From contig NC_133059.1 of assembly GCF_048771995.1 (NCBI RefSeq), positions 2,841,001 to 2,905,000 on the forward strand: 64,000 nt of DNA, read 5' to 3'. This document shows, piece after piece, positions 1 through 64,000 of the stretch (positions within the stretch are counted from its first letter, which is position 1; every line of letters starts with the position of its first letter). The stretch is from Taeniopygia guttata. Taxonomy: Eukaryota; Chordata; Aves; Passeriformes; Estrildidae. Under the pieces are notes generated by a model. It saw nothing but the letters and a program-made list of their open reading frames with translations. It was not told where the DNA came from and did not search any database. The translations under genes and the position numbers were made by a program.

Positions 1-3000
1 CCAAAAAATTGCAGAATAACCTCAAAAAATGCCCAAAAAAACCCATAAAATGCCCAAAAAAAACCCCAGAAATTCCCAAAAAATCCCAGAAATTCCTAAA
101 ATTTCTAAAATTCCCAAATTTCTGACCGGCAGCCTCGATAAACTCAAAAAAACCCTCAAAAACTTCCCAAAAATCACAAAAAAAAACCCAAAAAATCAAA
201 AAAACCCCATAAAATGCCCAAAACCCCCCAAATTTTCTCCCAAAAATTCCCCAAATTCCTAAAATTCCCAAATTTCTGACTGGTGGCTTCGATGTGCCAA
301 AAAAAGACCTCCTAAAATTCCCAAAAAATTGTAGAATAACCTCAAAAAATGTCAAAAAAATGCCAAAAAAAACCATTAAATGCCAAAAAAATCCCAAAAA
401 ATTCCCAAAAAGTCCCAAAATTCCCACAATTCCCAGAATTCCAAATTTCTGACCAGTGGCCTTGATATATCCCAAAAATAACCCCAAAAAATTCCCAAAA
501 ATTGCAAAAAAACCCCAAAAAATGTCCAAAAAACCCCATAAAATGCCCTAAAAACCCCCAAATTTTCCCCAAAATCCCCAAAAAATTCCCAAAATTCCTA
601 AAATTCCCAGAATTCCCTGAAATTTGAGCAGTGGCCTCAATGTACCCAAAAAAGACCTCCCAAAATCCCCAAAAAATTGCAGAATAACCTCAAAAAAATG
701 CCAAAAAAAGCCCAAAAAACCCCATAAAATGCCCTAAAACCCCACAAATTTTCCCAAAGAATTCCAAAAAAATTCCCAAAATTCCCAAATTCCCGAAATC
801 CCGGGATTCTGACCGGTGGCCTCGATGTACTGGATGCAGCGCTCGATGAAGACGGGGATGGGCCGCTCGGGGCTGACCACGCTGGCCAGGGGCACCCCAA
901 AAAAATCCCCAAAAAAACCCTAAAATCACCCCAAAATTCCCTAAAAATTCCCCAAATTCCCAAATTTCTGACCAGTGGCCTCGATGTACCCAAAAAAGAC
1001 CTCCTAAAATCCCAAAAAAAAATGCAGAATAACCTCAAAAAATGCCAAAAAAATGCCAAAAAAACCCGTAAAATGCCGAAAAAATCCCAAAAACTTCCCA
1101 AATTTTCCCAAAAAATTCCCCAAAAATTCCCAAAATCCGGAATTCTGAATGGTGGCCTCGATGTACTGGATTCAGCGCTCAATGAACCCAAAAAAACCCA
1201 AAAAATTGCGAAAAAATTCCTAAAAATGCCAAAAAACCCCCAAAAAAATTCCTAAAATCTCCCCAAAAGTCCCTAAAAATTCCCAAAATTCCCAAAAATT
1301 CCTGACAAATGGCCTCGATAAACCCAAAAAAACCCTCAAAAAATTCCCAAAAATCGCAAAAAAACCCCAAAAAAAGCAAAAAAAAACCCATAAAATGCCC
1401 TAAAACCCCCCAAATTTTCCCAAAAAATTCCCAAAATTCCCAAATTCCCGAATTCTGACCGGTGGCCTCGATGTACCCAAAAAAAAACCCCCAAAAATTG
1501 AAAAAAAATCCCAAAAAATGCCAAAAAAAAGCCAAAAATCCCCCATTAAATGCCAAAAAAATCCCAAAAAATTCCCAAAAAATTCCCAAAATTCCCGAAA
1601 TCCCGGAATTCCTGACCGGTGGCCTCGATGTACTGGATGCAGCGCTCGATGAAGACGGGGATGGGCCGCTCGGGGCTGACCACGCTGGCCCAAAAACCCC
1701 AAAAAAATCCCCAAAAAAAACCCCTAAAATCACCCCAAAATTCCCTAAAAATTCCCAAAAATTTCCTAAAATTCCCAAAATTCCAAGATTTCTGACCAGT
1801 GGCATTGATGGTGCCAAAAAATAACCCCAAAAAACTCCCAAAAATCGCTAAAAAGACCCCAAAAATGCCCAAAAACCCCATAAAATGCCCCAAACCCCCC
1901 AAAATTTCCCAAAAAATTCCCAAAAATTTCCCAAAAATTCCCAAAAATTCCCGGAATTCCAAAATTCCTGACAAATGGCCTCGATAAACCCAAAAAAACC
2001 CTCCAAAAATTCCCAGAAATTGCAAAAAAAAAACCCCAAAAATGCCCAAAAAACCCATAAAATACCTCAAACTCCCCCAAATTTCCAAAAAAATTCCCCG
2101 AAAATTCTCAGAATTCCCAAAAATTCCCGGAATTCCAAAATTCCTGACAAATGGCCTCGATAAACCCAAAAAAACCCTCAAAAAATTCCCAAAAATTGCA
2201 AAAAAACCCCAAAAAATGCCCAAAAAATCCCAAAAAAACCCATAAAATGCCCTAAAAAACCCCAAATTTTCCCAAAAAAATTCCCAAATTCCCAAATTCC
2301 CGAAATTCCGGAATTCTGACCGGTGGCCTCGATGTACTGGATGCGGCGCTCGATGAAGACGGGGATGGGCCGCTCGGGGCTGACCACGCTGGCCCAAAAC
2401 CACCAAAAAAATCCCCAAAAAAACCCCTAAAATCACCCCAAAATTCCCTAAAAATTCCCAAAATTCCCAAAAATTCCCGGAATTCCAAAATTCCTGACAA
2501 ATGGCCTCGATAAACTCAAAAAAACCCTCAAAAAATTCCCAAAAATCGCAAAAAAACCCCAAAAAATCCCAAAAAAATCCCCCCAACACCCCATAAAATG
2601 CCAAAAAAACCCCAAATTTTCAAAAGAAAAATCCCAAAAATTCCCAAAATTCCCCAAATTCACAAATTCCGGAATTGTGACCGGTGGCCTCGATGTACCC
2701 AAAAAAAACCCCAAAAAAATTCCCAAAAATTGAAAAAAATCCCAAAAAATGCCAAAAAAATGCCCTAAAAACCCCAAAATTTTCCCCAAAAATTCCCAAA
2801 AATTCCCAAAATTCCCGAATTTCCGGAATTCCTGACCGGTGGCCTCGATGTACTGGATGCAGCGCTCGATGAAGACGGGGATGGGCCGCTCGGGGCTGAC
2901 CACGCTGGCCCAAAAACCCCAAAAAAATCCCCAAAAAAAACCCCTAAAATCACCCCAAAATTCCCTAAAAATTCCCAAAATTCCCAAAATTCCCAAATTT

Positions 3001-4746
3001 CTGACCAGTGGCTTCGATGTAGCCAAAAAATAACCCCAAAAAATTCCCAAAAATTGCAAAAAAACCGCAAAAAATGCCCAAAATATCCCCAAAAAAAAAC
3101 CCTAAAATGCCCAAAAACCCCCAAATTTTCCCAAAAAAATCCCAAAAAATTCCCAAAATTCCCAAATTTTCCAAATTTCCAGATTTCTGACTGGTGGCTT
3201 CGATGTACCCAAAAAGACCTCCTAAATTCCCCAAAAAATTGCAGAATAACCTCAAAAAATGCCAAAAAAATCCCCAAAAAACTCCATAAAATGCCCAAAA
3301 AAACCCCAAATTTTCCCCAGAAATTCCCAAATTTTCCCGAAATTCCGGGATTCTGACCGGTGGCCTCGATGTACTGGATGCGGCGCTCGATGAAGACGGG
3401 GATGGGCCGCTCGGGGCTGACCACGCTGGCCCAAAAACCCCCAAAAAATCCCCAAAAAAACCCCTAAAATCACCCCAAAATTCCCTAAAAATTCCCAAAA
3501 TTCCTAAACTTCCCAAAATTCCCAAATTTCTGACTGGTGGCCTCAATGTACCCAAAAAAGATCTTCTAAAATCTCCAAAAAATTGCAGAATAACCTCAAA
3601 AATGCCAAAAAAATGCCAAAAAAACCCCATAAAATGCCCAAAAAACCCCAAAATTTTGCCAAAAAATACCAAAAAATTCCCAGAATTCCCAAATCTTCCC
3701 AAAATCCCGGAATTCTGACTGGTGGCTTTGATGTACCCAAAAAAGACCTCCTAAAATCCCCAAAAAATTGCAGAATAACCTCAAAAAATGCCCAAAAAAC
3801 CCCATAAAATGCCCTAAAAACTCCCAATTTTCCCCAAAAATTCCCCAAAAATTCCCAAAATTCCTAAAATTCCCAGAATTCCCTGAATTTTGACCAGTGG
3901 CCTCGATGCACCCGAAAAAGACCTCCGGAAATGCCCAAAAAAATTGCAGAATAACCTCAAAGAATGTCAAAAAAATGCCAAATAAAACCATTAAATGCCA
4001 AAAAAATCCAAAAAAATTCCCAAAAAGTCCCAAAATTCCCACAATTCCCAAAATTCCAAATTTCTGACCGATGGCCTCGATGTACCCAAAAAATAACCCC
4101 AAAAAATTCCCAAGAATTGCAAAAAAAACACAAAAAATGCCAAAAAAACCCATAAAATGCCAAAAAAAAAACCCCAAAAATCCCAAAAAATTCCCAAAAT
4201 TCCTAAACTTCCCAAAATTCCCAAATTTCTGACCGGTGGCCTCGATATACCCAAAAAAGACCTCCCAAAATCCCCAAAAAATTGCAGAATAACCTCAAAA
4301 AATGCCAAAAAAATGCCAAAAAACCCCCATAAAAAGCCCAAAAACCCCCGAATTTTCCCCAAAAATTCCAAAAAAATTCCCAAAATTCCCAAATTCTCCA
4401 AATTTCCCAAATTCTGTCTGGTGCCCTCGATGTTCTGGATGCAGCGCTTGATGAACCCTAAGGAACACTCCTAAAACCCCCCAAAATACCCCAAAATCCC
4501 CCAGAAATCCCCCAAAATTCCCAAGAAATTCCCCGAAAATGCTGAAAATTCCCAAATTTCAAATTTCTGACCGGTGGCCTCAATGTGCCCAAAAAAGACC
4601 TCCTAAATTCCCCAAAAAATTGAAGAATAACCTCAAAAAATGCCAAAAAAAACCCATAAAAAGCCCTAAAACCCCCAAATTTTCCCAAAAAATTCCCAAA
4701 AAATTCCCAAAAAATTCCCAAAATTCCCAAATCCCGGGATTCTGAC
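1..4746 (-). repeat. ARHGAP35 intron 3 array of exon-3 donor copies
   Basis: Tandem array of about 27 units averaging 171 bp, built of A/C-rich text (CCCAAAAAATTCCC on the plus strand). Each unit carries a copy of the 3' edge of ARHGAP35 exon 3 plus its donor, read on the plus strand as TCTGACCGGTGGCCTCGATG; on the minus strand this is the Ile-Glu-Ala-Thr end followed by G|GTCAGA. Copies begin near 124, 277, 449, 617, 808, 967, 1143, 1302, 1455, 1612, 1790, 1966, 2146, 2316, 2492, 2676, 2830, 3000, 3184, 3352, 3528, 3714, 3889, 4062, 4226, 4413 and 4564. Five (808, 1612, 2316, 2830, 3352) hold about 70-85 bp of exon, up to the Val-Val-Ser-Pro-Glu-Arg region; two (1143, 4413) hold about 35 bp; the rest only 15-25 bp. 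None has the exon's own acceptor, so they are partial copies, not extra exons. Confidence 0.93.
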
Positions 4747-4891
4747 CGGTGGCCTCGATGTACTGGATGCAGCGCTCGATGAAGACGGGGATGGGCCGCT
4801 CGGGGCTGACCACGCTGGCCAGGGGCACCCCGAAGTAGCTGCTCTCCCACGGCGCCTTGGACAGCGACGGGCGCGCCTTCGCCTTCGGCTT
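4747..4891 (-). CDS. ARHGAP35: ARHGAP35 exon 3, start of RhoGAP domain
   Basis: Acceptor CCGTCAG|AAG at 4892-4893 and donor ACCG|GTCAGA at 4745-4746 bound 145 bp. It opens with a basic Lys-Pro-Lys-Ala-Lys-Ala-Arg-Pro stretch, matching the polybasic segment before the human GAP domain, then [19 protein letters not shown] and the [12 protein letters not shown] helix that begin the Rho GTPase-activating fold. It joins exon 2 in phase 0 and ends in phase 1. The donor GTCAGA is weak against the vertebrate consensus, and its 3' edge is the source of the decoys in the following intron. Confidence 0.96.
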
Positions 4892-7800
4892 CTGACGGAA
4901 AAACGGGAAAAAATCATGGAATTCCAGCGGGAAATTACGGGGAAAATCCGAGGAAAATCGGGGGAAAATGAGGGAAAAATCCCGGGAGTTAAAGGGGAAA
5001 ATTGGGGGAAATAGAGGGGAAAGAACAGGGAAAAATAATGGGAAAATCTCAGGAATTTCGGGGAAAATCCAGGGAAAAAATCTCTGAAATCCATGGGGGA
5101 ATCTTTGGGAAAATCCATGGAAAATTCCAGGAAAATTCCTGGGAAAATCGGGGGGAAAACGAGGGGAAAGAATGGGGAAATTAGGGAAAAATCACAGGAA
5201 TTTCAGGGAAAATCCATGGAAAATTCCAGGAAAATTCCTGGGAAAATCGGGGGAAAATCAGGGAAAAATCCCGGGAATTAAAGGGGAAAACCGGGGGGAA
5301 TAGAGGGGAAAGAATGGGGGAAAATCATGGGAAAATCACAGGAATTTTGGGGAAAATCCATGGAAAAATTCCAGGAAAAATCCAGGGGAAAATTCCAGGA
5401 AAAATCCAGGGGAAAATTCCAGGAAAATTCCTGGGAAAATTGGGGGAAAATCAGGGAAAAATCCCGGGAGTTAAAGGGGAAAATCGGGGGAAATAGAGGG
5501 GAAAGAATGGGGGAAAATCAGGGAAAAATCACAGGAATTTTGGGGAAAATCCAGGGAAAAATCTCTGAAATCCATGGGGGAATTCCAGGAAAAATCCAAG
5601 GGAAAATTCCAGGAAAATTCCTGGGAAAATCGGGGGAAAATCAGGGAAAAATCCCGGGAGTTAAAGGGGAAAATTGGGGGGAATAGAGGGGAAAGAACGG
5701 GGGAAAATCAGGGAAAAATCTCAGGAATTTTGGGGAAAATCCATGGAAAAAATCTCTGAAATCCATAGGAAAATCCATGAGAAAATCCATGGAAAATTCC
5801 AGGAAAATTCCTGGGAAAATTGGGGGAAAATCGGGGAAAAATCCTGGGAGTTAAATCGGGAAAATCGGGGGAAATAGAGGGGAAAGAACGGGGGAAAATC
5901 ATGGGAAAAATCACAGGAATTTCAGGGAAAATCCATGGAAAAAATCTCTGAAATCCATGGGGAAATCTATGGGAAAATTCCAGGAAAAATCCAGGAAAAT
6001 TCCTGGGAAAATTGGGGGAAAATCAGGGAAAAATCCCGGGAGTTAAAGGGGAAAATCGGGGGAAATAGAGGGGAAAGAACGGGGAAATCAGGGAAAAATC
6101 AGGGGAAAATCTCAGGAATTTTGGGGAAAATCCAGGGAAAAAATATCTGAAATCCATGGGGAAATCTATGGGAAAATTCCAGGAAAAATCCATGGAAAAT
6201 TCCATGGAAAATTCCAGGAAAATTCCTGGGAAAATCAGGGAAAAATTGGGGGGAATAGAGGGGAAAGAACGGGGAAATCAGGGAAAAATCAGGGAAAAAT
6301 CACAGGAATTTGGGGAAAATCCATGGAAAAAATCTTTGAAATCCATGGGGAAATCCATGGGGAAATCCAGGGGAAAATCCATGGAAAATTCCAGGAAAAT
6401 TCCTGGGAAAATCAGGGAAAAATCCCAAGAGTTTCAGGGGAAATCCATGGGAAAATCCCTGGAAGAATCCGTGGAAAATTCACCAGAATTCCAGGGAAAA
6501 TCCATGGAATAAATCCCTGAAATTCCATGGGAAAATCCCTGGAAAAATCCATGGAAAAATCCCTGGAAAAATCCCTGGAGTTTCAGGGGAAACAGAGGGG
6601 AAATCAGGGAAAAATCCCTGGGAAAATCCATGGAAAAAATTCCTGAAATTCCTGGGAAAATCCATGAAATCCATGAACCATTCCTAGAAAAATCCGGGAA
6701 AAATCCATGGAAAAATCCCCAGAATTTCAGGGAAAAATCCAGGAAAAAAGCCCAGGAAAAATTCCTGGAAAAATCCATGGAAAAATCAGGGGGAAAGCCA
6801 GGGGAAAATCCCGGGAGTTAAAGGGGAAAATCGGGGGAATAGAGGGGAAATCGGGGAAAAATAATGGGAAAATCTCAGGAATTTCAGGGAAAATCCATGG
6901 GAAATTTCATGGAAAATTCCAGGAAAATTCCTGGAAAAATCCAGGGGAAAATTCCAGGAAAATTCCGGGGAAAATCGGGGGAAAATCAGGGAAAAATCCC
7001 GGGAGTTAAAGGGGAAAATTGGGGGAAAACGAGGGGAAAGAATGGGGAAATTAGAGAAAAATCACAGGAATTTCGGGGAAAATCCAGGGGAAAATTCCAG
7101 GAAAATTCCAGGAAAATTCCAGGAAAATTCCTGGGAAAATCGGGGGAAAATCAGGGAAAAATCCCGGGAGTTAAAGGGGAAAATTGGGGGGAATAGAGGG
7201 GAAAGAACGGGGAAATCAGGGAAAAATCACGGAAAAATCTCAGGAATTTTGGGGAAAATCCATGGGAAAATTCCAGGAAAAATCCCTGGGAAAATTCCAG
7301 GAAAATTCCTGGGAAAATTGGGGGAAAATCAGGGAAAAATCCCGGGAGTTAAAGGGGAAATAGAGCGGAAAGAACGGGGAAATCAGGAAAAAATCTCAGG
7401 AATTTTGGGGAAAATCCAGGGAAAAAATCTCTGAAATCCATGGGGAAATCTATGGGAAAATTCCAGGGGAAAATCCATGGAAAATTCCAGGAAAATTCCT
7501 GGGAAAATCGGGGGAAAATCAGGGAAAAATCCCGGGAGTTTCAGGGGAAATCCATGGAAAAATCCCTGGAAGAATCCATGGAAAATTCCCCAGAATTTCA
7601 GGGAAAAGCCATGAAATAAATCCCTGAAATTCCATGGGAAAATCCCTGGAAAATCCATGGGAAAATCTCTGGAAAAATCCCTGGAAAAATCCCTGGAGTT
7701 TCAGGGGAAACAGAGGGGAAATCAGGGAAAAATCCCTGGGAAAATCCATGGAAAAAATTCCTGAAATTCCTGGGAAAATCCATGAAATCCATGAACCATT

Positions 7801-10800
7801 CCTAGAAAAATCCGGGAAAAATCCATGGAAAAATCCCCAGAATTTCAGGGAAAAATCCAGGAAGAATCCCAGGAAAAAAATCCCAGGAAAAATTCCTGGA
7901 AAAATCAGGGGGAAAGCCAGGGGAAAATCTGGGAAAAATCCATGGGAAAATCCAGGAAAAATCCCGGAAAAATCCCGGGAGTTTCAGGGGAAACACAGAG
8001 AAAACAGAGGGGAAATCTGGGATAAATCAGGGAAAATCCATGGGAAAATCCCCAGAATTTCAGGGGAAATCCAGGGAAAAATCCACGGGGAAAATCCCTG
8101 GAAAAAACAATGGAAAAATCCGGGAAAAACCCCTGGAAAAATCCGGGAAAAACCCTGGAAAAAACAATGGAAAAATTTAGGAAAAATCCGGGAAAAACCC
8201 TGGAAAAAACAATGGGAAAATTCAGGAAAAATCCCTGGAAAAATCCGGGAAAAACCCTGGAAAAAACAATGGAAAAAATCAGGAAAAATCCCTAAAAAAA
8301 TCCGGGAAAAACCCCGGGAGTTTCAGGGGAAACAGAGAGAAAACAGAGAGGAAATCAGGAAAAAATCCAGGAAAAATCTGGGAAAAATCTGGGAAAAATC
8401 CCTGAAACTCCAGGGAAAAATCCCAGAAAAAAATCCCAGGAATGTCAGGAAAAATCCATGGAAAAATCCAGGAAAAATCCAGGAAAAACCCCGGGAGTTT
8501 CAGGGGAAACAGAGAGAAAACAGAGAGGATATCAGGAAAAAAATCACGGAAAAATCTGGGAAAATCCAGGAAAAATCTGGGAAAAATCCCTGAAACTCCA
8601 GGGAAAAATCCCAGAAAAACATCCCAGGAAATTTCAGGAAAAATCCATGGAAAAATCCCTGGAAAAATCCAGGAAAAATCCTTGGAAATATCCGGGAAAA
8701 ACCCCGGGAGTTTCAGGGGAAACAGAGAGAAAACAGAGAGGAAATCAGGAAAAAAATCATGGAAAAATCTGGGAAAATCCAGGAAAAATCTGGGAAAAAT
8801 CCCTGAAACTCCAGGGGAAAATCCCGGAAAAAAGTCCCAGGAATTTCAGGAAAAATCCATGGAAAAATCCGGGAAAAATCCATGGAAAAATCGGGGGGAA
8901 ATCCACGGAATTCCAGGGAAAATCCATTCAAACCCCACCTTGGTGTCCTCCTGAAGCTCCTGAGATCCTCCACTGACCACAGGATGACCACTGAGATGAC
9001 CACTGACCACTGGGATGACCTCAGGGACATTCCACCATTCCCATCCCTCCTTGACCTTGACCACCACCCCAAAGTGACCCCTCCAAGCCCCACCTCGGTG
9101 TCCTCCTGAAGTTCCTGAGATCCTCCACTGACCACTGGGATGACCACTGACCCCAGGGATGACCACAGGGACATTCCACCATCCCACCCCTCCTTGACCT
9201 TGACCACCACCCCAAGATGACCTCTCCAAGCCCCACCTTGGTGGTCCTCCTGAAGCTCCTGAGATCCTCCACTGACCACTGAGATGACCACAGGGACATT
9301 CCACCATTCCCACCCCTCCTCAAGGTTGCCCACCACCCCAAGACGCCCCCTCCAAACCCCACCTCGGTGTCCTCCTGAGGTTCCTCAGGATGTTCCTCCT
9401 GCATGGATCCTCCACTGACCACTGGGATGACCACTGGGCCATCCCACCCCTCCTCAAGCTTGTCCACCACCCCAAGATGACCCCTCCAAGCCCCACCTCG
9501 GTGTCCTCCTGAAGCTCCTGAGATCCTCCACTGACCACAGGATGACCACTGGGATGTTCCACCATTCCCACCCCTCCTTGACCTTGCCCACCACCCCAAA
9601 ACGACCCCTCCAAGCCCCACCTTCACCCCAAGCCCCACCTTGGTGTCCTCCTGAAGCTCCTGAGATCCTCCACTGGGAGGATCCATCCACATCCACATCC
9701 ATCCACAGGGATGACCACTGACCATGGGACCATTCCCATCCCTCCTTGACCTTGACCATCACCCAAGATGACCCCTCCAAGCCGCACCTCGGTGTCCTCC
9801 TGAAGCTCCTGAGATCCTCCACTGACCACTGAGATGACCACAGGGACGTTCCACCATTCTATCCCTCCTTGACCTTGACCACCACCCCAAGATGACCCCT
9901 CCAAGCCCCACCTTCACCCCAAGCCCCACCTCGGTGTCCTCCTGAAGTTCCTGAGATCCTCCACTGACCACTGGGACGACCACAGGGACATTCCACCATT
10001 CCCATCCCTCCTTGACCTTGACCACCACCCCAAAGTGACCCCTCCAAACCCCACCTTCACCCCAAGCCCCACCTCGGCGTCCTCCTGAAGTTCCTGAGAT
10101 CCTCCACTGACCACAGGATGACCACTGAATGACCACTGAGATGACCACAGGGATGACCACTGACCATGGGACCATTCCCACCCCTCCTTGACCTTGACCA
10201 CCACCCCAAGATGACCCCTCCAAGCCCCACCTTGGTGTCCTCCTGAAGCTCCTGAGATCCTCCACTGACCACTGAGATGACCACAGAGACATTCCACCAT
10301 TCCCACCCCTCCTTGACCTTGACCACCAGCCCAAGATGACCCCTCCAAGCCCCACCTTGGTGTCCTCCTGAGGCTCCTCAGGATGTTCCTCCTGGGGGAT
10401 CCTCCACAGACCACAGGGATGACCACAGGGATGACCACTAAGATGACCACTGACCACTGGGCCATTCTATCCCTCTTTGACCTTGACCACCACCCCAAGA
10501 TGACCCCTCCAAGCCCCACCTTCACCCCAAGCCCCACCTCGGTGTCCTCCTGAAGCTCCTGAGGTCCTCCAATGACCACAGGATGACCACAGGGATGACC
10601 ACTGACCCCAGGGATGACCACAGGGACATTCCACCATTCCCACCCCTCCTTGACCTTGACCACCACCCCAAGATGACCCCTCCAAGCCCACCTTGGTGTC
10701 CTCCTGAAGTTCCTGAGATCCTCCACTGACCATAGGATGACCACTAAGATGACCACTGACCACTGGGCCATTCTATCCCTCCTTGACCTTGACCATCACC

Positions 10801-13800
10801 CCAAGATGACCCCTGCAAGCCCCACCTTCACCCCAAGCCCCACCGTGGTGTCCTCCTGAAGCTCCTGAGATCCTCCACTGACCACAGGATGACCACAGGG
10901 ACATTCCACCATTCCCACCCCTCCTTGACCATGACCCTCACCCCAAAGTGACCCCTCCAAGCCCCACCTTGGTGGTCCTCCTGAGGCTCCTGAGGATGTT
11001 CCTGCGGCGCGGATCCTCCCCGTCGGCCGCCTCGAAGGCCATGCCGGCGCTGTCCCCCTTGTACCCGCCATGGCCGCCGGGTTCTTCATCCTTCTTCCTG
11101 CCCGAGCCCAGCTCATCGTCGCTGCCGACGCCCAGGCCGGGCCGGTAGCCGGCGAAGCGGCCGAGCCGCGCGCAGCGGGCGCGGTAGAGCCGCGGTTTGG
11201 CGGCGGTGACGGCGGCGCGGCGGCCGCGGCGCTCCAGGGAGCCGCTGTCCATCTCGCTGTCGGAGCCGTTGCCGCTGCCGCCGTTGGACGGCGCCTTGTT
11301 GATGTTGCGCACGGTGATGATCTTGCCCTGGGTGCTGTCCTGAGGAACCGAGTAGATGTTCTCCTCCTCGCTGCGCGGCTTGGCCACCGCGTCCATGGGC
11401 TCGGCGTAGTCCGAAGGGTCGAAGCAATCCGCCGCCAACCACGCCGACGATGACGCCGAGCGCCGCCGGACGTCACGGTGGCCGTCGGCCGCCTCGAAAT
11501 GCGACGGCGCTTTGGGTTTGGGCGGGACCTTGGAGGACGCCGCGACAAACCCGGAGGTGTCACCACCATCCGGCTCGGCGCAGAGTTTGGCGATCTCCTC
11601 GCGGAAGGGGCTGGAGCCCGGCAGCGCCTCGGCGTCCTCCTCGGAGTCGGCGGCGTGGGAGTTGCAGAGCGGCGATCCGGCGCGCGGCGAGTTGAAGACG
11701 TCCTCGCCGGCGCCGCAGGCCTCGGCGGCGTTGTCGTACATGTGCGCCGCCTCCACCATGTTCTTCTTGTCCAGCGCGTCCTTGAGGAAGGGCTGGAAGA
11801 CGTCCAGCTTGGCGTGGCCGCGCGGCAGGGCGGCGAACCGCGCCTCCATCTCCTGCGCCATCTCCTCGCCCTCGGCCAGCTGCTCGCGGCTCACCTCGTC
11901 CTCCGCCTCGGCGCCGTCGGCCAGCGCCACCAGCTGCACCGGCACGATGTCCGGCACGTCGGCCAGGAAGGCGCGCAGCGTGGCCAGCGAGGCGCGGCGC
12001 CGCGCGGCGTAGAAGGCGATGTAGCCGTGCACCAGGCGGCTCTTGCGCAGCCCGAAGGCCGCGTGGTACGACAGCAGCGCCAGCTCCACCCGCCGCCGCT
12101 GCGGCCCCACCGCCGCCTCCAGCAGCACCGCCGCGCCGCCGCCCGGCGCCGCCCGGCACAGCTGCGCCTGCAGGATGGGCAGCAGCGCCTCCTCGGCGCT
12201 CACCGGGTCGCCGCACATCAGGCACGCCGCCAGGCGCAGCTCGGCGCCGTCGGCCGCGTCCCGGGGGCCCGGCGCCGGCGCGGCGCCGAGGCCGCGTTTG
12301 GCGTCCAGCAGCCCCTTGAGGACTTGGCCGATCTGCTTCTCGTTGATGGTGCGGCCGTAGCCGATGCCGGCCGACGCCGGGTCCAGGAAGACGCACTGCA
12401 GCTTGCCGGCGATGCGCTGGCCCTGCTGGATCAGGCTCTGCAGCGTCTCGCCGCCGCCCTCGCCGCCGCCGCGCTTGTTGACCAACACCAGCGCCAGGGG
12501 CAGCTGCGGCGCGGCGTGGCCGTCGCGGCGGCCGGCGGCCGACTCGCGGCTCTTCTCCACGCTCTCCACCACGTAGGACAGCGACTCCTTGGAGTTGTAG
12601 AGGCACAGGCAGCCGTGCGGTTGGAAGGTCGGCGTTTGGAAGGCGTTGACCGGCAGCCGCACGTTGCCCTCGATGGGCCTCAAGGCCAACTCGTAGACCT
12701 TGCCCTCGATGACGTACTTGTCGTCGTCGGCGCAGAGCGCGCGGATCTCGTTGGCCAGCTCGCGCGCCAAGCCGTCCTTGCCCAGGATGACCAGGTTGAT
12801 GCGGTCGGCGTCGGCGTCGCCGCGCCGCTGGGCCGGCCGGGCGAAGCGCGAGGCCAGCAGCTGCTCCACGCGGGCGTCCACGCAGGCGCCGCAGCCGGGA
12901 CACGTCTCCTTGGTGGGGTGGTAGACGAAGTGGATGTGCTTGAGGACCAGCGCGTCGCGCTCGGCCTGCAGCTTCTGCAGCGCCTTGAAGCGCTGCTCCT
13001 CACCCAACACCTCCTGGATGACGCCCATCTTCTCCTTGCTGGGCTTGGCGTCCAGCTCCAGCTCGTAGAAGAGCTCCGAGTACTCCAGGAGCAGCTCCTG
13101 GAAGTCCTCCTTGGCTTTGTCGATCAGGCGCTTCTGGTGCTTGCCGTAGATGTCCACGTAGACCGACTCGTCCAGCCAGAGGTAGAAGTCCTCGTTCATG
13201 ATGAAGCTGCGCGCCTCCTCCCAGGGTTTGCCGGGCGTGACGAAGGGCGAGCTCTCCAGGTTGTCCAGGAACGCCCTCCGCATCTCGGCGCGCTTCCGCT
13301 CGGCGCGCAGCTTCTCCAGGTGGGCCTCGTAGAGCTGCTCGGCCGCCGGCGTCTCCAGCAGGTCGAAGGGGATGCGCTCGTTGTCGGCGTCGTCCACGTG
13401 GTCGCTGGCGTCCCACGGCGTCTCCTCCAGCACCACGAACCACTTGAGGAAGTCGGGTTTGGCCTCCAGCAGCTTCTCGGCCTTGGCGCGGCTCAGGCGG
13501 TCGATCTCGTCCAGATCCGGCACGAGGGCGTCCAGCGCCTGCGGCAGCAGCGCCAGGTACGCGCGGCGGCGCCGCTCGACGTGCTCCTGCTTGAGGCGCT
13601 GCGCGTGCTGCAGGAAGAGCTTCTTGGCCTTCTGGGTGCCCTCCAAGTAGACGTAATCTTGGTACTCCGGCGCCGACCGCATGCGCCGGCTGACGTCCGG
13701 CCACGCCTCGTGGTGGCTCTTGACCACGCGGCTGACCAGCCACTCGTAGCGGTCCTTGGCGGCGGCGATCTGCTGGCTCTGCTGCTTGAGCGCCTCGAAG

Positions 13801-14576
13801 TAGGGGATGATCTTGGCTTTGCCGCGGCTCTTGTCCAACAGCTGCACCAAGGTGCCGAACGCCAGCTCCACGTTGACGTTGGAACGCGCCGAGGTCTCCA
13901 CCACCTGCAGGTTCTTCTTGCCCAGGGCGAAGGCGTGGGCGTCGCGGATGTAGCGCTCCACGCCCTCGTCGCACTTGGTCAGCACCACCACCACGGGTTT
14001 CTTGGTTTTGGCCAGCTGGTTGTAGAGGTTGGAGACGAACTTGAGCTGCTCGTCGAAGTTGCGGTTCATGCCGCGGCTGACGTCCACGCAGAGCAGGAAC
14101 CCGTCCACCGGCAGCTTGCCGTCGGGCATCTGCTTCTGCTCGAAGTCCTGCTCCAAGCCCAGCTGGTCGGTGCAGAAGTACATCAACTTCTCCGCCGACG
14201 CCAACTTGGTGGCCGCCGCCCTCTTGATGTAGGGCTGCAGCGCGGTGCTGCGGTGCGGCTGGAAGGTCTGGTCGTCGATGAACTCCGTCTGCTCCACCAC
14301 GTGGACGCGGCACTCGGCGCACTCCTCCAGCGGCCGCGCCACCTCGCCCCAGTAGAGGAAGTGGTCATTGTTGACCACCCTGCCCCCGAAGTCACTGGTG
14401 CTGAGCACCGAGGTGTGCTCCAAGTGGAAGTCGTCGGCGCCGGGCCGCACGAATCGGTTGCAAAGGCAAGATTTGCCGACGCCGCACTGGCCTTTCTCCT
14501 TCTCGGTGCCGGACAGCCCCACCACGCTGACGTTGTAGGTGGGCGTGCGGCCATCTTGCTTGCGGGCCATCATCAT
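4747..14576 (-). CDS. ARHGAP35: ARHGAP35 (p190A RhoGAP), N-terminal part of the coding region
   Basis: GTPase-activating protein that switches off RhoA at the plasma membrane and in the cytoplasm, linking integrin and growth-factor signals to actin. The window holds two coding exons, 10968-14576 (1203 codons) and 4747-4891 (48 codons plus one base), together 1251 residues of a protein of about 1500. The sequence follows human p190A closely from the MMMARK start through the N-terminal GTPase-like domain, FF-domain region, two pseudo-GTPase regions, the paired phosphotyrosine sites and the basic stretch before the GAP domain. The remaining GAP exons, including the one expected to carry the arginine finger, lie beyond base 1. 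ARHGAP5 is the alternative but has a different N-terminus. The intron between the exons (4892-10967) is all minisatellite. Confidence 0.97.
4894..8930. repeat. ARHGAP35 intron 2 minisatellite, GGAAAATCC type
   Basis: About 4 kb of purine-rich plus-strand repeat built from short blocks such as GGAAAATTCCAGGAAAATTC and CCCGGGAGTTAAAGGGGAAA, with a higher order near 190-220 bp in the left half (the block GAATAGAGGGGAAAGAA recurs) and a shift to GGAAAAATCCGGGAAAAACC text after about 8050. It starts immediately upstream of the exon 3 acceptor. No exon sequence is captured in it. Open reading frames across it are by-products of the period. Confidence 0.9.
8931..10967 (-). repeat. ARHGAP35 intron 2 array of exon-2 donor copies
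   Basis: Fourteen units of about 120-190 bp (mean near 145) directly downstream of exon 2. Each repeats the exon's 3' edge and donor, on the plus strand CCCCACCTTGGTGTCCTCCT, on the minus strand AGGAGGACACCAAG|GTGGGG. Units start near 8934, 9090, 9230, 9355, 9490, 9635, 9779, 9925, 10068, 10217, 10347, 10535, 10681 and 10843. The copies at 9355 and 10347 still encode the Arg-Arg-Asn-Ile-Leu-Arg stretch of the real exon; the others have a deletion there. The spacer (TGACCACAGGGATGACCACT, CTCCTTGACCTTGACCACCA) is shared. GT is kept in every unit. The array ends at the true donor. Confidence 0.93.
10968..14576 (-). CDS. ARHGAP35: ARHGAP35 exon 2, large N-terminal coding exon
   Basis: A single exon of 1203 codons. 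Start ATG at 14576-14574 in the context GACCATG, the first of three ATGs giving the family's MMM start. Residues 29-36 form a P-loop (GQCGVGKS) and 200-204 the TKCDE motif of the N-terminal GTPase-like domain; FF-domain text follows from about 265 to 535 ([52 protein letters not shown]), then a CPGC-AC cysteine motif and the pseudo-GTPase regions ([29 protein letters not shown]). DYAEPMD (Tyr1057) and IYSVPQD (Tyr1075) match the human Tyr1087/Tyr1105 pair, with the same spacing of 18, that bind p120RasGAP. Donor CCAAG|GTGGGG at 10966-10967. Strongly GC-biased, with alanine- and glycine-rich changes from human and about 26 fewer residues. Confidence 0.97.
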
Positions 14577-14587
14577 GGTCGCAGCAT
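14573..14587 (-). promoter_or_regulatory. Minimal uORF overlapping the ARHGAP35 start codon
   Basis: Upstream ATG at 14587-14585 in a strong context (GCCGCCATG) reads Met-Leu-Arg-Pro and stops at a TGA that overlaps the main start as ATGA. This geometry is typical of termination-reinitiation control. If the predicted noncoding exon 1 is right, the same stop also ends a longer 56-codon uORF starting at 24911. Confidence 0.55.
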
Positions 14588-14720
14588 GGCGGCCCCGGCG
14601 CGGGCGCGGCGTTGGCGGGGGACGGGTCTCAGGGCAGGCGCGGCGGGGCCATGCCGGGAGCGCCGGCGCGGCTTCAGAAGGCCGCGGTGGGCGCCGCCGA
14701 CGGGCGGCCCAGGCGTCGCC
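14577..14720 (-). other. ARHGAP35: ARHGAP35 exon 2 5' UTR and its acceptor
   Basis: A textbook acceptor, CTCTCTGTCTCTCCCCGCAG, ends at 14721-14722, so exon 2 begins at 14720 with 144 bases of GC-rich leader before the start codon. This implies at least one upstream noncoding exon. The reading frame of the coding region stays open across this boundary into the intronic repeat, which is why a naive ORF call starts too far upstream (14942). Confidence 0.85.
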
Positions 14721-14779
14721 CTGCGGGGAGAGACAGAGAGAGGAGAAGGTGAGCGAGGAGTCGGCGCGGATCTTCCACC

Positions 14780-17700
14780 CAACTGGATGGTCTCCATGGT
14801 GGACACAACTCTTCCACCCAACCAAAGACCTTCCATGGTGGACACAACTCTTACAGCCAACCAAAGACCTTCCATGATGGACACAACTCTTCCACCCAAA
14901 CAAATGTTCTCCATGGTGGACACAACTCTTCCACCCAACCAAATGTCATCGTGATCGGTGTGGCTTCTCCACCCAACCGGATGCTCTCCATGGTGGACAC
15001 AACTCTTCCACCCAACCAAAGACCTTCCATGGTGGACACGACTCTTCCACCATGGTGGACACAACTTCTCCACCCAACCAAAGGTCACCACAATGGACAC
15101 AGCTCCTCCACCCAACCAAAGACTTTCCATGGTGGACACAACTCTTCCACCCAACCGAAGGTTCTCCATGATGGACACAACTCCTTCACCATGGTGGACA
15201 CAACTTTTTCACCCAACCAAAGGTCATCGTGATTGGCGTTGGTTTCTCCAACCAACCAGATGCTCTCCATGGTGGACACAACTCTTCCACCATGATGGAC
15301 ACAACTTCTCCGCCATGATGGACACAACTCCTTCACCATGGTGGACACAAATTCTCCACCCAACCAAAGACCTTCCATGGTGGACACAACTCTTCCACCC
15401 AACCAAAGACCTTCCATGGTGGACACAACTCTTCCACCCAACCAAAGACCTTCCATGGTGGACACAACTCTTCCACCATGATGGACACAACTTCTCCACC
15501 ATGGTGGACACAACTCTTCCACCCAACCGAAGGTTCTCCATGGTGGACACAACTCTTCCACCCAACCGAAGGTTCTCCATGGTGGACACAACTCCTCCAC
15601 CCAACCAAAGACCTTCCATGATGGACACAACTCTTTCACCATGATGGACAGAACTCTTCCACCCAACCAAAGGCCTTCCATGGTGGACACAACTCTTCCA
15701 CCATGGTGGACACAAGTTCCCCACCATGATGGACACAACTTCTCCACCCAACCAAAGACTCTCCATGGTGGACACAACTTCTTCACCATGGTGGACACAA
15801 CTCTTCCACCATGATGGACACAACTTCTCCACCATGGCGGACACAATGTCTCCACCCAACCAAAAACCCTCCATGGTGGACACAACTCTTCCACCCAACT
15901 GAAGGTTCTCCATGATGGACACAACTCCTTCACCATGGTGGACACAACTTCCCCACCCAACCAAAGACTCTCCATGATGGACACAACTCTTCCACCATGA
16001 TGGACACAACTCTTCCACCCAACCAAAGACCTTCCATGGTGGACACAACTCTTCCACCCAACCAAAGACTCTCCATGGTGGACACAACTCTTCCACCCAA
16101 CCGAAGGTTCTCCATGATGGACACAACTCTTCCACCATGATGGACACAACTCTTCCACCCAACCAAAGGTCACCACGATGGACACAACTCTTACAGCCAA
16201 CCGAAGACCTTCCATGGTGGACACAACTCTTCCACCATGGTGGACACAACTCTTCCACCATGATGGACACAACTCCTTCACCATGATGGACACAACTGCT
16301 CCACCATGATGGACACAACTTCTCCACCCAACCAAAGACCCACCATGGTAGACACAACTCTTCCACCATGATGGACACAACTTCTCCACCCAACCAAAGA
16401 CCTTCCATGGTGGACATAACTCTTCCACCACGATGGACACAACTTCTCCACCCAACCAAAGACCTTCCATGGTGGACACAACTCTTCCACCATGATGGAC
16501 ACAACTTCTCCATCATGATGGACACAACTCCTTCACCATGGTGGACACAACTCTTCCACCATGATGGACACAACTTCTCCGCCATGGTGGACACAACTCT
16601 TACAGCCAGCCAATGGTCACCACGATGGACACAACTCCTCCACCCAACCGAAGACCTTCCATGGTGGACACAACTCTTCCACCCAACCGAAGGTTCTCCA
16701 TGATGGACACAACTCTTACAGCCAACCCAAGACTCTCCATGATGGACACAACTCTTCCACCATGATGGACACAACTTCTCCACCATGATGGACACAACTC
16801 TTCCACCATGGTGGACACAACTTCTCCACCATGATGGACACAACTCTTCCACCATGGTGGACACAACTTCTCCACCCAACCGAAGACCTTCCATGGTGGA
16901 CACAACTCTTCCACCATAATGGACACAACTTCTCCACCATGATGGACACAAATTCTTCACCATGGTGGAAACAACTTCTCCACCCAACCGAAGACTCTCC
17001 ATGATGGACCCAACTCTTCCACCCAACCAAAGACTCTCCATGATGGACACAACTCCTTCACCATGGTGGACACAAGTTCACCATGGTGGACACAACTCTT
17101 CCACCCAACCAAAGACTCTCCATGATGCTCACAACTCTTCCACCCAACCGAAGACCTTCCATGGTGGACACAACTCTTCCACCATGGTGGACACAACTCT
17201 TCCACCATGGTGGACACAACTCTTTCACCATGATGGACACAACTTCTCCATCATGATGGACACAACTTCTTCACCATGATGGACACAACTCTTTCACCAT
17301 GATGGACACAACTTCTCCAACATGATGGACACAACTTCTTCACCATGATGGCCACAACTCTTCCACCATGATGGACACAACTCTTCCACCATGATGGACA
17401 CAACTTCTCCACCATGATGGATACAACTCTTCCACCCAACCAAAGGTTCTCCATGATGGACACAACTCTTCCACCATGATGGACACAACTTCTCCACCAT
17501 GATGGACACAACTCTTCCACCATGATGGACACAACTTCTCCACCATGATGGACACAACTTCTCCACCATGATGGACACAACTTCTCCACCATGGTGGACA
17601 CAACTTCTCCACCATGGTGGACACAACTCTTACAGCCAACCAAAAACCCTCCATGATGGACACAATTCTTCCACCCAACTGAAGGTTCTCCATGATGGAC

Positions 17701-18355
17701 ACAACTCCTCCACCATGATGGACACAACTCTTCCACCCAACCAAAGACCTTCCATGGTGGACACAACTCTTCCACCATGATGGACACAACTTCTCCACCA
17801 TGATGGACACAACTCCTCCACCCAACCAAAGGTTCTCCATGATGGACACAACTCCTTCACCATGGTGGACACAACTTCTCCACCCAACCAAAGGTCACCA
17901 CAATGGACACAGCTCCTCCACCCAACCAAAGACTTTCCATGGTGGACACAACTCTTCCACCCAACCGAAGGTTCTCCATGGTGGACACAACTCTTCCATC
18001 CATGGTGGACACAACTTCTCCACCATGATGGACATAACTTCTTCACCATGGTGGACACAACTTCTCCACCCAACCAAAGACTCTCCATGACGGACACAAC
18101 TCTTCCACCCAAACGAATGTTCTCCATGATGGACACAACTCCTTCACCATCATAGACACAACTTCTCCACCATGATGGACACAACTCTTCCACCATGATG
18201 GACACAACTTCTCCACCATGATGGACACAACTTCTCCACCATGGTGGACACAACTTCTCCACCATGGTGGACACAACTTCTCCACCATGATGGACACAAC
18301 TTCTCCACCATGATGGACACAACTTCTTCACCCAACCGAAGACTGTCCATGGTGG
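14780..18355. repeat. ARHGAP35 intron 1 minisatellite, CCATGGTGGACACAACTC type
   Basis: Mixed array of a 39-bp unit (CCATGGTGGACACAACTC plus TTCCACCCAACCAAAGACCT) and a 23-bp unit (CACCATGATGGACACAACTT), interspersed over 3.6 kb. In the gene's sense (minus strand) many units carry CCACCATGG, a consensus Kozak start, and all frames run open for hundreds of codons. It starts about 60 bp upstream of the exon 2 acceptor. No exon is captured. Confidence 0.93.
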
Positions 18356-19330
18356 ACACCCAAAAATTCCTGACTATTTTCCCTGGAATTCCCTGACTCA
18401 GCAGTTCCTGATTGACCCCAAATTTCTCAAAAAATCCCAAAATCCCAAAAAATCCCAAAATTCCGGGGATGAATCCTCACCCAGAGCTGCAAATTTCAGC
18501 TTTAAACCCCCAAAAATTCCCAATTTTTCCCTGGAATTCCCGATTTTCCCCTGGAATTCCCAATTTTTCTGGAATTCCCTGAGCCAGCAGTTCCTGATTG
18601 ACCCCAAATTTCCCAAAATATCCCAAAAAATCCCAAAATTCCGGGTGTGAATCCTCACCCAGAGCTGCAAATTCCGGCTTTAAACACCCAAAAATTCAAA
18701 ATTTTCCCCGGAATTCCCGATTTTTCCCCCTGGAATTGACGATTTTTCTGGAATTCCCTGAGTCAGCAGTTCCTGATTGACCCAAAATTCCCAAAAAACC
18801 CCAAAATCCCAAAAAATCCCAAAATTCCAGGGATGAATCCTCACCCAGAGCTGCAAATTCCAGTTTTAAACCCCCGAAAATTCCCGATTTTCCCCGGAAT
18901 TCCCGATTTTTCCCCTGGAATTTCCGATTTTTCTGGAATTCCCTGAGTCAGCAGTTCCTGATTGACCCCAATTTCCCAAAAAATCCCAAAATCCCAAAAA
19001 ATCCCCAAATTCCAGGGATGAATCCTCACCCAGAGCTGCAAATTCCGGCATTAAACACTCAAAAATTCAAAATTTTCCCCGGAATTCCTGATTTTTTCCC
19101 CCTGAAATTCCTGATTTTTCTGGAATTCCCTGAGTCAGCAGTTCCTGATTGACCCCAAATTCCCAAAAAATCCCAAAAAATCCCCAAAATCCCAAAATTC
19201 CCAAATATTCCGGGGATGAATCCTCACCCAGAGCTGCAAATTCCGGCTTTAAACCCCCGAAAATTCCCGATTTTCCCCGGAATTCCCGATTTTCCCCCTG
19301 GAATTCCCGTTTTTTTTCCCTGACTCAGCA
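18356..19330 (-). repeat. Five-unit 180-bp array with donor-like cores, ARHGAP35 intron 1
   Basis: Five units at spacings of 178, 186, 185 and 198 bp share the plus-strand core GAATCCTCACCCAGAGCTGC and a second block CCCTGAGTCAGCAGTTCCTG (variants) at each unit start. On the minus strand the core reads TTTGCAGCTCTGG|GTGAGG, an acceptor-like AG followed by a good donor-like sequence, at 18475-18480, 18653-18658, 18839-18844, 19024-19029 and 19222-19227. This resembles the exon-edge arrays elsewhere, but no parent exon was identified. Confidence 0.75.
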
Positions 19331-19600
19331 TTTCCTGGTGGATTCCAAAGTCCGGGAACGCCGGAGCCGCCGGAGCTGGGGGGAGGGGTTGGAATTTTTG
19401 TCCTTTTTTTCCCAAAATTTCCTGTTGGAAACCTCAAATTCCCCCCAAAAATTCCCAAAATTCCAAGAATTCCCAAAAAAAAAAAGGATTTTTCCACCTC
19501 CTGATCCGAAAATTTTGGGAATGACCTTGGGGTCAAAGTTCTGCCCAGGATTTCCTGGAATTTTCTTCCGGATCCGGGAATTCCCGGGGGAAATTTGGGG
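19331..19600. other. Short low-repeat stretch in ARHGAP35 intron 1
   Basis: Mostly single-copy text (CTGGTGGATTCCAAAGTCCG, then CTTGGGGTCAAAGTTCTGCC) between two arrays. I see no gene, RNA or recognisable element in it. Confidence 0.5.
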
Positions 19601-20090
19601 TTTTCTGGGATATTTTTCCCAAATATTTGGATTTTCTGGGATATTTTTCCCAAATTTTGGGGTTTTTGGGAGTGTTGATCCCAAATTTTGGGATTTTCTG
19701 GGATATTTTTCCCAAATATTTGCATTTTTCTGGGATGTTTTTCCCAAAAATTGGGATTTTCAGGAATGTTTTTCCCAAATTTTGGGATTTCTGGCATAAT
19801 TTCCCCAATTTTTGGGATTTTCTGGGATATTTTTCCCAAATATTTGGATTTTTTTGGGGCTATTTTTCCTAAATTTTGGGATTTCTGGGATAATTTCCCC
19901 ATTTTTTAGGATTTTCTGGGATATTTTTCCCAAATTTTGGGATTTTTGGGATATTTTCCCCTATTTTGGGGATTTTCAGGGATGTTTTTCACAATTTTTT
20001 GAGATTTTCTGGGATGTTTTTCCCAATTTTTGAGATTTTCTGGGATGTTTTTCCCAATATTTGGGATTTTCTGGATAATTTTCCCACTTT
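19600..20090. repeat. ATTTTTCCCAAATTTTGGG minisatellite
   Basis: About a dozen units of 30-45 bp alternating T5, A3-4 and short G/C runs (GGGATATTTTTCCCAAAT, TTTTGGGATTTTCTGGGATA). A-tracts and T-tracts spaced by short G/C blocks recall curved avian satellite DNA in composition only. Confidence 0.85.
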
Positions 20091-20149
20091 CCTGGAGGAG
20101 AAATCCCAACATTTCGGATGGAAGCGACAAATCCAGGTGGGAAAAATGA

Positions 20150-21150
20150 AAATCTGACCCCAAAAAATTCCCAAGAAATAATAAAAAATTCCCAAGAAAA
20201 TCCCAGGAAATAATAAAAAATTCCCAAGAAAATCCCTCCAAAATCCCAAGAAAATCCCCAAAACAAATCCCAGAAAATCACAAAAAATTCCCTAAATCCC
20301 CCCCCAAAAATCCTAAAATTTTCCTTAAAAATTCCCCAGGAATCCTAAAATTTTCCCCAAAATTCTCCCAAAAAACTAAAAAAATCCTCAAAAAAACCTC
20401 AAAAAATCCCCCAAACCTCCCCAAAAAAACCCCAAAAAATCTCCAAGAATCCCTAAAAATAAAATAAATCCCCAAAATTCTCCCAAAAAAAACCCAAAAA
20501 TCCCAAAAAAACCCAAAAAAATTCCCCAAAAGAACTCAAAAATCCCTAAAATTTCCCCAATAAAGCCCCATAAAATCCCCAAATAATTCCCCAAAAAATC
20601 CAAAAATAATCCTGAATTCCCAAAAAATTTCCTATAAAAAACCCCAAAAGAACCCAAAAAAACCCTCAAAAAATTCCCTAAAAAAACCCCAATAACCGCC
20701 CAAAAAATCCCCCAAGATCCCAAAATATTCCCTAAAAATCCAAAAAAAATTCCCTAAAAAAAACCAAAAAAACCAAATTTCCCCCCAAAAAAATCCCCCC
20801 AAAATAACCCCAGAAGTCCCCAAAAAATTCCCAAATAAATCCCAAAATACTCACTAAAAAATCCCAAAAAAACCCCAAATAAATCCCAAAAATATCCCTA
20901 AAATATCCCCAAAAATCCCCATAAAAACCCCCAAAAATCCCTATAAAAACCCCAAATAAATCCCCAAAAAATCCCTAAATAATCCCCAAAAAATCCCCAT
21001 AAAAACCCCCAAAAATCCCCAAAATAACCCCAAATAAATCCCAAAAAAATCCCTAAATAATCCCCATAAATCCCCATAAAAACCCCCAAAAATCCCTATA
21101 AAATCCCCAAAATAACCCCAAATAAATCCCAAAAAATTCCCTAAAAACTT
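20150..21150. repeat. A/C-rich AAAATCCCC minisatellite, ARHGAP35 intron 1
   Basis: One kilobase of AAAAAATCCCCAAAAAAACC text with 9-12 bp subunits; from 20880 to 21130 a clearer block of roughly 30 bp, AAATCCCCATAAAAACCCCC, recurs. Nothing else is visible in it. Confidence 0.85.
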
Positions 21151-21479
21151 CCCAAAACCCCCGAATTTCCCAGGGCACAGGAACCCCCTTTTTTCCACGG
21201 AAACCCCCCCAAAAAAAGGGAATAAAAGTTCTTTGTCTCCCGCTGGGAATTTTTTTGGGGAATAAAAAGGAGCTTTTTTAGTGCCTGAGAACATCGAGAA
21301 CTCCGGGAAAAATAAAAAAAAAAAGGAATTTGGGGGCATCCAAAAAACCCCAAAATATCCCAAAAAAAAAATAGGAAAAATTGAGGAAAAACGGGAAAAT
21401 CAAAGGAGGTTTGGGGGGAAAATTGGGATTTTTGGAAGCTCCTGACCCCTAAAAAAGGGGAATTTGGGGATGGGATTTG
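21151..21479. other. Low-repeat stretch in ARHGAP35 intron 1
   Basis: About 330 bp of non-tandem sequence containing two AATAAAA motifs on the plus strand (21221 and 21260 regions). I see no supported gene. Confidence 0.45.
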
Positions 21480-22285
21480 AGGCGAGACCCCAATTTTGGG
21501 GAGGGGGGAACCCCAAATTTGGGGAGGGGGATTTGAGGGGAGACCCCAATTTTGGGGAGGGGGGAACCCCAAATTTGGGGAGGGGGATTTGAGGAATTTG
21601 GGGATGGGATTTGAGGGGGGAGACCCCAATTTTGGGGAGGGGGGAACCCAAATTTTGGGGAGGGGGATTTGAGGAATTTGGGGAGGGGGATTTGAGGGAA
21701 GCCCAAATTTTGGGGGGAGGGAACCCCAATTTTGGGGAGGGGGTTTTGAGTGGGGAGACCCCAATTTGGGGAGGGGGATTTGAGGAATTTGGGGATGGGA
21801 TTTGAGGGGGGAACCCCAAATTTGGGGAGGGGGATTTGAGGGGGGATCCCCAATTTTGGGGAGGGGAGAACCCCAATTTTGGGGAGGGGGATTTGAGGGG
21901 AGCCCAAATTTTGGGGAGGGGGATTTGAGGGGAGACCAAATTTGAGGAGGGGGATTTGAGGGGAGCCCAAATTTTGGGGAGGGGGATTTGAGGGGAGACC
22001 AAATTTGAGGAGGGGGACGACCCCAATTTTGGGAGAGGAACCCCAAATTTTGGGAGGGGGATTTGAGAGGAGACCCCAATTTTGGGGAGGGGGATTTGAG
22101 GGGAGACCACATTTTGGGGAGGGGGATTTGAGGGGGGACCCCAATTTTGGGGAGGGGGATTTGAGGGGAGACCACATTTTGGGGAGGGGGATTTGAGGGG
22201 GGACCCCAATTTTGGGGAGAGGGAGGGGAACCCCAATTTTGGGAGGGGGATTTGAGAGGAGACCCCAATTTTGGGGAGGGGGGTC
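21480..22285. repeat. GGGGATTTGAGGGGAGACC minisatellite
   Basis: Roughly fifteen units of 40-60 bp combining GGGGAGGGGGATTTGAGGGG with ACCCCAATTTTGGGG or CCCAAATTTTGGGG. Guanine-rich on the plus strand with many G4-5 runs, so quadruplex formation is plausible. Confidence 0.92.
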
Positions 22286-24560
22286 TCCCCCAAAATTTGG
22301 GATGATCTCCCCTCTAAATTCCCCCCAATTTTAGGGTGGTCTCCCCTCTATGTACCCCCAATTTTGGGGGTGGTCTCCCCATTAAGCCCCCCAATTTAGG
22401 GGTGGTCTCCCCTCTAAATCCCCCCCAATTTTGGGGTGGTCTCCCCTCTATGTACCCCCAAAATTGGGGGGGGGTTTCCCCTTTATGTACCCCCAATTTT
22501 GGGGTGGTCTCCCCTCTAAATCCCCCCAATTTTGGGGTGGTCTCCCCCCTAAGCCCCCCCAATTTTGGGGGTGCTCTCCCCTCTAAATCCCCCCCAATTT
22601 AAGGGTGGTCTCCCCTTTAAATCCCCCAAAATTGAGGGTGGTCTCCCCTTTGTGTACCCCCAATTTGGGGGTGGTCTCCCCTCCAAATCCCCCCAATTTG
22701 GGAGTGGTCTCCCCATTAAGCCCCCCAGTTTTGGGGTGGTCTCCCCTCCAAATCCTCCCAATTTTTGGGGTGATCTCCCCCTAAGCCCCCAAAAATTGGG
22801 GTGATCTCCCCTCCAAATCCCCCCCCCCCCCCAATTTGGGGGTGGTCTCCCCCCAAGTCTCTCCATTTTGGGGTGGTCTCCCCTCCAAGTCCCCCCAATT
22901 TGGGGGTGGTCTCCCCACTAAGGCCCCCAATTTTAGGGTGGTCTCCCCTCTATGTACCCCCAAAACTGGGGGGTGGTCTTCCCATTAAGCCCCCCAATTT
23001 TGGGGTGGTCTCCCCCCTAATTTGGGGGTGGTCTCCCCTCCAGTCCCCCCAATTTTGGGGGTGGTCTCCCCTCTAAATCCCCCCCAATTTGGGGGTGGTC
23101 TCTCCAACTAAGCCCCCCAATTTTGGGGTGGTCTCCCCATTAAGCCCCCCAATTTGGGGTGGTCTCCCCTCTAAATCCCCCCATTTTTGGGTGGTCTCCC
23201 CTCTATGTACCCTCAAATTGAGGGTGGTCTCCCCCCTAATTTGGGGGTGGTCTCCCCTCCAAATCCCCCCCAATTTGGGGGTGCTCTCCCCACTAAGCCC
23301 CCCAATTTGGGGGTGGTCTCCCCTCCAAATCCCCCCAAAACTGGGGGGGGGTCTCCCTTTATGTACCCCCAGTTTTGGGGTGGTCTCCCCCCTAAATCCC
23401 CCCAATTTTGGGGTGGTCTCCCCTCTAAATCCCCCCAATTTGGGGGTGGTCTCCCCACTAAGCCCCCCAATTTTAGGGTGGTCTCCCATCTAAATCCCCC
23501 CCAATTTTAGGGTGGTCTCCCCTCTATGTACCCCCAAAATTGGGGGGTGGTCTCCCCACTAAGCCCCCCAATTTTGGGGTGGTCTCCCCTCTAAATCCCC
23601 CCAATTTGGGGGTGGTCTCCCCACTAAGCCCCCCAATTTTGGGGTGGTCTCCCCTCTATGTACCCCCAAAACTGGGGGGTGGTCTCCCCATTAAGCCCCC
23701 CAATTTTGGGGTGGTCTCCCCACTAAGGGCCCCAATTTGGGGGTGGTCTCCCCACTAAGGCCCCCAATTTTGGGGTGGTCTGCCCCCTAAGCCCCCCAAT
23801 TTAGGGGTGGTCTCCCCTCTAAATCCCCCCCAATTTTGGGGTGGTCTCCCCAACTAATCCCCCCAATTTTGGGGTGGTCTCCCCTCTATGTACCCTCAAA
23901 TTCAGGGTGGTCTCCCCCTTAATTTGGGGGTGGTCTCCCCTCCACATCCCCCCAAAACTGGGGGGTGGTCTCCCCCCAAGCCTCTCCATTTTGGGGTGGT
24001 CTCCCCTCTAAATCCCCCCAAAATTGGGAGGGTCTCCCCACTACACCCCCCTATTTTGGGGCGCTCTCCCCTCCAAATCCCCCCAAAATTGGGAGGGGGT
24101 CTCCCCTTTATGTACCCCCTAATTTTGGGGTGGTCTCCCCACTAAGCCCCCCAATTTTTGGGGTGGTCTCCCCACAAGCCTCTCCATTTTGGGGTGGTCT
24201 CCCCTCTAAATCCCCCCCAATTTTGGGGTGGTCTCCCCACTAAGGCCCCCCAGTTTTAGGGTGGTGTCCCCTCTAAATCCCCCCAAAATTGGGAGGGGGT
24301 CTCCCCTTTATGTACCCCCAATTTTGGGGTGGTCTCCCCCCTAAGCCCCCCAAACTAGAGTAGCCTCCCCTCCTAATCCCCCCCAATTTTTGGGGTGGTC
24401 TGCCCCCTAAGCCCCCAATTTGGGGGTGGTCTCCCCTCTAAATCCCCCCAATTTTGGGGTGGTCTGCCCCTAAGCCCCCCAATTTAGGGGTGGTCTCTCT
24501 TCCAGTCTCCCCAGTTTTGGGGTGCTCTCCCCCCTAAATTTGGGGGTCCCCCCTCGGGGG
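22286..24560. repeat. 37-bp CCCCAATTTTGGGG / TGGTCTCCCC minisatellite
   Basis: About 60 units of 36-39 bp built as CCCCCCAATTTTGGGGTGGT then CTCCCCTCTAAATC (variants CTATGTACCC, CACTAAGCCC). Each unit has the palindrome CCCCAATTTTGGGG. The array runs straight into the CpG island at the ARHGAP35/AP2S1 promoters. Confidence 0.95.
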
Positions 24561-24888
24561 TCTCCCCCCACAGCCCCCCCCACCAACGGGCGGCGCAACC
24601 ATTGAGAACGGACGGATGGGGGGGGTCGGTCTCATCCCCCCCCCTCCCCCCCCATTACGGGGGGTTGGTCTCTCCCGGGCCCCCCTCACGGGCCGCTCTC
24701 CCCCCCCCCCCCCCCCCCGCGGGGATCATGGGCCGGCCCGGCGGGCGCGCGGCGGGCGGGGGTGGGGCGGCCCATTGTTCTTCTGGGGGGGGGTTTCGAA
24801 GGGGGGGGGGTTTTCCCAAAGAGAAAAGGCGGCGATGGTGGCGCTGAGGGTGAAGAAGATGAGGAGGGAAAAGGTTTTTTTTTCTTAC

Positions 24889-25080
24889 CGGAGAAACGGC
24901 GGCGGCAGCATCGAGCCGGGCCGGGGGCGGCGGGAGGCGGCGGCAGCGCCATGTCCGCGCTCGGGGCGGTGGCGGCGGGCGGGGCGAAGGCGGTGGGGGC
25001 CGCCGGGGCGGGCTCGGCCTGTAATGGCGGCGGCGCCTTCCTCCTCCTCTCTAAACCCCCCCTCACCCACCCTCAGCCAC
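24889..25080 (-). other. ARHGAP35: Predicted ARHGAP35 noncoding exon 1
   Basis: On the minus strand the island contains TTTCTCCG|GTAAGAAAA, a strong donor at 24887-24888, in the right place and orientation to pair with the acceptor at 14721. The 5' end (near 25080) is a guess from the drop in exon-like composition. Two upstream ATGs lie here: 24952-24950 (strong context, a spliced reading frame of about 36 codons) and 24911-24909, whose frame crosses the junction as Arg and runs 56 codons to the TGA overlapping the main start. Inferred, without transcript evidence. Confidence 0.55.
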
Positions 25081-25499
25081 CTCCTCCTCCTCCTCCTCCT
25101 CCTCCTCCCTCCGCCTTCACGATCACGGACGGGGGGGGGGGGGGGGGGAATGGCGGGAGCGCGTGCGCGGAGGGAGGGGAGGGGCGGCACCGTGAGGGGA
25201 GCGGCGGGAGCGGCGGGAGGGGCGGGGCTAAACGAAGGGGGCGTGGTCATGGGCGGGGCTTGTGAGGAGAACACCGGGAATTTTTTGTTTTGGGAGGGAG
25301 GGAAATTGGGAATTTTTAATTTTTTTTAAGGGGGGAAAACGCGGAATTTTATGGGAAAAACGAGAATTTTGAGGCGGAGTTGTGGGGAGGGAAGGAAGCA
25401 AAGAGAGGCGGGAATTTTGGGGTTGGGGGCAAGGAATGGGAGGGGGCAGAATTAGGGGAGTGGGCGTGGTTTAGGGCGTGGTTTTAATAGGGTGGGGGG

Positions 25500-25700
25500 C
25501 GGAACCAGCGGGATTTCGGGGGGGGTGCGGCGGAATTTGGGGAGGGGGCGAAAACCGGGATGGGTGGAGGGGGGAGAGAGAAAATTTGGGGAGGGGGCGA
25601 AAACCGGGATGGGTGGAGGGGGGAGAGAGAGAAAATTTGGGGAGGGGGCGAAAACCGGGAGAGAATTTGGGGAGGGGGATGAGGGAAGGGGGCGTGGCTA
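25500..25700. repeat. Short G-rich minisatellite in the promoter island
   Basis: Three to four units of about 50 bp, GGGGGCGAAAACCGGGATGG followed by GTGGAGGGGGGAGAGAGA and AAATTTGGGGA, between the two start regions. Confidence 0.85.
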
Positions 25701-25908
25701 AGCGGTGTGGGCGGGGCGTGGCCGCGGAAGATGGGGTGGGGGAGGTGGAATTTGGGGAGTGGGCTACAAATTTCCTTCTGATCCCCATCCTTCATTGCCG
25801 GGGCGGGAATTTTGGGGAGGGGGCGTTGAGAATTTTGGGGAGGGGGGAGGCGGGAATTTGAGGGAGGGGCGGGAAAGGTGAGGGGGGAAAGGGCGGGAAC
25901 GGGAGGTT

Positions 25909-25922
25909 CCGCGCAGGCGCAG
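25909..25922 (+). promoter_or_regulatory. NRF1-type site upstream of AP2S1
   Basis: CCGCGCAGGCGCAG matches the NRF1 consensus GCGCANGCGC, about 160 bp upstream of the AP2S1 start codon and close to where transcription would be expected to begin. Confidence 0.55.
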
Positions 25923-25937
25923 TGCGGGCGGCGCGGG

Positions 25938-25951
25938 GCGCCCTCTAGCGG
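25938..25951 (-). promoter_or_regulatory. CTCF-like core site
   Basis: Minus-strand CCGCTAGAGGGCGC closely fits the CTCF core (CCNSTAGRGGGCGC form). It lies just downstream of the NRF1-type site, between the divergent promoters. Motif match only. Confidence 0.5.
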
Positions 25952-25989
25952 AGGCGGGAAGCGCCGGGGCCTGGCTGTGAGGGGGGGGC

Positions 25990-26072
25990 GGAACCGGGAA
26001 CGGGATCGGAACCGGGAACGGGATCGGAACCGGGAACCGGGATCGGAACCGGGAACCGGGATCGGAACCGGC
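25990..26072 (+). repeat. 18-bp tandem repeat in the AP2S1 5' UTR
   Basis: Four to five units of GGAACCGGGAACGGGATC with small variants end just before the start codon, so they are probably transcribed as leader. Confidence 0.85.
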
Positions 26073-26078
26073 ACCGCC

Positions 26079-26081
26079 ATG
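26079..26081 (+). CDS. AP2S1: AP2S1 exon 1, start codon only
   Basis: CACCGCCATG|GTGAGA: the start codon in a strong Kozak context is followed at once by a consensus donor. The first coding exon contributes Met1 alone, and exon 2 continues with Ile2 in phase 0. Confidence 0.9.
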
Positions 26082-29000
26082 GTGAGAACCCCTAAAGGCA
26101 GCGGACAACCGAGGTGGACAGCGGGAATGTGAAGGGGGGAAGGATCTGAGGGGGGATCGGGCCTGGAGAGCCGTGAGGGGAAGTGGGGGGGGGGGGGGGA
26201 CAGGGGGTCTGAGGGGGGTTTAATTATTTTTAGATTTTTCATTAGAAGATTTTGGTTTTTTGGTTTTTTTTTTTTTTTTAGCGTAGGGTTTTTTTTTTTG
26301 AGGGGGATTCTGAGGTGGGGTTTGCTGTTTTGGGGCTTTATGAGGAGATTTTTGGGGTTTTGACAGTTTAGGGTCTTTTTGAGGTGCAGGTTTTTGTTTT
26401 TTTTTTTGAGGAGGAGGTTCGCTATTTTTGGAGTTTTATGAGGGGATTTTGGGGTTTTTCCCAATTTAGGGTCCTTTTTAAGGGGGATTTTGAGGGGTTC
26501 TGAGGAAAGTTTGCTATTTTTGAGTTTTTATGAGGAGATTTTGGGGTGTTTTGGGATTTTTCCCAATTTAGGGTCCTTTTTAAGGGGGATTTTGAGAGTT
26601 CCTGAGGTGGAGTTTAATTATTTTTAGGTTTTTGTGAGGATATTTTGGGTTTTTTCCCAATTTAGGGTCTTTTTGAGGGGTTCTGAGGGGGGATTCACTG
26701 TTTTGGGGTTTATGAGGGGATTTTTGGGGTTTTGACAATTTAGGGTCCTTTTTGAGGGAAAGTTCTTTTAGAGGGGGAGGTTTGCTATTTTTGAGTTTTT
26801 ATGAGGTGATTTTGGGGTGTTTTGGGATTTTTCTCAATTTAGGGTCCTTTTTGAGGAGGATATTGAGAGGTTCTGAGGAGGGGGTTTCTATTTTGGGGTT
26901 ATTATGAGGAGATTTTGTGGTTTTTCCCAATTTATGATCCTTTTTGAGGAGGATTTTGAGAGGTTTTGGGATTTTTCCCAATTTAGGGTCTTTTTGAGTA
27001 GAGGTTCTGAGGGGGAGTTCACTATTTTTGAGTTTCTCTGAGGAGATTTTGGGATTTTTCCCAATTTAGGGTCTTTTTTGAATGGGATTTTGAGGGGTTC
27101 TGAGGGGGGACTTCACTATTTTTGAGTTTTTATGAGGAGATTTTGGGGTGTTTTGGGATTTTTCCCAATTTAGGGTCCTTTTTGAGGGGGATTTTGAGGG
27201 GTTCTGAGGAGGTTTTCTCTATTTTTTGGGTTTTTATGAGGAGATTTTGTGATTTTTCCCAATTTAGGGTCTTTTTAAAGGCAGTTTTTAGGGGTTCTGA
27301 GGGGGGATTTAATTATTTCAGATTATTTATGAGATTTTTGGGGTGTTTTAGGCTTTTTCCAATTTAATGTCTTTTTGAAGGGGATTTTGAGTGGTTCTGA
27401 GGGGGGTTTTAATGATTTTAGATTTCTTATGAGGAGATTTTAGGGTGTTTTGGGTTTTTTCCCAATTTAGGGTCCTTTTTGAGGGGATCTGAGGGGAGTT
27501 TAATTATTTTTGGGTTTTATGAGGAGATCTTGGGGTGTTTTGGATTTTTTTCAATTTAGGGTCTTTTTGAAGGGGATTTTACTATGAAGGGATTTTGGGG
27601 TTTTCCACAATTTTGGGGATGGAATTTTCCCGATTTCCCCCAAATTTTAACCCTCCCAAACCCCCAATTTTTTGGAGGGGGAATTCTGGGGCAGATCCGC
27701 TTCATCCTGACCCAGAACCGGGCCGGGAACCTTCCCTTAAATCACGATAAAATTTGAAGTTTGATGCTGATAAAATGGGAATTTCAGGGACACAATTTTC
27801 CCGATTTCCCCCAAATTTTAACATCCCAAAATCCCAATTTTTTTTTGGGAATTCCGGGGCAGATCCGCTTCATCCCGCCCCAGAACCGGGCTGGGAACCT
27901 TCCCTTAAATCACGATAAAATTTGAAGTTTGATGCTGATAAAATGGGAATTTCAAGGACACCATTTTCCCGATTTCCCCCAAATTTTAACATCCCAAAAT
28001 CCCGATTTTTTTTTGGGAATTCCGGGGCAGATCCACTTCATCCTGACCCAGAACCGGGCTGGGAACCTTCCCTTAAATCACGATAAAATTTGAAGTTTGA
28101 TGCTGATAAAATGGAAATTTCAGGGACACAATTTTCCCGATTTCCCCCAAATTTTAACATCCCAAAATCCCAATTTTTTTTTGGGAATTCCGGGGCAGAT
28201 CCGCTTCATCCTGACCCAGAACCGAGCTGGGAACCTTCCCTTAAATCACGATAAAATTTGAAGTTTGATGCTGATAAAATGGGAATTTCAGGGACACCAT
28301 TTTCCCGATTTCCCCCAAATTTCAACGTCCCAAAATCCCGATTTTTTTTTGGGAATTCCGGGGCAGATCCGCTTCATCCTGATCCAGAACCGGGCCGGCA
28401 AGACCCGCCTGGCCAAGTGGTACATGCAGTTCGACGATGACGAGAAGCAGAAACTCATCGAGGAGGTTCACGCCGTGGTCACCGTCAGGGACGCCAAACA
28501 CACCAATTTTGTCGAGGTAAAAACCCCAAAATCTCCTTTTTTTACCCCAAAATTGCCTTTTTCCACACCAAAATCACCTTTTTTTACACCAAAATCACCA
28601 TTTTTACACCAAAATTGCCATTTTTTTACACCAAATTATGATTTTTCCCCTCATGATCAGAAGTTTTTCCCTCAAAATTGCTTTTATCCACCCCAAAATC
28701 ACGATTTTTACTCAAAGTCACCATTTTTTCCTACATGATCACAAATTTTTGGCCCAAAGTCACCATTTTTTTACCCCAAAATTGCCATTTTTTTCCCTCA
28801 CGATCAGAAGTTTTTCCCTCAAAATTGCTTTTATCCACCCCAAAATCACCTTTTTTACCCCCAAATCACCATTTTTACTCCAAAATCACATTTATCCACC
28901 CCAAAATCACGATTTTTACCCAAAATCACCATTTTTTCCCACTTGATCACAAATTTCTGGCCCAAAGTCACCATTTTTTACCTCAAAATCATCATTTTTA

Positions 29001-32000
29001 CTCCAAAATCATATTTATCCACCCCAATATCAAAATTTTCACCCGAAATCACAATTTCCTCCTCATGATCACAAGTTTTTGCCCCAAAATTGCTATTTTT
29101 TACCCAACAATGGCAATTTTTACTCCAAAATCACCATTTTTACCTCAAAATCACCTTTTTTTACCTCATGTTCACCATTTTTACTCCACAGTTGCCATTT
29201 TTTACCCAAAATTGCGATTTTTTCCCCTCATGATCAGAAGTTTTTCCCTCAAAATTGCTTTTATCCACCCCAAAAATCACCTTTTTTACCCCCAAATCAC
29301 CATTTTTACTCCAAAATCACATTTATCCACCCCAAAATCACGATTTTTACTCAAAATCACCATTTTTTCCCACATGATCACAAATTTTTGGCCCAAAGTC
29401 ACAATTTTTTACCTCAAAATCACCGTGTTTACTCCAAAATCATATTTATCCACCCCAATATCAAAATTTTCACCCAAAATCACAATTTCCTCCTCATGAT
29501 CACAAGTTTTTGCCCCAAAATTGCTATTTTTTACCCAAAAATGGCAATTTTTACTCCAAAATCACCATTTTTACCTCAAAATCACCTTTTTTTACCTCAT
29601 GTTCACCATTTTTACTGTAAAATCACATTTATCCACCCCAAAATTGATGTTTTTACCCCAAAATCTCCATTTCCCCCCTTATGATCACAAGTTTCGGTCA
29701 CAAAATCACCATTTTTGCCATAAAATCGCCTTTTTTCCTCAAATTCACCATTTTTACTTCAAAGTCACATTTATCCACCCAAAAATTGCCATTTTTTTCC
29801 TCATGATCACAAGTTTTTGCCCCAAAATTGCCTTTATCCATGCGAAAATCACCATTTTTACCCCAAAATCACCATTTTTACCTCAAAACCACCATTTTTA
29901 CTCCCAAGTTTCCTTTATCCACCCCTAAACTGCAATGTTTACCCAAAATTGCCATTTTTTTCCCTCATGGCCACCAGTTTTTGCCTCAAAATTGCCCTTT
30001 TTTACCCCAAAATTGCCTTTATCCATATAAAAAATGCCATTTTTTACCTCAAATCCACCATTTTTTTTCCAAAATCACATTTATCCACCCCAAAATCACC
30101 ATTTTTCTTTCATGATTACAAATCTTTGCCTCAAAATCATCATTTCTTACCCCAAAATTGCCTTTTTTACCCAAAATTACCAATTTTTCCCTCATGATCA
30201 CAAGTTTTTGCGCCAAAATTGCATTTTTTTTTCCCCAAAATCTCCTTTACCCACCCCAAAATCACCATTTTTACTCCAAAATCGCCATTTTTACTCCAAA
30301 ATCGCCATTTTTACCCCAAAACTGCCATTTTGTACTCCAAAATCTCTTTTATCCACCCCAAAATTACCATTTTTACCCCAAAATCGCTGTTTTTTGGAGG
30401 GAAATTGTGGGGATTTGGGTTAATGGAGGTTTGAGGGGAGCTGGGTCCCTCCCAGTCCCTCCCAGTTTGTCCCAGTTTGTCCCAGTTCATCCCAGTTCAT
30501 CCCAGTTCCCTCCCAGTTCCTCCCAGTTCCAGTTCATCCCAGTTTGTCCCAGTCCCTTCCAGTTTGTCCCAGTTCATCCCAGTCCCCTCCCAGTTCATCC
30601 CAGTTCCCTCCCAGTTCCCTCCCAGTCCATCCCAGTCCCTCCCAGTCCATCCCAGTTCCCTCCCAGTTCATCCCAGTCCATCCCAGTTGCCCCCAGTCCA
30701 TCCCAGTTCCATCCCAGTCCCTCCCAGTCCCTCCCAGTTCCATCCCAGTCCATCCCAGTCCCTCCCAGTCCCTCCCAGTTCCATCCCAGTCCCTCCCAGT
30801 TCATCCCAGTTCCCTCCCAGTTCCCTCCCAGTCCATCCCAATCCCTCCCAGTTCCTCCCAGTCCATCCCAGTCCATCCCAGTCCATCCCAGTCCATCCCA
30901 GTCCATCCCAGTTCCCTCCCAGTTCCCTCCCAGTCCCTCCCAGTCCCTCCCAGTAACTCCCAGTTTGCCCAGTTCCGCAATTTCAAGATCATTTACCGCC
31001 GCTACGCCGGCCTCCAGTGCTCCCAGTGCTCCCAGTTCCCTTTTCCTCCATCCCAGTCCCTCCCAGTCCATCCCAGTTCCATCCCAGTCCCTCCCAGTTC
31101 ATCCCAGTCCCTCCCAGTCCCTCCCAGTTCATCCCAGTTCCATCCCAGTCCCTCCCAGTCCATCCCAGTGCATCCCAGTCCCTCCCAGTCCCTCCCAGTC
31201 CATCCCAGTCCCTCCCAGTTCCATCCCAGTCCCTCCCAGTCCCTCCCAGTCCCTCCCAGTCCCTCCCAGTTCCTCCCAGTTCCCTCCCAGTAACTCCCAG
31301 TCCATCCCAGTCCCTCCCAGTCCATCCCAGTCCCTCCCAGTCCCTCCCAGTGCATCCCAGTTCCTCCCAGTTCCCTCCCAGTCCCTCCCAGTCCCTCCCA
31401 GTCCATCCCAGTTCCCTCCCAGTCCATCCCAGTCCCTCCCAGTCCATTCCAGTTTGTCCCAGTTCCCTCCCAGTTCATCCCAGTTCCCTCCCAGTCCCTC
31501 CCAGTCCCTCCCAGTTCCCTCCCAGTCCCTCCCAGTTCCCTCCCAGTCCCTCCCAGTCCCTCCCAGTTCCCTCCCAGTTCATTCCAGTTCCTCCCAGTCC
31601 CCTCCCAGTTCCAGTTCATCCCAGTTTGTCCCAGTCCCTCCCAGTTTATCCCAGTTCCCTCCCAGTCCCTCCCAGTCCCTCCCAGTTTATCCCAGTTCCC
31701 TCCCAGTCCCCCCCAGTCCCTCCCAGTTCCCTCCCAGTTCATCCCAGTCCCTCCCAGTTCCCTCCCAGTCCCTCCCAGTTCCCTCCCAGTTCCTCCCAGT
31801 CCCTCCCAGTCCCCCCCAGTTTGTCCCAGTCCCTCCCAGTCCCTCCCAGTCCATCCCAGTCCATCCCAGTTCCATCCCAGTTCCCTCCCAGTCCCTCCCA
31901 GTTTGTCCCAGTCCCTCCCAGTCCATCCCAGTAACTCCCAGTTTGCCCAGTTCCGCAATTTCAAGATCATTTACCGCCGCTACGCCGGCCTCCAGTGCTC

Positions 32001-35000
32001 CCAGTGCTCCCAGTGCTCCCAGTTCCCTTTTCCTCCATCCCAGTCCATCCCAGTCCCTCCCAGTCCCTCCCAGTCCATCCCAGTTCCATCCCAGTCCCTC
32101 CCAGTTCCCTCCCAGTCCCTCCCAGTCCCTCCCAGTAACTCCCAGTTTGCCCAGTTCCGCAATTTCAAGATCATTTACCGCCGCTACGCCGGCCTCCAGT
32201 GCTCCCAGTGCTCCCAGTTCCCTTTTCCTCCATCCCAGTCCATCCCAGTCCCTCCCAGTCCCTCCCAGTCCATCCCAGTTCCATCCCAGTCCCTCCCAGT
32301 CCCTCCCAGTTCCCTCCCAGTCCATCCCAGTCCCTCCCAGTCCCTCCCAGTCCCTCCCAGTCCCTCCCAGTCCATCCCAGTCCATCCCAGTTCCATCCCA
32401 GTCCCTCCCAGTCCCTCCCAGTCCCTCCCAGTCCATCCCAGTTCCATCCCAGTCCCTCCCAGTCCCTCCCAGTCCCTCCCAGTCCCTCCCAGTCCCTCCC
32501 AGTCCATCCCAGTCCCTCCCAGTCCCTCCCAGTCCATCCCAGTCCATCCCAGTCCATCCCAGTCCATCCCAGTCCCTCCCAGTCCCTCCCAGTCCCTCCC
32601 AGTCCCTCCCAGTAACTCCCAGTTTGCCCAGTTCCGCAATTTCAAGATCATTTACCGCTGCTACGCCGGCCTCCAGTGCTCCCAGTGCTCCCAGTTCCCT
32701 TTTCCTCCATCCCAGTTCCTCCCAGTCCCTCCCAGTCCATCCCAGTCCCTCCCAGTTCCCTCCCAGTCCCTCCCAGTAACTCCCAGTTTGCCCAGTTCCG
32801 CAATTTCAAGATCATTTACCGCCGCTACGCCGGCCTCTACTTCTGCATCTGCGTCGACGTCACCGACAACAACCTCGCCTACCTGGAGGCCATCCACAAC
32901 TTCGTGGAGGTGAGAGCCTCGTTAATTAACTCCCTAATTAACCCCCCAGCCCCCCATTAACCCCCTCCACACCGGGGTTAATTAATTAGGGGTGTTAATT
33001 AACGGGGATCCCCCCCCTCAGGTGCTGAATGAGTATTTCCACAACGTCTGCGAGCTCGACCTCGTCTTCAACTTCTACAAGGTTTGGGGGGATTAATTAA
33101 TTTGGGGAGGGGTTAATTAATTTGGGGAGGGGTCCTGGGGGCATTTAGTTAATTTGGGGAGGGGTCCTGGGGGGATTAATTAATTTGGGGAGGTGTCTTT
33201 GTTCATTTGGGGGGGGCCTTTGCTTATTTTGGAGGCATTTAGTTAATTTGGGGAGGGGTCCTGGGGGCATTAATTAATTTGGGGAGGGGTCCAGGAAGGA
33301 TTAATTAATTTGGGAAGGGGGTTAATTAATTTGGGGAGGGGTCCAGGAAGGATTAATTAATTTGGGCAGGGATTAATTAATTTGGGGAGGGGTCCTGGAA
33401 GGATTAATTAATTTGGGGAGGGGTCCTGGGGGCATTAATTAATTTGGGGAGGTGTCTTTGTTCATTTGGGGGGGGCCTTTGCTTATTTTGGAGGCATTTA
33501 GTTTATTTGGGGAGGGGTCCTGGAAGGATTAATTAATTTGGGGAGGGGTCCTGGGGGCATTAATTAATTTGGGAAAGGGGTTCATTAATTTGGGGAAGGG
33601 TCCTGGAAGGATTCATTAATTTGGGGAGAGGATTAATTAATTTGGGGAGGGGTCCTGGAAGGATTAATTAATTTGGGGAGGGGGTTCATTAATTTGGAGT
33701 AGGGTCCTGGAAGGATTAATTAATTTGGGGAGGGGTCCTGGAAGGATTAATTAATTTGGGGAGGGGGTTCATTAATTTGGGGAAGGGTCCTGGAAGGATT
33801 CATTAATTTGGGGAGGGGGTTCATTAATTTGGGGAAGGGTCCTGGAAGGATTAATTAATTTGGGGAGGGGTCCTGGAAGGATTAATTAATTTGGGGAGGG
33901 GGTTCATTAATTTGGGGAAGGGTCCTGGAAGGATTAATTAATATGGGGAGGGGGTTCGTTAATTTGGGGAGGGGTCTTTGCTCATTTGGGGGGGGTTGGG
34001 GGGATTTTGGGCCATTTCGGGACGGATTTTGTAGATTTTGGGGTGATTTTGGCCTTTTTGGCCATTTTTTGATGTTTTTGCTGATTTGGGGATGATTTTG
34101 AGGTAATTTTGGGGTAATTTTGGCTGATTTAGGCCAATTTTTAATTATTTTGGCCATTTTGGAGTGGATTTTGCTGATTTTGGGTTGATTTTTGCTGATT
34201 TTTTATTATTTTTTTCTGATTTTGGGGTTTTTTGGCTTTTTTAGGTGTACACGGTGGTGGATGAGATGTTCCTGCCTGGGTTTTGGGCTGATTTTGGGTC
34301 ATTTTTGATATTTTTGGGGTATTTTTGGCCAATTTTTGCTGATTTTGGATCGGGTTTTCTGATTTTTTATTATTTTTATCTGATTTTGGGGTTTTTTGTC
34401 ATTTTTAGGTGTACACAGTGGCGGATGAGATGTTCCTTTCTGGGTTTTGGGCTGATTTTGGGTCATTTTTGGGTCATTTTTAGATATTTTTGGGGTATTT
34501 TTGGCCAATTTTTGCTGATTTTGGATCGGGTTTTCTGATTTTTTATTATTTTTGCCAGATTTTGGGGTTTTTTTGTCATTTTTAGGTGTACACAGTGGTG
34601 GATGAGATGTTCCTTTCTGGGTTTTGAGTCATTTTTGGGTCATTTTTGGGTCATTTTTTACACATTTTTGGGGTATTTTTGCTGATTTTGGGTTGATTTT
34701 TGCTGGTATTTTATTATTTTTTTTCTGATTTTGGGGTTTTTTGGGGTTTTTTTAGGTGTACACGGTGGATGAGATGTTCCTTTCTGTGTTTTGGGCTGAT
34801 TTTGGGTCATTTTTGGGTCATTTTTGATATTTTTGGGCTATTTTGGCCATTTTTTGCTGATTTTGGGTTGATTTTTGCTGATATTTTATTATTTTTGTCT
34901 GATTTTGGGTTTTTTTGTCATTTTTAGGTGTACACAGTGGTGGATGAGATGTTCCTTTCTGGGTTTTGGGCTGATTTTGGGCTGATTTTGGGTCATTTTT

Positions 35001-36109
35001 GGGTCATTTTTGGGCTATTTTTCACCAATTTTTGCTGATTTTGGGTTGATTTTTGCTGATATTTTATTATTTTTATCTGATTTTGGGTTTTTTTGTCATT
35101 TTTAGGTGTACACGGTGGTGGATGAGATGTTCCTTTCTGGGTTTTGGGCTGATTTTGGGTCATTTTTGGGTCATTTTTAGATATTTTTGGGCTATTTTTT
35201 GCTGATTTTGGGTCGATTTTTGCTGATTTTTTATTATTTTTGTCTGATTTTGGGTTTTTTTGGGTTTTTTAGGTGTACACCGTGGTGGCTGAGATGTTCC
35301 TTTCTGGGTTTTGGGCTGATTTTGGGTCATTTTTGGGTCATTTTTGATATTTTTGGGCTATTTTGGGCCATTTTTTGCTGATTTTGGGTCAGGTTTTCTG
35401 ATTTTTAATATTTTTGTCTGATTTTGGGTTTTTTTTTGCTTTTTTAGGTGTACACGGTGGTGGATGAGATGTTCCTTTCTGTGTTTTGGGCTGATTTTGG
35501 GTCATTTTTGGGTCATTTTTGATATTTTTGGGCTATTTTGGGCCATTTTTTGCTGAATTTGGGTTGATTTTTGCTGATTTTGGGTTGATTTTTGCTGATT
35601 TTTTATTATTTTTTTCTGAATTTGGGGTTTTTTGGGTTTTTTAGGTGTACACAGTGGTGGATGAGATGTTCCTGCCTGGGTTTTGGGCTGATTTTGGGTC
35701 ATTTTTAGACATTTTTGGGTTATTTTTAGATATTTTTGGGTATTTTTGGCCAATTTTTGCTGATTTTGGATCGGGTTTTCAGATTTTTTATTATTTTTGT
35801 CTGATTTTGGGTTTTTTTGTCTTTTTTAGGTGTACACGGTGGTGGATGAGATGTTCCTTTCTGTGTTTTGGGCTGATTTTGGGTCATTTTTGGGTCATTT
35901 TTTAGACATTTTTGGGCTATTTTGGGCCATTTTTTCTGATTTTGGGTTAATTTCTTTCTGATTTTTTATTATTTTTGTCTGATTTTGGTGTTTTTTGTCT
36001 TTTTTAGGTGTACACGGTGGTGGATGAAATGTTCCTGGCTGGGGAAATTCGGGAGACGAGCCAGACCAAGGTGCTGAAGCAGCTGCTGATGCTGCAGTCC
36101 CTGGAATGA
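26079..36109 (+). CDS. AP2S1: AP2S1, AP-2 complex sigma subunit, complete
   Basis: Small (sigma 2) chain of the AP-2 clathrin adaptor at the plasma membrane; with the alpha chain it binds acidic dileucine sorting signals on cargo such as receptors. Five coding exons (26079-26081, 28367-28516, 32796-32909, 33022-33081, 36008-36109) join in phase 0 throughout to give 142 codons, the length of the human protein. The longin-like fold is intact: [18 protein letters not shown] including Arg15, the [19 protein letters not shown] core and the QLLMLQSLE end. The only change noticed from human is Asn to Thr in [13 protein letters not shown]. Introns 1, 2 and 4 are almost pure tandem repeat; intron 3 is 112 bp and ordinary. 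Confidence 0.98.
26220..27609 (+). repeat. AP2S1 intron 1 minisatellite, CCCAATTTAGGGTCC type
   Basis: About thirteen units of roughly 100 bp marked by TTTCCCAATTTAGGGTCCTT, GAGGGGTTCTGAGGGG and TTTTTATGAGGAGATTTTGG. T/G-rich on the plus strand. No AP2S1 exon sequence is included. Confidence 0.92.
27610..28366 (+). repeat. AP2S1 intron 1 array of exon-2 acceptor copies
   Basis: Four units of exactly 168 bp precede the real exon 2. The copied acceptor-exon junction CCGGGGCAG|ATCCGCTTC falls at 27695, 27863, 28031 and 28199, with the true exon at 28367. About 40 bp of exon are copied (Ile-Arg-Phe-Ile-Leu through Arg-Ala-Gly), with ATC-to-ACC changing Ile7 to Thr, then the unit diverges into CCTTCCCTTAAATCACGATA and reaches an in-frame TGA. 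All four keep the AG and the upstream T-run. Confidence 0.97.
28367..28516 (+). CDS. AP2S1: AP2S1 exon 2
   Basis: 150 bp, residues 2-51, between GGGGCAG|ATC and GTCGAG|GTAAAA. Includes Arg15, the residue altered in human hypocalciuric hypercalcaemia type 3, and the conserved [20 protein letters not shown] segment. Confidence 0.98.
28517..30420 (+). repeat. AP2S1 intron 2 minisatellite, ACCCCAAAATCACC type
   Basis: 1.9 kb of units near 20 bp (CACCATTTTTACCCCAAAAT) arranged in longer blocks marked by CTCATGATCACAAGTTTTTG and CATTTATCCACCCCAAAATC. The first unit begins at the exon 2 donor (GTAAAAACCCC), so the donor's intron side resembles the repeat, but no exon bases are copied. Confidence 0.93.
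30430..32795 (+). repeat. AP2S1 intron 2 CCCAGTCCCT array with four exon-3 acceptor copies
   Basis: 2.4 kb of 10-12 bp units (CCCAGTCCCT, CCCAGTCCAT, CCCAGTTCC). Embedded are four copies of the exon 3 junction TTTGCCCAG|TTCCGCAATT at 30973, 31951, 32155 and 32632, each with about 43 bp of exon (Phe-Arg-Asn-Phe-Lys through Ala-Gly-Leu) followed by CAGTGCTCCCAGTGCTCCCA; the true exon starts at 32796. Every CCCAG in the array is itself a minimal AG, so the real acceptor sits at the end of hundreds of AG dinucleotides. Confidence 0.97.
32796..32909 (+). CDS. AP2S1: AP2S1 exon 3
   Basis: 114 bp, residues 52-89, between TTGCCCAG|TTC and GTGGAG|GTGAGA. Encodes [20 protein letters not shown] and the [15 protein letters not shown] helix, central strands and helix of the sigma fold. 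The acceptor lacks a normal pyrimidine tract and is preceded by the CCCAGT array. Confidence 0.98.
33022..33081 (+). CDS. AP2S1: AP2S1 exon 4
   Basis: 60 bp, residues 90-109 ([20 protein letters not shown]), between CCCTCAG|GTG and TACAAG|GTTTGG. The short intron 3 before it (32910-33021) is the only repeat-poor AP2S1 intron, with TTAATTAA motifs. Confidence 0.98.
33082..33990 (+). repeat. AP2S1 intron 4 minisatellite, GGATTAATTAATTTGGGG type
   Basis: About 28 units of roughly 31 bp: GGATTAATTAATTTGGGG plus AGGGGTCCTGGAA. The first unit grows directly out of the exon 4 donor region (GTTTGGGGGGATTAATTAAT). TTAATTAA gives a PacI-type palindrome in most units. Confidence 0.95.
33991..34199 (+). 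other. Transition region in AP2S1 intron 4
   Basis: About 200 bp of T/G-rich text (TTTTGGGGTGATTTTGGCCT) that grades into the next array. No gene seen. Confidence 0.5.
34200..36007 (+). repeat. AP2S1 intron 4 array of ten exon-5 acceptor copies
   Basis: Ten units of 164-197 bp, each ending in a T-rich tract and the junction TTTTTTAG|GTGTACACGG followed by 28-35 bp of exon ([10 protein letters not shown]) before turning into TGGGTTTTGGGCTGATTTTG. Copied exon starts are 34245, 34409, 34586, 34756, 34928, 35106, 35273, 35448, 35645 and 35830; the true exon starts at 36008. All ten keep TAG and a pyrimidine tract as good as the real one. Copy 34756 lacks one GTG codon, 35273 has GCT for GAT. Confidence 0.97.
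36008..36109 (+). CDS. AP2S1: AP2S1 exon 5 and stop
   Basis: 102 bp: residues 110-142 and a TGA at 36107-36109. Encodes [20 protein letters not shown] and the [11 protein letters not shown]-terminus, identical to the mammalian end. It uses GATGAAATG where most decoys have GATGAGATG. Confidence 0.98.
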   Translation: MYTVVDEMFLAGEIRETSQTKVLKQLLMLQSLE

Positions 36110-36257
36110 CCCAAAACCCCCCAAATTTACCCCAAAAATCCTCTCCAAAATCCTCTCCAAAATCCTCTCCAAAATCCCCCAAATCTTCCCCAAAACGGGG
36201 GCCCCTCCCCCCCCCATCAGTGTTATCGTGGTGTGTAAAAAATGTGAATTTATGACC

Positions 36258-36263
36258 ATTAAA
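36258..36263 (+). terminator. AP2S1 polyadenylation signal
   Basis: ATTAAA about 150 bases after the stop, in AATTTATGACCATTAAAGTG, followed by GT/A-rich sequence. The first plausible hexamer downstream of the stop. Confidence 0.7.
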
Positions 36264-36289
36264 GTGACCAAAAAGTGACCAAAAATGGG

Positions 36290-36960
36290 GTTAAATGAGT
36301 GAAAAATGGGCAAAAATGGGATCAAAGGGGTAAAACATGAGCAGAAATGGGGTAAAGTGGAATAAAAATGAGCAAAAATGGGTAAAAAATGAGCAAAAAT
36401 GGGATCAAAGGGGTAAAACATGAGCAGAAATGGGGTAAAGTGAAATAAAAATGAGCAAAAATGGGGTAAAAAATGAGCAAAAATGGGATCAAAGGGGTAA
36501 AACATGAGCAGAAATGGGGTAAAGTGAAATAAAAATGAGCAAAAATGGGGTAAAATTCATTAAAAATGGGATAATGTGAATAAAAAATGAGCAAAAATGG
36601 GATGAAGTGACTGAAAAATGAGCAAAAATGGGGTTAAAGGGATAAAAAATGAGCAAAAATGGGTTAAAGTGAAATAAAAATGGCCCAAAATGGGATTCAA
36701 TGGGTAAAAATGAGCAAAAATGGGGTAAAGTGAGTGAAAAACGAACAAAAACGGGACAAAGTGAGCGAAAAATGACCAAAAATGGGTTAAAATTGATTTA
36801 AAATGGAATAAAGCGAATTACAAACAGCAGAAATGGGGTAAAGTGACTGAAAAATTACCAAAATGGGGCAAAGTGGGTTCAAAATGATGAAAAATGGGAT
36901 AAAAATGATGAAAAATGGGAAAAGTTAATTAAAAAATGACCAGAAATGAATTTAAATGGA
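36290..36960. repeat. AAAAATGAGCAAAAATGGGG minisatellite
   Basis: About twenty units of around 31 bp (AAAAATGAGCAAAAATGGGG plus TAAAGTGAAAT) just past the AP2S1 polyadenylation signal. Purine-rich on the plus strand. Confidence 0.92.
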
Positions 36961-39900
36961 CCAAAAATGGGAATAAACCCTCAAAATCCTCCAAAAATTC
37001 CCCCACAATTCTTTCAAATTCCATTTATTGAAAACCCCAAAATCTACAGCGATTTTTTTATGGAAAACCCAGAAATTCCAGGATTTTTCTGGGAATTCCA
37101 TTATTTTCCTGGGAATTCTGAGTCTCGGGGGGATCTCCCAACATCCAAACCCCCAAAATTTGGGATAAACCCCCCAAAAATCACCAAAACTCCTTCAAAT
37201 TCCGTTTATCGACACCAATAAAAATAACGGATTTTTTGGGGGGGAAAACTTTGAAATTCCAGGATTTTTCCTGGGAATTCCGAGATTTTCTTGGGAATTC
37301 TGGGATTTTTTCCTGGGAATTCCAGGATTTTTCTCGGGAATTCTGAATCTCAGGAGATCCAAACTCCCCCTAAAATTCACCAAAACTCGTTCAAAATTCC
37401 ATTTAACAAAATCCCCAAAAACTGTGGGATTTTTATATAGAAAACGTAAAAATTCCGGGATTTTTCCCAGGAATTCCAGGATTTTTTCTAAGAATTCCAC
37501 GATTTTCCTGGGAATTCTGACTCTCGAGAGGATCTGCCCAACATCCAAACCCCCAAAATTTGGGATAAACCCCCCAAAAAACCGCCAAAACGCCTTCAAA
37601 ATTCCGTTTATTGAAACCCCCAAAATCCACAGTGATTTTTCCCACGGAAAGCGCAGAAATTCCAGGATTTTTCCCTGGGAATTCCAGGATTTTCCCTGGG
37701 AATTCCAGGATTTTCCTGGGAATTCTGAGTCTCAGGAGGATCTCCCAACATCCAAACCCCCCAAAAAAATCCCCAAAACTCCTTCAAAATTCCGTTTAAC
37801 GACACCAATAAAAATAACGGATATTTTGGGGGGAAAACTTTGAAATTCCAGGATTTTTTTTAGGAATTCCAAGATTTTCCTGGGAATTCCAAAATTTTCC
37901 TGGGAATTCCAGGATTTTCCTGGCAATTCTGACTCTCAGGGGGGATCTCCCAACATCCAAACCCCCAAAAAATTCACCAAAACTCCTTCAAAATTCCGTA
38001 TATTGAAAACTCAAAAAACCATGGGATTTTTATATAAAAAACCTAAAAATTCCAGGATTTTTCCCAATAATTCTGGAATTTTTTCTAGAAATTCCAAGAT
38101 TTTCCTGGCAATTCTGACACTCAGGAGGATCTCCCAACATCCAAACCCCCAAAAAAATCGCCAAAACTCCTTCAAAATTCCATTTATTGAAAACCCTAAA
38201 ATCCACAGGGATTTTTTTAATGGAAAACCCAGAAACTCTGGGATTTTTCCTGGGAATTTCCTGGGAATTCCAGGAATTTCCTGGCAATTCTGACTCTTGG
38301 GAGGATCTCCCAACATCCAAACCCCCCAAAAAAATCGCCAAAACTCCTTCAAATTCCGGTTATTGATACCACTAAAAATAACGTATATTTTGGAGAGAAA
38401 ACTTTGAAATTCCAGGATTTTTCTTGGGAATTCCAGGATTTTCTTGGTAACTCCCGAATTTTTTCTTAGGAATTCCAGGATTTTTCCTGGGAATTCTGAA
38501 TCTCGGGAGATCCAAACTCCCCCTAAAATTCACCAAAACTCCTTCAAAATTCCGTTTGATGAAACCCCCAAAAACCGTGGGATTCTTATATAGAAAACCT
38601 AAAAATCCCGGGATTTCTTGGGAATTCTGGAATTTTTCCTAGGAATTCCAGGATTTTCCCGGCAATTCTGACTCTCAGAGAGGATCTCCCAACATCCAAA
38701 CCCCCAAAATTCAGGATAAACCCCCAAAAAATTCGCCAAAACTCCTTCAAAATTCCGTTTACTGAACCCCCCGAACCCGCAGTGATTTTTCCCACGGAAA
38801 GCCCAGGAACTCCGGGATTTTTCCTGGGAATTTCCTGGGAATTCCAGGATTTTTTCTACGAATTCCAGGATTTTTCCTGGCAATTCTGAGTCTCAGGGGG
38901 ATCTCCCAACATCCAAACCCCCCAAAAAATCACCAAAACTCCTTCAAATTCCGGTTATTGAAACCAATAGAAATAACGTATATTTTGGAGAGAAAACTTT
39001 GAAATTCCAGGATTTTTTTTAGGAATTCCAAGATTTTCCTGGGAATTCCAGGATTTTTCCCGGGAATTCTGAATCTCGGGTGATCCAAACTCCCCCTAAA
39101 ACTCACCAAAACTCCTTCAAAATTTCGTTTAACGAAACCCCCAAAAACCGTGGGATTTTTATATAGAAAACCTAAAAATTCCGGGATTTTCCCTGGGAAT
39201 TCCAGGATTTTTCTGGTAATTCCAGGATTTTTTCTAGGAATTCCAAGACTTTCCTGGGAATTGTGACTCTCAGGGGGATCTCCCAACATCCAAACCCCCA
39301 AAATTTGGGATAAACCCCCCAAAAAAATCACCAAAACTCCTTCAAATTCCGTTTATTGAAAGCCCTAAACCCACAGTGATTTTTATATAGAAAACCTAAA
39401 AATTCCAGGATTTTTCCCAATAATTCCGGAATTTTTTCTGGGAATTCCAAGATTTTCCCGGGAATTCTGAGTCTAGGGAGGATCTCCCAACATCCAAACC
39501 CCCAAAATTCAGGATAAACCCCCAAAAAATTCACCAAAACTCCTTCAAATTCTGTTTATTGAAACCCCCGAACCCGCAGTGATTTTTCCCATGGAAAGCC
39601 GAGCAGCTCCGGGATTTTCCCTGGGAATTCCAAGAATTTTCCAGGAATTCCAAGATTTTCCTGGGAATTCTGACTCTCAGGGGGATCTCCCAACATCCAA
39701 ACTCCCCAAAAAATCACCAAAACTCCTTCAAAATTCCGTTTAATGAAACCCCCAAAAACCGTAGGATTTTTATATAGAAAACCTAAAAATTCCAGGATTT
39801 TTCCCAATAATTCCGGGATTTTTTCTGGTAATTCCAGGATTTTTTCCAGGAATTCCAGGATTTTCCTGGGAATTCTGACTCTCAGGAGGATCTCCCAACA

Positions 39901-42900
39901 TCCAAACCCCCGAAAAAAATCGCCAAAACTCCTTCAAATTCTGATTATTGTTACCACTAAAAATAATGGATTTTTTGGGGACAACTTTAAAATTCCAGGA
40001 TTTTTCCTGGGAATTCCGGGATTTTCTTGGGAATTCCAGGATTTTCCTGGCAACTCTTGACTCTCAGGAGGATCTCCCAACATCCAAACCCCCCAAAAAT
40101 TCACCAAAACTCCTTCAAAATTCCGTTTATTGAAACCCCCGAACCCGCAGTGATTTTTCCCACGGAAAGCGCAGAAACTCCGGGATTTTTCCTGGGAATT
40201 CCCTGGGAATTCCAGGATTTTCCTGGCAATTCTGACTCTCAGGAGGATCTCCCAACATCCAAACCCCCCCAAAAAATTCACCAAAACTCCTTCAAAATTC
40301 CATTTATTGAAACCCCCGAACCCGCAGTGATTTTTCCCACGGAAAGCCCAGAAACTCCGGGATTTTTCCCAGGAATTCTGGGATTGTTTCTGCTAATTCC
40401 GGAATTTTTTCTAGTAATTCCAGCATATTTTCCAGGAATTCTGAATCTCGGGAGCTCCAAACTCCCCCTAAAACTCACCAAAACTCCTTCAAAATTCCGT
40501 TTATTGAAAACCCTAAAACCCACCGGGATTTTTATATAGAAAACCTAAAAATTCCGGGATTTTTCCCAATAATTCCGGAATTTTTTCTGGGAATTCCAGG
40601 AATTTCCTTGCAATTCTGACTCTCAGGGGGATCTCCCAACATGCAAACTCCCCCTAAAATTCACCAAAACTCCTTCAAAATTCCGTTTATTGAAAATCCT
40701 AAACCCACAGTGATTTTTTTAATGGAAAGCCCAGAAATTCCGGGATTTTCCCTGGGAATTCCAAGAATTTTCCAGGAATTCCAGGATTTTCCTGGCAATT
40801 CTGAGACTCAGGGGGATCTCCCAACATCAAAACTCCCCCAAAAAATTCACCAAAACTCCTTCAAAATTCTGGTTATTGAAACTAATAAAAATAACAGATA
40901 TTTTGGGGAGGAAACTTTAAAATTCCAGGATTTTTTTTAGGAATTCCAGGATTTTCTTGGGAATTCTGGGATTCCAGGATTTTTCCCGGGAATTCTGAAT
41001 CTCGGGAGATCCAAACTCCCCCTAAAATTCACCAAAACTCCTTCAAAATTCCGTTTAACAAAACCCCCAAAAACCGTAGGATTCTTATATAGAAAACCTA
41101 AAAATTCCAGGATTTTTCCCAGGAATTCCAGGATTGTTTCTGGTAATTCCGGAATTTTTCCTGGGAATTCTGACTCTCTGGGGGAATCTCCCAACATCCA
41201 AACCCCCAAAATTCTGTTTATTGAAAGCCCTAAAATCCACAGGGATTTTTTTTATGGAAAACCAAGAAATTCCAGGATCTTTCCTGGGAATTTCCTGGGA
41301 ATTCCAGGATTTTTTCTAGGAATTCGAAGATTTTCTGGGAATTCTGAGTCTCGGGATGATCTCCCAACATCCAAACCCCCAAAATTTGGGATAAACCCCC
41401 AAAAAATTCACCAAAACTCCTTCAAAACTCCGTTTACTGAACCCCCCGAACCCGCAGTGATTTTCCCATGGAAAGCGCAGAAACTCCGGGATTTTCCCCG
41501 GGAATTCCAGGATTTTCTTGGGAATTCCGGGATTCTTTTCTAGGAATTCCAGGATTTTCCTGGGAATTCTGAGTCCGGGGAGGATCTCCCAACATCCAAA
41601 CCCCCAAAATTCAGGATAAACCCCCAAAAATTCACCAAAACTCCTTCCAATTCTGTTTATTGACACCACTAAAAATAACAGATTTTTTGGGGGGAAAACT
41701 TTGAAATTTCAGGATTTTTTCCTGGGAATTCTGGGATTTTCTTGGGAATTCCGGAATTTTTTCTAGGAATTGCAGGATTTTTCCCAGGAATTCTGAATCT
41801 TGGGAGCTCCAAACTCCCCCTAAAATTCACCAAAACTCCTTCAAAATTCCGTTTAACGAAACCCCCAAAACCGTGGGATTTTTATATAGAAAACCTAAAA
41901 ATTCCAGGATTTTTCCCAATAATTCCGGAATTTTTTCTAGAAATTCCAAGATTTTCCTGGGAATTCTGGCTCTCAGGGGGATCTCCCAACATCCAAACTC
42001 CCCCGAAAATTCACCAAAACTCCTTCAAATTCTGGTTATCGACACCAATAAAAATAATGGATATTTTGGGGGGGAAAACATTAAAATTCCAGGATTTTTT
42101 CCTGGGAATTCCAGGATTTTCCTGGGAATTCTGAGTCTCGGGAGATCCAAACTCCCCTAAAACCCACAGGGATTTTTTTAATGCAAAACCCTGAAACTCC
42201 GGGATTTTCCTGGGAATTCTGGGATTTTCTTGGAAATTCTGGGATTTTTTCTGGGAATTCCAGGATTTTCCTGGGAATTCTGATTCTCGGGAGGATCTCC
42301 CAACATCCAAACCCCCAAAATTTGGGATAAACCCCCCCAAAAAATCGCCAAAACTCCTTCAAATTCTGTTTATCGACACCACTAAAAATAACAGATTTTT
42401 TTGGGGGGAAAACTTTGAAATTCCAGGATTTTTTCCTGGGAATTCCAGGATTTTCCCTGGGAATTCCGGGATTTTCCTGGGAATTCTGGGATTTTCCCTG
42501 GGAATTCTGACTCTTGGGAGATCCAAACTCCCAAAAAAATTCACCAAAACTCCTTCAAAATTCCGTTTATTGAAAACCCTAAAACCCACAGTGATTTTTA
42601 TATAGAAAACCTAAAAATTCCGGGATTTTTCCCAGGAATTCCGGGATTGTTTCTCGTAATTCCGGAATTTTTTCTAGCAATTCCAGGATTTTCCTGGGAA
42701 TTCTGACTCTCAGGAGGATCTCCCAACATCCAAACCCCCCAAAAAATCGTCAAAACTCCTTCAAATTCCGGTTATTGACACCAATAGAAATAATGTATAT
42801 TTTGGAGGGAAAACTTTGAAATTCCAGGATTTTTTTTTTGGGAATTCCAAGATTTTCCTGGGAATTCCGGGATTTTCTTGGGAATTCTGGAATTCCAGGA

Positions 42901-43400
42901 TTTTTCCCGGGAATTCTGAATCTCAGGAGATCCAAACTCCCCATAAAACTCACCAAAACTCCTTCAAAATTCCGTTTATTGAAAACCCCAAAAACTGTGG
43001 GATTTTTATATAGAAAACGTAAAAATTCCGGGATTTTTCCCAATAATTCCGGAATTTTTTCTAGGAATTCCAAGATTTTCCTGGCAATTCTGAGTCTCAG
43101 GAGGATCTCCCAACATCGAAACCCCCCCAAAAAAATCACCAAAACTCCTTCAAATTCCGGTTATTGAAACCAATAGAAATAACGTATATTTTGGAGAGAA
43201 AACTTTGAAATTCCAGGATTTTTCCTGGGAATTCCAGGATTTTCCTGGGAATTCTGAGTCTTGGGAGGATCTCCCAACATCCAAACCCCCAAAATTCGGG
43301 ATAAACCCCCAAAAAAATCGCCAAAACTCCTTCAAAATTCCGTTTACTGAACCCCCCGAACCCGCAGTGACTTTTCCCACGGAAAGCGCAGAAATTCCGG
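36961..43400 (-). repeat. YIF1B 3' region array carrying repeated AATAAA
   Basis: About 33 units averaging 198 bp fill the 6.4 kb downstream of the YIF1B stop. Shared plus-strand blocks are GGAGGATCTCCCAACATCCA, CACCAAAACTCCTTCAAAAT, TCCGTTTATTGAAACCC and CCCACGGAAAGCCCAGAAAC, and the unit next to the stop (43330-43400) has the same blocks, so the array grew from the YIF1B 3' UTR. On the minus strand the TTTATTG block is CAATAAA. Thirteen units keep AATAAA (for example 42975-42980, 41650, 40685, 40498, 40302, 40120); others have AGTAAA, AATAAC or GATAAA. Confidence 0.92.
42975..42980 (-). terminator. First canonical AATAAA downstream of YIF1B
   Basis: The nearest minus-strand AATAAA after the YIF1B stop, about 460 bases downstream, within the second complete array unit. 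A weaker AGTAAA lies nearer, at about 43350. Which one is used cannot be told from sequence. Confidence 0.45.
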
Positions 43401-43439
43401 GATTTTTTCCCGGGAATTCCGTGTTTTCCCGGGATTGGC

Positions 43440-43595
43440 TCAGCGGAGCAGGTGGAAGGTGAGCCAGTACATGAGGAGCGGCTGCGCGGCGCCGATGGCC
43501 GTGGTCAGGTACAGCCGCAGCTGGTTCCGGGCGCCGCGCACCGGGACCCCCTCGGCCGCCGCCTCCGACAGCAGCTTCAGCCTCAGCGTGCGGAT
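43440..43595 (-). CDS. YIF1B: YIF1B exon 8 and stop
   Basis: 156 bp, residues 251-301, TGA at 43442-43440. [38 protein letters not shown] and a last membrane segment [12 protein letters not shown], matching the human HLVR end. Acceptor TTCTGCAG|ATC at 43596-43597. Confidence 0.97.
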
Positions 43596-46500
43596 CTGCA
43601 GAATTCCAGGGAAATTCGGGATCAGGAATACTGGGATCGACCCCTCAGGTACTAAAATCCCAAAAAAATCCCAAAATTCCTACGAAAATCTCATTAAAAA
43701 GAGCCAAAATCTGCCCCAAAACGCCCTCGGCCGCCGCCTCCGACAGCAGCTTCAGCCTCAGCGTGCGGATCTGCGGGAATTCCAGGGAAATTTGGGATTT
43801 GGAACTTTGGGATGAGACTTTTCCATGAGTAAGATCCTGAAAATCCCAAAATTCCTACGAAAATCCCAAAATTCCTACAAAAATCCCATAAAATTCCCAC
43901 TAAAAAACTCCGAAATCGGCACCAGAACGCCCTCGGCCGCCGCCTCCGACAGCAGCTTCAGCCTCAGCGTGCGGATCTGCGGGAATTCCAGAGAAATTCG
44001 GGATCAGGAACATCGGGATCGACCCCTCAGGTACCAAAATCCCAAAAAAATCCCAAAATTCCTACAAAAATCCCACTAAAAAGAGCCAAAATCGGCCCCA
44101 AAACGCCCTCGGCCGCCACCTCCGACAGCAGCTTCAGCCTCAGCGTGCGGATCTGCGGGAATTCCACGGAAATTCGGGATCAGGAACATCGGGATCGACC
44201 CCTCAGGTACCAAAACCACCCAAAATCCCACAAAAATCGCATTTGAAACGCTCAAAATCGGCCCCAAAACGCCCTCGGCCGCCGCCTCCGACAGCAGCTT
44301 CAGCCTCAGCGTCCGGATCTGCGGAATTCCAGGGAAATTCGGGATCGGGAACATCGGGATCAATGTTTTCCACCTCCTCAGGTACTCAAATCCCCAAAAA
44401 ATCCCATAAAAATCGCATTAAAGACACCCAAAATCGGCCCCAAAACGCCCTCGGCCGCCGCCTCCGACAGCAGCTTCAGCCTCAGTGTCCAGATCTGGGA
44501 AAATTCCCGGAAAATTTGGGATTTGGAATTTTGGGATCAGCCTTTTCCGGCTCTTTAGATCCTAAAATCCCAAAATTCCCACAAAATTCCCCAAAAATTC
44601 TCACTAAAAAACCCCAAAATCGGCCCCAAAACGCCCTCGGTTGAGGCATCCCAGAGCAGCTTCAGCCTCAGCGTGCGGATCTGGGAAATTCCCAGAAAAT
44701 TTGGGAGTTGGAATTTTGGGATCAGCCTTTTCCGGCTCTTCAGGTCCTTAAATCCAAAAAAATCCCAAAATTCCCACAAAAATCCCACTAAAAACCCCCA
44801 AAATCGGCCCCAAAACCCCCTCGGCTGAGGCATCCCAGAGCAGCTTCAGCCTCAGCGTGCGGATCTGGGGAATTCCAGGGAAATTCCGGATTTGGAATTT
44901 TAGGATCAGCCTTTTCCGGCTCTTCGGGTCCTTAAAACCCAAAAAAATTCCTAAATCCAAATAAAATTCCCTAAAAGCCCCCCAAAAATTCCCAAATCTG
45001 GAGAACCAACCCCAAACCCTCCCTGAGCATCACAAGGACATTTTGGTGAATTCCTGAAAATTCTGATCAAATTCCTGTGAATTTTACCCATCCCAAAGCC
45101 CCAAAAATTCCCCCAAAATCCCCCAAAATTCCCAAAAATTTCCAAAAATACCCAAAAATGCCCAAAAAACTTCCAAAAAATCCCCAAAATTCGGAGAACC
45201 AACCCCAAACCCTCCCTGAGCATCTCAAGGAAATTTTGGTGAATTCCTGTGAATTTTACCTGTCCCAAATCCCCAAAAAACCCCAAAATTCCCAAAAATG
45301 CCCAAAAAAGTTCCAAAAAGATCCCCAAAATTTGTAGAACCAACCCCAAACCCTCCCTGAGCATCGTTAAAGGAGCTCAAGGAAACTTTGCTGAATTCCT
45401 GAAAATTCTGATCAAATTCCTGTGAATTTTACCCGTCCCAAACCCCCAAAAATCCCCCAAAATCCCGAAAAAAATGAAAAATGCCAAAAAAACTTCCAAA
45501 AAAATCCCCAAAATTCAGAGAACCAACCCCAAACCCTCCCTGAGCATCGCAAGGAAATTTTGGTGTATTCCTGAAAATTCTGATGAAATTCCTGCGAATT
45601 TTACCCATCCCAAAGCCCCAAAAATCCCCAAAAATTCCCAAAAATCCCCAAAAATCCCCAAAAATGCCCCAAAATGCCCCAAAAAATTAAAAATAAATTT
45701 GTAGAACCAACCCCAAATCCTCCCTGAGCATCACAAGGAAATTTTGGTGAATTCCTGGGAATTTTGCCAGTCCCAAATCCCAAAAAACACCCAAAATTCC
45801 CAAAAAAACACAAATAAATCCCAAAAATCCCCCAAAATGCCCAAAAAAGTCCCCAAAATTCGGAGAACCAACCCCAAACCCTCCCTGAGCATCACAAGCA
45901 AATTTTGGTGAATTCCTGAAAATTCTGATCAAATTCCTGCGAATTTTACCAGTCCGAAAGCCCCAAAAATCCCTAAAATTCCAAAAAAATTCCAAAAAAT
46001 CCCCAAAAATCCCCAAAAATGCCCAAAAAACTTCAAAAAAAATCCCCGAAATTTGTAGAACCATCCCCAAACCCTCCCTGAGCATCACAAGGAAATTTTG
46101 GTGAATTCCTGAAAATTCTGATCAAATTCCTGCGAATTTTACCTGTCCCAAAGCCCCAAAAATGCCCCAAAAATCCCAAAAATTCCCAAAAATTCCCCGA
46201 AATTCCCCGAAACGCCCCAAACTCACGGTGAAGATGAAGCTGCTGAGGCAGCACCAGCTCAGGGCCGCGTAGTAGCCGGCCCGGCCCAGGAGGAGCCCGG
46301 CCAGCAGCCCCACGATCATCCTGGGAACCCCAAAAATGCACATTTCACCCCAAAATCACGGGGTTCCGGTCCAGTGTTCTGGGGTTTTACCCGAAATTCT
46401 GGGGTTTCACCCCAAAATTGTGGCATTTCACCCCAAAAATCTCAGATTTTACCCCAAAATACTGACATTTTACCCCAAAATACTGACATTTTACCCCAAA

Positions 46501-49500
46501 ATTGTGGGATTTTACCTCAAAAATGTGACATTTCACCCCAAAACCGCCCCAAAATTGTGGGATTTCATCCAAATTCTGGGATTTCACCCCAAATTCTGGG
46601 ATTTCACCCCAAATTCTGGGGTTTTATCCAAATTCTGGGATTTTACCCCAAAATTGTGGCATTTCACCCCGAAAATCTCAGGTTTTACCCCAAAATTCTG
46701 AAATTTTACCCCAAATCCCGGGGTTCCAGCCCCCAAAAATCTCAGGTTTTACCTCAAAATACTGAAATTCTACCCCAAAACTCTGGGGTTTCACCCCAAA
46801 ACCACCCCAAAATTGTGGGATTTCAACCACAAAATTATGGGATTTTATCCAAATTCTGGGATTTTACCCCAAAATTCCGGGATTTTGCCCCAAAATTCTG
46901 GGATTTTGCCCCAAAATTGTGGCGTTTCACCCCAAAATCCCGGGGATTTGTGTTGATTTTGGGGCAATTTGTGGCCATTTCAGGGTTTTTCTGGGTTTCA
47001 TTGGGATTTTTGAGTAAAACCACCAAATTTGGTGCATTTTGGGCATTTTGTTGATTTTTTTGAATTTTGCTGCCTTGGGAATTGACTTTTTGAAGGGACT
47101 CTGGCCATTTTTGCTGCGATTTTGGGTGAATTCGCGGCCGTTTCGGGGCATTCCGAGTGGGATTTTTTCGGGGCTGTCGGGGAGGGATTTTTGGGGTGAA
47201 AAAGGCAGATTTTGGCACTGACCCCACGTATTTGTAGCCGGCAAAGGCCAGGAGGTCGATGGGGGTGAGGTCGGTGCTGATTTTGGGTGAATTCGTGGCC
47301 ATTTTGGGGCAATTTGTGGCGATTTTGGGGCAATTTGTGGCCAATTTGGGGCATTTCAAGGGGATCTTTTTAACTTTCTGGGCAAAAACACCAAATTTGG
47401 GGCATTTTGAGGCATTTTGGGCATTTTGTTGATTTTTTTTAAATTTTGCTGCCTTGGGAAGGGACTTTTTGAAGGTAATCAGGACATTTCAAACAGGATT
47501 TTGGGTGAATTTGTGGCGATTTTGGGGCAATTTGTGGCCATTTCAGGGCTTTTCTTGGCTTTCATTGGGATTTTTGGGTAAAACCTCCAAATTTGATGAA
47601 TTTTCTTCATTTTTTGAATTTTGCTGGCTTGGGAAGGGACTTTGTGGAGGGAATCAGGACGTTTCAAGCAGGATTTTGAGGGAATTTGTGGCGATTTTGG
47701 GGCAATTTGTGGCCATTTCAGAACTTTTCTGGGTTTCATTGGGATTTTTGGGTAAAACCACCAAATTTGGTGCATTTTGAGGCATTTTGTTGATTTTTTT
47801 GAATTTTGCTGCCTTGGAAATTGACTTTTTGAAGGGACTCTGGACGTTTTTGCAGCAATTTTGGGTGAATTCGTGGCGATTTTGGGTGAATTTGTGGCCG
47901 TTTCGGGGCATTCCGAGTGGGATTTTTTCGGGGCCGGCAGGGAGGGATTTTTGGGGTGAAAAAGGCGGATTTTGGCACTGACCCCACGTATTTGTAGCCG
48001 GCGAAGGCCAGGAGGTCGATGGGGGTGAGGTCAGTGCTGATTTTGGGGGAATTTGTGGCGATTTTGGGTGAATTTGTGGCCATTTCGGGGCAATTTGTGG
48101 CCATTTCAGGGCTTTTCTGGGGTTTCATTGGGATTTTTGGGTAAAACCACCAAATTTGAGGAATTTTCTTGATTTTTTTGAATTTTGTGGCTTGGGAAGT
48201 GACTTTTTGGAGGGAATCAGGACTTTTTAAGCAGGATTTTGAGGGAATTCGTGGCGATTTTGGGTGAATTTGTGGCCGTTTCGGGGCATTCCGAGTGGGA
48301 TTTTTTCGGGGCGGGCGGGGAGGGATTTTTGGGGTGAAAAAGGCGGATTTTGGGTACTAACCCCACGTATTTGTAGCCGGCGAAGGCCAGGAGGTCGATG
48401 GGGGTGAGGTCAGTGGGGATTTTGGGTGAATTTGTGGCGATTTTGAGGGAATTTGTGGCCGTTTTGGGTGAATTTGTGGCGATTTCGGGGCAATTTGTGT
48501 CCATTTTGGGGCTTTTCTTGGCTTTCATTGGGATTTTTGGGTAAAACCACCAAATTTGAGGAATTTTCTTGATTTTTTTGAATTTTGTGGCTTGGGAAGG
48601 GACTTTTTGGAGGGAATCCGGACGTTTCAAGCAGGATTTTGGGGGAATTTGTGGCGATTTTGGGGCAATTTGTGGCCATTTCAGGGCTTTTCTGGGCTTT
48701 CATTGGGATTTTTGGGTAAAACCACCAAATTTGACGAATTTTCTTGATTTTTTGAATTTTGCTACCTTGGGAAGGGACTTCTTGAAGGGAATCTGGACAT
48801 TTTTGTGGCGATTTTGGGTGAATTTGTGTCGATTTTGGGTGAATTCGTGGCGGTTTCGGGGCATTCCGAGTGGGATTTTTTCGGGGCGGGCGGGGAGGTA
48901 TTTTTGGGGTGAAAAACGGGTATTTTGGCACTGACCCCACGTATTTGTAGCCGGCGAAGGCCAGGAGGTCGATGGGGGGTGAGGTCGGTGCTGATTTTGG
49001 GGGAATTTGTGGCCGTTTTGGGGCAATTTATGGTGATTTTGGGTAAATTTGTGGCCAGTTTGGGACATTTCAAGGGGATTTCTTTTACTTTTTGGGCAAA
49101 AACACCAAATTTGGTGCATTTTGGGGGTTTTGTTGATTTTTTCGGATTTTGCTGGCTTGGGAAGGGACTTTTTGGATGGAATCAGGATGTTTCAAGCAGG
49201 ATTTTGAGAGAATTTGTGGCGATTTTGGGACAATTTGTGGCCATTTCAGAACTTTTCTGGGCTTTCATTGGGATTTTTGGGTAAAAACACCAAATCTGGG
49301 GCATTTTGAGGCATTTTGGGCATTTTGTTGATTTTTTTGGATTTTGCTGCCTTGTGAAGGGACTTCTTGAAGGGAATCCGGACGTTTTTGCTGTGATTTT
49401 GGGGCAATTTGTGTCGATTTTGGGGCAATTTGTGGCCATTTCAGGGCTTTTCTGGGCTTTCATTGGGATTTTTGGGTAAAACCACCAAATTTGGGGCATT

Positions 49501-52500
49501 TTGGGCAATTTGTTGATTTTTTGGAATTTTGCTGCCTTGGAAATTGACTTTTTGAAGGGAATCAGGACTTTTCAAGCAGGATTTTGGGTGAATTCGTGGC
49601 GATTTTGGGTGAATTCGTGGCCGTTTCGGGGCATTCCGAGTGGGATTTTTTCGGGGCTGTCGGGGAGGGATTTTTGGGGTGAAAAACGGGGATTTTGGCA
49701 CTGACCCCACGTATTTGTAGCCGGCGAAGGCCAGGAGGTCGATGGGGGTGAGGTCGGTGCTGACGGTGACCAGGTAGAGGCTCAGGAGGACGCTCAGAAC
49801 CTCCAGCAGCAGCCAGGCCAGGGCTGAGCTGGCCACCAGCCCCAGGCTGTCCGGGGAAAACCTGCGATTTTACCCCAAAAAAAGTCACATTTTATCAGAG
49901 TTCCAGCACAGCCACCAGCCCCAGGCTGTCCGGGGAAAACCTGCGATTTTACCCCAAAAATTCACATTATTTGGGTGTTTGTCAGAGTTCCAGCACAGCC
50001 ACCAGCCCCAGGCTGTCCGGGGAAAACCTGGAATTTCAACCCAAAAAATTCACATTTTATCAGAGCTCCAGCACAGCCACCAGCCCCAGGCTGTCCGGGG
50101 AAAACCTGCGATTTTACCCCAAAATTCACATTATTTGGGGTGGGGAAAATGGGGGGAAAATAGGTAAAATAGGGGGAAAAAATAATGAGGAAAAACGGGG
50201 GGAAAATGGGGAAAAACGGGGAAAAAATTGAGAAAAAATGGGGGAAAAATGGGGGGAAAATGGGGGGAAAATGGGGAAAAACTGAGAAAACACGGGGAAA
50301 AAATGGGGGAAAAATGGGGAAAAAATGGGGACAAATTGGTGGTAAAATGGGGGGGAAATGGGGAAAAAATGGAGAAAAACGGGGGAAAAAATGGGGGGAA
50401 AATAGGGGAAAAAATGGGGAAAACGGGGAAAAAGGGGGGAAAATGGGGGGAAAAATGGGGGGGAAATGGGGAAAAAATAGGGGAAAAATAGGGGGGAAAA
50501 TGGGGAAAAATGGGGAAAAAATGGGGGGAAAAGGGGAAAAATGGGGAAAAAATGGGGGAAAAATGGGGAAAAAATGGGGAAAAACGGGGGAAAAATGGGG
50601 GGAAAATGGGGGGGAAATGGGGGAAAATGGGGAAAAAATGGAGAAAAAATGGGGGAAAAACGAAGGGGGAAATGGAGAAAAATGGGGGAAAAAATGGGGG
50701 AAAATGGGGGAAAAAATGGGGAAAAAATTGGAAAAAAATGGGGAAAAACTGAGGGAAAATGGGAGAAAAACGGGGAAAAAATGAGGAAAAACTGAGGGAA
50801 AATGGGAGAAAAACGGGGGAAAATAGGGGGGGAAATGGGGAAGAAATGGGGATTAAATGGGGGAAAATGGGGAAAAAATGGGGGAAAATGGGGAAAAACG
50901 GGGAAAACGGGGGGGAAATGGGGAAAAACGGGGAAAAAATGGGGGGAAATGGGGAAAAACAGGAAAACATGGGGGGAAAATGGGGGAAAACAGGGACAAA
51001 TTGGGGAAAAAATGTTTGGGATTGGTGAAATTCCCGTGAATTTGGTCAGAGTTCCAGCACAGCCACCAGCCCCAGGCTGTCCGGGGAAAACCTGCGATTT
51101 TACCCCAAAAATTCACATTATTTGGGTGTTTGTCAGAGTTCCAGCACAGCCACCAGCCCCAGGCTGTCCGGGGAAAACCTGCAATTTTACCCCAAAATTC
51201 ACGTTATTCGGGGTGGGGAAAAAGGGGAAAAATGGGGGGAAAATAGGGGGAAAAAATGGGGGGAAAATGGGGAAAAAATTGGAAAAAACGGAGGGAAAAT
51301 GGGAGAAAAACGGGATAAAAACTGAGGAAACACGGGGAAAAAATGGGCGGAAAATGGGGGAAAAATGGGGAAAAATGGGAAAAAACAGAGGAAAAATGGG
51401 GGAAAAATTGGAAAAAAACGGGGAAAAAACGGAGGGAAAATGGGGAAAAAATGGGGAAAATAGGGGGGAAAATAGGGGGGAAAATGGTGAAAAACGGGGG
51501 AAAAAATGGGGAAAAACTGAGGGAAAATGGGAGAAAAACGGGGGAAAATGGGGGGTGGGAAATGGGGAAGAAATGGGGATTAAATGGGGGAAAATGGGGA
51601 AAAAATGGGGGGAAAATGGGGAAAAACGGGGAAAAATGGGGGTAAAATGGGGAAAAACGAGGGAAAAATGGGGGAAAATTGGGGAAAAGCCAGGAAAAAA
51701 ATGGGGACATATTAGGGAAAAACTAGGGGAAAATGGGGGAAAAAGGGGGGAAAAATGGGGACAAATTGGGGGGAAAAATGGGGGGAAAATGGGGGGAAAT
51801 AGGAGGAAAAATGGGGGGGAAATGGGGAAAAATGGGGAAAAAATGGGGAAAAAATGGGGGGAAAATGGGGGAAAAAATGGGGAAAAACAGGGAAAAAATG
51901 GGGAAAAAAATTGGAAAAAATGGAGGGAAAATGGGGAAAAAATGGGGAAAAAATGGGGGAAAAATCAGGGGAAAATGGGGAAAAGCCAGGAAAAAAATGG
52001 GGACAGATTAGGGAAAAACTAGGGGAAAATGGGGGAAAAAAGGGGAAAAAATTGGGGGGAAAATGGGGGAAAAAATGGGGGGAAAATGGGGAAAATCTAG
52101 GGGGAAATGGGGAAAAAAATGGGGGAAAAAATGGGGAAAAAATGGGGGAAATGGGGAAAAAATGGGGGAAAATTAGGAAAAAAACAGGGGGGGAAATGGG
52201 GAAAAAATGGGGAAAGAATTGGAAAAAAGGGAGGGAAAATGGGAGAAAAATGGAAAAAAAAAAGGAAAAAACAGAGGGAAAATGGGGGAAAAACGGGGAC
52301 AAATGGGGGAAAAACGGGGACAAATTGGGAAAAAATGGGGGAAAACTGGGAAAAAGCCGGGAAAAAAAATGGGGAAAAATTGGGGAAAAACTGGGGGAAA
52401 ATGGGGGGGAAAAATAGGGAAAAACGGGGGAAATAACGGGGGGAAAATGGGGAAAAATGAAGAGAAAAAGGGGAAAAAACAGGGAAAAACGGGAGAAAAA

Positions 52501-55500
52501 TGGGGGGAAAATAGAGGGGAAATATGGGGAAAAAACAGGGGGGGAAATGGGAAAAAATGGGGAAAAATGGGGAAAAAGGAGGGAAAAATGGGGGAAAATG
52601 GGGGAAAAGCCAGGAAAAAAATGGGGACAGATTAGGGAAAAACTAGGGGAAAATGGGGGAAAAAAGGGGGGAAAATAGGGAAAAATGGGGAAGAAATGGG
52701 GAAAAAAATGGGGGGAAACGGGGAAAAAATTGGGAAAAACGGAGGGAAAACGGGGGAAAAACGGGGACAAACTGGGGAAAAATTAGGAAAAAATGGGGGG
52801 AAAATGGGGGGGAAATGGGGGAAAAATGAGGGAAAATGGGGAAAAACGGGGACAAATTGGAAAAAACGGAGGGAAAATGGGAGAAAAACGGGGTAAAAAC
52901 TGAGGAAACACGAGGAAAAAATGGGGGGGGAAATGGGGAAAAATTGGGGGAAAATTGGGGAACAAAATGGGATTTTTTTTGTATTTTTTGGGACTTTATT
53001 TGAGGGATTTTCACGGGTTTTTAAAGGGGATTTAGGATTTTTTTTGGAGGATTTTTGAGGGTTTTTTTGAGAGTTTTTTTGGGATTTTTGGGGTTTTCTC
53101 TGAGAGTGTTTTGGGGTTTTCTTGAGGGGTTTTAGGGAGTTTCTGGGGATTTTGAGGGGGATTTTTGGGGTTTTTTGGCAGTTTTCTACATTTTTGAGGA
53201 GTTTACAGGGTTTTTTGGGGGTAAAAAAGGGAATTTTGGGGGGAAAAGGGGATTTCTGGGGGCAAAAATAGATTTTTTTGGGGGAATGAAAGGGATTTTT
53301 TGGGGAAAAAAAGGGATTTTTGGGGAAAATAGGATTTTTAAAGAAAAAAAGGGATTTTTGGGAGGAAAAAAATGGATTTTTTGGGGAAAAAAAAAAATTT
53401 TTGGAGGGAAAAAAGGGATTTTTGGGGGGGGAAATTTGATTTTTGGGGGAAAAAGGAATTTTTTGGGGAAAAATAAAAAGGGATTTTTGGGGGAAAAATA
53501 AAAAGTGATTTTTGGGGGAAAAAAAGGGGATTTTTGTACCTGTTTTGGGTGCCCAAAGCGAGGCCGGCCAGGAGGATGTAGGTGAGGAAGGCCATGGCTG
53601 TGAGGGAGAAATTTGGGAATTTTTGGGTAATTTTTGGGAATTTTTGGAGAAATTTGGGGGTTTTGAGGGGGTGGGGAGGAAATTGGTGCAAAACTGGGGA
53701 GATTTTGAGGGATTTTGGGAGATTTTTGGGGAGGATTTCAGCAATTTTGGAGGAATTTTTTGGGGAATTTTGGGGAGGTTTTGGGAATTTGGGGGTTTTG
53801 AGGGGGTGGGGAGAGAATTTGGGGGAAATCAGGGGAATTTTGGGGGTGGTTTTGGGCTTTTTTTGGGGTGCCAAGATGAATTTTGGGGGTCCTGAGATGG
53901 ATTTTGGGGCTCCTGGGTGATTTTGGGGGTCCCTGGATGGATTTTGGGGGTCCTGAGATGGATTTTGGGGGGTCCTGGGGGGATTTTGGGGGTCCTGAGA
54001 TGGATTTTGGGGGTCCCAAGATGGATTTTGGGGCTCCTGGGTGATTTTGGGGGTCCTGAGATGGATTTTGGGGGTCCTGGGGGGGTTTTGGGGGGTTTCC
54101 AAGGTGAATTTTGGGGGTCCTGAGATGGATTTTGGGAGCCCCAAGATGGATTTTGGGGGTCTCAGGGTCATTTTGGGGGTCCCAGGGGGCATTTTGGGGG
54201 TCCCTGGATGGATTTTGGGGGTCCTGGGTGGGTTTTTGGGGATCCTGAGGGGGTTTTGGGGGTCCCAAGATGGATTTTGGGGGTCTCAGGGCCATTTTGG
54301 GGGGTCCCAAGGTCGATTTTGGGGGTCCTGAGCCGGATTTTGGGGGTCCCAGGGGGGTTTGGGGGGGATTTTGGGGGTCCTGAGCTGGATTTTGGGGGTC
54401 CTGGGTGAGTTTTGGGGGTTTTGGGGGGTCCCAAAATGGATTTTGGGGGTCCTGAATGGGTTTTTGGGGGTACTGAGGGGATTTTGGGGGTCCCAAAATG
54501 GATTTTGGGGGTCCTGAGAAGGATTTTGGGGGTCCTGGGGGGGTTTTGGGGGGTCCTAAGGTGAATTTTTGGGGTCCTGAGATGGCTTTTGGGGGTCCCA
54601 AGATGGATTTTGGGGGTCTCAGGGTCATTTTGGGGGTCCTGGGTGGGTTTTTGGGGATCCTGAGGGGGTTTTGGGGGTCCCAAGCTGGATTTTGGGGGTC
54701 CCAGGGGTGGTTTGGGGGGAATTTGGGGGTCCCAAGCTGGATTTTGGGTGTCCCGAGCTGGATTTTGGGGGTCCCGAGCTGGATTTTGGGGTTCCCGGGG
54801 GTGGTTTGGGAGGATTTTGGGGTTCCCGAGATGGATTTTGGGGTTCCCGAGGTGTTTTTGGGGTTCCTGAGGTGTTTTGGGGGTTCCCAGGGGGGGTTCT
54901 GGGGGGATTTTGGGGGTCCCGAGCTGAATTTCGGGGTTCCCAGGGGTGGTTTGGGGGGATTTTGGGGGTCCCGAGCTGGATTTTGGGTGTCCCGAGCTGG
55001 ATTTTGGGGGTCCCGAGCTGGATTTTGGGGTTCCCAGGGGTGGTTTGGGGGGATTTTGGGGTTCCCCAGCTGGATTTTGGGGGTCCTGGGTGATTTGGGG
55101 GGATTTAGGGGGTCCCGAGCTGGATTTTGGGGGTCCCAAGATGGATTTTGGGGGTCTCAGGGTCATTTTGGGGGGTCCAAAGGTGGATTTTGGGGGTTCT
55201 GAGCTGGATTTCAGGGGTCACAGGGGAGTTTGGGGAGGATTTTGGGGGTCCCGATCTGGATTTTGGGGGTCCCGAGCTGGATTTTGGGGTTCCCGGGGGG
55301 ATTTTGGGGTTCCCAAGCTGGATTTTGGGGTTCCCGGGGGGGTTTTGGGGGGATTTTGGGGGTCCCGAGCTGGATTTCGCATTTCCCAGGGGGGATTTTG
55401 GGGTTCCCGGGGGGATTTTGGGGGTTTTTTGGGGGGATTTTGGGGTTCCCGGGGGGATTTTGGAGGGTTTTGGGTGGATTTTGGGTGTCCCGAGCTGGAT

Positions 55501-58500
55501 TTTGGGTGTCCCGGGGGGGATTTTGGGGTTCCCGGGGTGTTTTGAGGGGATTTTGGGGTTCCCGGGGGGGATTTTGGGGTTCCCGGGGGTTTTTGGGGTC
55601 CCCACCCGGGATGTAGAGGTCGGGAGCGTTGACATCGAAGCGCGGCGCCACCGGCGTGTCCTGCTGGTACCGAACCTGCCAGTCCTGGGGCACGGGGGGT
55701 CAGAACCCCAAAATATCCCAAAAACACCCCAAAATAACCCAAAACACCAAAAATACCCCAAAAACAGCCCAAAATAACCCAAAAATGGACCAATATACCC
55801 CAAAAACAGCCCAAAATACCCCAAAAACAGCCCAAAATAACCCAAAATACCACAAATATCCCAAAAACACCCAAAAACAACCCAAAACACCCCAAAACAC
55901 CCAAAAATACCCCAAAATACCCCGAAATAACCCAAAACAACCCCAAAACACCCAAAAATACCCCTAAAACACACAAAACTACCCAAAAAACACCCCAAAA
56001 ACGGCCCAAAATAACCCAAAAACAACCCAAAAACGGCCCAAAATAACCCCAAAACAACCCAAAAACGGCCCAAAACAACCCAAAAACAACCCAAAAACAG
56101 CCCAAAACCACCCAAAAATACCCCAAAAACACCCAAAAATAACCCAAAAATACACCAAAACCACACAAAACTACCCCCAAAACACCCCATAATAGCCAAA
56201 AATACCCCAAAATACCCCCAAAATGGCCCAAAATAACCCAAAAATACCCCTAAAATAGCCCAAAAACACCCCAAATATCCCCAAAACACCCCAAAATACC
56301 CCCAAAACAGCCCAAAATACCCCCAAAACATCCCAAACCCCCCCCAAAAGAACCCAAAACCCCCCAAAATTGACCAATTTACCCCAAAGGAGCCCCAAAC
56401 CCCCCAAAAATTCCTCACAAACCTCTCCCAGTCCTCCCAGTAACCCCAAATCCCATCCCAGTAACCCCAAAATCCCCTCCCAGTCCCTCCCAGTCCATCC
56501 CAGTCCCTCCCAGTCCATCCCAGTTCCCTCCCAGTCCCTCCCAGTCCCTCCCAGTCCCTCCCAGTCCATCCCAGTTCCCTCCCAGTCCCTCCCAGTTTGC
56601 CCAGTTTGCCCAGTACCGGGTGGCGGAAGGGGAAGAGCAGCAGCCGCAGTTTCCGCCCCACGTAAACAGAATCCACGGCAAAGTAATACTTGAGGCGGCC
56701 CACGGGCAGCCAGCGGCACAGCTGGGAGCAGACCAGTACGGACCAGTATGGACCAGTACGGACCAGTATGGACCACTACGGACCAGTATAAACCGGCCCA
56801 GCCCGCCTCGCGCCGCTTTCCCTCCCTCCCGCGGCTTTTTCCCATTTTTTCTGGGTTTTTTCTCCTTTTTTCTCCAATTTTTTCCCAATTTTTGGGGTTT
56901 TTTTTCTCCCATTATTCCCCATTTTTTCTGGTTTTTTTTTCCTATTTTTTCTGGTTTTTTTTCTGCTTTTTTTTCCCATTTTCCCCCAATTTTTCCCATT
57001 TTTTCCCCATTTTTTCTGGATTTTTTTTCCCATTCTCCCCCAATTTCTTCCCATTTTCCCCCATTTTTTCTGAGTTTTTTCCCCATTTTTCCCCATTTTT
57101 TCCTGGTTTTTTTCCTATATTTCCCCATTTTCCCCCATTTTTGGGGGGGATTTTTCTCCATTTTTTCTCCTATTTTTTCCTATTTTTCCCCATTTTTTTC
57201 TGGATTTTCCCCCCATTTTCCCCCCATTTTTTCTGGGTTTTTTCCCCATTATTCCCCATTTTTTCCTAGTTTTTTTTCCTATTTTTCCCCATTTTTTTCA
57301 GGTTTTTTTTCCTATTTTTTTCCCATTTTTCCCCTATTTTTTCCCATTTTTCCCCTATTTTTTCCCATTTTTAACATTTTTTTCCTTCATATTTTCCCAT
57401 TTTCCCCCCATTTTTTCTGGATTTTTTCCCATTTTTTCCCTTAATTTTTCCCATTTTTTCCCCAATTTTTCCTATTTTTTTCCCCATTTTTCGATTTTTT
57501 CCCGTATTTTTTCTGCTTTTTTTTTTTCTCCATTTTTCCCTCCGTTTTTTCCCATTTTTCCCCATTTTCCCCCCATTTTTTACTTGAGGCGGCCCACGGG
57601 CAGCCAGCGGCACAGCTGGGGGCGGTACGGACCAGTATGGACCAGTATGGACCAGTACGGACCAGTACGGACCAGTACAGACCAGTATAAACCAGCCCAG
57701 CCCGCCTCGCGCCGCTTTCCCTCCCTCACGCGCCTTTTTCCCGTTTTTTCTGGGTTTTTTCCCCATTTTTCCTTTTTTTTTCTGGTTTTTTTTTCCTATT
57801 TTTTCCCCATTTTCCCCTATTTTTTCCCCATTTTCCCCCTATTTTCCCCCCATTTTTCCCTTATTTTTTCTGGATTTTTTTCACATTTTTTCTGGATTTT
57901 CCCCCCATTTTCCCCCCATTTTTTCTGGGTTTTTTTCTCCATTTTTTCCCATTTTCCCCCTATTTTTTCCCATTTTCCCCATTTTTCCCCCATTTTTTCT
58001 GTTTTTTTTTCTCCGCTTTTTCCCATTTTCGCCCTATTTTTCCCCATTTCTTCCCATTTTTCCTAGCTTTTTTTCCTCCATTTTTTTCCCACTTTTCCCC
58101 ATTTTTCCCCATTTTTTCTGGTTCTTTTCCCCATTTTTTCTGCTTTTTTTTTCTCCATTTTTCCCATTTTTCCCTTATTTTTTCCCTTATCTTTTCCCTT
58201 TTTTTTCCCTTATTTTTTCCCATTTTCCCCCCATTTTTCCCCATTTTTCTGGTTTTTTTCCCCATTTTTTCCAGCTTTTTTTTTCCTCAAATTTTTCCCA
58301 TTTTCCCCCTATTTTTCCCCATTTTTCCCCTATTATTTCCCCTATTTTTCCCCATTTTCCCCCTATTTTCCCCCCATTTTTTTCTGGATTTTTTTCAAAT
58401 TTTTCCCCAACTTTTTTCCATTTTTCCCCTATTTTCCCCCATTTTTCGGGTTTTTTCCCGTATTTTTTCTGCTTTTTTTTTTTTCTCCATTTTTCCCTCC

Positions 58501-61455
58501 GTTTTTCCCCATTTTTCCCCATTTTTTCCCATTTTCCCCCCATTTTTTACTAGAGGCGGCCCACGGGCAGCCAGCGGCACAGCTGGGGGCGGACCAGTAC
58601 GGACCAGTATGGACCAGTATAAACCAGCCCAGCCCGCCTCGCACCGCTTTCCCTTCCTCACGCGGCTTTTCCCCATTTTTTTCGGGTTTTTTTCTCATTT
58701 TTTTCCCATTTTTTCCTTATATTTTCCCTTTTATTTAGGGCTTTTTTTCCCCAATTTTTTTCCCATTTTTTCCTTATCTTTCCCCCCAGTTTTTCTGGAT
58801 TTCTTTCCCATTTTTCCCCATTTTCCCCCATTTTTTCTGGATTTTTTTTCCCATTTTTTCCCCATTTTTCCCCTATTTTTTCCCATTTCTCCCCCCCATT
58901 TTTTCTGGATTTTTCCCCCATTTTTCCCCCATTTTTCTGGGTTTCTTCTCCATTTTTCCCATTTTTCCCCCTATTTTTTCCCATTTTCCCCCATTTTTTC
59001 TGGATTTTTTTCCCATTTTTTTCCCTTATTTTTTCCAATTTTTTCCCTTTATTTTTTCCAATTTTTTCCCTTTATTTTTTCCCATTTTTTCCCTATTTTT
59101 TCCTTATTTTCCCCCATTTTTTCTGGATTTTCCCCCCATTTTTTCTGGGTTTTTTCCCCATTTCCCCCCATTTTTTTCTGGCTTTTTTCCCATTTTTCCC
59201 CATTTTCTACCCATTTTTTACTTGAGGCGGCCCACGGGCAGCCAGCGGCACAGCTGGGGGCGGTTCCGACCGGTTCACACCAGTTCACACCAGTACAGAC
59301 CAGTATAAACCAGCCCAGCCCGCCGCGCGCCGCTTTCCCTCCCTCACACGGCTTTTTCCCATTTTTTTCTGGGTTTTTTCTCTTTTTTTTCCCATTTTTT
59401 CCCCATTTTTCCCCTATTTTTTCCTATTTTTTCCCTTATTTTTTCCCATTTTTTCCCTTATTTTTTCCCTTTTTTTTCCCCTTTTTTTCCCATTTTTCCC
59501 CTATTTTTTCCCCAATTTTTCCCTTATTTTTTCCCATTTTCTCCCTTACTTTTTCCCATTTTTTCCCATTTTTTTCCCTTATATTTTTCCCATTTTTCCC
59601 CTTTTTTTGGGGTTTTTTTTCCCCTATTTTTTCCCATTTTTTCTGGATTTTTTTCCCATTTTTCCCCATTTTTTCCCCATTTTCTCCCCATTTTTTACTT
59701 GAGGCGGCCCACGGGCAGCCAGCGGCACAGCTGGGGGGTCAGACCAGTACGGACCAGTATGGACCAGTACAGACCAGTACAGACCGGTACAGACCAGCCC
59801 AGCCCGCCGCGCGCCGCTTTCCCTCCCTCCCACGGCTTTTTCCCATTTTTTTCTGGCCTTTTTTTGCCTTTTTTTTCCCATTTTTCCCCTATTTTTTCCC
59901 CTATTTTTTCCCATTTTTTCCCTTATTTTTTCTGGATTTTTTTCCTATTTTTCCCATTTTTCCCCTATTTTTCCCCATTTTTGGGGTTTTTTTTTCTCCA
60001 TTTTTCCCCTATTTTTTCCCTTTTTTTCCCTTATTTTTTTCTGGATTTTTTTCCTATTTTTTCCCATTTTTCCCCTATTTTTCCCCATTTTTCCCCTATT
60101 TTTCCCCATTTTTTCTGGGTTTTTTCCCCATTTTCCCCCCCCATTTTTTCCCATTTTTTCCCCATTTTTTCTGGATTTTTTTCCCATTTTCGCCATTTTT
60201 TTCTGGTTTTTTTTTTCCTATTTTTCCCCATTTTTCCTCTATTTTTCCCATTTTTCCCCTATTTTTTCCCTTTTTTTTCTGAATTTTTTCCCCTCATTTT
60301 TTTCCATTTTTCCCCTCATTTTTTTCCATTTTTCCCCTTTTTTCCCCATTTTTTCTGGTTTTTTCCCTCCATTTTTTCCCCATTTTTTCTGGATTTTTTT
60401 TCTCCATTTTTCCTCCCATTTTTTCCTTATTTTTCCCCATTTTTCCCCTATTTTTTCCCATTTTTTCCCATTTTTTTCTCAATTTTTTTCCCTGTTATTC
60501 CCGGTTATTCCCCCCGTTATCTCCCAGTTATTCCCCCCGTTATTCCCGGTTATTCCCCCCGTTATTCCCGGTTATTTACCCCGTTATTCCCGGTTATTTC
60601 CCCCCGTTATTTCCCCCGTTATTCCCAGTTATTTTCCCCCATCATTCCCCGTTATTCCCGGTTATTCTCCCCGTTATCCCCCATTTTTCCCCGTTATTCC
60701 CCCCCGTTATTCCCCGTTATTCCCCCCGGTTATTCCCCGTTATCCCCCCCGTTATCCCCCCGTTATTCCCTCCGTTATCCTCCCCCGTTATTCCCGGTTA
60801 TTTCCCCCCCGTTATCCCCCCGTTATTCCCGGTTATCCCCCCCGTTATTCCCGGTTATTTCCCCGTTATCTCCCGTTATTTCCCCCCGTTATTCCAGGTT
60901 ATTCTCCCCCGTTATTCCCGGTTATTCCCGGTTCCCCCCCGTTATCCCCCCCGTTATCCCCCGGTTATTCCCGGTTATCCCCCCGTTATTCCCAGTTTTT
61001 TCCCCCGTTATTTCCCCCCGTTATTCCCGGTTATCCCCAGTTATTCCCCCGGTTATTCCCGGTTATCCCCCGTTATTCCCGGTTATCCCCCCGTTATTCC
61101 CGTTATCCCCCCGCCGCTCACGTTGCCCTCCACGTGCGAGGCGAGGCTGCTCCCGTAGGCCGCGGCCAGGGAGCTCACGGGCTCGCTCAGGAACGCCGCG
61201 GGCGCCCCGAACGCGGCCGAGGAGGAGGAGGCGGCGGCCGAGGCCGAAGGCGGCGGCGGCGGAGCCCCGAAACCGCGGCCCGGTGAGGCCCCGGTAGCGC
61301 TCGTGTCCTCGAACAGAGGCCGCGGATCGGCCAAGCGGGCGGGCCCGCGGCGTTTTGGGGCTAAAAACGAAAGAAAATGTTAATTTGAAGCGGTTTGAAA
61401 CACGAATTTCCCCTCACGGCGCCGCCCGCGACTCACGGGGAGCGGCGGGATCCAT
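43440..61455 (-). CDS. YIF1B: YIF1B, Yip1-interacting factor homolog B, complete
   Basis: Multi-pass membrane protein of the early secretory pathway (ER-Golgi intermediate and Golgi) that partners Yip1-family proteins and, in mammals, helps deliver the 5-HT1A receptor to dendrites. Eight coding exons (61437-61455, 61122-61360, 56617-56721, 55606-55684, 53540-53597, 49706-49861, 46227-46320, 43440-43595) join in consistent phases to 906 bases, 301 residues; human is 314. The cytosolic N-terminus is Pro/Ala/Ser rich. [20 protein letters not shown] is identical to human YIF1B and unlike YIF1A. Hydrophobic segments follow at about 150-166, 178-198, 207-232, 236-250 and 280-300, as in the five-helix Yip1 fold. 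Convergent with AP2S1. Confidence 0.97.
43596..44935 (-). repeat. YIF1B intron 7 array of seven exon-8 acceptor copies
   Basis: Seven units of 166-206 bp upstream of exon 8. Each has an AG followed by about 55 bp of exon (Ile-Arg-Thr-Leu-Arg-Leu-Lys through Ala-Ala-Glu-Gly), then leaves the exon at CGTTTTGGGGCCGATTTTGG. Copied exon starts on the minus strand are 43770, 43976, 44152, 44318, 44494, 44680 and 44864. AG is kept in all; the farthest two have a changed 3' part (TCCCAGAGCAGC on the plus strand) and 44494 reads ATCTGGACACTG. The copies share the real exon's synonymous codon choices, so they are recent relative to the gene. Confidence 0.97.
44936..46200 (-). repeat. YIF1B intron 7 second array, about 180-bp units
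   Basis: Seven units of roughly 140-195 bp marked by plus-strand CCCCAAACCCTCCCTGAGCA, CAAGGAAATTTTGGTGAATT and AATTCCTGCGAATTTTACC. On the minus strand the last block gives (G/C)AG|GTAAAATTC-type donor-like strings in some units (for example near 45257 and 46138). It begins just after the exon 7 donor, but no exon 7 coding sequence is recognisable in it. Confidence 0.88.
46227..46320 (-). CDS. YIF1B: YIF1B exon 7
   Basis: 94 bp, completing Gly219 and encoding residues 220-250: [20 protein letters not shown] and [11 protein letters not shown], membrane helices of the Yip1 domain. Acceptor GGTTCCCAG|GATG at 46321-46322; donor TTCACC|GTGAGT. Confidence 0.96.
46323..46935 (-). repeat. YIF1B intron 6 first array, TTTTACCCCAAAATTC type
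   Basis: About 27 units of 20-24 bp: TTTTACCCCAAAATTGTGGG and ATTTCACCCCAAATTCTGGG, directly upstream of the exon 7 acceptor. No exon sequence is captured. Confidence 0.9.
46936..49705 (-). repeat. YIF1B intron 6 array with four exon-6 donor copies
   Basis: 2.8 kb of about 190-bp monomers (plus-strand marks GATTTTGGGTGAATTTGTGG, TTTCATTGGGATTTTTGGGT, GGGACTTTTTGAAGGGAATC). Four monomers carry the 3' edge of exon 6 and its donor, plus-strand CACTGACCCCACGTATTTGT, with about 60 bp of exon (Thr-Asp-Leu-Thr-Pro-Ile-Asp through Tyr-Lys-Tyr-Val). Copied exon ends are 47223, 47983, 48362 and 48936; the real one is 49706. Distances of 760, 379, 574 and 770 bp are close to 4, 2, 3 and 4 monomers. Donors read GTCAGT or, at 48362, GTTAGT. 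Confidence 0.95.
49706..49861 (-). CDS. YIF1B: YIF1B exon 6
   Basis: 156 bp, completing Arg167 and encoding residues 168-218: [40 protein letters not shown] and [11 protein letters not shown]. Acceptor AATCGCAG|GTTTTC, donor GTGG|GTCAGT. The only exon here with decoys on both sides. Confidence 0.97.
49862..50130 (-). repeat. YIF1B intron 5 exon-6 acceptor copies, proximal block
   Basis: Three near-identical units of about 80-87 bp: acceptor (T)CGCAG|GTTTTCCCCG, about 35 bp of exon (Phe-Ser-Pro-Asp-Ser-Leu-Gly-Leu-Val), then GCTGTGCTGGAACTCTGA. Copied exon starts are 49940, 50027 and 50105, upstream of the real start at 49861. Two more copies lie at 51091 and 51178. Confidence 0.96.
50131..51040. 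repeat. GGGGAAAAATGGGG purine array, first block
   Basis: About 0.9 kb of GGGGAAAAAT / GGGGGAAAAT units of 9-12 bp, almost pure purine plus T on the plus strand, wedged between two groups of exon-6 acceptor copies. In the YIF1B transcript it is CCCCATTTTT. No gene. Confidence 0.95.
51041..51215 (-). repeat. YIF1B intron 5 exon-6 acceptor copies, distal block
   Basis: Two more copies of the exon 6 junction, exon starts 51091 and 51178, again ending in GCTGTGCTGGAACTCTGA and keeping GCAG. They are about 1 kb from the first three because the purine array has expanded between them. Confidence 0.95.
51216..52970. repeat. GGGGAAAAATGGGG purine array, second block
   Basis: 1.75 kb continuing the same 10-bp repeat, with longer blocks such as AGCCAGGAAAAAAATGGGGA near 51690, 51990 and 52610 indicating higher-order units of about 300 and 620 bp. 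Confidence 0.95.
52971..53538. repeat. GGGATTTTTGGGG array next to the exon 5 donor
   Basis: T/G-rich repeat of 20-27 bp units (AAAAAGGGATTTTTGGGG), ending at the YIF1B exon 5 donor (GTACAAAAATCCCC on the minus strand). The donor's intronic side resembles the repeat; no exon bases are copied. Confidence 0.85.
53540..53597 (-). CDS. YIF1B: YIF1B exon 5
   Basis: 58 bp: completes Ala148, encodes [18 protein letters not shown] (149-166) and two bases of Arg167. Acceptor CCCTCACAG|CC, donor AACAG|GTACAA. First membrane segment of the Yip1 domain. Confidence 0.96.
53600..55604. repeat. YIF1B intron 4 minisatellite, GATTTTGGGGGTCC type
   Basis: From about 53880, some 65 units of 20-30 bp (GATGGATTTTGGGGGTCCTG, GCTGGATTTTGGGGTTCCCG) run to the exon 4 donor; 53600-53870 is a looser T/G-rich lead-in (GGGGAATTTTGGGGAGGTTT). 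G4-5 runs about every 20 bp make quadruplexes likely on the plus strand. No exon copies. Confidence 0.93.
55606..55684 (-). CDS. YIF1B: YIF1B exon 4
   Basis: 79 bp, residues 122-147 plus one base of Ala148: [20 protein letters not shown] followed by PDLYIP, the most conserved cytosolic segment before the membrane domain. Acceptor GTGCCCCAG|GAC, donor CCCGG|GTGGGG. Confidence 0.97.
55690..56370. repeat. YIF1B intron 3 A/C-rich minisatellite
   Basis: About 0.7 kb of CCCAAAATAACCCAAAAACA text with 10-12 bp subunits just upstream of the exon 4 acceptor. No gene. Confidence 0.9.
56420..56616. repeat. CCCAGTCCCT array beside the exon 3 donor
   Basis: About eighteen 10-12 bp units (CCCAGTCCCT, CCCAGTCCAT, CCCAGTTCC) ending against the YIF1B exon 3 donor. 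The same monomers make up the 2.4-kb array in AP2S1 intron 2. Confidence 0.93.
56617..56721 (-). CDS. YIF1B: YIF1B exon 3
   Basis: 105 bp, residues 87-121: [20 protein letters not shown] and [15 protein letters not shown]. Human has [20 protein letters not shown] here, so the first six residues are unusually diverged while the rest is conserved. Acceptor TGCTCCCAG|CTG follows a weak pyrimidine tract made of repeated GTACTGGTCC; donor CACCCG|GTACTG is weak. Confidence 0.93.
56722..60480 (-). repeat. YIF1B intron 2 ATTTTTCCCC array with four exon-3 acceptor copies
   Basis: 3.8 kb of plus-strand pyrimidine-rich TTTTTCCCCA units of about 10 bp. Four islands repeat the exon 3 junction with its upstream region: plus-strand GCGGCCCACGGGCAGCCAGC, then CACAGCTGGGGGCGG, then several GGACCAGTATGGACCAGTAC units and CAGCCCGCCTCGCGCCGCTT. 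Copied exon starts are 57615, 58582, 59253 and 59730 (real 56721). Each keeps CCCCCAG|CTGTGCC and 33 bp of exon, then runs into TAAAAAATGGGG, giving an in-frame TAA after Leu-Lys and also a new donor-like CAA|GTAAAA. Confidence 0.95.
60485..61115. repeat. CCCCGTTATTCCCGGTTATT minisatellite
   Basis: About 55 units of 10-13 bp (CCCGTTATTC, CCGGTTATTC, CCCCCGTTAT) running up to the exon 2 donor of YIF1B. No exon copies. Confidence 0.94.
61122..61360 (-). CDS. YIF1B: YIF1B exon 2
   Basis: 239 bp from acceptor CGTTTTTAG|CCCC to donor GGCAAC|GTGAGC. Encodes [20 protein letters not shown], a Pro/Ser/Ala-rich linker with [18 protein letters not shown], and [20 protein letters not shown], matching human [20 protein letters not shown] and FLADPVSNMAMAYGSSLA. 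The end (SHVEGN) is about five residues shorter than human. The codon at 61334 is TTG (Leu), not a start; the protein begins in exon 1. Confidence 0.95.
61437..61455 (-). CDS. YIF1B: YIF1B exon 1, start
   Basis: ATGGATCCCGCCGCTCCCC|GTGAGT: 19 bp giving MDPAAP and one base of Pro7, joined across a 76-bp intron to the KRR segment. The start context is GCCGCCATGG, optimal Kozak. The total of 301 residues and the alignment of the following KRR and DPRPLF motifs with human support this start over the internal TTG. Confidence 0.9.
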
Positions 61456-62150
61456 GGCGGCGGCGGCGCTTCCGGGTTCGGCAGTACCGGGGGTCACGTG
61501 GGGAGAACGGGAGGTTGTGATTGGCGGAGAGGGCGGAAGTTATGCCCGGAGTTAAGATGGCGGCGGTGCCAAGATGTCAAGTATGGCGGCCGCGGCGTTG
61601 GGGTTGTTTCCATGGCAACGTGGCTCCAGCGGGCTCGTGACTCCCCAAAGTGTCCCCAAAGTGTCCCCGGGGGTGTCGCCAACGCTGCCGAGGCCGCGGG
61701 CGAGTCACGGGCTCCGGTAGGGTCCTTAACGGCGGCGCTTCCGTTATCGTTTACCGGGAGTCACGTGGGGAGAACGGGAGGTTGTGATTGGCGGAGAGGG
61801 CGGAAGTTATGCCCGGAGTTAAGATGGCGGCGGTGCCAAGATGTCAAATATGGCGGCCGCGGCGTTGGGGTTGTTTCCATGGCAACGTGGCTCCAGCGGG
61901 CTCGTGACTCCCCAGATTGTCCCCAAAGTGTCCCCGGGGGTGTCGCCAACGCTGCCGGGGCCGCGGGCGAGTCACGGGCTCCGGTAGGGTCGGTAACGGC
62001 GGCGCTTCCCTGTTCGGTTACCGGGAGTCACGTGGGGAGAACGGGAGGTTGTGATTGGCTGAGGGGGGCGGAAGTGGTTGGCAGGAAAGGGTACGCGTGC
62101 CCGGAGTTAAGATGGCGGGCTGTGGTTGCCATGGTAACGAAGGTGTCCCC
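61456..62150. promoter_or_regulatory. YIF1B promoter in tandem triplicate (267-bp unit)
   Basis: Two full and one partial copy of a CpG-rich unit; the GTCACGTG E-box falls at 61493, 61760 and 62027, exactly 267 bp apart. Each unit in order: GGCGGCGCTTCC (ETS-like, minus), GTCACGTG, GTGATTGG (inverted CCAAT), GGCGGAAGT (ETS-like), AAGATGGCGG (YY1-type), and an RFX X-box palindrome GTTTCCATGGCAAC (GTTGCCATGGTAAC in the third copy). The first unit overlaps the YIF1B 5' UTR. A divergent transcript to the right is possible, but no exon was identified. Confidence 0.85.
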
Positions 62151-62915
62151 AAGGGCACAATGTCCTCACGGTGTCCCCAAGGGTGTCACCAAGGCCACAA
62201 TGTCCCCAGGGATGTCCCCAGGGTGTCCCTAAGGGTGTCACCAAGGCCACAACATCCCCAGGGTGTCCCCAAGGGTGTCACCAGGGCCACAATGTCCCCA
62301 GGGTGTCCCCAAGGGTGTCCCCAAGGCCACAATGTCCCGAAGGGTGTCCCCATGGTGTCCCCAAGGGTGTCACCAAGGCCACAATGTCCCCAGAGTGTCC
62401 CCAGGGTGTCCCCAGGGATGTCCCCATGGTGTCCCCAAATCCAGGATGTCACCAGGGATGTCCCCATGGTGTCTCCAAGGTGTCCCCAAATCCAGGATGT
62501 CACCAAGGGTGTCCCCAAGGTGTCCCCAAGGATGTCCCCATGATGTCCCCAAAGCTGTGATGTCCCCAAGTGTGTCCCCAAAGTGTCCTTGGAGATGTCC
62601 CCAAGGGTGTCACCAAGGCCACAATGTCCCCAAGTGTCCCCAGGGATGTCCCCAATGATGTCCCCAAATCCAGGATGTCCCCAAGGGTGTCCCCAGGGTG
62701 TCCCCAGGGTGTCCCCAAGGTGTCCTCGGGGATGTCCTCAAACCCAGGATGTCACCAAGGGTGTCCCCAAGGTGTCCCCAGGGATGTCCCCAAGGTGTCA
62801 CCAAATCCTTGATGTCCCCAAAGTGTCCCAAGGGTGTCCCCAAGGCCACAATGTCCTCAGGGATGTCCCCAGGGTGTCCCCAAGGGTGTCCCCAGTGCCA
62901 AAATAGTCCCAATTT
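62151..62915. repeat. GTGTCCCCAAGG minisatellite
   Basis: About 60 units of 11-13 bp (GTGTCCCCAAGG, ATGTCCCCAGGG) with interspersed CACCAAGGCCACAATGTCCC, starting immediately after the third promoter copy. All frames are open; none is a credible gene. Confidence 0.94.
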
Positions 62916-62985
62916 TGGGGGTCTCTAATTGTATTTTGGGGGGGATCCCATTTTTTTTTGAGTGGGGGTTTTACCTACACCCACC
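62916..62985. other. Short spacer between two arrays
   Basis: Seventy bases of non-repeat sequence; nothing recognised. Confidence 0.4.
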
Positions 62986-64000
62986 CCCCAAAAAACCCCC
63001 AAAAAAAACCCCAAAAAAACCCAAAAAAACCCCAAAAAACCCCAAAAAAACCCCCAAAAAAACCCCAAAAAAAACCCCAAAAAAACCCCAAAAAAACCCC
63101 CCAAAAAACCCCAAAAAACCCCCAAAAAACCCAAAAAACCCCAAAAAAAACCCCAAAAAACCCCAAAAAACCCAAAAAAACCCAAAAAAACCCCAAAGAC
63201 CCCCCAAAAAAACCCAAAAAAACCCCAAAAAACCCAAAAAAAACCCAAAAAAAACCCCCAAAAAAACCCCAAAAATCCCAAAGAAACACAAAAAAAACCC
63301 CAAAAAAACCCCAAAAAAACCCAAAAAAAACCCCAAAAAACCCCCAAAAAAACCCCAAAAAAACCCCCCAAAAAAACAAAAAAAAACCCCAAAAAAAACC
63401 AAAAAACCCCCCAAAAAACCCAAAAAACCCCAAAAAACCCAAAAAACCCCCAAAAAAACCCCAAAAAACCCCCAAAAACCCCCCCCAAAAAAACCCAAAA
63501 AACCCCAAAAAAACCCCAAAAAACCCCAAAAACCCCCCAAAAAAAACCCAAAAAACCCCCAAAAAACTCCAAAAAAACCCCAAAAAACCCCCCAAAAAAC
63601 CCCAAAAAAACCCAAAAAAAACCCAAAAAAACCCCCCAAAAAACCCTCCAAAAAACCCCCAAAAAAACCCCAAAAAAAAACCCCAAAAAAAACCCAAAAA
63701 AACCCAAAAAAAACCCAAAAAAACCCCAAAAAACACCCCCAAAAACCCCCAAAAAAACCCCAAAAAACCCAAAAAAACCCCCCAAAAAACCCCCAAAAGC
63801 CCCAAAAACCCCCAAAAAAACCCCAAAAAACCCCCCCAAAAAACCCCCAAAAAACCCCAAAAAAACCCCCAAAAAAACCCAAAAAAACCCCAAAAAACAA
63901 AACAAAAAAAAAACCCCAAAAAACCAAAAAAAAACCCCAAAAAACCCCAAAAAAACCCAAAAAAACCCCCAAAAAACCCCCAAAACCCCTAAAAACCCCC
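62986..64000. repeat. CCCCAAAAAA simple-sequence array to the window edge
   Basis: At least 1 kb of runs of three to seven C alternating with five to nine A, mean period about 10 bp, on the plus strand with very few interruptions. The minus strand is therefore G3-7T5-9, capable of quadruplexes. It continues past base 64000. Confidence 0.96.

Follow-up and report, generated by a model that had tools for sequence, protein, structure and literature searches.

The stretch of DNA analysed here (64 kb, C36:2841001-2905000; referred to below as the window) belongs to C36, a contig of 4.45 Mb in an assembly of 1.14 Gb and 41 contigs, which on account of its size, repeats and gene content appears to represent a dot chromosome. 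Three genes were placed in the window exon by exon: ARHGAP35 and YIF1B on the minus strand and AP2S1 on the plus strand. The 13 coding exons with GT/AG junctions provide 24 curated splice junctions; the principal features are presented in Table 1. The identity of ARHGAP35 exon B was assigned by tblastn with a piece of p190RhoGAP. Exon A of this gene gave three Pfam matches over the cut-off (PF19518, PF16512 and PF23083), all to p190RhoGAP domains. The match of YIF1B exon 8 to the Pfam YIF1 entry (E 0.0002) falls under the curated cut-off. AP2S1 exon 1 and the 5′-most exons of ARHGAP35 and YIF1B were not located in the window.

Table 1. Exons and arrays of exon-edge copies in the window (coordinates are those of the window).
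Feature	Coordinates	Strand	Remarks
ARHGAP35 exon B donor array	126..4746	-	27 copies, mean spacing ~171 bp (4620/27)
ARHGAP35 exon B	4747..4891	-	authentic donor G/GTCAG (exon/intron)
ARHGAP35 exon A donor array	8938..10967	-	14 copies, spacing 124-182 bp
ARHGAP35 exon A	10968..14720	-	large coding exon; FF and pG1/pG2 domains
AP2S1 exon 2 acceptor array	27623..28366	+	four 168-bp units with 26-32 nt of exon
AP2S1 exon 2	28367..28516	+	
AP2S1 exon 3 acceptor array	30973..32795	+	four copies with 42 nt of exon
AP2S1 exon 3	32796..32909	+	
AP2S1 exon 4	33022..33081	+	without copies
AP2S1 exon 5 acceptor array	34245..36007	+	ten copies with 13-36 nt of exon
AP2S1 exon 5 (terminal)	36008..36109	+	
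YIF1B exon 8 (terminal)	43440..43595	-	
YIF1B exon 8 acceptor array	43596..44900	-	seven copies, spacing 166-206 bp, median 176
YIF1B exon 6 donor array	47222..49705	-	four copies, spacing 770, 574, 379 and 760
YIF1B exon 6	49706..49861	-	
YIF1B exon 6 acceptor array	49862..51178	-	five copies with 30 nt of exon
YIF1B exon 3	56617..56721	-	
YIF1B exon 3 acceptor array	56722..59730	-	four copies with 35 nt of exon

Tandem repeats detected with TRF cover 0.87 of the non-coding bases of the window versus 0.03 of the coding bases, and the intergenic stretches are also filled with arrays. The mean coverage in 20 other stretches of C36 is likewise 0.87. At the non-dot loci, several of which overlap, it amounts to 0.00-0.02 in 10 of 12 cases, and to 0.58 and 1.00 in the remaining two. 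Near the start of contig C1, stretch L045 (C1:30001-32500) is filled by a satellite with a 191-bp unit. Expansion spares certain introns, e.g. AP2S1 intron 3 (32910-33021), which has a length of 112 bp and contains no repeated 16-mers, between neighbouring introns of 4279 and 2926 bp. The introns between positions 50001 and 60000 of the window are very strand-asymmetric, with a GC skew that reaches an absolute value of 0.8 and may be positive or negative with respect to transcription. Upstream of YIF1B (61497-62027), a tandem unit of approximately 267 bp contains an open frame of 88 residues, which is almost identical in the next tandem copy.

The arrays listed in Table 1 contain copies of the neighbouring exon edge. 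Our recount gave 79 copies at nine of the 24 junctions, in three genes, with the same figures for each junction as in an earlier note on this DNA, which had reported about 79. The nine affected junctions named there were recovered, while its total of "about 27" junctions is replaced by 24, a difference that the missing 5′ exons may explain. The splice dinucleotide is carried by 76 of the 79 copies, in keeping with the observation that the repeated units include the exon edge together with a live splice site. As that note had also held, many near-identical splice sites (4-27 copies) are left at each affected junction. Its view of a recurrent process is borne out as well, since the three genes show the same behaviour in arrays that are unrelated in sequence. 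In YIF1B exon 6, alone among the 13 exons, copies of both edges were counted, those of each edge lying in the intron that flanks it. The affected introns number nine of 14, several of them with one end located. The window had been chosen by the earlier reader for this very feature, and nine of 24 is therefore not to be taken as an unbiased rate.

The count depends on the search rule. For the ARHGAP35 exon B donor, it comprises 24 copies with GT (12-nt edge, no more than 3 mismatches), six of which match at just 9 of 12 nt, and 3 copies without GT. The search for ARHGAP35 exon A copies and the relaxed search for exon B copies demanded GT, and weak copies devoid of this dinucleotide are absent from the 79. 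A stricter rule, under which 14 or more positions of an 18-nt edge had to match and the dinucleotide had to be the same, retained 57 copies beyond the true junctions. Shuffled edges (50 per junction, searched over the whole strand with no dinucleotide demanded) produced a mean of 0.02-0.90 matches, with up to 16 for single shuffles, and the relaxed exon B test gave 0.04 matches per shuffled intron (maximum 1, n=50). Unshuffled edges found 0-13 matches on the opposite strand, the highest numbers being those of the AP2S1 exon 5 acceptor (13) and the YIF1B exon 7 donor (11), which indicates that certain edges resemble simple repeats present elsewhere. The counted copies differ from such control matches in that they retain (i) the dinucleotide (in all but 3 cases), (ii) a position in the adjacent intron and (iii) the register of the array.

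The earlier note had placed these structures in no named class. However, a class has been named: Hron et al. 2026 (PMC12954441) report from chicken dot chromosomes what they term "sequence stuttering", and use "exon stuttering" for copies of a lateral part of an exon together with its splice site. The length and score threshold published in that paper retained 8 of our 13 exons, with 44 hits within 7 kb; in a shuffle control with one shuffle per exon there was no hit of 20 nt. The literature search with "stuttering" terms yielded no other paper.

The arrays differ in structure. The exon part of the ARHGAP35 exon B copies has a length of either 13-17 nt or 74-85 nt (18 copies measured). In the exon A array, 13 copies share a form that, compared with the exon, lacks 1 nt near the border, the 14th copy is located at position 9236, and the median spacing is 143 bp. 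The AP2S1 exon 2 copies are spaced by 168 bp in 4/4 cases, those of exon 3 are embedded in an array of the 10-bp sequence GTCCCTCCCA, with spacings of 164-978 bp, and those of exon 5 lie 164-197 bp apart (median 176). The TRF consensus of this last array (34245-36034) reads GATGAG versus GATGAA in the true exon; at that site, exon and array are apparently not homogenised. In YIF1B, the spacings of the exon 6 donor copies are close to multiples of 190 bp, none of them being a single unit, while the exon 6 acceptor copies are 78-87 bp apart with one gap of 986 bp, and those of exon 3 are separated by 477-967 bp.

Multiplication of the copies by assembly error was considered, as dot chromosomes are difficult to assemble and one of the C36 stretches (L009) contains 1000 N. 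The window is nevertheless free of N, and its copies vary among themselves in spacing and substitutions. Moreover, according to PMC12954441, the same kind of structure in chicken PHF8 has been confirmed in raw nanopore reads. An artefact of this type is in our judgement highly improbable.

Outside the window, one of eight coding-like ORFs of C36 clearly has edge copies; the eight come from 60 ORFs that passed the coding-like filter, and their proportion is not an unbiased rate of capture. Pfam searches with the eight ORFs found CH, NAD_binding_10, PDZ and a weak EGF match in four of them and nothing in the other four. Among them are ORFs which we take to be SPTBN4, BLVRB, SIPA1L3, LTBP4 and CLPTM1. 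At the ends of the BLVRB, SIPA1L3 and L010 ORFs, repeat hits were left out of the count, as they were considered to fall beyond the end of the exon. The ORF with copies is an EGF-type exon (L019:6752) with ten copies of its acceptor edge, seven of the ten spacings being 166-183 bp. All ten copies of this array (L019:6752-9213, minus strand) have TAG, and the authentic acceptor has CAG. Relatives of AP2S1 were inspected as well. No copies were detected in the four exons of AP1S1, located on the small tandem-rich contig C34, or in the six exons of the non-dot relatives AP1S2 (C1) and AP1S3 (C11). The result for AP1S1 shows that location on a dot chromosome is not sufficient, and the comparison of AP-sigma paralogues is of limited use. 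Arrays do not always capture exon edges, and the window is above average in this respect.

Selection on the decoy splice sites, by which they would regulate splicing or intron retention, would be expected to preserve them. In a search that did not require the dinucleotide, 56 of the 59 copies found at eight junctions did indeed possess it; these copies had been admitted with 14 or more matches out of 18, and ARHGAP35 exon A (1/3 by the same rule) was excluded, as the deletion there shifts the register. However, the neighbouring exon bases are retained equally well (0.89-1.00), and the decoys thus show no sign of being selected for or against. The ten TAG copies of the L019 exon, compared with the real CAG, also suggest that such sites are not maintained at full strength. 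We regard this possibility as very improbable.

The number of independent captures is apparently small. The exon part is constant within the arrays of AP2S1 exon 3 (42 nt), YIF1B exon 3 (35 nt) and the YIF1B exon 6 acceptor (30 nt), and most of the other arrays contain one or two main lengths, ARHGAP35 exon B having two classes. The small number of exon-part lengths points to an origin in roughly nine or ten founder events, amplified individually, rather than in 79 captures.

The earlier note had suggested that duplication starts at splice junctions, or at R-loops over them, so that exon edges would be preferred seeds. The share of affected junctions (nine of 24) accords with this idea, as does the report in PMC12954441 that over 90% of chicken sources are no more than 1 base away from an exon border. 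Such border-adjacent sources are, however, forced if the unit must extend into the intron. Furthermore, tandem coverage drops towards the junctions, from 0.94-0.95 beyond 200 bp to 0.82 up to 200 bp, 0.78 up to 100 bp, 0.72 up to 50 bp and 0.48 in the first 25 bp of the intron, and the arrays fill intergenic DNA too. On the sense strand, 6 of 11 introns have a positive GC skew (just +0.01 in one of them), and so do 5 of 9 exon-seeded arrays; a skew that is mostly strong but of either sign argues against co-transcriptional R-loops as a common cause. Random duplication simulated with no targeting placed at least three decoys at 17-62% of junctions in 12 settings, which brackets the observed 38%; the simulation discarded exon-internal events, had no mutation and used arbitrary rates, and it shows just that targeting is unneeded. 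Initiation at splice junctions, whether by R-loops or repair, consequently appears improbable, and a mechanism specific to them is no longer needed.

The length of the repeated units was analysed in 28 stretches, i.e. twenty 10-kb stretches of C36 plus the window cut into eight pieces of 8 kb. The distance from a 20-mer to its nearest identical copy has its mode at 160-195 bp. Repeats at this distance are 2.7 times denser than those at 110-150 and 215-255 bp (95% CI 1.8-4.0, with stretches as units). Taken singly, 18 of the 28 stretches exceed both flanks in this range (20 exceed the left one and 25 the right one). The bin of 160-169 bp contains at least 15 repeated 20-mers in all stretches but one (27 of 28), compared with 19-23 of 28 stretches for the bins of 110-159 bp. 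A second rise in the distances is visible at 330-390 bp. Among the 20-mers of the 160-195 bp class, 182 of 5912 are found in more than one stretch, and the remaining 97% are private to a single one, from which it follows that the arrays are mostly unrelated. Nearly the same range was seen with TRF, where 49 of 91 arrays with a period of 100-299 bp fall within 155-199 bp. In the window, 5 of the 9 exon-edge arrays have no majority of spacings within 150-200 bp, the proportions being 5/14 in ARHGAP35 exon A, 1/4 in AP2S1 exon 3, and 0/5, 0/4 and 0/4 in the YIF1B exon 6 acceptor, exon 6 donor and exon 3 arrays, respectively.

Peaks near 165, 176 and 186 bp, read by eye, correspond to about 16, 17 and 18 helical turns. 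The test of helical power was not significant for the distances of 150-400 bp alone (p about 0.27), and gave p about 0.003 for 30-150 bp and about 0.007 for 30-260 bp; the 10.4-bp rule thus rests on the short periods. In the 275 best-scoring TRF arrays with periods of 15-150 bp, the periods form clusters at 19-22, 29-33, 40-44 and 51-52 bp, with few at 24-28 and 34-38 bp; short periods of two, three and four helical turns are thus favoured. Rayleigh R for this partly non-independent sample, in which the 19-22 bp class accounts for 107 of 275 arrays, was 0.56 at 10.4 bp, with a peak of 0.58 at 10.2 bp and values of 0.43-0.58 across 9.6-11.4 bp (0.43-0.49 at the two ends of this range). What this result conveys is less an exact period than a tendency towards units of two and three turns. 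The dominant period deviates from a multiple of 10.4 bp by no more than 1.3 bp in 23 of 28 stretches, where 7 are expected (18 of these periods are 20-22 bp), and in 6 of 11 stretches of other small contigs, where 3 are expected.

The distribution of A/T runs follows the same scale. On C36, runs of four A or T recur at 10-11, 21, 32 and 42 bp with a 2.5- to 3.8-fold excess, versus 0.4 at 16 bp. The helical spacing exceeds the anti-phase spacing in 25 of the 28 stretches of C36 and the window, in 9 of 12 of other small contigs and in 4 of 11 non-dot stretches, some of which overlap, and the numbers are tiny in some stretches. On C36 and the other small contigs, A/T triplets are offset from G/C triplets by half a helical turn. 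This alternation is missing from the non-dot DNA (26 kb), a small control with little tandem DNA that is silent on minisatellites elsewhere in the genome. The DNA of C36 left unmarked by TRF (L009-L028 and the window; exons outside the window included) is still phased, with values of 3.0 at 11 bp and 0.9 at 17 bp. It is the table of lags that is informative here. The period spectrum is not, as its best period is 10.15-10.30 bp in small contigs, at low contrast, and 11.75 bp in non-dot DNA, at similar contrast. Periodic An/Tn clusters (PATCs) occur in introns of C. elegans, where they protect germline expression in repressive chromatin. They resemble the present sequences in that runs of A or T are spaced by about 10 bp; the runs described here differ in that they are associated with tandem arrays and interspersed with G/C runs offset by half a turn, and the comparison concerns periodicity alone.

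Units of one or two nucleosomes, together with A/T and G/C runs placed by the helix, were read as nucleosome-related. The uneven unit lengths suggest that nucleosomes set or stabilise the unit. A more specific version is that stuttering is templated by nucleosomes: pieces would be cut to whole helical turns, preferably those of one nucleosome, and exon edges would be copied through overlap. If this is true, a nucleosome-sized piece beside an exon will often overlap it, with copying of the edge as the outcome, and gene bodies become private nucleosome-positioning satellites. We put this version forward tentatively. It competes with the possibility that helix-scale base repeats are sufficient, the 160-195 bp units being higher-order repeats of 10-21 bp with no nucleosome involved. 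The dominance of periods of 19-22 and 29-33 bp, towards multiples of which longer units will tend, speaks for such repeats, as does the helical phasing of TRF-free DNA of C36. Base repeats alone, on the other hand, predict no preferred size, yet the ranges of 110-150 and 215-255 bp are 2.7-fold poorer; nor is the second rise at 330-390 bp expected from them. Given the counts for single stretches and the weight of the 21-bp class, we hold the two possibilities to be equally probable, each of them conceivable but somewhat doubtful when taken by itself.

The best explanation of the data as a whole, and one which we consider likely, is that tandem duplication occurs locally and at random and is tolerated if it spans a single junction, in combination with a role of nucleosomes in the unit. 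Dot-chromosome introns would turn over through repeated local tandem duplication and loss, in the manner of weakly constrained DNA. By the general logic of splicing, a duplication across one junction should spare the mature mRNA, as the authentic exon would stay the outermost copy and the extra edges would fall in the intron with no partner splice site, whereas exon-internal or whole-exon duplications would be purged. Exon edges would ride along as passengers, to be amplified later with the rest of the unit. The 160-195 bp unit might be set by a nucleosome-sized piece arising from (i) lagging-strand fragments, (ii) nucleosome-phased breaks or (iii) out-of-register repair, in this model between positioned nucleosomes, and the helix-phased A/T and G/C runs would constitute the shorter base repeat. 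The copies, the founder breakpoints common to the members of an array, the absence of a focus at junctions and the unevenness of unit lengths were observed directly, whereas the random placement of duplications, the purging of exon-internal events and the involvement of nucleosomes are what we infer.

A unit-length rule for bird dot chromosomes was not found reported in the literature search. The word "nucleosome" is absent from the main text of PMC4992247 and occurs once, in the reference list, in PMC9974502. The main text of PMC6792250 contains neither "nucleosome" nor "period", and that of PMC12954441 none of the words "nucleosome", "period" and "microhomology". PMC6792250, which deals with avian hidden genes and their intronic tandem and G-quadruplex repeats, resembles the present case in that introns consist almost wholly of tandem repeats, and differs from it in that its available text includes neither exon-edge copies nor a unit-length rule.

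A close parallel for the unit length is found in centromeric satellites with units of nucleosome length and WW dinucleotides phased at 10 bp (PMC8122249, PMC12321929). These papers raise the possibility of a convergence of new satellites on nucleosomal phasing, and propose unequal exchange or break-induced replication as the route of satellite growth. Both nucleosome-length units and helix-phased A/T are present on C36; the combination holds for the pooled data, and in single stretches in 18 of 28 cases for length and 25 of 28 for phasing. Unlike those satellites, which form one centromeric family, the arrays of C36 are many, unrelated and distributed within and between genes (108 non-overlapping arrays with a period of at least 100 bp in about 264 kb).

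The arrays of the window themselves are a case of exon stuttering on what appears to be a bird dot chromosome; they are of a known kind, probably in a different bird. In PMC12954441, as here, the adjacent intron of dot-chromosome genes contains direct tandem copies in which an exon edge is partly repeated along with its splice site, and the ranges overlap: 4-27 copies in the window versus 1-44 in chicken, with exon parts of 13-85 nt versus 20-187 nt. Stuttering was reported there for 190 of 5572 dot introns, with the mechanism left open; the proportion of nine of 14 introns in the window is far higher, but the window was selected for the feature. The present case differs in that it probably comes from another bird, apparently a passerine, and in that unit lengths were measured and are uneven. 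It thereby contributes curated examples of exon stuttering from what is probably a second bird lineage. The copying of exon edges has already been described in kind, and it is the unit-length rule that is worth testing, as unit length expressed in helical turns and nucleosomes is a measurable rule that bears on how stuttering arises.
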